From NCBI GenBank assembly GCA_026393585.1, contig JAPKZV010000119.1, positions 1-33,506 on the forward strand: a stretch of DNA of 33,506 nt, in the 5' to 3' direction. The DNA is from Actinomycetota bacterium. Its GTDB lineage: Bacteria; Actinomycetota; Acidimicrobiia; Acidimicrobiales; Ilumatobacteraceae. This document shows positions 1 through 33,506 of the stretch, in pieces; the first letter of the stretch is position 1; each line of letters opens with the position of its first letter. The position numbers were made by a program, and so were the translations under genes. The notes beneath the pieces were generated by a model. The model was not told the origin of the DNA. It searched no databases and saw only the letters and a program-made list of their open reading frames with translations.

Positions 1-2
1 GC

Positions 3-20
3 AAGTGTTAGGCAACACTT
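3..20. repeat. Perfect 7-bp hairpin downstream of the CoA-transferase gene
   Basis: AAGTGTT and AACACTT flank a 4-nt loop. It lies just beyond the stop of the minus-strand CoA-transferase gene, so it could form a transcript-end hairpin. There is no clear U tract, so an intrinsic terminator is only a possibility. The rest of 1-55 shows nothing else. Confidence 0.4.
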
Positions 21-55
21 ACAACATCTGCAAGCATTGCCTACCACTTAGGGGT

Positions 56-1306
56 TTAGGGGGTGGCTCCAGGAGGGACCCGGCGCTGCAACACTCCAGA
101 TTCGGTGAGGGGATCAACTTCCTCGGCCGACAAACCCAGGAGATCGCCAAGTACCAAAGCGTTATCTTCGCCTCGGTACTTCGGGCTGCCAGCGGTGGTG
201 ACGGTGGCATCAGAGAACTTCCACGGGGCATTAGGAATGCGCACTTTGCCTCCGCCGCGGTTACTCACTTCCACCGTAATTTCTCGAGCCGTCGCCCAAT
301 CGGTATCGGCAAGCTCGCGCGTGGTGCGAATTTTTCCGCTTGCCAATTTGTGTTTGGCGAGGGCTTCTTCAATTGCTGTTGCATCGGGAATAGTGAGTGC
401 CCATGCCCGCAAAATACTTTGCAGTTCTTCAAGGTTCGCTAAGCGCGATGGCACATCAATAAATTTTGGATCGGTTAATAAATCGGTGCGACCAATTGCT
501 GTGAAAAATAAATCGAATGTTCCACGCTCACCTGGGTGACCACTTACAACAACCTTGTCGCCATTTGCTGCGGTGAGCACGGGATAGTTTCCAGGTTCAA
601 AAGAACGAATCTGTTCTGGTGGTGTTGGCTCATCCCATAAAGCATCGTGTGCATGTTCATTTACGTACAACATTGTTTGCGCCATCGCAATATCAATAGA
701 TTGACCGCGTCCTGTTGAGTGACGTTGAATGACTGCAGCTAGAACTGCCGCACACGTTTCCATTGCGGTGTAAACATCGGCGTGGGAAAACGGGTCGTTA
801 GCAAATTGTCCGCCGCGTGCCATGCCTTGATGATTGGTGAGACCCGACTCTGCCCCAACTACTGGAGCATATGCGCGACGGTGCACCCACGGCCCTGTTT
901 GTCCGTAGCCAGTAATAGATGCGTAAATGAGTTTCGGGTTGAGTGCAGAGAGTGATGCATAGTCGAGACCAAGTTTTTTCATTACTCCTGGTCGAAAATT
1001 CTCAATGAGAATGTCGGCATGCATCACCAGTTTTTTCACGATGTCAACAGCTTCTGGCTTCGACATGTCGAGTGAAATGTTTTTCTTCCCCACATTTTGC
1101 TGAATGAAATATGTAGAGAGAGAATTGACCCGGGGGTTGGTAAATCGTGTGAGGTCGCCATCGGGTGGTTCAATTTTGATGATCTCGGCACCGAGGTCGC
1201 ACAACATGCGTGTGGCATGGGGGCCGGTAAGCACACGGCTGAAATCGAGAATACGCAAGCCCTGCAAAGGGCGTTGCGGCTGTTGAGATGTCGTTGAAGT
1301 GTCCAC
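56..1306 (-). CDS. CaiB/BaiF family (class III) CoA-transferase
   Basis: This 416-aa protein has the usual length of family III CoA-transferases, which move CoA between carboxylic acids through a catalytic aspartate. The N-terminal block LRILDFSRVLTGPHATRML followed by LGAEIIKIEPP and DGDLTR is typical, as is GYGQTGPW near residue 130. The substrate cannot be read from sequence; related enzymes act on carnitine, formyl, succinyl or branched acyl groups. The start is GTG, because the family N-terminus begins only about 15 residues later and no better ATG exists. The gene is divergent from the cyclase gene, with 38 bp between starts. A TACGGT hexamer lies 10 nt before the GTG, so its leader is probably only a few bases. 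Confidence 0.88.
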   Translation of the reverse strand: MDTSTTSQQPQRPLQGLRILDFSRVLTGPHATRMLCDLGAEIIKIEPPDGDLTRFTNPRVNSLSTYFIQQNVGKKNISLDMSKPEAVDIVKKLVMHADILIENFRPGVMKKLGLDYASLSALNPKLIYASITGYGQTGPWVHRRAYAPVVGAESGLTNHQGMARGGQFANDPFSHADVYTAMETCAAVLAAVIQRHSTGRGQSIDIAMAQTMLYVNEHAHDALWDEPTPPEQIRSFEPGNYPVLTAANGDKVVVSGHPGERGTFDLFFTAIGRTDLLTDPKFIDVPSRLANLEELQSILRAWALTIPDATAIEEALAKHKLASGKIRTTRELADTDWATAREITVEVSNRGGGKVRIPNAPWKFSDATVTTAGSPKYRGEDNALVLGDLLGLSAEEVDPLTESGVLQRRVPPGATP

Positions 1307-1316
1307 TGAAATTACT

Positions 1317-1337
1317 ACCGTAATAGCCCACTACGGT
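1317..1337. promoter_or_regulatory. Symmetric divergent promoter pair (two TACGGT -10 boxes)
   Basis: ACCGTA at 1317-1322 and TACGGT at 1332-1337 are exact inverted copies 9 bp apart. Read outward, each is a TAnnnT -10 box: 10 nt before the CoA-transferase GTG and 7 nt before the cyclase ATG. The same symmetry could also form an operator. No convincing -35 elements are visible. Confidence 0.5.
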
Positions 1338-1344
1338 CTAGGGA

Positions 1345-2352
1345 ATGGTCAAGAGCACATTGCCCCAATATTCAGAATTGCCGTTGCGCGGAGGGTTGCC
1401 CAGTTCATGGGATGTCTGGACGTCTCCAGGTGCGCGGTACTTTGGCTGCCTCAACTTGCTGACACCTGAACGAGTGGCCGCAGCAGCACAACTGGTGCAA
1501 CGCGGCGCAGTGTTTGCAATGAACTGGAACATGCGCGAGCCAAACCCGCCTCTCTTTGGGCGTCAAGGCTTTGAACATGAAGTCACAGGCGATGACCGCG
1601 CCACAAGCCATGACGATGTGTTGCACGGTTGGAATACTCAGTCGTCGAGCCAGTGGGATGGCTTTCGACATATTCGCAACTTTGCAGCCCAAGCCGATGA
1701 AGAAGGTACGGGTCACTACGGCGGAGTTCCCGATGAAGAGCACGGCATGCATCACTGGGCACAGCGCGGCATTGCAGGGCGTGCGGTGTTGGCCGATGTC
1801 GGAAGATGGCGCATCAAGGTAGGTAGGCCGTTGCAGTACGACATTGCCGACCCCATTGAACCGCACGAACTTTTGGAATGTTTAGAAGACCAAGGAACTG
1901 AATTGCGCGAGGGCGATATTTTGCTCATGCGCACGGGCTGGATGCAGTGGTACATGCAGCAAAGTGAAGAAACGCGTGCGCGTCTTGCACAACCACGAGA
2001 CCTCGCAACACCAGGTTTGCGTTCAGGTGAAGCAACAGCGGCAGCTTTGTGGAACATGCATATTGCTGCGCTTGGTGCCGACAACCCTGCGGTTGAAGCA
2101 TGGCCACCCGGAGCGAACAGCACTCCAGAACATCAAGCAGAAGTGCGTGCCGACAAACGCCGCATGCATGAAATTTTTACGCACACACTCATATTGCCCA
2201 TGTTGGGTTTGCCACTTGGTGAAATGTTCGACCTCGATGCATTGGCCGACGACTGCGCACGCGATGGTCGTTATGAAGGTTTCTTTACTTCTGCACCGCT
2301 GAACTTGCCGAGTGGTGTTGCTTCGCCACCGAATGCCTTAGTTATTAAGTAA
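1345..2352 (+). CDS. Cyclase / kynurenine-formamidase-fold hydrolase (PF04199-like)
   Basis: A 335-aa protein of the metal-dependent cyclase family. It shows the bacterial long-variant signature: SSQWDGFRHI near residue 110 stands where shorter members have HxGTHxDxPxH, and GDILLMRTGWMQWY lies in the core. Characterised relatives hydrolyse amides or cyclise polyketides, but the substrate here is unknown. The start is ATG 1345 with TACGGT ending 7 nt upstream and no Shine-Dalgarno, which fits leaderless translation. It is divergent from the CoA-transferase and convergent with the M20 gene, whose 3' end overlaps it by 8 bp. These neighbours suggest carboxylic-acid or amide catabolism, by inference only. 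Confidence 0.8.
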   Translation: MVKSTLPQYSELPLRGGLPSSWDVWTSPGARYFGCLNLLTPERVAAAAQLVQRGAVFAMNWNMREPNPPLFGRQGFEHEVTGDDRATSHDDVLHGWNTQSSSQWDGFRHIRNFAAQADEEGTGHYGGVPDEEHGMHHWAQRGIAGRAVLADVGRWRIKVGRPLQYDIADPIEPHELLECLEDQGTELREGDILLMRTGWMQWYMQQSEETRARLAQPRDLATPGLRSGEATAAALWNMHIAALGADNPAVEAWPPGANSTPEHQAEVRADKRRMHEIFTHTLILPMLGLPLGEMFDLDALADDCARDGRYEGFFTSAPLNLPSGVASPPNALVIK

Positions 2353-3628
2353 GGCGCACGCCAAGATGGCGTAAGGCCATTGCTGAATAGAGTGACGCAC
2401 CCACTGCCATCGCGTCTTCATCGAAGACCACGTGGTTGGAGTGGTTTGGCGCGGCAGTAGCTGTGTTCTTATCGGGTGAAGTTCCACCGAGGAACATCAT
2501 TGCCCCAGGCAAGCGTTCAAGAACATAACTGAAATCTTCTGCTGCCATTACTGGGTTCGGCATTTGAATGACCTTCTGATCACCGAGAATTGCTGTTGCA
2601 ACATCGCTAGCAAAACCAGCAAATTGGTGGTTGTTTACCGTGACGGGGTAGCCGAGTTCAATATCGACCTCTGCAACTAAGCCATGTGCAGAAGCAATGC
2701 CGTTAGCTACTTGGTTGATATAACTATGCACATTGCTGCGTGTTTTTGCACTAACTGCACGCAGTGTTCCTTGAATTGAAGCTGTTTCAGGAATGACGTT
2801 GTATGCGGTGCCGGCTTGAATGGTGGTGACCGTCACGATGGCGGGGTCAAATGCATTAATGCGTCGTGTGACCATTGAGTGCAGTGCTTGAACAATTTCG
2901 CAAGCAACAGGAACAGGGTCGAGTGTGCGATGTGGCGCTGAAGCATGACCACCAGCTCCTGTGATGTTGATGGTGAGTTTGTCGCTCGACGCCATGAGCG
3001 AACCACCGCGAATACCTACCATGCCAACAGGAATCTCAGTGCCAATGTGCAATGCGAATGCACCTGTAATGGGCGAGGCACTTCCGTCTTTGTGCTTGGG
3101 CACGTCGAGGAGCCCTTCGTCGAGCATGAACTGCGCGCCGGCGTAACCTTCCTCGCCAGGTTGAAACATAAAGAGCACGCGACCAGAAATGTTGTTCTTG
3201 CGTTGAGACAACATGTGCGCTGTTTGCACGAGCATTGCGGTGTGTGTGTCGTGCCCACATGCGTGCATGATGTTTTCATTCACCGATGAAAAGTCGAGCC
3301 CCGTATCTTCAGGCATTGGCAGAGCATCCATGTCGCCACGGAGCAGCACCGTTGGCCCAGGTTTGTCGCCAGTGAGCAAAGCGGCAATACCACTTGTTGT
3401 TTTGTGCAACGTGATGTCGAGTGGGAGGCCATCGAGCGCGGTGAGCACTTGTTCACGCGTGATGGGAAGATTGTTTCCAATTTCAGGATGGCGGTGCAAC
3501 GAACGGCGCAAGGCAACAGCATCTTTTTGAAAGCTGAGTGCTTGAGCCCGGAGTTCAGAACTTTGGCCGTGTTCTTCGGCGAGGTCTGCTGCTGGTCGAC
3601 CAGTGAATAAAGCGCTTGACATCTCCAT
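2345..3628 (-). CDS. M20 family amidohydrolase (N-acyl-amino-acid / hippurate hydrolase type)
   Basis: From ATG 3628 this is a 427-aa M20D-type metallopeptidase that would release carboxylates from N-acyl amino acids. Metal-site motifs are visible: LRGDMDALP (about residues 96-104), HACGHDTHT (122-130), FQPGEEGYAGA, and the C-terminal AAEDFSYVL. No signal peptide is seen, so it is probably cytoplasmic. The ORF track starts 31 codons earlier, but that extension is unlike the family, overlaps the NUDIX gene and reads like non-coding sequence. ATG 3622 is an alternative. A TAGTGT hexamer ends 8 nt before ATG 3628. Confidence 0.88.
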   Translation of the reverse strand: MEMSSALFTGRPAADLAEEHGQSSELRAQALSFQKDAVALRRSLHRHPEIGNNLPITREQVLTALDGLPLDITLHKTTSGIAALLTGDKPGPTVLLRGDMDALPMPEDTGLDFSSVNENIMHACGHDTHTAMLVQTAHMLSQRKNNISGRVLFMFQPGEEGYAGAQFMLDEGLLDVPKHKDGSASPITGAFALHIGTEIPVGMVGIRGGSLMASSDKLTINITGAGGHASAPHRTLDPVPVACEIVQALHSMVTRRINAFDPAIVTVTTIQAGTAYNVIPETASIQGTLRAVSAKTRSNVHSYINQVANGIASAHGLVAEVDIELGYPVTVNNHQFAGFASDVATAILGDQKVIQMPNPVMAAEDFSYVLERLPGAMMFLGGTSPDKNTATAAPNHSNHVVFDEDAMAVGASLYSAMALRHLGVRLT

Positions 3629-3636
3629 ATGGTGGC

Positions 3637-3642
3637 ACACTA
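3637..3642 (-). promoter_or_regulatory. Candidate -10 box of the M20 gene
   Basis: On the minus strand, TAGTGT ends 8 nt before ATG 3628. This would give a leader of one or two bases. It sits in the 19-bp gap between two divergent genes. Confidence 0.4.
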
Positions 3643-3647
3643 AAGGT

Positions 3648-4157
3648 GTGCAAAACGCAAGTGAAGAACTGGTGGACATTGTTGATGAAGATGACAAAGT
3701 TTTGTACCAATGCACCCGCAAAGAGATGCGAGCACAGGTGCTTCGTCATCGGGCCGTCTTTATTGCCGTTGTGAATTCTGCAGGCGAGTTGCTCATCCAT
3801 CAGCGCAGTGCCACAAAGGACTTATGGCCCAGCTGGTGGGATATTGCTGTTGGTGGCGTGGTGTCGGCTGGTGAGGCTTATGACTCGGCCGCACTTCGTG
3901 AGCTTGATGAAGAGGTGGGCATTGCCGGTGTGCCGCTTGTTGAACTGGGAGTGGGCACTTACAGCGACGTAGAGGTGAGCCTTATAGGCAAGTGCTTTAT
4001 GGCGATATACGACGGGCCGCTGATTCTGCGCGACGGTGAAGTGGTCGCCACCGAGTGGGTGTCGAAAAATGACTTGATACAGCGCCTGGCAGAGCGCGAT
4101 TTTCTTCCCGACAGCAAGGCACTCGTGTTGCCGGCTTTACAAAAAATCTTGAAATAA
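3648..4157 (+). CDS. NUDIX hydrolase (YfcD / IPP-isomerase-like subgroup)
   Basis: A complete Nudix box GX5EX7REUXEEXGU is present, from the G of GVVSAGE through REL, EE and GI. It lies in a protein of about 169 aa. The N-terminal pattern ELVDIVDEDDKV, then RHRAVFIAVVN, then WDIAVGG resembles the YfcD/IDI-like Nudix group rather than MutT. The substrate is probably a diphosphate but is not identifiable. I place the start at GTG 3648, since related proteins begin just before the DIVDEDD block. The ORF-track GTG at 3603 would overlap the M20 start. GTG 3672 is another option. The gene is divergent from M20. Confidence 0.82.
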   Translation: MQNASEELVDIVDEDDKVLYQCTRKEMRAQVLRHRAVFIAVVNSAGELLIHQRSATKDLWPSWWDIAVGGVVSAGEAYDSAALRELDEEVGIAGVPLVELGVGTYSDVEVSLIGKCFMAIYDGPLILRDGEVVATEWVSKNDLIQRLAERDFLPDSKALVLPALQKILK

Positions 4158-4216
4158 GTGACTCCGCGAGGATCTCGCTACCCTCTGTAAGAGATTTACG
4201 CTGAAAGTAGGCACTC
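4158..4216 (+). promoter_or_regulatory. Short spacer with candidate -10 boxes before the thiamine-binding-like gene
   Basis: The spacer holds a small inverted repeat (GCGAG-gat-CTCGC), a TACCCT hexamer at about 4169 and a TACGCT hexamer at about 4197. Either could be a -10 box. A weak Shine-Dalgarno-like AGTAGG precedes ATG 4217. I do not see a THI-box riboswitch. Confidence 0.3.
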
Positions 4217-4450
4217 ATGCTGGAAATTGAGTTCACCATTGAGCCTTTCATTGAAGGCGCCCCGGGAAAGCACGTCACCGCTGCCGTTGCTGCTGTAGAA
4301 AAATTCGGCGTAGTTGTTGACTTTGGACCCTTTGGTTCCACTTTTATCGCGGCTGAAAGCAATGTTGCTGCAATTGTGGGCGCACTTCTTGAAGCTGCTT
4401 ACGGCAACGGTGCAACTCATGTGAGTGTTCATGTTGGGCCACAAGAATAA
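4217..4450 (+). CDS. MTH1187/YkoF-like small thiamine-binding-family protein
   Basis: A 77-aa protein with the alpha/beta pattern of the thiamine-binding family once called DUF77. It has a first strand LEIEFTIEPF, a conserved glycine-rich turn EGAPGKHV, a helix VTAAVAAVEKFG, a VDFGPFGSTF strand and the terminal strand HVSVHVGP. Relatives bind thiamine or its hydroxymethylpyrimidine moiety, and the physiological role is uncertain. Its stop codon overlaps the start of the HTH gene by one base (TAATG), so the two are translationally coupled. No secretion signal is present. Confidence 0.65.
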   Translation: MLEIEFTIEPFIEGAPGKHVTAAVAAVEKFGVVVDFGPFGSTFIAAESNVAAIVGALLEAAYGNGATHVSVHVGPQE

Positions 4451-4674
4451 TGTCCGTGCCCGATCACCCATTAGTAAACGCGGTGCAACCACTGCTCGAT
4501 GCAATTGGTGCGAGCCTTGTTGCGCCAACTGGCATTACGCCAAGCGATATCCCCATTGAGTGGGACGGAAATGTCATTGCTGGAGTACGGCTTCGCGCAG
4601 TGGAAGACGTCGCCGACGTGATGGGCGTTTCGCGAATTACGGTGTACAACTACTTAAACGCAATGCATCGTTAA
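4450..4674 (+). CDS. Mini helix-turn-helix protein, possibly an internally deleted regulator
   Basis: A 74-aa protein whose C-terminus, [20 protein letters not shown], is a clear helix-turn-helix. The N-terminal half ([16 protein letters not shown], then [16 protein letters not shown]) resembles, from memory, longer actinobacterial proteins. In those, about 45-50 residues separate the EWDG block from the HTH, whereas here they are joined directly. It starts at ATG 4450, overlapping the stop of the preceding gene, and ends in a TTAA shared with coaA on the opposite strand. It may regulate the thiamine-binding-like gene with which it is coupled, by inference from position. Confidence 0.7.
4671..4674. 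other. Shared palindromic stop TTAA of two convergent genes
   Basis: TAA on the plus strand (4672-4674) ends the HTH gene, and TAA on the minus strand (4673-4671) ends coaA. The two genes overlap by exactly these four bases. Confidence 0.9.
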
Positions 4675-5594
4675 AGTTTGCGCAGTTGAACATCGGTAAT
4701 GCGATGGTCGCTACCTTTGTTCATTACAAGCGAGGCACGCGTTTTTGTGGGGTCAATATTTTCGCGTAAGTTGCGGCCGTTAATTTCTGCCCAAATACCT
4801 TTTGCTACTTCAGTTGCTTCGTCATCTGAAAGATCGGCAAAGTGCTTGAAGAAACTATTGGGATCTTTAAAAATAGTTTGGCGTAAGGCGTGAAAACGAT
4901 CGACGTACCAATTACGAATATCACTTTCATCGGCATCAATGTAAATAGAGAAGTCGAAGTAGTCGGAAACGAACTCATTTGCTTCATTGCCAACTTGTAG
5001 AACATTGAGTCCTTCAAGAATGAGAATGTCGGGCTGACGCACTTCTACTTGTTCACCGTCAACAATGTCGTACACCACATGGCTGTAGACAGGTGCAGAA
5101 ACCGAAGGGTGGCCGGCCTTTAATTCGCGAAGAAATTGCAAAAGATGTTTGGTGTCGTAGCTCTCGGGAAAACCTTTGCGGTTCATGAGGCCACGGTCGG
5201 CAAGTTCATCGTTCGGGAAAAGAAACCCGTCTGTGGTGATGAGGTCGACCTTTGGATGTTCTGGCCAACGTGCCAAAAGAGCCTGCAAAATACGGGCAAA
5301 AGTGCTCTTTCCTACCGCCACGCTGCCTGCAACACCGATGACGTAGGGAACTTTTGGAGACATGGTTCCCAAAAATGTTGCCGACACTTTGTGCAAGTTT
5401 TGAGTTGCGCTGACATACAAATTCAATAAGCGAGTGAGTGGAAGATAAATAGCAGCAACTTCATCGAGGTTGATGCTCTCGTTGATGCCACGGAGTGCTT
5501 CAAGATCTTTTTCACGAATGGTGAGCGGTGTCGAGGCGCGCAGGTCGGCCCATTCATCGCGAGTAAAGGGAATGTAGCGGTCGCTGTCGAGCAT
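4671..5594 (-). CDS. coaA: Pantothenate kinase type I
   Basis: A 307-aa protein matching bacterial type I CoaA in length and order. It phosphorylates pantothenate with ATP, the first committed step of CoA synthesis, in the cytoplasm. The P-loop [12 protein letters not shown] lies near residues 92-103. It is followed by TTDGFLFPN, the family block RKGFPESYD and a Walker-B-like strand [11 protein letters not shown]. The N-terminus [13 protein letters not shown] is also typical. Its ATG lies three bases after the map stop, so the two are very likely co-transcribed from the map promoter. Confidence 0.95.
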
Positions 5595-5597
5595 TTT

Positions 5598-6578
5598 CTA
5601 TCCGCGTTTCCAAGGGGCACTTGGCGACACGGCGCCTTTAGCAGTGAGTACTTCAACACCAGTGTCGGTGACGAGCAGTGTGTGTTCAAACTGTGCGGTG
5701 CGCTTGCCATCGGCCGTTACTGCGGTCCAATCATCGTCCCACATTTTGTGCTGCCAAGTTCCCAAGCTGATCATGGGCTCAACGGTGAATGTCATTCCTG
5801 GGCGCATGATCATGTTGTTGCGCGAGTCGTAGTAGTGCAACACCTGAATGTCGGAATGGAAGAGCTCGCCGATGCCATGGCCAATAAATGCGCGAATAAC
5901 ACCCATTCTGTGCAGTTTGGCGTGTGTTTCGATTGCTTTACCGATGTCGCTAATGGGGCGGCCAGGCACAACTGCCTCAATGCCTTTCCACATGCACTCT
6001 TCAGCAACACGTGTGAGAAGTTTGCTCTCTTCATCAACTTCGCCAACAAAAAAAGTTGCATTGGTGTCGCCATGTACACCATTCACGTAACACGTGACGT
6101 CGAGGTTGATGATGTCGCCATCGTTCACAACAGTGGAATCGGGAATGCCGTGGCAAATAACTTCGTTCAAACTCGTGCACACACTCTTGGGGTAGTGGTG
6201 ATAGTTGAGCGGGCTGGGGTATGCACCGCGCTTGATGGTTTCTTCGTGCACAAATACATCGATGTCATTTGTGGTCATGCCGGGCTTCACAAAGTCACCG
6301 GCCAACTTCAAAATCTCTGCAGCCATGTCGCAGGCATAACGCATGCGTTCAATGACCTCGGGCGACTTCACGCGAGCTTCCTCTGTGCGCGGCACTTCAC
6401 CAGTGTCGGCGTACGGTGGTTTTCCAATGCCTGCGGGCACTGTTCGCATGGGGCTCACCACGCCGGGAAGGATCTTTCCCTCGAGAGGTTTATGGCAACG
6501 CTTGTACTTGCGCCCACTGCCACACCAGCACGGGTCGCTTGCCACAGGCAGCACGGCGGGAGGGGTCTGATTGCTCAT
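5598..6578 (-). CDS. map: Methionine aminopeptidase type I with N-terminal SEC-C zinc finger
   Basis: This 326-aa enzyme would remove initiator methionine from nascent proteins. An SEC-C-type zinc motif (CWCGSGRKYKRCH, residues about 17-29) precedes the linker and the pita-bread catalytic domain. Metal-ligand regions are visible: LDVTCYVNGVHGDTN carries the two Asp ligands, GHGIGELFH the His, TVEPM a Glu and QFEHTLLV the last Glu. HYPKSVCTSLNEVICHGIP is the hallmark substrate-pocket segment. The SEC-C extension matches the ribosome-associated actinobacterial and proteobacterial subtype. It heads a map-coaA operon. TAGCCT lies 9 nt before the ATG. Confidence 0.95.
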   Translation of the reverse strand: MSNQTPPAVLPVASDPCWCGSGRKYKRCHKPLEGKILPGVVSPMRTVPAGIGKPPYADTGEVPRTEEARVKSPEVIERMRYACDMAAEILKLAGDFVKPGMTTNDIDVFVHEETIKRGAYPSPLNYHHYPKSVCTSLNEVICHGIPDSTVVNDGDIINLDVTCYVNGVHGDTNATFFVGEVDEESKLLTRVAEECMWKGIEAVVPGRPISDIGKAIETHAKLHRMGVIRAFIGHGIGELFHSDIQVLHYYDSRNNMIMRPGMTFTVEPMISLGTWQHKMWDDDWTAVTADGKRTAQFEHTLLVTDTGVEVLTAKGAVSPSAPWKRG

Positions 6579-6699
6579 AACGCCCCAAGGCTATTGGGAA
6601 TCACGGGGGGTATTGCATTTTTTCTATTGCCGTGTTCAGATACCAACTTCACACATAGGGGGTGTGGCTACACAAGACACATTCAGGGGAAGGACAGCC
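6579..6699. promoter_or_regulatory. Divergent intergenic region map / Tad operon
   Basis: The map side has a -10-like TAGCCT at 6588-6593, 9 nt from its ATG. The Tad side has an AT-rich run TTGCATTTTTTCTATTG near 6611 and small inverted repeats of the CACAC/GTGTG type around 6650-6675. These could bind a regulator, but I cannot name one or place the transcription start. Confidence 0.4.
6685..6694 (+). promoter_or_regulatory. Strong ribosome binding site deciding the GTG start of the Tad operon
   Basis: AGGGGAAGGA ends 5 nt before GTG 6700. It selects that start over the ORF-track start at 6571, which would run antisense into map. Confidence 0.65.
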
Positions 6700-7464
6700 G
6701 TGGACGAACGGTTTGTGATGGATTCTCCTGGTGGGTCTCGGGAAGCATTGGCTGAGCGCCGCTCTGCACTCTCTCGTGATCTGCTGGGAACTCATGGTGA
6801 AGGCGCTCGCGCGCCACGATCAGTATTTCGGCGAAAGCCTGCCTCGGGTTCGCAACAACGAACTCGTAGTCAACCTCCAGTACGAAAGAAGCAACGCATA
6901 CCCGAACTTGCCATTGGCGTCACGTTGGTGGTTGGTGGAGCACTTGGCGCTGCATGGCTTCATGGGAATGGCAATCAACAGATCACTGTTGTCGCCTCAT
7001 CTCAGGCATTAGATGTTGGGCATGTCATTACTGCAAATGATCTTGTAGCTCAAAACATCTCTTCTGAAGTTGCTCAATATTTTGTGCCAGCTGCAGAGGC
7101 CAAAAATTTACTGGGCAGAACATTGAGTGCTGCGGTCGGATCAAGCGAACCCATCAGTGAAAAATTTCTCTTAACAGATCGCCCATTGCTGGCCGATGAA
7201 ATACTTGTACCTCTCAAACTCAATAGTGGAGATTTTCCACCCGATTTGTATCCGGGAAATATTGTTCGCATTGCACTCACACCCGACCCCAGCCTCTCAA
7301 CAAAAATAGAAACAGAGGCCTACAAGAACTCGGTGGAAGTTTGGTCATTGCATCCGCCAACAGATCTTGAAACGAATTACGTCGTAACGTTAAGAGCAAA
7401 GCAAGATTTACTGCTTCCTGCGGCCGCAGCGGGGAAAGTGAAGTTGGTGGTGGTGGGCAAATGA
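6700..7464 (+). CDS. SAF-domain membrane protein, CpaB/RcpC-like, first gene of the Tad operon
   Basis: From GTG 6700 this is a 254-aa protein. A basic, low-complexity cytoplasmic N-terminus (about 1-65) is followed by one membrane helix (IPELAIGVTLVVGGALGAAW, about 67-86). An SAF domain comes next, starting VVASSQALDVGHVITANDL, with a family-typical LLGRTLSAAV and LTDRPLL. CpaB/RcpC proteins with this layout are periplasmic or cell-surface parts of Tad pilus machines. In a monoderm it would face the cell wall. Its stop overlaps the TadA start (ATGA). The outer-membrane secretin partner of Gram-negative CpaB is absent, as expected for Actinobacteria. Confidence 0.8.
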   Translation: MDERFVMDSPGGSREALAERRSALSRDLLGTHGEGARAPRSVFRRKPASGSQQRTRSQPPVRKKQRIPELAIGVTLVVGGALGAAWLHGNGNQQITVVASSQALDVGHVITANDLVAQNISSEVAQYFVPAAEAKNLLGRTLSAAVGSSEPISEKFLLTDRPLLADEILVPLKLNSGDFPPDLYPGNIVRIALTPDPSLSTKIETEAYKNSVEVWSLHPPTDLETNYVVTLRAKQDLLLPAAAAGKVKLVVVGK

Positions 7465-8780
7465 GCCTTTCACGACACACAAACATTGATGTCTTGCCCA
7501 CGCGATCAGAAGCACAAGCAGAACTGGTACGGCAACTCACAAAAAAAGTGCGTGATGCACTTGCTCAACACCGCGTCACTTTAAGAAACTCACATCGCAG
7601 TGAACCCGATATTGCAGATGAAATTTCTCTCGCCAGGCGAGTAGTTGCCGCGGAACGAGAAAAGGAGGTTTTTGAGGGCGCCATTGGGCTCGAACTTTCC
7701 TTCGAAGAGTTTGATCTTGCAGGAGAAAGTGTGATCGCGGGAGTTTTGGGTCTTGGCCGTTTACAGCCACTCCTGGAAGATGCTGATATCTCAGACATAC
7801 ATATTCGCGGTGCATCCCCAGTATGGGTGAAGCGGCGCGACGGCTCGCGAATCTGTGTGGAACCAATCGTCGACAGTGACGAAGAACTTATTGAACTCAT
7901 TCGACGCGCTGCTACAAGGTTTGTGCGCAATGAGCAGCGTTTCGATGCCGCAAACCCTGAACTTAATTTGCAACTTCCTGATGGGTCTCGGTTGTTTGCG
8001 ACAATGGCAGTGTCGCAACACCCCAGCTTGATTATTCGGCGGCATCGTTTTGAGATTTCATCATTATTGGAGTTAGAAGATCGTGGTTTATGCAACGGTC
8101 AGGTGAGGAGTTTCCTTGCTGCGGCTGTTCGCGCGCGCCGCAATATTGTGATTGCCGGCGGTACTGGTTCTGGAAAAACAACTCTGTTGCGGGCGCTGCT
8201 CAATGAAGTTCCGCGTGAAGAACGAATCGTGACCATTGAAGATGCCTACGAACTAGGAATCGAAAGATTCGCAGACCTGCACCCAGATCATGATGCTCTG
8301 CAATCGCGTGCGGCAAACATTGAAGGACGAGGTGAAGTCACGATGGCCGACCTCACGCGAATGGCATTACGTATGGACCCCGACAGGGTCATCGTGGGTG
8401 AAGTAAGAGGGGCTGAAGCATTTCCCATGCTGATGGCGATGAGCCAGGGGAATAATGGGTCGATGTGCACCATGCACGCCGATGGCACGAAATCAGTGTT
8501 TCCCAAACTTGCTGCATACGTTTCGATGGCTTCCACCGGTCTCCCTGTTGACACGGTGAACTTGTTAATGGGAAGTGCGGTGCATTTCGTGGTCTTCATA
8601 TCTTTAGATAAAGGAGTTCGTCGTATTCGTTCGGTTCGTGAGGTGATTGATTCCGATGGCGTGCAAATTATCTCTAACGAGATTTTCAGACCTTCAGAAT
8701 TTGGTGGATGTGAAACTGCGTATCCATTAAAAGAGTCGACGCGCATATTGCTAGAAGAGTTCGGATACAGCGATGTCTGA
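7461..8780 (+). CDS. tadA: Tad pilus assembly ATPase, CpaF/TadA family
   Basis: A 439-aa type II/IV secretion ATPase that powers pilin polymerisation. The N-terminal domain contains the family block LEDADISDIHIRG. The Walker A motif GGTGSGKTT lies near residues 232-240, the Asp box follows as IVTIEDAYELG, and a Walker B-like strand DRVIVGEVRGAEA lies near 309-321. The His-box region SMCTMHADG is near 334. Motifs appear intact, so it should be active. It is coupled by ATGA to the SAF gene upstream and overlaps tadB by 8 bp. Confidence 0.93.
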   Translation: MSLSRHTNIDVLPTRSEAQAELVRQLTKKVRDALAQHRVTLRNSHRSEPDIADEISLARRVVAAEREKEVFEGAIGLELSFEEFDLAGESVIAGVLGLGRLQPLLEDADISDIHIRGASPVWVKRRDGSRICVEPIVDSDEELIELIRRAATRFVRNEQRFDAANPELNLQLPDGSRLFATMAVSQHPSLIIRRHRFEISSLLELEDRGLCNGQVRSFLAAAVRARRNIVIAGGTGSGKTTLLRALLNEVPREERIVTIEDAYELGIERFADLHPDHDALQSRAANIEGRGEVTMADLTRMALRMDPDRVIVGEVRGAEAFPMLMAMSQGNNGSMCTMHADGTKSVFPKLAAYVSMASTGLPVDTVNLLMGSAVHFVVFISLDKGVRRIRSVREVIDSDGVQIISNEIFRPSEFGGCETAYPLKESTRILLEEFGYSDV

Positions 8781-9633
8781 AATTGCAGCCATGGTATGTG
8801 GAGCTCTGGTTGGTCTCGGATTAGTTACTTTGAGGTCAAGCAGACACGGGAACCCGTTGCCGAGAAAGTGGAGTCGCTCATCTGCACAATTAACCGGCGT
8901 ACGCCCATTCGCATTGGGGCTAGCTGCTGGAACCATCATGTATTTGGCTACAAATTGGGCCTTGGCATCTGTGGGTTTCGCGGCAATGACATCTCTCGGG
9001 ATCCTGGTTTCGGGAGGAAACAAAGTCTCACGAAATGATGAAGTCATTGCAGAGGCCGTGGCACTCTGGGCCGAACAACTTAGAGATACTCTCGCCGCCG
9101 CCCATGGGCTGCAGCAGACAATTATTGCAACAGCTCCACACGCACCTGAAGTACTCAAAAAATCAGTAGAACGATTAGCAGCCGATTTGCCCTACGGGTC
9201 AGTCAGCAGCAGTTTGCACCAGTTTGCCGACGAAGTGAATCACCCGAGTGCTGACTTTGTTGTTGCTGCACTTATTGCTGCAACAGAACATGAGGCGCGT
9301 GACGTTGGAATGCTGTTAGGCCATCTTGCAATGTGTTCACGCGAAGAGGCAAAAATGCATCAACGTGTATGGGTAAGTAGAGCACGCACACGAACAGCAG
9401 TGCGCATCATCATGACAACAGTCGTCGGGTTTATCAGTGCCCTGTTTGTTTTGAATAGACCATATCTAGCGCCATACGGGACATCTTCAGGGCAATTAAT
9501 ACTGTGTGCAATTCTTTCAACATTTGTGATTGCAATGGTGCTGCTACAACATGGGTCACGAATACCTTTACCCGACCGATTTATTGCCAGTAAAAATGAG
9601 AACGAATTAGCACAGAGCGGGAGAGAGTCATGA
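8773..9633 (+). CDS. tadB: TadB-like inner-membrane platform protein (type II secretion F domain)
   Basis: A 286-aa membrane protein. It has a helix at the extreme N-terminus (IAAMVCGALVGLGLVTL), one or two more around residues 45-82, and a cytoplasmic T2SSF region around 95-210 (including AEQLRDTLAAAHGLQQTI). Two C-terminal helices carry TTVVGFISALFVLN and LCAILSTFVIAMVLLQ. This is the TadB topology, forming with TadC the platform on which TadA acts. The sequence diverges from well-known TadB proteins, so the call leans on the T2SSF pattern and its position between tadA and tadC. Overlaps on both sides indicate tight coupling. Confidence 0.85.
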   Translation: MSEIAAMVCGALVGLGLVTLRSSRHGNPLPRKWSRSSAQLTGVRPFALGLAAGTIMYLATNWALASVGFAAMTSLGILVSGGNKVSRNDEVIAEAVALWAEQLRDTLAAAHGLQQTIIATAPHAPEVLKKSVERLAADLPYGSVSSSLHQFADEVNHPSADFVVAALIAATEHEARDVGMLLGHLAMCSREEAKMHQRVWVSRARTRTAVRIIMTTVVGFISALFVLNRPYLAPYGTSSGQLILCAILSTFVIAMVLLQHGSRIPLPDRFIASKNENELAQSGRES

Positions 9634-10433
9634 TCTTTCTCATTGGAGTGAGCATTGGTCTCGGAGTATTTCTGATTCTGAGAGACACACTGTTCAATTC
9701 ACAAAAGCAGTTACCCATTTTCCATTTCAGACTTCACCATTCTCACCTCACTCTTTCAAATAGAACGTCTGACCTCGTTATTACACGAACTGCTGAAGAG
9801 CAATTCGCACAACGAATACTTCGATCTGGACTGGTGGGAGGACTACTCGCTGTGTTTGTTGTGGCCTCACTGTCAGTAGCAGGGATTCGCATTCCCAGTT
9901 TCAGTGCAATATTGCTCCTTCTTTCTGGTCCGGTTTTAGGGGTGATGAGTACGCAAAAGAAACTAAAAAATGCTGCAACTGAAGCGCGCAGGAGTTTCTC
10001 ATATGCACTGTCTAGCTATCTCGATTTGGTCAATGTTCTCCTAGCGGGGGGAGCAGGAAGTGAAACAGCATTAATTGCAGCAGCACAGACTGGAGACAAC
10101 TGGGCCTTTGAGATGATTCGCACCGCACTAGAACGTGCTCGGGCCGAACGAATTACACAATGGGCAGCCTTAGGAGAGCTTGCAACATCAATAAATGTGA
10201 GTGATCTCACACGTGTGGCGGGAAGCATGCAACTAGCTGGTGAGCAGGGTTCTCGAGTGCGAGCGTCATTAGCTGCTCAAGCCGATGCAGTTCGCAGCAG
10301 ACAAATGAATGAAATAGAAGCTGCAGCTCAAAGCGCAACCGAACGGATGGGCGTTCCCACAGTGCTCTTGTTTATGGGCTTTATTGCCCTCCTTGGCTAT
10401 CCGGCCCTCGAACTCGTCATGGGAAATATGTAA
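9630..10433 (+). CDS. tadC: TadC-like inner-membrane platform protein (type II secretion F domain)
   Basis: A 267-aa protein with an N-terminal helix (FLIGVSIGLGVFLIL), two helices around residues 68-108, and a cytoplasmic T2SSF domain. That domain includes SSYLDLVNVLLAGGAGSETA, a motif found in TadB and TadC proteins, and a C-terminal helix VLLFMGFIALLGYPALELV follows. It starts inside the tadB stop (ATGA). Order and sequence match the second platform protein of Tad systems. A 23-bp gap with a strong Shine-Dalgarno separates it from the pilin gene. Confidence 0.88.
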   Translation: MIFLIGVSIGLGVFLILRDTLFNSQKQLPIFHFRLHHSHLTLSNRTSDLVITRTAEEQFAQRILRSGLVGGLLAVFVVASLSVAGIRIPSFSAILLLLSGPVLGVMSTQKKLKNAATEARRSFSYALSSYLDLVNVLLAGGAGSETALIAAAQTGDNWAFEMIRTALERARAERITQWAALGELATSINVSDLTRVAGSMQLAGEQGSRVRASLAAQADAVRSRQMNEIEAAAQSATERMGVPTVLLFMGFIALLGYPALELVMGNM

Positions 10434-10443
10434 CCAAAAAAAT

Positions 10444-10450
10444 AAAGGAG
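10444..10450 (+). promoter_or_regulatory. Strong Shine-Dalgarno before the pilin gene
   Basis: AAAGGAG sits 6 nt before ATG 10457 in an A-rich gap. It is the best ribosome binding site inside the Tad operon; most other genes there rely on overlap coupling. High translation would suit the major pilin. Confidence 0.8.
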
Positions 10451-10456
10451 AAAACA

Positions 10457-10642
10457 ATGAAGGAATATTTCAACTACTACTGGATTCGCTTTACTGCATC
10501 GCGAGAAGCAGACACAGAGGCGGGCGAAGTGAGTGCAACAACCGTAGTAATGGCCGCAGCTCTGATTGCTCTAGCAATTGCTGTGGGGGCAACTATTACT
10601 TCACGTGTAAAAGATAAAGCCAACACTCTTAATCTCGGCTAA
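10457..10642 (+). CDS. Small Flp-type pilin candidate
   Basis: A 61-aa protein in the position of flp. A hydrophilic leader of about 26 residues ends in EAG, followed by EVSATTVVMAAALIALAIAVG, a single hydrophobic helix, and a short basic tail. A prepilin peptidase could cut after the Gly of EAG|EVSA. Classical Flp pilins have Glu-Tyr at +5/+6, which is missing here, so the cleavage site is inferred. The strong Shine-Dalgarno argues for a major structural subunit. By position it corresponds to mycobacterial Rv3656c. Confidence 0.78.
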   Translation: MKEYFNYYWIRFTASREADTEAGEVSATTVVMAAALIALAIAVGATITSRVKDKANTLNLG

Positions 10643-10648
10643 ACACCA

Positions 10649-11083
10649 GTGGCTCATTTCAGAAAAGATCGCCGCGTCAAGCGGTGCTCTCATCTTGCTG
10701 GCGACGCAGATGAGGTGGGAGAAACTGTCGTTCAAGCAGTGCTCGTTGTTCCCGTTGTGCTGACCTTTTTATGGCTGGCGCTACAAGCCACTGTCTTCAT
10801 GCATGATGCGCATATGGCAAGTGCTGCAGCGAGCGAAGGAGCTGCTGTGGCATCGCGATTCGGCTCTTCTGAGATGGCTGGCAGAAATGCGGCGGTGCGC
10901 CTGCTTGCGGAACTAGGCGCTACCGCTGCATCTGCTCCAACTGTTGTACGGCAGGGAAGTGACGTCATTGCAACTGTGTCGATTCGCGTACCACGCATCG
11001 CCCCCTTCTTCCCTTCTGTGGTGACGCGAACGGCACGTGAAGTGAGAGAGAAATATGTAACTGAAGAGGAGCGCAATAGATGA
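10649..11083 (+). CDS. TadE-like pseudopilin (first)
   Basis: A 144-aa protein starting at GTG, 6 bp after the pilin stop. About 32 hydrophilic residues are followed by a prepilin-like segment EVGETVVQAVLVVPVVLTFL and a single helix, then a helical stretch HMASAAASEGAAVASRF and a beta-rich C-terminal domain ending near RIAPFFPSVVTRTAREV. This is the TadE/TadF layout, in which minor pseudopilins are thought to initiate or tip the pilus. It overlaps the next gene by ATGA. The leader lacks an obvious Sec-type signal. Confidence 0.78.
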   Translation: MAHFRKDRRVKRCSHLAGDADEVGETVVQAVLVVPVVLTFLWLALQATVFMHDAHMASAAASEGAAVASRFGSSEMAGRNAAVRLLAELGATAASAPTVVRQGSDVIATVSIRVPRIAPFFPSVVTRTAREVREKYVTEEERNR

Positions 11084-11487
11084 AAAAGAATCGCTTTGAA
11101 ACTGGAAGTGCATCTGTGGAATTAGTCTTGCTGACTCCGGTTCTCATGATTCTCGTCTTATTGGTTGTATTGGCGGGAAGATCTGGTGAAGTGCTTTTGC
11201 AGGTGAAGCATGCCGCAGACCAAGGGGCAAGAGCAGCATCAATCTCTGCGGTGAGTAAACAAACTGTCGAAGGACGAAGTGCGGCGCTGAAAGATCTCAT
11301 TGCCACGGGAGTGTCGTGCAACAACCCCCGTATCAGCGTTGAACCACAATCACTTGGCACCACGCGATATGTGAAGGTGGCGGTTGAATGCGAGGTGAAC
11401 CGCAAAGGGCTAGATCTCCTTGGGGTCGGAACAAAAACCGTTCGCGCAGAATCCATAGAAGTACTCGATACCTATCGGGCGGGATAA
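11080..11487 (+). CDS. TadE-like pseudopilin (second)
   Basis: A 135-aa protein with the best TadE signature of the set. A short leader MKKNRFETG is followed by SASVELVLLTPVLMILVLL, which contains the Glu expected in TadE-like prepilin sites. A helix (VLLQVKHAADQGARAAS) and an extracytoplasmic domain with two cysteines (about residues 84 and 103) follow. It would act with the neighbouring pseudopilins at the pilus base or tip. It starts within the previous stop (ATGA) and its own stop overlaps the next start (TAATG). Confidence 0.83.
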   Translation: MKKNRFETGSASVELVLLTPVLMILVLLVVLAGRSGEVLLQVKHAADQGARAASISAVSKQTVEGRSAALKDLIATGVSCNNPRISVEPQSLGTTRYVKVAVECEVNRKGLDLLGVGTKTVRAESIEVLDTYRAG

Positions 11488-11882
11488 TGGCACGATCTCA
11501 AGTACATGATGAAGGTTTCATCTCAGCATTTGTTGTGTCGTTGACTATGACATTCATTGTTTGCGCTGGTTTAGCAATAGATGGAGGCCGTGTAGTCGCT
11601 GCCCGAATAAAGGTTGCCGATACGGCCGAAAATGCTGCTCGTGCTGGTGCCCAAGCACTCACAGATTTACGCACAGGAGTCCCGCGGATAGATGCTCAAC
11701 AAGCTGTAAGGCTTTCTCAGTTGTATCTCCGTTCAGTTCAAACACAAGGGCGGATTGAAGCTAATCGGGTTGAAGTTTGTGTGACTGTGAGCGCCACTGA
11801 GCAGATGACCCTCTTGCGTCTTGCAGGAGTAGATACTCGGACCGTGACTGCAACGCGCTGTGCGCAACCGGTGGTGGGGTAA
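11487..11882 (+). CDS. TadG / Rv3654c-like pilus-associated membrane protein
   Basis: The ORF track extends too far upstream. ATG 11487, overlapping the previous stop, gives 131 aa. The N-terminus EGFISAFVVSLTMTFIVCAG then LAIDGGRVVAARIKVADTAE is typical of the short TadE-like proteins found next to secretion ATPases in Actinobacteria (Rv3654c type). A single membrane helix is followed by ENAARAGAQAL and a small surface domain. Two cysteines in the C-terminal part could form a disulphide outside the cell. It completes a series of four consecutive pilin-like proteins. Confidence 0.8.
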   Translation: MARSQVHDEGFISAFVVSLTMTFIVCAGLAIDGGRVVAARIKVADTAENAARAGAQALTDLRTGVPRIDAQQAVRLSQLYLRSVQTQGRIEANRVEVCVTVSATEQMTLLRLAGVDTRTVTATRCAQPVVG

Positions 11883-11893
11883 GGGTGTAGAGA

Positions 11894-13102
11894 ATGGATT
11901 GGTTTAGTGAGCAGGATATTCAACTACCTATTTTCCAAACACTGGTCGGAATACTTGCGTGTTCAATACTTTGGGGCTTGGTCGTATTTATCTGGCAAGT
12001 TGTTTCACAAGTTCGTGGTTGGTCGCGAACGTTTGCATACTCCCCAAAATTCATTCGTATTGCTGCGGTAGCTATTGCCGGACTCTTTGTTTCTTCACAA
12101 TCTGCAGGAGCAAAGGCTTTGCAACACGCCTCGGTTGAAAAAGTTAATTCCGGTCACTCCAATAAATCATCGGACTCACTATTAGTAGGTGCATTAGTGG
12201 GTTCAGGTACAGTGAATATTGCAACTCTTTCTTACATGGTGGCAAAACGCCGCGCGGCAATGCGCAGTGCGAAGTTTTTGTCGCAGCCAGATGATGAAGT
12301 AATGGCATCTGAGTTAGGAGCGACGAAGGACGAAGTAGATCGTGGCGGCGATGTTGATTGGAGAATTATTGTTCGTGTTCTGGGCTCTCCAGTTGTGGAA
12401 ACTTCCGCAGGTGACCCCATCACAATTGGTAAAGGTAAATCGCTCGAGCTTTTAACTTGGTTAGTTGAACATAGAGAGTCTTCAACGCGATCTGCTGCTC
12501 GAACGGCACTTTGGAGCGAGAATATCCAAGATGCAACATTTTCTAATGTGGTATCTGAATTAAGGCGGTCATTAAACACCTCTGCAGGAGATCTTGAAAA
12601 TGAAGAATGGATTCCCCGGACTTTCACGAACCAAATGATTCTTAATGACAAAGTGGTGACCGACGCCTTCATCATTGAGAATTTCTTGAAGCACTACCTT
12701 GATAATCCAAACGACGTCAATAGAAACAGGCTTGAGGAATCATTGAGCTATGTACGTGACCTACCTTTTGCTGGCACGAACTACACGTGGGCAGATGCCG
12801 AAGGCATCACAACATCACATGTCATCACCACAGTTCAAGCTGCCGTGCTGCTTGGCGAATATGCCATTTCCGTGAATGACACGGAAACGCTTTTCTATGT
12901 CACCGAAAAAGGGTTACGAGTTCTGCCGGGGCACGAGGAACTTGTGGCGTTGCGCATGAAAGGCCATTCAAAAGTGGGCAATAGGTCGGCCATTAAATTG
13001 GAGTGGGAGGCATATGCCAGGGCGGTAGAGGCCGACGCGTGGGCCGGAGGAGCGCCGTCTTCGCAATTAGAAGATCTTGCGAAGTCATTAGCGAGGGTGT
13101 GA
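11894..13102 (+). CDS. Membrane-anchored winged-helix / BTAD (SARP-like) protein
   Basis: A 402-aa protein closing the Tad operon. The N-terminal third has three hydrophobic segments: LVGILACSILWGLVVFIW (about 17-34), IRIAAVAIAGLFVSS (about 54-68) and SLLVGALVGSGTVNIATLSY (about 95-114). A linker leads to a winged-helix-like domain (about 155-255, with KSLELLTWLVEH and TFSNVVSELRRSLN). A C-terminal helical repeat domain like BTAD contains EYAISVNDTETLFYVTEKG and LRVLPGHEEL. SARP/BTAD proteins are normally soluble activators. Membrane-bound versions, often with LysM, occur in actinobacterial Tad loci. The DNA-binding competence of this one is not shown by sequence. Confidence 0.8.
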   Translation: MDWFSEQDIQLPIFQTLVGILACSILWGLVVFIWQVVSQVRGWSRTFAYSPKFIRIAAVAIAGLFVSSQSAGAKALQHASVEKVNSGHSNKSSDSLLVGALVGSGTVNIATLSYMVAKRRAAMRSAKFLSQPDDEVMASELGATKDEVDRGGDVDWRIIVRVLGSPVVETSAGDPITIGKGKSLELLTWLVEHRESSTRSAARTALWSENIQDATFSNVVSELRRSLNTSAGDLENEEWIPRTFTNQMILNDKVVTDAFIIENFLKHYLDNPNDVNRNRLEESLSYVRDLPFAGTNYTWADAEGITTSHVITTVQAAVLLGEYAISVNDTETLFYVTEKGLRVLPGHEELVALRMKGHSKVGNRSAIKLEWEAYARAVEADAWAGGAPSSQLEDLAKSLARV

Positions 13103-13103
13103 C

Positions 13104-14480
13104 CTAACTCGTAAACGCACCCGTGAGTTGTGCAAGAGCTAAGGCTTCGGTAAGAGTCGCCGCACCTTCAACGCGGATGCCATCGACTTTTGCTGAGGCA
13201 CTCGCAGGAACAATGGCGCGGGTAAAGCCCAGGCGTGCTGCTTCGGCAAGGCGGCGACCCACCTGAGCAACTTGGCGTACTTCGCCAGCTAAGCCCACTT
13301 CACCAATCACTACAAGGTCGGCGGGTAGTGGTTTATTCACTACCGCAGAAACAAGTGCCAAACACAAACCCAGGTCGGCACCTGGCTCAGCAAGCTTGAC
13401 GCCACCTACAACTGATGCATAGACCTCATGACCAGAAAGAGAAATGCGCGCACGTCGTTCAAGTACAGCAAGAAGAAGAGCTAAGCGACCAGAGTCGACA
13501 CCTTGTGCTGAACGTCGTGGGGGAGCACCACCCGATACTGAATTGGTAAGAGCCTGTAACTCAACAAGCAGTGGGCGTTGACCTTCAATGGTTGGTACAA
13601 CTACTGAACCCGGCACACCAGTACGACGGTCGGCAAGAAAGAGTTGGCTGGCATCGGGAACACCCACCATGCCAGCGTCGGTCATTTCAAATAAACCGAG
13701 TTCACTCGTTGGCCCGAAGCGGTGCTTTGACGCACGTAACAAACGCAGTGCATTGTGACGCTCACCTTCGAAAGACAACACGGTGTCGACAACGTGCTCG
13801 AGCACACGGGGCCCAGCAAGGCCACCTTCTTTAGTGACATGGCCAACGAGCACCACGGGAATATTGCTGCGCTTTGCTTCTTGCACTAAACGATGTGCAC
13901 AACCGCGCACCTGCACAACTGAACCCGGCGGAGATGACAGTTCAGGGTCGGCGATGGTTTGGATACTGTCGATAACAATGAGGTTGGGCTGCACAGAAGC
14001 AATGGCTTTAAAAATATTGTGCAAATTCATTTCAGGAAGAAGCCATACGTTTTCATTGAGTGCACCTAAGCGCTCTGCACGCAAGCGAACTTGCTGTGCG
14101 CTTTCTTCTGCAGTGACATACAACGTGCGGGCAGGCCATGCAGCAAGGAGTTGCATAAGCAGTGTGCTTTTACCAATGCCGGGTTCGCCACCGAGCAAGG
14201 TGACTGAACCTGGAACAATGCCTCCACCCAACACTCGGTCGAGTTCGGGAATAGTTGTTGGTTGAGGCTGACCAATAGAGCCGTCGACTTCGGTGATGGG
14301 CTTTGCTTCGCCAGGTGCAACGAGCGACATGCCAGCGGCGAGAGATACGAGTGGTTCTTCGGGGCCTTCTACGTCTTCAACAAGTGAGTTCCATGCGCCA
14401 CAGGTAATGCACCGGCCCGACCATTTGGGGTGAGAGCCAGCACATTCGGTGCAGCGATAGACGAGTCGAAGTTTTGCCAT
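13104..14480 (-). CDS. radA: DNA repair protein RadA (Sms)
   Basis: A 458-aa RadA, a DnaB-like branch-migration helicase used in recombination and repair. In order: a four-Cys zinc finger (CTECAGSHPKWSGRCITCG), Walker A GGEPGIGKST near residue 98, Walker B LIVIDSIQT, the RadA motif as KHRFG rather than the Escherichia coli KNRFG, and a C-terminal Lon-protease-like domain (SGHEVYASVVGGVKL, GEVGLAGEVRQV). A TAACTT hexamer ends exactly 6 nt before ATG 14480 and no Shine-Dalgarno is visible, so it is probably leaderless despite lying 23 bp behind the lipoprotein gene. It is convergent with the Tad operon, one base apart. Confidence 0.96.
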   Translation of the reverse strand: MAKLRLVYRCTECAGSHPKWSGRCITCGAWNSLVEDVEGPEEPLVSLAAGMSLVAPGEAKPITEVDGSIGQPQPTTIPELDRVLGGGIVPGSVTLLGGEPGIGKSTLLMQLLAAWPARTLYVTAEESAQQVRLRAERLGALNENVWLLPEMNLHNIFKAIASVQPNLIVIDSIQTIADPELSSPPGSVVQVRGCAHRLVQEAKRSNIPVVLVGHVTKEGGLAGPRVLEHVVDTVLSFEGERHNALRLLRASKHRFGPTSELGLFEMTDAGMVGVPDASQLFLADRRTGVPGSVVVPTIEGQRPLLVELQALTNSVSGGAPPRRSAQGVDSGRLALLLAVLERRARISLSGHEVYASVVGGVKLAEPGADLGLCLALVSAVVNKPLPADLVVIGEVGLAGEVRQVAQVGRRLAEAARLGFTRAIVPASASAKVDGIRVEGAATLTEALALAQLTGAFTS

Positions 14481-14486
14481 GCCGAC

Positions 14487-14492
14487 AAGTTA
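14487..14492 (-). promoter_or_regulatory. Candidate leaderless -10 box of radA
   Basis: TAACTT ends 6 nt before ATG 14480, inside the 23-bp gap behind the lipoprotein gene. Confidence 0.5.
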
Positions 14493-14503
14493 GGCGATGG
14501 GTG

Positions 14504-15307
14504 TTAATTGCGCGAGCGCGAGGTGCGCTTGCGTTGCCGGTCGTATTGGCGTTTATAGAGGAGTGCGCCGAGTACTGCCATGAGACCAAGCCACGCAATG
14601 AGGAGGACGAGGCCGATTTTGGAGGCGATACCGCCCAGAGTTCCGACCACGTCGACGTTTTCAGTGCTGGTGGCGAGGTCGACAGGGGTGCCGTCGGTAG
14701 CCACGCGCCAGGAGAGCTTGCCATTTTCGGGAATAGCAGTGGACGATTTCAATTCCCCGGGCAGGGAGGCGACGAACTCAATAGTGAGCGCCTTGCCGAG
14801 GTCGAGGTTTTGCGACTTGACGGTGCTTTCATATGGGGTAGCGCCGAGAGCCGCGATGAGTTGGTCGTCGGCAAAGGCTTGCAGCCCGCCTGTTACTTCT
14901 AGTCGGCCCGACAAGTTCCACGATGAGTCGCGGGCTTTTCCGCCACGACGCAAAATGACTTCACGAAAGGGACCACGGTTGCCATTGAGTTGGGCAAGCA
15001 CTGCAGTTGCTTCAGATTCATTGGCGAAGTCGCGAACGAGAACTAATTGCTTGCCACCAGACGCGGTATCAACAGGCTCGGTGAGCTTCCAACCATTCTT
15101 CTTTAAGTCGCTGAAGTCGAGATTGTCGGCAATGTCGGGAGAGCGTTGAACAATTTCCTTATCAACATCAATGGTGACAGTGACGTTTCCACTGCCATCG
15201 GGGTTGACCACCATCGACACTTGCGTGTCGACACGACATGAAGCAAGAAGAACTATTGCACAACACAGCGCAATGAAACGCTTAGCTGTTGACGTAGCTA
15301 TTTTCAC
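14504..15307 (-). CDS. LppM-like lipoprotein (DUF3153-type)
   Basis: A 267-aa exported lipoprotein. A basic start, a hydrophobic core (FIALCCAIVLLASC) and the lipobox LASC (Cys about 24) mark a type II signal peptide. The mature part opens RVDTQVSMVVNPDGSGNVTV, the usual start of LppM-like proteins. It ends with a transmembrane helix (IGLVLLIAWLGLMAVLGALL, about 233-252) and a very basic tail. Lipid anchor plus C-terminal helix would tether it twice. It starts at GTG overlapping the clpC stop (GTGA), so it is translated with clpC. Mycobacterial LppM is linked to surface glycolipids; the role here is unknown. Confidence 0.82.
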   Translation of the reverse strand: MKIATSTAKRFIALCCAIVLLASCRVDTQVSMVVNPDGSGNVTVTIDVDKEIVQRSPDIADNLDFSDLKKNGWKLTEPVDTASGGKQLVLVRDFANESEATAVLAQLNGNRGPFREVILRRGGKARDSSWNLSGRLEVTGGLQAFADDQLIAALGATPYESTVKSQNLDLGKALTIEFVASLPGELKSSTAIPENGKLSWRVATDGTPVDLATSTENVDVVGTLGGIASKIGLVLLIAWLGLMAVLGALLYKRQYDRQRKRTSRSRN

Positions 15308-17856
15308 TCAGGAAGTGCGGTGCCGGAGTCGCCTGCGCCCGCAAGTTCTACAGCTACAGGAGGTTCAAAACCTTCTACAGCAGTAAAGGTCATGCGCTTC
15401 TCGCCAGGCTTGTCGGGGTCGTCTTCTGTGTCGACCACAATGATGACGCCAGCAGCGAACTCTTTGTACAAGATCTTCTCTGATAGTGGATCTTCAATGA
15501 GACGCTGAATGGCACGACGCAATGGACGAGCACCAAGTTGTGGGTCGTAACCGCGTTCTGCCAACAATTCTTTGGCAGACAACTTGAGTTCAATACCAAG
15601 ACCTTGGCTCTCGAGTTGCCCAGTGAGACGCTTGATCATGAGATCAACCATTTGCATCACTTCGTCTTTAGCCAATTCATGGAAGACAATGACTTCGTCG
15701 ATGCGGTTGAGGAATTCAGGGCGGAAGTGTTGCTTCAACGCTTCGTTGACTTTTTCCTTCATGCGCTCGTATGAAACAGCTTCGTCACTTGTGGTGAAGC
15801 CAACGGCTCCCTTGCGCAAATCTTGTGTTCCCAAGTTTGAGGTCATGATGAGCACGGTGTTGCGGAAGTCAACCGAACGGCCTTGGCTGTCGGTGAGACG
15901 ACCCTCTTCAAGAATTTGCAAGAGAGTGTTGAACACGTCGGGGTGTGCTTTTTCAATTTCGTCGAAGAGCACAACACTAAATGGTTTGCGACGCACAGCT
16001 TCGGTGAGTTGGCCGCCTTCTTCGTAGCCCACGTATCCAGGAGGTGAACCAACAAGACGGCTGACGGTGTGCTTTTCCATGTACTCCGACATGTCGAGAG
16101 CAATGAGTGCACTGTCGTCGCCGAACAAGAATTCGGTGAGTGTCTTTGCGAGTTCAGTTTTACCTACACCAGTTGGTCCGAGGAAAATGAACGAGCCACT
16201 TGGACGCTTAGGATCTTTCAACCCAGCGCGTGTACGACGAATGCTTTGGCTGACGGCGCGAATTGCATTTTCTTGACCAATGATGCGCTTGTGAAGTTCG
16301 GCTTCCATGTTGAGCAACTTGGCAGTTTCTGCTTCGGTGAGTTTGTACACCGGAATGCCTGTCCAGAGGCTCAAAACCTCAGCAATAGCTTCTTCGTTGA
16401 CTTCGTCGAAAAGATCAACGCCAGACGCCTTAATGTCGGCTTCTTTGAGTGCACGCTCTTCAAGTAGTGAACGCTCTTGGTCGCGCAAGCGGCCTGCTTC
16501 TTCAAAACGTTGTTCTTCAACTGCTTTGCGCTTTGATTCTTGCACTTCAGCAATTTTGTTCTCGAGCTCTTTGAGATCGGGTGGTGTTTGCATGCGCTTA
16601 ATACGCAAACGGCTACCAGCTTCGTCAATAAGGTCGATTGCTTTGTCGGGAAGGAAACGATCGGCAATGTAACGATCGGCAAGGTTTGCCGCAGCAACGA
16701 GTGCTTGATCGGTGATGGTGACGCGGTGATGCGTTTCGTACTTGTCGCGGATGCCCTTCAAAATTTCAATGGTGTGCGCAACAGATGGCTCGTCAACCTT
16801 TACTGGCTGAAAGCGACGCTCAAGTGCGGCATCTTTTTCAAAATGCTTGCGGTATTCCTCAGTAGTGGTGGCACCAATGGTTTGGAGTTCACCACGAGCA
16901 AGCATTGGCTTCAAGATAGAAGCAGCATCGATTGCGCCTTCTGCTGCGCCTGCACCGACAAGTGTGTGAATTTCGTCGATGAACAAAATGATGTCGCCAC
17001 GAGTTTTGATTTCTTTCAAAACTTTTTTCAGACGCTCTTCAAAGTCACCGCGGTAACGGCTACCTGCAACAAGTGCACCGAGGTCGAGTGTGTAGAGCTG
17101 CTTGTTCTTCAAAGTTTCAGGAATGTCGTTGCTCACAATTTTCTGAGCGAGGCCTTCAATAATTGCGGTCTTACCAACACCAGGCTCACCGATGAGCACG
17201 GGGTTGTTTTTGGTACGACGTGAAAGAATTTGCATGACGCGCTCGAGTTCGCGTGAACGACCAATAACGGGGTCGAGCTTTTTGTCGCGAGCAAGTTGCG
17301 TGAGGTTGCGGCCGAATTGGTCGAGAATTTGGCTGCCGCCTTTGTCGCCACTTTCTTCTTTGCCACTTCCTGCAGCTGCACCGGCTGGGGTGCCTTCGCC
17401 CTTAGAGCCGGCTGGGCCTTGGTAGCCACTGAGCAACTGAATGACTTGTTGACGCACGCGACCAAGGTCGGCGCCGAGCTTGACCAAAACTTGAGCGGCA
17501 ACGCCTTCGCCTTCGCGAATGAGGCCGAGCAAGATGTGCTCGGTGCCGATGTAGTTGTGGCCGAGTTGGAGAGCTTCACGTAATGAGAGTTCAAGAACTT
17601 TTTTGGCACGAGGGGTGAAGGGAATGTGACCTGAAGGTGACGAACCACCCTGACCAATGATGTCTTCTACCTGGGCGCGTACCGCTTCAAGAGAGATACT
17701 GAGCGACTCGAGTGCTTTTGCGGCAACGCCTTCACCCTCGTGAATGAGCCCAAGCAAGATGTGCTCGGTGCCAATATAAGAATGGTTGAGGAGGCGCGCC
17801 TCTTCTTGCGCTAACACCACAACTCGTCGCGCCCTGTCGGTAAAGCGTTCGAACAA
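15304..17856 (-). CDS. clpC: ATP-dependent Clp protease ATPase subunit ClpC
   Basis: An 850-aa double-AAA+ unfoldase that feeds proteins to ClpP. It has two N-domain repeats (about 1-70 and 78-145), AAA1 with Walker A GEPGVGKT (223-230) and Walker [15 protein letters not shown]-type coiled segment ([20 protein letters not shown]) precedes AAA2 with [25 protein letters not shown] and the C-terminal D2-small domain. Length and order equal mycobacterial ClpC1. The start is TTG, since the universal [11 protein letters not shown] begins there, preceded by AAGGGCGG as Shine-Dalgarno. Downstream lie the coupled lipoprotein gene and radA. Confidence 0.97.
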
Positions 17857-17950
17857 TTTGACCGCCCTTATCTGGTGCCCTTCGGCACTGAAATACGTTG
17901 CCCAAGTGTACCTGCACCGTTAGGGCAGGGCGCATTGTGGGCCGTAACCT
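17857..17950. promoter_or_regulatory. Divergent intergenic region clpC / polyprenyl synthase
   Basis: On the clpC side AAGGGCGG lies 5 nt before the TTG start. On the other side TAACCT (17945-17950) touches ATG 17951 and lies exactly 6 nt before the in-frame GTG 17957. No ClgR-type operator or -35 box could be identified by eye. Confidence 0.4.
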
Positions 17951-18937
17951 ATGAGTGTGGCAACAGCCTCACCCCTCCTCTCATTGCCCCATATGGCCGC
18001 CGACCGCGAACGGGTCGAAGCGGCAATGCTGGCTGCCGTTCGTACCTCCGACGACTACCTCACCGAAATTGCCTCGCACCTGATTACTGCAGGCGGAAAG
18101 CGCTTGCGCCCAGTCATGGCAATAGCTGCGTCGCTGGTGGCAACCGGTGGAAGTGCTGCAGAAGAGGCAATTCAGGGTGGCATCGCTTGTGAATTGGTGC
18201 ACTTGGGCTCGCTGTATCACGACGATGTGATGGATGAATCCACCACCCGCCGCGGGGTGGAAACGGTGAATGCCAAATGGGGAAACCTGCAAGCAATTCT
18301 CGCCGGCGATTTTTTGTTGGCGCGCGCTTCAGAAATTGCAGCGTCATTAGGTACAGAAGTTGCCGGGTTGCTCGCTCACACCATTGGCAATTTGTGTGAA
18401 GGACAAATTGAAGAGTTGCGTCATACCTACGACACTTCACGCCCGGTCGATTCGTATCTCGTCAGCATCGATGGCAAAACAGCTTCGCTCTACAGCACTG
18501 CTGCGCGTATTGGCGGAATTGTGGCCGGCCACGATCGTGCAGTAATTGACGCATTAACTCGTTATGGAACTGCCTATGGAATGGTGTTCCAAATTGTCGA
18601 CGACATTCTCGACATCACTTCTTCCGATGCTGAACTCGGCAAGCCCGCAGGCCACGACATGGTGGAAGGCGTGTACACATTGCCAGTACTGCACACCATG
18701 GCAGTTGGCGATGCAACTGGAAAAGAATTGCAGTCAATGCTGGGTGCGCCTCTTGATGATGAACAACAACGCCGAGCATTAGAAATAGTTCGCGCTGGTA
18801 GCGGAATTCAATTTGCTATTGAAACTGCGCAACGCTTTGTGCAAGAAGCAAGCGATGCGTGTGATGCATTGCCTCAGGGTGAAGTAACCGACGCATTGCG
18901 CGAAGCCACTAATAATTTATTGCAATCAATTGCGTAG
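17951..18937 (+). CDS. Long-chain polyprenyl diphosphate synthase (GrcC/IspB family)
   Basis: A 328-aa trans-prenyltransferase that extends allylic diphosphates with isopentenyl diphosphate, most likely for the menaquinone side chain. The first Asp-rich motif is DDVMDESTTRRG (about residue 90) and the second is DDILD (about 217). AGGKRLRP near residue 56 and GKTASLYSTAARIGG are conserved substrate-binding blocks. A possible true start is GTG 17957, two codons in, because TAACCT lies 6 nt before it as a leaderless -10 box. Its last 12 bases overlap the convergent flavoprotein gene. Confidence 0.9.
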   Translation: MSVATASPLLSLPHMAADRERVEAAMLAAVRTSDDYLTEIASHLITAGGKRLRPVMAIAASLVATGGSAAEEAIQGGIACELVHLGSLYHDDVMDESTTRRGVETVNAKWGNLQAILAGDFLLARASEIAASLGTEVAGLLAHTIGNLCEGQIEELRHTYDTSRPVDSYLVSIDGKTASLYSTAARIGGIVAGHDRAVIDALTRYGTAYGMVFQIVDDILDITSSDAELGKPAGHDMVEGVYTLPVLHTMAVGDATGKELQSMLGAPLDDEQQRRALEIVRAGSGIQFAIETAQRFVQEASDACDALPQGEVTDALREATNNLLQSIA

Positions 18938-19864
18938 CGCCGCGGCAGCTGCAAGACCACTGAGTACAGCACCTTCCACGCGGGGTTCGGCAAATGCATC
19001 GCCGGCAAGTACGAAAGTACCCGACTCATGGAGCCAACACCGCTCAGGAAACTGAGTAATAGGTGTAGCAAAGCGCCACTTCTTGTAGTTGCTCTCCACA
19101 ATTTTTGCGTTACCTAAATATGGCTGGGCGTGGCGAGTGAGTTCTGCCAAACCATCTTCAAGGCTGTCGTCCCAATGTGTGGCGCTCCACTCTGGCCCTG
19201 CATGAAAGGTGAGTGCGTGTTGGGTAGAAATGCCCTTCGCAAAGTTGTCACCAATAAAAGAAAAAACATCGTCGGGGTTTTGCATGCCACCTGGTGCGGG
19301 AACTGCACTGGGCCCATCAAGAACAGCAAGTAGTGCAAGTGTGCGGTGATAGTCAACCACGCGCAATTCCTCGGGCAATTCAATGCCAGTGGTGTAGGCA
19401 AGTCCAAAGCTTTGTGCAATGGGGCAAGTCATTACTACTGCATCGCACATGATGGACGTTCCATCGTCGAGTTGCACTTCCCACTGTTCACCTTTTTTGC
19501 CAAGTGAAAACACCAGTGAACTGCAACGCACATCAAGGCCTGTTGCGAGATATTTTGCAATAGATGTCATCCCTTTGTCGCCAACATAACGAGGGAAGCC
19601 ATCACCAGCTGGCGAAAAACCCTTGCACCATTCGCGCACTACGCCTTCACCTAACCACACCTCAACATGTTCGGCGAATGCGTTGTTGCGAACAGTAAAA
19701 AACTGTGCGCCGTGGTCGAAGGTGGCATTTCCAATACGCCGTGTTGCAAGGCGCCCACCCACCGAACGTCCTTTATCAAGAACAAGAACTTCGTGGCCTG
19801 CTTGCTGCAGTGTTTGTGCGGCAATTAAACCGGAAAGCCCTGCGCCAACAACAACACATTTCAT
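18926..19864 (-). CDS. FAD/NAD(P)-dependent amine-oxidase family protein (renalase-like)
   Basis: A 312-aa flavoprotein. The N-terminal dinucleotide motif GAGLSGLIAAQTL, the E/D at VLVLDKG and the block SVGGRLATRR match renalase-like oxidoreductases. DHGAQFFTVRN follows as in that family, and FVLAGDAFAEPRVEGAVLSG closes the FAD site near the C-terminus. Bacterial renalases oxidise aberrant dihydronicotinamide isomers, but the substrate here is unproved. No signal peptide is seen beyond the nucleotide-binding strand. ATG 19864 has TAGCGT ending 7 nt upstream. Confidence 0.83.
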   Translation of the reverse strand: MKCVVVGAGLSGLIAAQTLQQAGHEVLVLDKGRSVGGRLATRRIGNATFDHGAQFFTVRNNAFAEHVEVWLGEGVVREWCKGFSPAGDGFPRYVGDKGMTSIAKYLATGLDVRCSSLVFSLGKKGEQWEVQLDDGTSIMCDAVVMTCPIAQSFGLAYTTGIELPEELRVVDYHRTLALLAVLDGPSAVPAPGGMQNPDDVFSFIGDNFAKGISTQHALTFHAGPEWSATHWDDSLEDGLAELTRHAQPYLGNAKIVESNYKKWRFATPITQFPERCWLHESGTFVLAGDAFAEPRVEGAVLSGLAAAAALRN

Positions 19865-19871
19865 AAGCGAG

Positions 19872-19877
19872 ACGCTA
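19872..19877 (-). promoter_or_regulatory. Candidate leaderless -10 box of the renalase-like gene
   Basis: TAGCGT ends 7 nt before ATG 19864, in the 24-bp gap behind the pseudophosphatase gene. Confidence 0.45.
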
Positions 19878-19888
19878 GCGAAAGAGAA

Positions 19889-20398
19889 TTAGCGCAGTTC
19901 GTGAACGCGCAAAATGAGTTCGCGTGCGAAGGGGTCTAATTGTTGGCCAGCAATGCGTTCGGTGATGATGATGGCTTGTGAAGGGTCATCGACAAGACCA
20001 CTCCAGCGGATGTAGCCACCCATAATGCCAATGATGCGATCGCCTACTTCTTCGGCGTGCACCAAGATTTTGGTATCGCCAGCGAGAAGTACTTTGAGTT
20101 CGTTATAGAAAGAAACGAGCCATGGGTCAATATCGTCGGCGCCGCTGAGCGGACGATGGCGATAAGGCAAGTTGAGTTCTTCGTAGCTGTGCAGGTTGTG
20201 AGGCGCACCAATGATGGAAAAAACACTGGCGAAGTTGTTTTCGCGCAACCAGATGATTTCTTCTTGGCGACGCACGCGACGGTGGTTGACGCCATATCCG
20301 CCTGGGCGCTCGCAAATAGCGAGACGATCTTTAATGATCCATGTGAAGTTCCGGGGTTGGATACCCAGAGCCCATTTTCCTCGAAGCTTCGGTGGCAT
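19889..20398 (-). CDS. Dual-specificity-phosphatase-like protein lacking the catalytic cysteine
   Basis: A 169-aa protein. The order of elements recalls small dual-specificity phosphatases: N-terminal FTWIIKDRLAICERPG, EEIIWLRENNFASVFSII, an aromatic-proline segment NLPYRHRPLSGADD, then VHAEEVGDRIIGIMGGYI. In active enzymes that last segment reads HCxxGxxR; here Cys is Ala while His and Arg remain. It would bind rather than cleave phospho-ligands, if the fold call holds. From memory, similar proteins sit near tilS in other Actinobacteria. It starts at an ATG overlapping the tilS stop by one base. Confidence 0.65.
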   Translation of the reverse strand: MPPKLRGKWALGIQPRNFTWIIKDRLAICERPGGYGVNHRRVRRQEEIIWLRENNFASVFSIIGAPHNLHSYEELNLPYRHRPLSGADDIDPWLVSFYNELKVLLAGDTKILVHAEEVGDRIIGIMGGYIRWSGLVDDPSQAIIITERIAGQQLDPFARELILRVHELR

Positions 20399-21291
20399 TA
20401 CTGCAATCTTAATCGCTGATTGCTTCTTCGCACCTGTTTCCCGCCACCAATTTCACATCCAGGGTGAATTCCTCGGGCAACTTCAAGTACACGCTCAACA
20501 GTTGCTGCATCGGGTGGGTAGGGGTTGGCGAGCCACATGCGAATTGCACGGCGAGCAAGTGGAAGCGGGGCAGCGGCAAGTGCCGGTGCGTCGAGTACGT
20601 CAATAACCGAGGCGAGATCTTGGAGGAATTTTTCGTCGTCGCCAATGAGTTGCGATTCACGAGCAATGAGATGTGCGACATCACGTTGTGCGATGGAGTT
20701 GAGAAGTGGAAGAAGCTCGTGGCGTACGCGATTGCGCTGAAAGCGAGGATCACTATTGCTGGAGTCTTCAACAAGGTCAATATCAAATGCGGAGCAGAGC
20801 GCTTCGGTTTCATGTCGGCGCAAGTGAAGAATCGGCTTGCTGTGCGTATAACGCATTCCCGAAAGGCCTTCGGTTCCGGCCCCACGCATGAGGTTGATGA
20901 GCACGGTTTCTGCTTGGTCGTCGGCTGTATGGCCAGTGAGTACACCGGGAGGCAAGAGTGCAAAACGAGCTTGGCGGGCTCGTGCTTCTAAGTTGGGGCC
21001 ATCGGCTAGGTCGGCGCGTAAAGAAATAGCCATGGCACCAAAACGTGTGGCGATATTTTCTACAACGGAAAATTCATTCTGAGAACCAACTCGTAAACCA
21101 TGGTCAACGTGATACGCGGTGACCTGGTGTCCGGTTGCTACCGCAAGAATGAGAAGTGCTACGGAATCGGCACCGCCAGAAACCGCACATGCCACACCGT
21201 GAGGTGCTTCGGTAGATAGAGGAAAGTGTGTGCGAGTAAGAAGTTCTTGTACCAGTTCATGATGCTGAAGTGCTTGCGCATCAAGAATCAT
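20398..21291 (-). CDS. tilS: tRNA(Ile)-lysidine synthase
   Basis: A 297-aa TilS of the short actinobacterial form. It attaches lysine to C34 of the CAU-anticodon isoleucine tRNA so that AUA is read. The PP-loop SGGADSVALL (about 38-47) is intact. AYHVDHGLR, GHTADDQAETVLINLMRGAG and the RNRVRHELLPLL block follow as in the family. The C-terminal part is short, lacking the extra domains of the E. coli enzyme. Its stop overlaps the next gene (TAATG). The upstream 45-aa gene ends 17 bp before it and may share its transcript. Confidence 0.94.
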   Translation of the reverse strand: MILDAQALQHHELVQELLTRTHFPLSTEAPHGVACAVSGGADSVALLILAVATGHQVTAYHVDHGLRVGSQNEFSVVENIATRFGAMAISLRADLADGPNLEARARQARFALLPPGVLTGHTADDQAETVLINLMRGAGTEGLSGMRYTHSKPILHLRRHETEALCSAFDIDLVEDSSNSDPRFQRNRVRHELLPLLNSIAQRDVAHLIARESQLIGDDEKFLQDLASVIDVLDAPALAAAPLPLARRAIRMWLANPYPPDAATVERVLEVARGIHPGCEIGGGKQVRRSNQRLRLQ

Positions 21292-21308
21292 GACAATGTG
21301 CGACGGCC

Positions 21309-21446
21309 TTAACGGTTGCGGCGCCCTGGGTACTTGGTTGCGCTGACCTTAGAGACATACCCAGCCACCATGGCGAGAACGGTTCCTACGCCAACGACGG
21401 TGAGAACTACACCAATCCACCAGTGCCAAACTTCTGCTGCAATCAT
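21309..21446 (-). CDS. 45-aa single-helix membrane peptide (not in ORF track)
   Basis: This ORF is below the track length cut-off. It encodes 45 residues: a start MIAAEVWHWW, a hydrophobic helix IGVVLTVVGVGTVLAMVAGY (residues 11-30) and a basic tail ending YPGRRNR. The tail suggests a cytoplasmic C-terminus. Support comes from TACGAT ending exactly 6 nt before its ATG, the same leaderless signature seen at many real genes here, and from its snug fit between marR and tilS. I do not recognise a family. It may be co-transcribed with tilS. Confidence 0.72.
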   Translation of the reverse strand: MIAAEVWHWWIGVVLTVVGVGTVLAMVAGYVSKVSATKYPGRRNR

Positions 21447-21452
21447 GTCTTT

Positions 21453-21458
21453 ATCGTA
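21453..21458 (-). promoter_or_regulatory. Candidate leaderless -10 box of the 45-aa gene
   Basis: TACGAT ends 6 nt before ATG 21446, in the 30-bp gap after the marR stop. Confidence 0.45.
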
Positions 21459-21476
21459 GCGAATAACGCCGAAGTT

Positions 21477-21974
21477 TCACGGCTCAAAAGTGCCGGCAAC
21501 ATCGTCGACGGAAGTAACAAACTGGGTGAGTAATTGAGCAAATTTTGCTTGATCTTCTGGGGCAAAGTCGCTCAAAATTTTGATCATGACCTTCAAGCGT
21601 CGTTCAGTAATGATGTTGTGGCGGGCACGACCAGCAGAAGTAACAGCAACTGTTACCACGCGGCCATCGGAGGCAAGTGTGGTGCGCTCGGCAAGCTCTA
21701 GTTTTTCGAGGCGCTGAATGGCACGCGTTGCCGTAGACGGGTCAACACGAAGTGCTTCTGCGAGGTCGCCCATGCGCCAGAACTCGCGCTCAACGAGAAG
21801 GTCAAGAGTGTCGACTTGGCCAGGGTCGAGAGCCGATTCGCCTTCGCCAAAAAGTTTGCTGCGTAGCGATGAAGCTGCAGCACCGCGGCGCAAGTCGCGC
21901 CAAGCGTTACCGATCGCCGCAATACTTTCGAGGTCGTCAACGGGGTGTGAGGAAGAGTGTGAGAGGGGGTTCAC
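21477..21974 (-). CDS. MarR family transcriptional regulator
   Basis: A 165-aa winged-helix protein. The recognition region LAEALRVDPSTATRAIQRLEK and the wing ERTTLASDGRVVTVAVTSAG are typical of MarR dimers that release DNA on binding a small ligand. Helices at both ends (including VDTLDLLVEREF and the C-terminal FAQLLTQFVTSV) would form the dimer interface. The start is GTG 21974 with a purine-rich AAGAAAG upstream. It is divergent from the cysteine-containing protein with 26 bp between the starts, which could make that gene its target, by inference. Confidence 0.88.
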   Translation of the reverse strand: MNPLSHSSSHPVDDLESIAAIGNAWRDLRRGAAASSLRSKLFGEGESALDPGQVDTLDLLVEREFWRMGDLAEALRVDPSTATRAIQRLEKLELAERTTLASDGRVVTVAVTSAGRARHNIITERRLKVMIKILSDFAPEDQAKFAQLLTQFVTSVDDVAGTFEP

Positions 21975-22000
21975 AGTGCTTTCTTTCTTCGGGTTGATCT

Positions 22001-23188
22001 ATGTTTAGCAAAAACCGCAGGGCACATATGCAAAAAAGCGGAATTATCTTAAAAAATCAGGATCTTGAGTTGGGCAGTGCCAATAGCGCAGGTGCATTAG
22101 ATGCCCTTCCTCCTGGCTATTCCGACCTAGTACCGGAAGTTGATTTTGGTCCGGCCATGTCCAGTCTCGTCAACATCGGATCAACACCTTGCACGGTGAA
22201 GTCGAGCAATGTCTCGGCGCTCCCCGTAGAAACCAAAATTGATCTTCCGCCCAGCGATCTTATGCAATTTGCAGGAGCTCTGGGAACAATGAGATCAAGT
22301 AGTTCATCACTCGTGACTTTAGATTGTGTTTCAAACTTGCAGTTTGATGGAACAGAAAAAGTGATTACTGGAACTGTCACTAACACGGCCCTTAACCTCA
22401 AGGGCACTTTCTCTTTGAAGTGTTCCTTTAAACAGTCTCTCGCGGTGAGTGCATCGCTGTCGTTTGGTATGGCTGTGAAAGGTGGATCTCAACTGTCAAT
22501 TAATCCAACGACAGCTGTCATTCCGATTTCTTGCGGCATTCGCATTGAGATGTCAGACGGAACAACCGTGACCGCCGCGGTTGAAGGTTCAGCAGGTGCC
22601 GGTGAAACTGCACCATGCGAAGGCGAAACCGATCGTTCGTGTGTTGGCATTGCGGCAGATACAAAAGTAATAGTTACATCAGCCACTGGTGCTCTGAAGG
22701 GGTATGTCGGTAGTGGAACCTACTCATTTCAAGATTCATTTACTTTGCCATCAATTAATGACAACCTGGGGCAAGTTGGTTCACTCTTGGGTAAGTCTTC
22801 CGTTCGTGCCTACCGGTCTGTTCCACAAGCGATAAGCAACGCCGCCGTAATGAAAATTGCATTTGTTCCTGGTGCTGCAAAGACTGAAATTTTGTACCCA
22901 GCAGTCGTTGCGGGCACAAAAACTATTTTTGGCAAGGATGCAACGTATGGAGCTGTTTCGTCGCCAAAGGCAAAGTGTGTTTTTAGCGCAGTGAAGGGCG
23001 CAAAACAGTTTGCGCTTCCTGCCGTCACCGCGAATGCGCAAGGTGCAACAACTGCGAAAAAATTGACAGCCGCACAAGCGACGAAAATGTCGAAAGCTCT
23101 AGGAATAAAAGCAGGTTCGGCATTTGTATTGCGCGCAAAATGTGGCAGCGCAACTACTAATCAAAATGTGGTCTACGGCAACACTTAA
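22001..23188 (+). CDS. Unrecognised 395-aa beta-rich protein with eight cysteines and no signal peptide
   Basis: I do not recognise this family. The composition (Ser, Thr, Ala, Gly, Val; no Trp noticed) and eight spread cysteines, such as STPCTVK, LKCSF, APCEGE and RAKCGS, resemble secreted disulphide-bonded proteins. A C-terminal part (about residues 265-395) looks like a separate domain, including VPGAAKTEILYPAVV and AKKLTAAQATKMSKAL. Yet neither ATG 22001 nor the alternative ATG 22028 is followed by a hydrophobic signal. A stop lies in frame just upstream of 22001, so the leader cannot be further 5'. It is divergent from marR and shares a TTAA stop with mgsA. Confidence 0.75.
   Translation: MFSKNRRAHMQKSGIILKNQDLELGSANSAGALDALPPGYSDLVPEVDFGPAMSSLVNIGSTPCTVKSSNVSALPVETKIDLPPSDLMQFAGALGTMRSSSSSLVTLDCVSNLQFDGTEKVITGTVTNTALNLKGTFSLKCSFKQSLAVSASLSFGMAVKGGSQLSINPTTAVIPISCGIRIEMSDGTTVTAAVEGSAGAGETAPCEGETDRSCVGIAADTKVIVTSATGALKGYVGSGTYSFQDSFTLPSINDNLGQVGSLLGKSSVRAYRSVPQAISNAAVMKIAFVPGAAKTEILYPAVVAGTKTIFGKDATYGAVSSPKAKCVFSAVKGAKQFALPAVTANAQGATTAKKLTAAQATKMSKALGIKAGSAFVLRAKCGSATTNQNVVYGNT
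23185..23188. other. Shared palindromic stop TTAA of convergent genes
   Basis: TAA on the plus strand (23186-23188) ends the 395-aa gene, and TAA on the minus strand (23187-23185) ends mgsA. This is the second such case in the window. Confidence 0.9.
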
Positions 23189-23652
23189 TCGAGCAAAGGC
23201 GTGGCGCGGTTATATGTGCTGCTAATCATTGGTGACGACAAGATGTAGTCGGCCGTTGATGGGTTGCATGCCACGGGAATATTCCATACTGCGGCAATGC
23301 GCAACAGTGCCTTAATGTCGGGGTCGTGTGGCTGGGGTTCAAGCGGGTCCCAAAAAAAGAGGAGTACATCAACAAGGCCATCTGCAATGCGCGCGCCAAG
23401 TTGTTGGTCACCACCGAGTGGCCCGCTGCGCAAGCGTTCAACGTCGAGGCCAGTGTGTTCATGAATGATGCGCCCCGTTGTGCCGGTGCCCATCAAAATG
23501 TGATTGTGCAATTCATCGCGATGGTGCATTGACCATTCCAACATTTGTGGCTTCATGTTGTCGTGCGCAACAAGAGCAATACGTTTTTGTGCGCTGGTGG
23601 GAACACCGCTTGCCGCTGGGTTTGTTGTGGAGTCAATAGATGATGGGGCCAT
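23185..23652 (-). CDS. mgsA: Methylglyoxal synthase
   Basis: A 155-aa MgsA converting dihydroxyacetone phosphate to methylglyoxal and phosphate, a bypass of lower glycolysis under phosphate limitation. After about 20 variable residues come IALVAHDNMKPQML, GTGTTGRI, RSGPLGGDQQLGARI (holding the catalytic Asp) and FFWDPLEPQPHDPDIKALLR. The last segment, with its conserved Asp-Pro and His, is the family signature. VACNPSTADYIL closes the domain. The start codon lies in the loop of a perfect 7-bp hairpin. The 4-nt 3' overlap with the convergent gene leaves no terminator space. Confidence 0.95.
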   Translation of the reverse strand: MAPSSIDSTTNPAASGVPTSAQKRIALVAHDNMKPQMLEWSMHHRDELHNHILMGTGTTGRIIHEHTGLDVERLRSGPLGGDQQLGARIADGLVDVLLFFWDPLEPQPHDPDIKALLRIAAVWNIPVACNPSTADYILSSPMISSTYNRATPLLD

Positions 23653-23660
23653 ACCCCATC
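23642..23660. repeat. Perfect 7-bp inverted repeat around the mgsA start codon
   Basis: GATGGGG and CCCCATC flank a 5-nt loop. On the mgsA strand the loop is TATGG, which contains the start ATG. It could be an mRNA hairpin or a DNA operator. Confidence 0.6.
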
Positions 23661-23691
23661 TTTGCTCAGTTATGGAAACAATGAGGTGTAA

Positions 23692-24279
23692 TTAGCGCAT
23701 AATGACTGCGTCGTCACCCCATGGGGTGACTTCACCGTCGGCACGGAAACGATCGGGGAGTTCTTCCACCATGTCCCATGTTGCCGACAGACGACCAACA
23801 CCAACACACATCGCAACATTCAAACCGAGTTCAACAATTTGTGGCTCGGTGAAGTGTTCGCGCAACTTATCGTAGAAAGCGTCGTCAATTGCAAGGTGAT
23901 TGGTGGCGAAAAGTTCACCGTAGCGAATAGCTATTTTTTCAGCTTCGCTGAGGCCATCTGCTTCCATTGGCTTTTCAAGCGAGCACACCAAATCTTCAGT
24001 GATGCCATCTTTCAATGCGTCGGTGTAACGAATGGCCATGCAACTGCGGCACTGGTTGTGAAATGCAATGCGCAAACGAACGAGTTCGATAAGGCGCTCT
24101 GGCAACGTGCGGTTCACTTTCAATGAACCAGCAAATGCAGAAAGACCTTTTGCCATTTCGGGGCAGTGGCCAAAGATGCGTGTGAGGCCGAGCTCGAGGG
24201 GTGTCTTATCGTCGGCGCGTGACATGCGACGAAGATCGGGGTCTAACTGGTCAACGGTGAGTTTTGTAATGCGCGACAT
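23692..24279 (-). CDS. AhpD-like carboxymuconolactone decarboxylase family protein
   Basis: A 195-aa all-helical protein of the CMD/AhpD family. The redox CxxC is in FHNQCRSCMAIRYTDAL near residues 73-89, and RLIELVRLRIAF precedes it, as in AhpD-like peroxidase-related proteins. NVAMCVGVGRLSATWDM is near the C-terminus. It may reduce peroxides, or simply be a CMD-fold protein of unknown substrate. The ATG has TAGGGT ending 6 nt upstream, and no Shine-Dalgarno is visible. It lies between the hydrolase and mgsA genes on the same strand. Confidence 0.85.
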   Translation of the reverse strand: MSRITKLTVDQLDPDLRRMSRADDKTPLELGLTRIFGHCPEMAKGLSAFAGSLKVNRTLPERLIELVRLRIAFHNQCRSCMAIRYTDALKDGITEDLVCSLEKPMEADGLSEAEKIAIRYGELFATNHLAIDDAFYDKLREHFTEPQIVELGLNVAMCVGVGRLSATWDMVEELPDRFRADGEVTPWGDDAVIMR

Positions 24280-24285
24280 AAAGTA

Positions 24286-24291
24286 ACCCTA
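24286..24291 (-). promoter_or_regulatory. Candidate leaderless -10 box of the AhpD-like gene
   Basis: TAGGGT ends 6 nt before ATG 24279, inside a 43-bp gap. Confidence 0.5.
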
Positions 24292-24322
24292 GAAGATTTT
24301 TGAGGGCTGCAGAACAGTCGAA

Positions 24323-25255
24323 CTACATGTGGGCAGAGAGAAAAACCTTGATTTCCTCTATTTGCTCGGAAAGGGTGGTGCGCCAAGTGGTTTCAAAACC
24401 CGTGGGGGAATCGGCGGCAATAGATTTCAAGTAGTCGAGCACAAGTTGGGGCACACCCTCGACGCCTGGTGCAAGCTCTATATATAAGGCAAAGTCGCTA
24501 CAGGCTTGGTGGCCGCCGTACGGCAAGTTCAGGCGGCGGTGAGGCAGCGAGCTCTTGCTGAGAATCTCCCACGCAGGTTCGGCATCAGTTGCTGGCGAGG
24601 TGGTGATGTCGCCGAGGCCAACGAGTAAGAGAACAGGTACGGGCACGGCAGCAATGAGTTCGGCAGGAAGAATTCGAGTGTAAGCCTGCGCACCAATGGC
24701 TGCCTTGAATCGCTTCTCTGCAGGCACGCCGTGAATTCCAGTTGTTGCAATGAGTGCAGTGAGACCACCGTAACTGTGCCCACCAATGAACATGTTGTTC
24801 GCGTCGACAATGGAGGCAAGGCCAGACATGAGTTCGCTACGTGCTCCTATTGCACAATCGGCAATAAAACTGACATCGCCCAAACGCTGTTTGTCGTTGG
24901 TTTCATCATCAACATTTTGACCCGTCATCCAATCGGTGAGCGTGTCGCCAGGGTGATCGCTTGATACCACCACAAAACCTGATGCAGCAATGGCCTCGCA
25001 GAGTTGGCTGTAGTTAAAGCGCAACCCCGTACGACCATGTGACCACACCAGCAGAGGAAATTTCCCTGACGCAAGTGGAGCATTTTCAAATGCAGTTGCT
25101 GAAGGAAAAGAAACACCCGGAAGCAGTTCGTAACGCGTGACAGCATCTTCTGGTTTGGTGTGAGCGGGGTACCAAACATCAACACCAAGCATGCGGTTGT
25201 TGCGCTTCTCATCAATGACGAGAGTGCTGGTGTGCCCTACTTGATGTTCGGTCAT
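24323..25255 (-). CDS. Alpha/beta hydrolase, PAF-acetylhydrolase/dienelactone-hydrolase-like
   Basis: From ATG 25255 this is a 310-aa hydrolase. An oxyanion-hole strand FPLLVWSHGRTGLR, the GFVVVSSDHPGDT segment and the nucleophile elbow GGHSYGG (Ser) are clear. An Asp likely follows at LLVGLGD, and a His in PYGGHQACSD. The layout resembles PAF-acetylhydrolase-like esterases; the substrate is unknown. The track ORF begins 31 codons earlier but overlaps the AIM24 gene. ATG 25255 follows the AIM24 stop by a single base (TGA-A-ATG), so the two form an operon. No signal peptide is seen from this start. Confidence 0.85.
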   Translation of the reverse strand: MTEHQVGHTSTLVIDEKRNNRMLGVDVWYPAHTKPEDAVTRYELLPGVSFPSATAFENAPLASGKFPLLVWSHGRTGLRFNYSQLCEAIAASGFVVVSSDHPGDTLTDWMTGQNVDDETNDKQRLGDVSFIADCAIGARSELMSGLASIVDANNMFIGGHSYGGLTALIATTGIHGVPAEKRFKAAIGAQAYTRILPAELIAAVPVPVLLLVGLGDITTSPATDAEPAWEILSKSSLPHRRLNLPYGGHQACSDFALYIELAPGVEGVPQLVLDYLKSIAADSPTGFETTWRTTLSEQIEEIKVFLSAHM

Positions 25256-25256
25256 T

Positions 25257-25940
25257 TCAGTTTGTGCCGTGTGAATGCGCTGCTGAAGCGAATCGGCCAA
25301 ACCAATTGGGGTTGCGTGTTTGGGTGTACACCTCGCCTGGTCCTTCAAAATGGAACACCAAACCTTCGCCAGACTTGATGGTATTCATCCAGCCAGTAGC
25401 TGCTTTGTGAAGCGACATTGTTACCGATGCCTGTACCGCAACCATGTGGCCACTGTCGATAACAATTTTTTCACCAGCAGCAAGAGTGACAACTTCAATT
25501 GCTCCATACGCACCTGCAAGTAAAATGCCGTCGCCACTTACATGAACGAGGAATGCACCTTCACCACCAAAGAGAGACTTCATGCCTCCCCATTTCGTGT
25601 CGAGTAAGAGGCCCATTGAGGAAGCGATCCAAGATGATTGCGACAAAATCCAAGGCGACGTTGCTGTTGATTGCAAAATGACGGAGTCGCCGGGGAGACC
25701 CATAGCTACATCGACGAATCCACCATTAGGGCCTGCTGTAGCTGTGGTTTGGAAAAATGATTCTCCACCGAGGGCGGAACGCTTGAGTGCTTTTAAGAAG
25801 CCACCCTCCATTTTTCCTTCCACCACCATGTCGGGCGACATGGCGACCATGGCTCCGGACTCTAAGCGCATCTGCTCATTGGGTTGCAGGGTGGCGCGGG
25901 CGGTGGAAAAGGCGGGCTGGTGGCGAATCTGAAGTTCCAT
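25257..25940 (-). CDS. AIM24 family (TIGR00266-like) protein
   Basis: From ATG 25940 this is a 227-aa protein of the AIM24/DUF124 family, which has a tandem beta-sandwich fold. Signature stretches are LQPNEQMRLESGAMVAMSPD, KRSALGGESFF, LQSTATSPWIL and GEGAFLVHVSGDG; it ends near the glycine-rich linker FEGPGEVYTQTRNP. The family lacks a defined biochemical activity. The extra 29 residues of the track ORF run into the divergent SDR and are rejected. TACAGT ends 6 nt before this ATG. It is followed one base later by the hydrolase gene. Confidence 0.85.
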   Translation of the reverse strand: MELQIRHQPAFSTARATLQPNEQMRLESGAMVAMSPDMVVEGKMEGGFLKALKRSALGGESFFQTTATAGPNGGFVDVAMGLPGDSVILQSTATSPWILSQSSWIASSMGLLLDTKWGGMKSLFGGEGAFLVHVSGDGILLAGAYGAIEVVTLAAGEKIVIDSGHMVAVQASVTMSLHKAATGWMNTIKSGEGLVFHFEGPGEVYTQTRNPNWFGRFASAAHSHGTN

Positions 25941-25946
25941 TACTTC

Positions 25947-25956
25947 ACTGTAATGT
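25947..25956. promoter_or_regulatory. Overlapping bidirectional leaderless promoter
   Basis: TAATGT (25951-25956, plus) ends 6 nt before the SDR ATG at 25963. TACAGT (25952-25947, minus) ends 6 nt before the AIM24 ATG at 25940. The two hexamers share two bases, and the whole gap between starts is 22 bp. Confidence 0.6.
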
Positions 25957-25962
25957 TTCACC

Positions 25963-26700
25963 ATGTCGGAATTCCAAGGAAAAGTCGTAATTGTTACCGG
26001 TTCATCAAGCGGAATTGGTGAGTCCATTGCTCGGCGTTTAGCCGATCTTGGCGCAACCGTTGTGGTGAATTCATCTTCATCGGTTGAGGCTGGGGAGGCA
26101 GTGGCGAAATCGCTGCCAAACGGGGCAATTTATGTCCGTGCCGATATTTCGAAAAAAGACGAAGCTCTCAACTTGCTTGAGCAAACAATCAAGACATTCG
26201 GCAAGTTAGACATTCTGGTGAACAATGCCGGCTGGACTACTCCGGTTCCTCATCACGACCTCGATGCGCTCACCGACGAGATCTTTTTGAAAACCTTTGA
26301 AGTGAATGTTTATGGCACTTGGTATCTCAGCAAAGCAGCTATTCCTTATTTGAAGCAGAGTGAAGATGGAAACATCGTCAACATCACTTCAATTGCCGGA
26401 GTGCGCCAAGTGGGAAGTTCGATGGCGTATTCCATGACCAAGGCTGCGTTGAATCAAATGACAAAGCTCATGGCAAAGAGTTGCTGGCCCGTGCGCATTA
26501 ACGCAGTTGCACCCGGCCTCATTGAAACACCTTGGACCGCCGACTGGGATGCCATGCACACCAACGTTGCAAAGTCTGCTCCGTTAAAGAGGTCGGGAAC
26601 ACCAGATGATTGCACTGAAGCAACGCTTGGACTGTTGCGCACCAAATATGCGACAGGGCAAATTTTTGTTGTTGACGGTGGCTTAACGTTGATGTCGTAG
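25963..26700 (+). CDS. Short-chain dehydrogenase/reductase (classical SDR)
   Basis: A 245-aa Rossmann-fold oxidoreductase, FabG-like. The cofactor motif VTGSSSGIGESIA, the DILVNNAG block and the catalytic Ser/Tyr/Lys set (NITSIAGV, YSMTK) are present. The C-terminal pattern VNSSSSVEAGEAV after the second strand could favour NADP. VDGGLTLMS is the usual end. It probably acts on a 3-oxoacyl or alcohol substrate, not identifiable here. It starts at ATG 25963 without a Shine-Dalgarno but with TAATGT 6 nt upstream. Its stop lies two bases from the end of the convergent amidohydrolase. Confidence 0.92.
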   Translation: MSEFQGKVVIVTGSSSGIGESIARRLADLGATVVVNSSSSVEAGEAVAKSLPNGAIYVRADISKKDEALNLLEQTIKTFGKLDILVNNAGWTTPVPHHDLDALTDEIFLKTFEVNVYGTWYLSKAAIPYLKQSEDGNIVNITSIAGVRQVGSSMAYSMTKAALNQMTKLMAKSCWPVRINAVAPGLIETPWTADWDAMHTNVAKSAPLKRSGTPDDCTEATLGLLRTKYATGQIFVVDGGLTLMS

Positions 26701-26702
26701 TT

Positions 26703-28451
26703 TTAGCTACGTACGAGTCGACCAGGGCGAGCACCTGTGTCGGCATCGTTCAATCGAGTAACAACACCATTCACCAACGTTGCTGCGTAACCAGTTGATG
26801 GTTGCAAAATACGCGAACCCCCGGCAGGAAGGTCTTTGCGAACAAACGGAGCTTGAATAGTGAGCTTGTCGAGGTTGATGACATTTACGTCGGCACGCTT
26901 GCCCACTTCCAAGGAACCACGGTCGCTGAGGCCATAGAGGTCGGCATTGTTCTTCGTGAGTTTGCGCACCGTTGACTCGAGTGGCAAGCGCTCACCACGG
27001 CTGCGGTCGCGTACCCAATGGGTGAGGTGGAACGTAGGCATGGAGCAGTCGCAAATGAAACTCACATGAGCACCTGCATCGGAAAGGCCCGTGATGGTGT
27101 CGGGGTGCAGCAACATTTCACGACTTGCGTCGAGGTCTCCCTTGGCAAAGTTTGAACCAAATATTGCGTAGAAAGCTGTTCCATCGTTTTCTAACAACAA
27201 GTCGTACATGAGCGACTCTGGAGAAACGCCGAGCACCTTTGCACGACCTACTACTGATTCTTCGCGCAATGGTTCGTAGTTAATAGGAAATGTCAATGGG
27301 AACGTGGCATTTAGAGCACGTGCATATAAGCCCACTACTGCCTGCATGGAGCCCGCATTTTCCGACGGCACACTGCGGTCGTTGATGATTGCTTCTTTCA
27401 TTGCAGGGTCGCGCATTGCCTTCACACGCTCGGGCAATGGCAAGTGTGCAACTTCACGCAAGTACGTGCCTTTACGCATAAACATGTGATACGTACCCAA
27501 GCTGGTCATGACCGTTACTGCACGCGGTGCAACTTGTGGCCTCAGCTGTGCGCCGTTTGCGTTTTCAGCCGACACGGCATTGAGCACATCGCGCCAGTGG
27601 TCGATATCTTCTGCAATTTGCACCGTAGTGAATGTGATGGGGCGGCCGCTCTTGCGTGAGACATCGGCAAGCATCATTACTTCTTCTACTGGCTTTGCTT
27701 TTTCGCCACCGAGTGCTTCAAGTGCGCCAACGGTGCCGGCGGGAATTGCTTCGAAAACACCCTTGCCCATTGCGTTGGCAATAGCAACGAGTTCTTCTTC
27801 TGCAGCAAAAGTTCCTGGTACTGGTGAACCCGATAGCGAGCGGTGACCAATAGTACGTGAAGTGGAAAAGCCAAGAGCACCTGCGTCCATGGCTTCTTTG
27901 GTGAGTTGAGCCATCTCGGCAATTTCTGCTGGTGTTGCATCTTCATTATCGGTACCGCGTTCACCCATGACATAAAAACGCAGCGCACCGTGTGCAATTT
28001 GTGTTCCTACGTCAATGCTGAACTTGCGTGTATCGAGAAAATCTAAGTACTCGGGAAATGACTCCCATGCTCCCCAGGGCATTCCTTCGACAAGCGCACT
28101 GCCAGGAATATCTTCAACACCTTCCATGATGTCGATGAGTGGTGCTTCTGAGCCAGGGCGCACCGGAGCAAACCCCACTCCGCAGTTGCCCATCACCAAA
28201 GTGGTGACACCATTTGTTGCCGATGGTTCAAGATCTTCATCCCAGGTCACTTGACCGTCGTAGTGCGTGTGCACATCGACCCAGCCTGGCGTCACAATAT
28301 GGCCAGAGGCATTAATAACCTGTTTGGCTTCTTCAGAAATACTCGGAGCAATGTGGGTAATGACCCCCTCATTGATTGCGATATCGGCAACGAAGGCGTC
28401 TGCCCCAGTGCCATCAACGATTGTTCCCCCACGAATCACGATGTCATGCAT
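26703..28451 (-). CDS. N-acyl-D-amino-acid deacylase-type amidohydrolase
   Basis: A 582-aa amidohydrolase-superfamily enzyme. The N-terminus MHDIVIRGGTIVDGTGAD is the usual beta-sandwich start. WVDVHTHYDGQVTWD gives the metal HxH, and GNCGVGFAPVRPG is a hallmark of D-aminoacylase-like members. A His-Asp segment GLSDAGAHVSF near the C-terminal third would hold the catalytic Asp. Members remove acyl groups from D-amino acids or hydrolyse related amides. It may belong with the acyl-CoA ligase cluster upstream. TAATCT ends 6 nt before the ATG, inside a 17-bp gap, so it can be transcribed independently. Confidence 0.88.
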   Translation of the reverse strand: MHDIVIRGGTIVDGTGADAFVADIAINEGVITHIAPSISEEAKQVINASGHIVTPGWVDVHTHYDGQVTWDEDLEPSATNGVTTLVMGNCGVGFAPVRPGSEAPLIDIMEGVEDIPGSALVEGMPWGAWESFPEYLDFLDTRKFSIDVGTQIAHGALRFYVMGERGTDNEDATPAEIAEMAQLTKEAMDAGALGFSTSRTIGHRSLSGSPVPGTFAAEEELVAIANAMGKGVFEAIPAGTVGALEALGGEKAKPVEEVMMLADVSRKSGRPITFTTVQIAEDIDHWRDVLNAVSAENANGAQLRPQVAPRAVTVMTSLGTYHMFMRKGTYLREVAHLPLPERVKAMRDPAMKEAIINDRSVPSENAGSMQAVVGLYARALNATFPLTFPINYEPLREESVVGRAKVLGVSPESLMYDLLLENDGTAFYAIFGSNFAKGDLDASREMLLHPDTITGLSDAGAHVSFICDCSMPTFHLTHWVRDRSRGERLPLESTVRKLTKNNADLYGLSDRGSLEVGKRADVNVINLDKLTIQAPFVRKDLPAGGSRILQPSTGYAATLVNGVVTRLNDADTGARPGRLVRS

Positions 28452-28457
28452 TCGTTC

Positions 28458-28463
28458 AGATTA
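28458..28463 (-). promoter_or_regulatory. Candidate leaderless -10 box of the amidohydrolase
   Basis: TAATCT ends 6 nt before ATG 28451, in a 17-bp gap after the preceding stop. Any -35 would lie within the upstream gene. Confidence 0.5.
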
Positions 28464-28468
28464 CCAAC

Positions 28469-29515
28469 TTATTGTTGAACCACATTCGCCCCAGCCACAA
28501 GTGGAAGGTCAAGAAATGTGCGTACCCCTGCCGGGGCATTGACAACTGCAGGAATTGCATGAAAAGCGCGCATCGCCGTTCCCACTAACCCGTTGGTGGT
28601 CCACTTGTCAGCTTCGAAATGTAAACGCGGGGTTCCCTCAATAGTGCAGACCCACGCAGGGCTTTGCCACTGCGGCGCCACACTTTTGTGCACCTTATAT
28701 ATGGCTTCTAAACGAATGACATCTCGCCCATAGGCGACACCACACCATTCCCAACGCTGGGCAGCAACGGTTCCTTGTGGAACGAGGCCAGCGGCAATGG
28801 TGAGATCTTCTTTTGCTAATTCAATTTCTGACTGAACGGTGAGTTCATCGAGTTCGAGGCCTAAGCCATCAGCCATCATCAAGACGCTTTCTTCAAAAAG
28901 TCCACTGAGCCATTTGCGATACCGAGCAGTGTGTTCCTCATATGCATCGGGCGTGAGAGAAAAACCCATGACATCAAAAATAATTTGCGGTGATGCATAG
29001 AAAGAAAAGTCGGAATGTTCGCGCACCAAGACAGACTTAATGCTTTGCGAATGCGATGTGAAAATAAGTGGAACAAGTTCGGCCATGAAGCCAGGATTCA
29101 CCCCAGTGCCATGCAGCGATACTCCTCCAACGGCACATGCATCTTCTAGCTCACGCAGAACATCGGCGCCATACGCCTTGGGGTAGACGTAGCCAACAGT
29201 GGTAATTACATTTTTTCCACTACGCAACAGTGCACAAATATCTTTGGTGTCTTTCGTTGGGTCTTCGTTTACTTGTGCACCAGAAAGAGGCATGTGTAAA
29301 ACAACATCTGCTTTCAATTTTAAAATTTCGCTGGTGTCACTTGTTGCTTTCACGCCACAAGCAGGTAGCCCAACAAAGTCTGCAGCATCGACACCTACTT
29401 TGCTGGGGGACGAAACGTAACACCCCACCAGTTCGTAGTTGCTGTGTTCAAGTACCGATCGCAAAGCGGCTTGTCCGACATTTCCCGTTCCCCATTGAAT
29501 GACTGAGATGCTCAT
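28469..29515 (-). CDS. Dihydrodipicolinate-reductase-like NAD(P)-dependent oxidoreductase
   Basis: A 348-aa protein. The N-terminus SVIQWGTGNVGQAALRSVL is a Rossmann motif of the DapB-N-like group, which includes 2,4-diaminopentanoate dehydrogenase. LKADVVLHMPLSGAQ, KNVITTVGYVYP and GTGVNPGFMAELVPL follow as in those proteins. It is not lysine-pathway DapB, being too long and lacking the DapB lysine-substrate signature. In Actinobacteria such genes often sit in lipid or terpenoid catabolic clusters, which fits the acyl-CoA ligase nearby. TATCTT ends 6 nt before its ATG. Confidence 0.83.
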   Translation of the reverse strand: MSISVIQWGTGNVGQAALRSVLEHSNYELVGCYVSSPSKVGVDAADFVGLPACGVKATSDTSEILKLKADVVLHMPLSGAQVNEDPTKDTKDICALLRSGKNVITTVGYVYPKAYGADVLRELEDACAVGGVSLHGTGVNPGFMAELVPLIFTSHSQSIKSVLVREHSDFSFYASPQIIFDVMGFSLTPDAYEEHTARYRKWLSGLFEESVLMMADGLGLELDELTVQSEIELAKEDLTIAAGLVPQGTVAAQRWEWCGVAYGRDVIRLEAIYKVHKSVAPQWQSPAWVCTIEGTPRLHFEADKWTTNGLVGTAMRAFHAIPAVVNAPAGVRTFLDLPLVAGANVVQQ

Positions 29516-29521
29516 ACCCCA

Positions 29522-29527
29522 AAGATA
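29522..29527 (-). promoter_or_regulatory. Candidate leaderless -10 box of the DapB-like gene
   Basis: TATCTT ends 6 nt before ATG 29515, in the 30-bp gap after the aldose-epimerase-like stop. Confidence 0.5.
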
Positions 29528-29545
29528 CTGCAGTGAGAAATGGGC

Positions 29546-30349
29546 TCAGATAGACGGGCCGAGGCGAATTATAAATTCAGCGCGAACAGCTTGGTTTGGT
29601 TGAACAACGTCGAGAAAGTTGTCGGAGATGAGGTTGAAGGCATTCGGTGGCCCGGTTTGGGGCTCAATGCAGGTGGTGTGCGCGAGTTCGTCGTAGACCA
29701 CCCAATACTCGGCGGTACTCGTGAGAGAGATAGCAACATCATTGATAACGAGTGTGGGTTCAGCAATGACGTCTGTAAAACAGTCATCCCAAGTGCCATC
29801 TGTGGGCGTAACCATGCGGCCCGTCACTATGTCATCAACATCTTTTTCAAACATAGAACCAAAAGCAAAATGCGTAGAGTCTGGTTTCTTCCAGCATGGG
29901 TGCCATCCGAGTTGATACGGAAATGCTTCAAGGGAATGAATTGTTAAAACACATTTCACTTCCTCAGGTGTGACATGAACGCTGTGTTCACAAGCACCAG
30001 CAAAGGGCCACAGTGCATGGGAGCCATCATCGAGTGCGATGCTCATGGTCACATGAGTATCGCTGTGTTCTATGATCTCCCATGGCCTGGTAACAACAGT
30101 TCCATGAATGGCGTGTTGACCGTAGTTCTGCAACGTGGAGTAACGATTCTCGTTCCAAGAAAAAGTGCCATGAGCAAGTCGCCCCGCAAAAGGAGCCATT
30201 GGGTAGCAACCCCAAGTGAGGGGAGTATTCGCAGGTTCTTTGTGTGTTCGACCAATGAGAAGTTCCTGGTTGTTATAAAAAATTTGTGCGATGCGCCCGC
30301 CATCTGTGGGCGCAACCTCAGCACATATTTTGCCGGCCCGAAGAAGCAC
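29546..30349 (-). CDS. Aldose-1-epimerase-like (galactose mutarotase fold) protein
   Basis: I place the start at GTG 30349, overlapping the acyl-CoA ligase stop (TAGTG). This gives 267 aa instead of the 305 of the track, whose first 38 codons run inside the ligase gene. The fold is shown by EVAPTDGGRIAQIFYNNQEL, YPMAPFAGRLAHG (the substrate Arg), YGQHAIHGTV (the conserved His), YQLGWHPCWKK (a second His) and EPQTGPPNAFN (the Glu of the catalytic site). It may interconvert sugar anomers. Its position, coupled to an acyl-CoA ligase, is unusual for a sugar enzyme. Confidence 0.85.
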   Translation of the reverse strand: MLLRAGKICAEVAPTDGGRIAQIFYNNQELLIGRTHKEPANTPLTWGCYPMAPFAGRLAHGTFSWNENRYSTLQNYGQHAIHGTVVTRPWEIIEHSDTHVTMSIALDDGSHALWPFAGACEHSVHVTPEEVKCVLTIHSLEAFPYQLGWHPCWKKPDSTHFAFGSMFEKDVDDIVTGRMVTPTDGTWDDCFTDVIAEPTLVINDVAISLTSTAEYWVVYDELAHTTCIEPQTGPPNAFNLISDNFLDVVQPNQAVRAEFIIRLGPSI

Positions 30350-31884
30350 TAGTTCACTTTGCGTTGCAGGTTTGCCCAATACGGCTCTCGCAGTTTGAAC
30401 TTCTGCAGTTTGCCGGTTGCCGTACGGGCAAGTTCTGTACGGAACTCCACACGCTTGGGGCACTTGTACCCAGCGAGTTTAGTTTTCACGTAGGCAATGA
30501 GCGCATCTTCCGTCAGCGAAGAGTTGGGCGCCTTCACAACAAGTGCCATTACTAACTCGCCCCATTTTTCATCGGGCACGCCAATGACCGCTACTTCGGC
30601 AACTTCGGGGTGTGAGAACACAGCATCTTCTACTTCAATAGAGCTCACGTTTTCTCCACCAGAAATGATGACGTCTTTTTTACGATCGGAAATGGTGAGA
30701 TATGCACTCTCGTTCATTGTGCCGCCATCACCTGTGTGAAACCATCCGTCAACAATTGCTTTGCTCGTCTCTTCAGGCTGCTCCCAATAGCCAGCCATCA
30801 CAATGCTGCTGCGTGCAAGAACTTCACCTTCATCATCAAGTCGCAGCTCTACACCTAATGCAGGTGCACCAGCTGCCCCCAAGTTGACAGCGCGTTCATG
30901 TGGTGTGAGCACATCCCACTCACTACGACCGCGATTCATCGTGAGGAGAGGTGCAGTTTCGGTGAGCCCATAAATTTGTATGAACTCCCACCCGAGTTCA
31001 GTTTCAATACGTTCAATGGTGCGTGTTGGAGGTGGGGCGCCGGCCACAACAATACGTACGCGCCCGCGACCTGGAATTTCCCCTGGCCATGTTGCTGCTG
31101 CATCGAGAATCATGTTTGCTACTGCAGGTGCACCACACAACATGGTGATGCCGTATTGGTCGATGCGCCTCAGAATTTCTGCGCCATCTACTTTGCGCAA
31201 AATAACGTGCTCGCCACCCATTGCAGTGACCGCATAAACCATGCCCCAGCCATTGCAGTGAAACTGCGGAAGTGTGTGCAAGTAAATGTCGCGATCATTC
31301 ACACCAAGTTGCCAACCAAATGTTGCGGAATTGACCCACAAGTTGCGATGCGTGAGTTGAACACCCTTCGGGCGCGCGGTGGTGCCGCTGGTGTAGTTCA
31401 CCGTTGCCGTGGCATCTTCGTCGGGTACCCAAGTTTTTGGTTCAACACCATATTTATACAAGATGCTGTCTGACTCTTCGCCAATCACAAAGCGGTGCTT
31501 GGCGGTCACCGACTTCAATGATTCATCGAGCTCGGGGTCAACAATCAAAACATCGGCACCACTGTGCTCCACGATGTACTGCACTTCTTCGGCCACTAAG
31601 CGAAAGTTCACTGGTACAAGCACCCGTCCGAAACCACTCACGCCAAAAAACGAGGTATATAAACGTGCTGAGTTGTGGCTCACCATGGCCACACGAGCAC
31701 CCTGCGGAATACCTAACGCGTCGAGCCCGGCCGCTTGTGCGCGAGCACGCTCTGCGACTTCTTTGTACGTCAGAGAGCCCCAAGAAGTAGCTGGTTGATC
31801 GGGTTCATCGGTAATTGCTGTGCGGTTTCCGTATACAAGCTCTGCACGGCGTAGATGATCGACAATCGTGAGTGGGACTTTCAT
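30349..31884 (-). CDS. Acyl-CoA ligase (fatty-acid-CoA ligase, FadD-like)
   Basis: From ATG 31884 this is a 511-aa member of the ANL adenylate-forming superfamily, activating a carboxylate to its CoA thioester via acyl-AMP. The P-loop YTSGTTARPKGVQLTH, the A5 motif YGLTETAP, GWFHTGDGG and DRKKDVIISGGENVSSIEVE are present. The final A10 lysine is in RTATGKLQKFKLR. The size and the ISGGEN form are typical of medium- to long-chain or aromatic acid ligases. The track's 38 extra N-terminal residues overlap the TetR gene and are rejected. TACACT ends 6 nt before the ATG. Confidence 0.93.
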   Translation of the reverse strand: MKVPLTIVDHLRRAELVYGNRTAITDEPDQPATSWGSLTYKEVAERARAQAAGLDALGIPQGARVAMVSHNSARLYTSFFGVSGFGRVLVPVNFRLVAEEVQYIVEHSGADVLIVDPELDESLKSVTAKHRFVIGEESDSILYKYGVEPKTWVPDEDATATVNYTSGTTARPKGVQLTHRNLWVNSATFGWQLGVNDRDIYLHTLPQFHCNGWGMVYAVTAMGGEHVILRKVDGAEILRRIDQYGITMLCGAPAVANMILDAAATWPGEIPGRGRVRIVVAGAPPPTRTIERIETELGWEFIQIYGLTETAPLLTMNRGRSEWDVLTPHERAVNLGAAGAPALGVELRLDDEGEVLARSSIVMAGYWEQPEETSKAIVDGWFHTGDGGTMNESAYLTISDRKKDVIISGGENVSSIEVEDAVFSHPEVAEVAVIGVPDEKWGELVMALVVKAPNSSLTEDALIAYVKTKLAGYKCPKRVEFRTELARTATGKLQKFKLREPYWANLQRKVN

Positions 31885-31890
31885 AGAGAA

Positions 31891-31896
31891 AGTGTA
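31891..31896 (-). promoter_or_regulatory. Candidate leaderless -10 box of the acyl-CoA ligase
   Basis: TACACT ends 6 nt before ATG 31884, in the 28-bp gap after the TetR stop. It decides the start 38 codons inside the track ORF. Confidence 0.55.
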
Positions 31897-31912
31897 GGCA
31901 TATAGAAGGTGT

Positions 31913-32527
31913 CTATTTTTCGCCGAAGAGCAGGAAGTCTGCTGCTTCAACAAAAGTATCAACCCAGTTGAATTCCCGTGTGGCGGGGGTGAGCTCAACT
32001 ATTGCGTAAGAGGTAATGGTAGCGATATACCAAGCTGCCAAATTCTCTATATTGAGGTCCTCACGAATCCATCCCTTACTCTGCGCGATGCGCAATGGTT
32101 TGGCGAGTTCAATAGTGGCCTCAACAATGCGGTCGCTCACTGCCGCAGTAAGGGAAGGTCGGTTGTAAGTGGAACCCAAGACATTCACGCGATCGGCGCG
32201 GCGACGTGTGCCATCGGGCCCAAAGAAGGAGGGGAGAGATTGCCTCAACAATGCGCGGAACTCTTCTTGAGTTGTGCATTTATTTACTTCGTCTGAAAAT
32301 GCATTGGCATTAATAGTGAACTCACGCGCAAACCGTGATGCTTGCGCTGCCTCAATGAGACCTTCGCGATTCTGAAAGAAGTGGTAGATAGAAGTAACTG
32401 CCACATGAGAAGCTGTTGCAATTTCAGCAACATGAACGCCGCTTTCACCAGCCTCATCTATTGCCTCAACAGTGAGTCGAAGAATTTCATCTCGTGTCGA
32501 TAAGCCAGAAGCGTGTTTGATAGCCAC
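31913..32527 (-). CDS. TetR family transcriptional regulator (first)
   Basis: A 204-aa regulator. The N-terminal HTH region is TRDEILRLTVEAIDEAGESG, then VHVAEIATASHVAVTSIYHF, with FQNREGLIEAAQASRF following; this is the standard TetR pattern. The C-terminal ligand domain is variable. The start is GTG 32527 with TAAGAT ending exactly 6 nt before it, so a leaderless transcript is likely. It lies just upstream of the acyl-CoA ligase on the same strand and may control that catabolic group, perhaps with an acyl-CoA as ligand. That function is inference. Confidence 0.88.
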   Translation of the reverse strand: MAIKHASGLSTRDEILRLTVEAIDEAGESGVHVAEIATASHVAVTSIYHFFQNREGLIEAAQASRFAREFTINANAFSDEVNKCTTQEEFRALLRQSLPSFFGPDGTRRRADRVNVLGSTYNRPSLTAAVSDRIVEATIELAKPLRIAQSKGWIREDLNIENLAAWYIATITSYAIVELTPATREFNWVDTFVEAADFLLFGEK

Positions 32528-32533
32528 AGAAAG

Positions 32534-32539
32534 ATCTTA
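32534..32539 (-). promoter_or_regulatory. Candidate leaderless -10 box of the first TetR gene
   Basis: TAAGAT ends 6 nt before GTG 32527, in the 32-bp gap behind the second TetR gene. Confidence 0.5.
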
Positions 32540-32559
32540 CGACGCGGTGCTATCAAATC

Positions 32560-33138
32560 TCATTGTGGGGGGTATTTCGCTAGTAGCGACAGGATGTGAC
32601 GCCACAGTTTCATGACTGGCTGAATATCTGTCATCTCGGTCATTTCAAGCATGGGCGCAAATGCACCTGCCGCAAGGCCAATTGAGATGGCGATGGTTGC
32701 GGCCTCTCGTGCAATCTTCGGGTCAATATTTTCAATTTCAATGAAACGCTTGGTGAGATTGTCGAGGATGATTTTGTTGTAGAACAAGTGCTCTACTTCG
32801 ACGCCCTCCAAGTGGAGCCAAAGCAGCAGTCGAATCACGCAAATCAGTTTGGGGTCTTCAAAACTTAATGCTGCAGTTCCGGGTTTTGCTTGAAGTGCCA
32901 ACTCAGCGATTTCGGCGATTTGCTGTTTGACGACGGCAATCACCAGGTCGTTTTTTGAACCGAACCAAGTGTGAACGAAACCGGCGTTAACATCGGCCAG
33001 CGTGGCGATCTCTCTCACGCCCACCTCTGAAATAGGGCGATCCTGGGTGAGTTGGTAAGCAGCGTCAATTAGGCGGCGTTCACCCTCGGCCCGAGAAATT
33101 GGCGAACGGCGCTTTTTCGGGGGAGTATCGGCTGCCAT
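32560..33138 (-). CDS. TetR family transcriptional regulator (second)
   Basis: From ATG 33138 this is a 192-aa TetR protein. The track start is 31 codons earlier and gives a non-family leader. A basic N-terminus (PPKKRRSPISRAEGERRL) precedes the HTH: LIDAAYQLTQDRPISEVGVR, EIATLADVNAGFVHTWFGSK. The ligand domain has no recognisable signature. It may form a regulatory pair with the next TetR gene, 32 bp downstream. TATTGT ends 7 nt before the ATG, and a -35-like TTGCTC lies 17 bp further up. Confidence 0.87.
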   Translation of the reverse strand: MAADTPPKKRRSPISRAEGERRLIDAAYQLTQDRPISEVGVREIATLADVNAGFVHTWFGSKNDLVIAVVKQQIAEIAELALQAKPGTAALSFEDPKLICVIRLLLWLHLEGVEVEHLFYNKIILDNLTKRFIEIENIDPKIAREAATIAISIGLAAGAFAPMLEMTEMTDIQPVMKLWRHILSLLAKYPPQ

Positions 33139-33145
33139 GGTGTAG

Positions 33146-33174
33146 ACAATACGCAGTTCAGTGATCCCGAGCAA
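33146..33174 (-). promoter_or_regulatory. Promoter of the second TetR gene
   Basis: TTGCTC (33174-33169), a 17-bp spacer and TATTGT (33151-33146) make the best sigma-70-type promoter in the window. It ends 7 nt before ATG 33138. Confidence 0.55.
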
Positions 33175-33264
33175 ACGAACATACTCAGACTGTTCAAGAG
33201 ATTTACTTTCAAAATGGCTATTCCTGAACAACTACGGGTCTTTTTGTGGGTTAGTTTCTACATG

Positions 33265-33285
33265 CTTAATCAAAAATAGATTAAG
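33265..33285. repeat. Perfect 7-bp inverted repeat in the spacer before the IS
   Basis: CTTAATC and GATTAAG flank a 7-nt A-rich loop. It is about 90 bp upstream of the TetR promoter and 21 bp from the IS end. It could be an operator or a terminator-like hairpin. The rest of 33139-33305 holds only the TetR promoter. Confidence 0.45.
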
Positions 33286-33305
33286 GATTAGATGTGAAAA
33301 GGGCG

Positions 33306-33506
33306 TGTCCTGGACCCCGTTTGTCGGTCCACCTGTTATGAGGCTAACACACTGTTTTCGGCCCACCATTTCGTGGCGAACTCGACCGGGGTCAGATAGG
33401 AAAGCGCACTGTGTGGGCGGTAATGGTTGTAGTTGTTGCGGTGTTCTTCAAGCATGAAACGGATTTCCCACATCGAATCAAACACCTCGCGGGTCAATAG
33501 TTCGTC
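33306..33506 (-). mobile_element. IS3-family insertion sequence, one end only (truncated by window)
   Basis: The segment begins with TGTCCTGGACC, which fits an IS3-type terminal inverted repeat starting TG, followed by a GGTCCA inverted copy. It carries the 3' end of an IS3-type transposase gene reading leftward. The other end lies outside the window, so the target duplication and exact boundary cannot be tested here. Confidence 0.65.
33336..33506 (-). CDS. IS3-family transposase (OrfB), C-terminal fragment
   Basis: The last 56 residues of an integrase-core transposase, open at the window edge. EVFDSMWEIRFMLEEHRNNY is the C-terminal helix of the DDE domain, and NHYRPHSALSYLTPVEFA is the RPHSaLgyltPxefa motif universal in IS3/IS481-like OrfB. 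The stop TAA lies 30 bp inside the presumed element end. The active-site DDE residues are outside the window, so activity cannot be judged. It is too short for the ORF track. Confidence 0.88.
   Translation of the reverse strand, partial: DELLTREVFDSMWEIRFMLEEHRNNYNHYRPHSALSYLTPVEFATKWWAENSVLAS

What the first reader, a model, noticed from the sequence alone, without database searches (positions are those of the whole stretch)
1317..33151. Window-wide leaderless promoter signature: TAnnnT 6-8 nt before the start codon
At 14 starts a TAnnnT hexamer ends 6, 7 or 8 nt before the chosen start codon, usually with no Shine-Dalgarno. They are: cyclase (TACGGT, 7), M20 (TAGTGT, 8), radA (TAACTT, 6), polyprenyl synthase (TAACCT, 6 to GTG 17957), renalase-like (TAGCGT, 7), 45-aa gene (TACGAT, 6), AhpD-like (TAGGGT, 6), AIM24 (TACAGT, 6), SDR (TAATGT, 6), amidohydrolase (TAATCT, 6), DapB-like (TATCTT, 6), acyl-CoA ligase (TACACT, 6), TetR1 (TAAGAT, 6), TetR2 (TATTGT, 7). 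With about 23 candidate operon-head starts, chance would give only one or two. Leaderless transcription is known in Actinobacteria, but the density here suggests it is the default mode, with Shine-Dalgarno use kept for clpC and the Tad operon.
Basis: partly seen in the sequence, partly recalled or inferred. Interest (0 to 1): 0.72.

Follow-up and report, generated by a model that had tools for sequence, protein, structure and literature searches.

The report
Leaderless-gene promoters in an uncultured actinobacterium
Many genes in this uncultured actinobacterium carry a bare TAnnnT promoter box exactly 6-8 bases before their start codon, so their messages should begin at the start codon itself; this is a known actinobacterial habit, here used at unusually high density but not as the only mode.

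Summary
All 14 TAnnnT hexamers are at the stated distances, and 10 of those 14 starts were also chosen by a gene caller that ignored upstream sequence. In 451 kb of the same genome such upstream-blind starts give a sharp peak at gap 6, with 40 of 116 divergent heads at gaps 6-8 against 2 at control distances. Across the whole genome TAnnnT-N6-ATG exceeds TAnnnT-N12-ATG 334 to 149. These sites have no -35 signal, no Shine-Dalgarno, and a pyrimidine just before the start codon; the hexamer is conserved in radA orthologs across the order. The best reading is SigA-type leaderless transcription as in Mycobacterium. "Default mode" is overstated: about 40-50% of divergent heads and 22-26% of all genes carry it, and Shine-Dalgarno is used widely, including ribosomal operons. 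What stands out is degree: this genus has the highest excess density of 120 actinobacterial genomes compared. The mechanism is already described (Zheng 2011, Cortes 2013, Shell 2015). No RNA data exist here.

The parts
1332..1337 (+). TACGGT, gap 7 before cyclase ATG 1345 (start choice uncertain)
3637..3642 (-). TAGTGT, gap 8 before M20 peptidase ATG 3628
14487..14492 (-). TAACTT, gap 6 before radA ATG 14480; hexamer conserved in orthologs across the order
17945..17950 (+). TAACCT, gap 6 before polyprenyl synthase GTG 17957 (start choice uncertain)
19872..19877 (-). TAGCGT, gap 7 before FAD-dependent (renalase-like) gene ATG 19864
20406..20411 (-).
21453..21458 (-). TACGAT, gap 6 before 45-aa gene ATG 21446
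24286..24291 (-). TAGGGT, gap 6 before AhpD/CMD-like gene ATG 24279
25947..25952 (-). TACAGT, gap 6 before AIM24 ATG 25940; overlaps the SDR hexamer by 2 bp
25951..25956 (+). TAATGT, gap 6 before SDR ATG 25963; TAAnnT at gap 6 kept in 12 genomes of the genus (own included)
28458..28463 (-). TAATCT, gap 6 before amidohydrolase ATG 28451
29522..29527 (-). TATCTT, gap 6 before DapB-like gene ATG 29515
31891..31896 (-). TACACT, gap 6 before acyl-CoA ligase ATG 31884
32534..32539 (-). TAAGAT, gap 6 before TetR1 GTG 32527
33146..33151 (-). TATTGT, gap 7 before TetR2 ATG 33138 (start choice uncertain)
10439..10456 (+). contrast: strong Shine-Dalgarno (AAAGGAGAAAACA) before the small Tad-locus gene ATG 10457

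Best explanation
TAnnnT is the -10 element of the housekeeping (SigA-type) promoter. RNA polymerase melts DNA at this element, with no -35 consensus needed, and starts RNA about 7 nt downstream, which at gap 6 is the first base of the ATG or GTG. The mRNA therefore has no 5' leader and the ribosome starts on the 5'-terminal RTG. About 40-50% of transcription-unit heads and about a quarter of all genes in this genome use it; operon-internal and ribosomal-protein genes use Shine-Dalgarno. The sequence signature is shown here; promoter activity, the transcript start and leaderless translation are inferred from mycobacteria.
For: Peak at exactly gap 6 with upstream-blind starts; TAnnnT is the most frequent of 64 XYnnnZ hexamers at gaps 6-8 of divergent heads (40/116; next 12). 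Abundant at divergent heads (43%), nearly absent at overlapping genes (4%). 160 aligned sites show TAnnnT and nothing at -35, matching Cortes 2013 (PMC3898074: TANNNT at 73% of primary TSSs, no conserved -35). Position -1 is a pyrimidine in 75% of gap-6 genes versus 57% otherwise, p=0.001, fitting a Y/R transcription start at the RTG; SD 4-mers in 3.7% versus 31%. TTG is rare in the leaderless class, 3/162 versus 17/287, p=0.056, in line with the RTG-only rule of Shell 2015 (PMC4633059). TAnnnT at gap 5-9 is kept in 22 of 30 radA loci, down to 52% protein identity, and in SDR of 12 genomes of the genus. Whole-genome excess of spacing 6 over spacing 12: 334 vs 149, z 8.4.
Against: No RNA 5'-end data. 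Gap 7-9 cases would leave 1-3 nt leaders or need shifted starts. My gene caller is simple, and the EM class is inflated: decoy internal ATG/GTG codons receive a mean 18% leaderless posterior, so I rely on exact-motif counts. The genome is an 83%-complete MAG.
Confidence: 0.92

Rival explanations
1. The hexamer is a translation signal (non-SD ribosome-binding or AT-rich unstructured leader) rather than a promoter.
For: It sits at an SD-like distance and most carriers lack SD.
Against: It is nearly absent in overlapping genes, which also need translation but not their own promoter (4%); only T, A and the last T are informative, a Pribnow pattern, with one sharp spacing; the pyrimidine at -1 fits a transcription start.
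Confidence: 0.04
2. Start-choice artefact: TAnnnT is common and starts were chosen to fit.
For: Four of the 14 window starts depend on choice.
Against: The peak persists with upstream-blind starts and in a start-free whole-genome pattern count with a frame-matched control spacing; 29 of 74 phylum-level genomes show no excess, so the count itself is not biased.
Confidence: 0.02
3. Leaderless transcription is the sole or default mode and SD is residual.
For: Window density 14 of about 23; the genus has the highest density in the sample.
Against: Half or more of heads and most internal genes lack the motif; a ribosomal cluster is SD-led; anti-SD kept in a same-genus 16S.
Confidence: 0.08

Closest known systems
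Actinobacterial leaderless genes with TAnnnT ('TA-led') signal, Zheng et al. 2011 (PMC3160421)
   Same: Same TAnnnT pattern about 10 bp upstream of the start in Actinobacteria, about 20% of genes per genome.
   Different: There in high-GC (>60%) genomes; here about 50% GC with the middle three positions still nearly free, and a density at the top of the actinobacterial sample.
Mycobacterium tuberculosis / smegmatis leaderless transcriptome (Cortes 2013 PMC3898074; Shell 2015 PMC4633059)
   Same: TANNNT, no -35 consensus, RTG starts, SD absent, growth genes depleted.
   Different: About one quarter of genes with a primary TSS there; about 40-50% of divergent heads here by sequence. No transcript data here.
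PafBC / RecA-independent DNA-damage promoters of Actinobacteria (PMC8223512, PMC11804915)
   Same: radA of order relatives has TGTC-N12-TAnnnT in front of a leaderless start; the spacing equals the RecA-NDp consensus as I recall it.
   Different: The window's own radA keeps only AACACCC and lacks TGTC.
Bidirectional bacterial promoters from overlapping symmetric -10 elements (PMC12825309, PMC10268837)
   Same: AIM24 and SDR -10 hexamers overlap on opposite strands.
   Different: Predicted starts 23 bp apart; no genome-wide excess of such short divergent spacings among 84 pairs.

Membership tests
Actinobacterial SigA-type leaderless promoters | TANNNT hexamer at a fixed 6-8 nt before the start codon, above background | tested here: met
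Actinobacterial SigA-type leaderless promoters | No -35 consensus | tested here: met
   information at -35 positions at most 0.03 bit in 160 sites
Actinobacterial SigA-type leaderless promoters | ATG or GTG start, TTG disfavoured | tested here: inconclusive
   TTG 3/162 vs 17/287, p=0.056; right direction, borderline
Actinobacterial SigA-type leaderless promoters | Shine-Dalgarno absent in these genes | tested here: met
   3.7% vs 31%
Actinobacterial SigA-type leaderless promoters | Depleted among ribosomal-protein genes | tested here: met
   one cluster only
Actinobacterial SigA-type leaderless promoters | 5' end of mRNA coincides with start codon | not testable with these tools
   no RNA data; -1 pyrimidine is indirect
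PafBC-dependent promoter (radA) | TGTC at 12 nt before TAnnnT | tested here: not met
   absent in the window copy; YGTC-N12-YAnnnT present in 11 of 30 radA loci, all outside the genus
Bidirectional promoter (AIM24/SDR) | Overlapping -10 elements on both strands driving both genes | tested here: inconclusive
   overlap shown and both hexamers kept in the near clade; activity not testable; no genome-wide excess of such spacings

The most novel reading that the evidence does not exclude
This genus is among the most leaderless-rich bacteria, with promoters reduced to TAnnnT and packed so tightly that a -10 can double as the upstream gene's stop codon (TAA/TAG+nnT, start 9 nt after the stop) or overlap a divergent gene's -10, so that many closely spaced same-strand genes are separate leaderless units rather than operons.
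Probability: 0.3. Interest if true: 0.55.

Novelty: new member of a known kind. Interest (0 to 1): 0.36.

Why it matters
It extends a mechanism mapped in mycobacteria and streptomycetes to an uncultured actinobacterial lineage of moderate GC, with a density at the top of 120 genomes. Practically, start-codon annotation here should use the TAnnnT-gap-6 rule, and operons should not be called from short same-strand gaps: about a third of genes 10-59 nt behind a same-strand neighbour carry their own putative promoter.

Tried and rejected
The whole-genome pattern with the tool's own reversed-pattern control showed no excess; that control is not composition- or frame-matched, so I used spacing 12 instead. 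EM posteriors were rejected as absolute fractions because decoys get 18% and because in 100-140 kb samples the motif drifts; exact counts were used instead. A peak of divergent start-to-start distances near 20 bp (shared bidirectional promoters) was sought and not found. 16S is absent from this MAG, so the anti-SD was read in relatives. The named-genome search returned only order-level relatives at best, so the taxon (probably Acidimicrobiia/Acidimicrobiales) is inferred.

Full report
What was checked. The window lies on contig C148 of an 83%-complete, 2.03-Mb MAG. Its radA is 88-100% identical to same-genus genomes and 50-63% identical to order-level ones; named Acidimicrobiales/Acidimicrobiaceae MAGs score 52-60%, so class Acidimicrobiia is a reasonable inference, not a test.

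Observation. All 14 TAnnnT hexamers are present at the stated distances. I wrote a gene caller that picks starts by coding score and start-codon type only; it independently picked 10 of the 14 starts. Cyclase, polyprenyl synthase, AIM24 and TetR2 rest on a start choice that the hexamer itself may have influenced. Background is 0.0096 per position, so chance gives about 0.7 of 23 starts.

Genome-wide test. In 451 kb with upstream-blind starts TAnnnT peaks at gap 6: 27 of 116 divergent heads at that single position, 3 at gap 7, 10 at gap 8, about 1 elsewhere. Of 64 patterns XYnnnZ it is the most frequent at gaps 6-8 of divergent heads (40; next 12). In 597 kb a three-class model (leaderless, SD, none) recovers TAnnnT with 60% at gap 6. 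By context with refined starts: 43% of divergent heads, 31% and 37% of same-strand genes 10-29 and 30-59 nt apart, 23% at 60-119 nt, 7% at 120 nt or more, 14% at 0-9 nt and 4% of overlapping genes. Across all genes 146 of 567 carry it, against 23 at a control distance. I take about 40-50% of heads and 22-26% of genes; the model's own 33% is inflated, as decoys show.

Anatomy. Aligned on the hexamer, 160 sites have T1, A2 and T6 and almost nothing else upstream: no -35 and no TGn extension. At gap 6 the base before the start codon is a pyrimidine in 75% versus 57% in other genes, p=0.001, as expected if transcription starts on the A/G of the start codon. SD 4-mers are in 3.7% of these genes versus 31% of the others. 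TTG starts are rarer (3/162 vs 17/287, p=0.056).

Shine-Dalgarno is alive. The ribosomal-protein cluster on C189 is SD-led throughout, the Tad small gene at 10457 has AAAGGAG, and a same-genus 16S ends in GGATCACCTCCTTTCT.

Comparative evidence. radA keeps TAnnnT at gap 5-9 in 22 of 30 loci (own included), down to 52% identity, while the flanks diverge. SDR keeps TAAnnT at gap 6 in 12 genomes of the genus (own included), among them the clade with 79% protein identity where the surroundings differ. Counting TAnnnT-N6-ATG minus TAnnnT-N12-ATG over whole genomes: this genome 185 extra sites (91/Mb); other genus members 65-124/Mb; family 33-84; order 10-70; wider phylum -18 to 64, with 29 of 74 showing none. 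The genus exceeds the family (p=9e-5; genomes are related, so this is descriptive). Exact-motif rates at divergent heads in sampled stretches agree in direction: 25% in a family member, 28% in a class member, 0% in three other actinobacteria; E. coli K-12 has 3/22 without a gap-6 peak (small samples, weaker gene calls at high GC).

Mechanism. Shown: motif, spacing, context, conservation. Inferred: SigA-type promoter, start of RNA on the RTG, leaderless translation. This matches M. tuberculosis, where TANNNT is found at 73% of primary TSSs without a -35 and about a quarter of genes with a primary TSS are leaderless (PMC3898074), and mycobacterial reporters, where a 5' ATG or GTG is necessary and sufficient (PMC4633059). 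Zheng et al. described the TAnnnT signal in Actinobacteria in 2011 (PMC3160421), and GeneMarkS-2 predicts up to 40% leaderless transcripts in 21.6% of bacterial species (cited in PMC9581028). So the kind is known; the density and the lineage are the new part.

Compactness. Same-strand gene spacing shows a bump at 9 nt (13 genes upstream-blind, all with TAA or TAG upstream stops, none TGA, p about 0.01). After TAA/TAG+nnT stops an ATG at +9 occurs in 7 of 59 versus 9 of 477 for other stops, p=0.0007 uncorrected. In those cases the stop codon is the TA of the next gene's -10. Part of this is expected geometry: an in-frame -10 of the form TAA/TAG must end the upstream frame. The comparison genomes were too small to test it. 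AIM24/SDR share 2 bp of opposing -10 hexamers with starts 23 bp apart.

Noticed in passing
own-genome loci, same-strand gene pairs 9 nt apart: Upstream stop codon TAA/TAG doubles as the TA of the next gene's -10 (TARnnT-N6-ATG): spacing bump at 9 nt, no TGA among 13, ATG at +9 after TAR+nnT stops 7/59 vs 9/477 (p=0.0007, uncorrected).
   Followed up: partly
window 25941-25962: 22-bp intergenic between divergent AIM24 and SDR with opposing -10 hexamers overlapping by 2 bp in a near-palindrome (CATTAC...GTAATG); possible bidirectional leaderless promoter. Both hexamers are kept in the near clade; AIM24 was not detected beside SDR in the 79%-identity clade.
   Followed up: partly
L049, L054, L059, L060, L062, L063, L064, L067-L070: radA upstream regions: radA of order relatives carries YGTC-N12-YAnnnT, often with a conserved CACCC, the spacing of the PafBC/RecA-independent DNA-damage promoter, ahead of a mostly leaderless start; changed to AACACCC in the window's genus.
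   Followed up: partly
L076:1120-2049 (+), own genome contig C29: A sigma-70-like gene (judged from its N-terminal sequence, not tested) has TGTC-N12-TAnnnT upstream, the only such site found in 597 kb; a possible PafBC-controlled leaderless sigma factor.
   Followed up: no
window 26703-33151, minus strand: A run of same-strand genes (TetR2, TetR1, acyl-CoA ligase, aldose-epimerase-like, DapB-like, amidohydrolase) in which all but the epimerase-like gene have their own TAnnnT within short gaps, so distance-based operon calling would probably mislead here.
   Followed up: no
window 15304-17856: ClpC starts at TTG 17856 (MFER N-terminus as in other ClpC proteins, from memory), not ATG, with only a weak purine-rich AAGGG upstream.
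   Followed up: no
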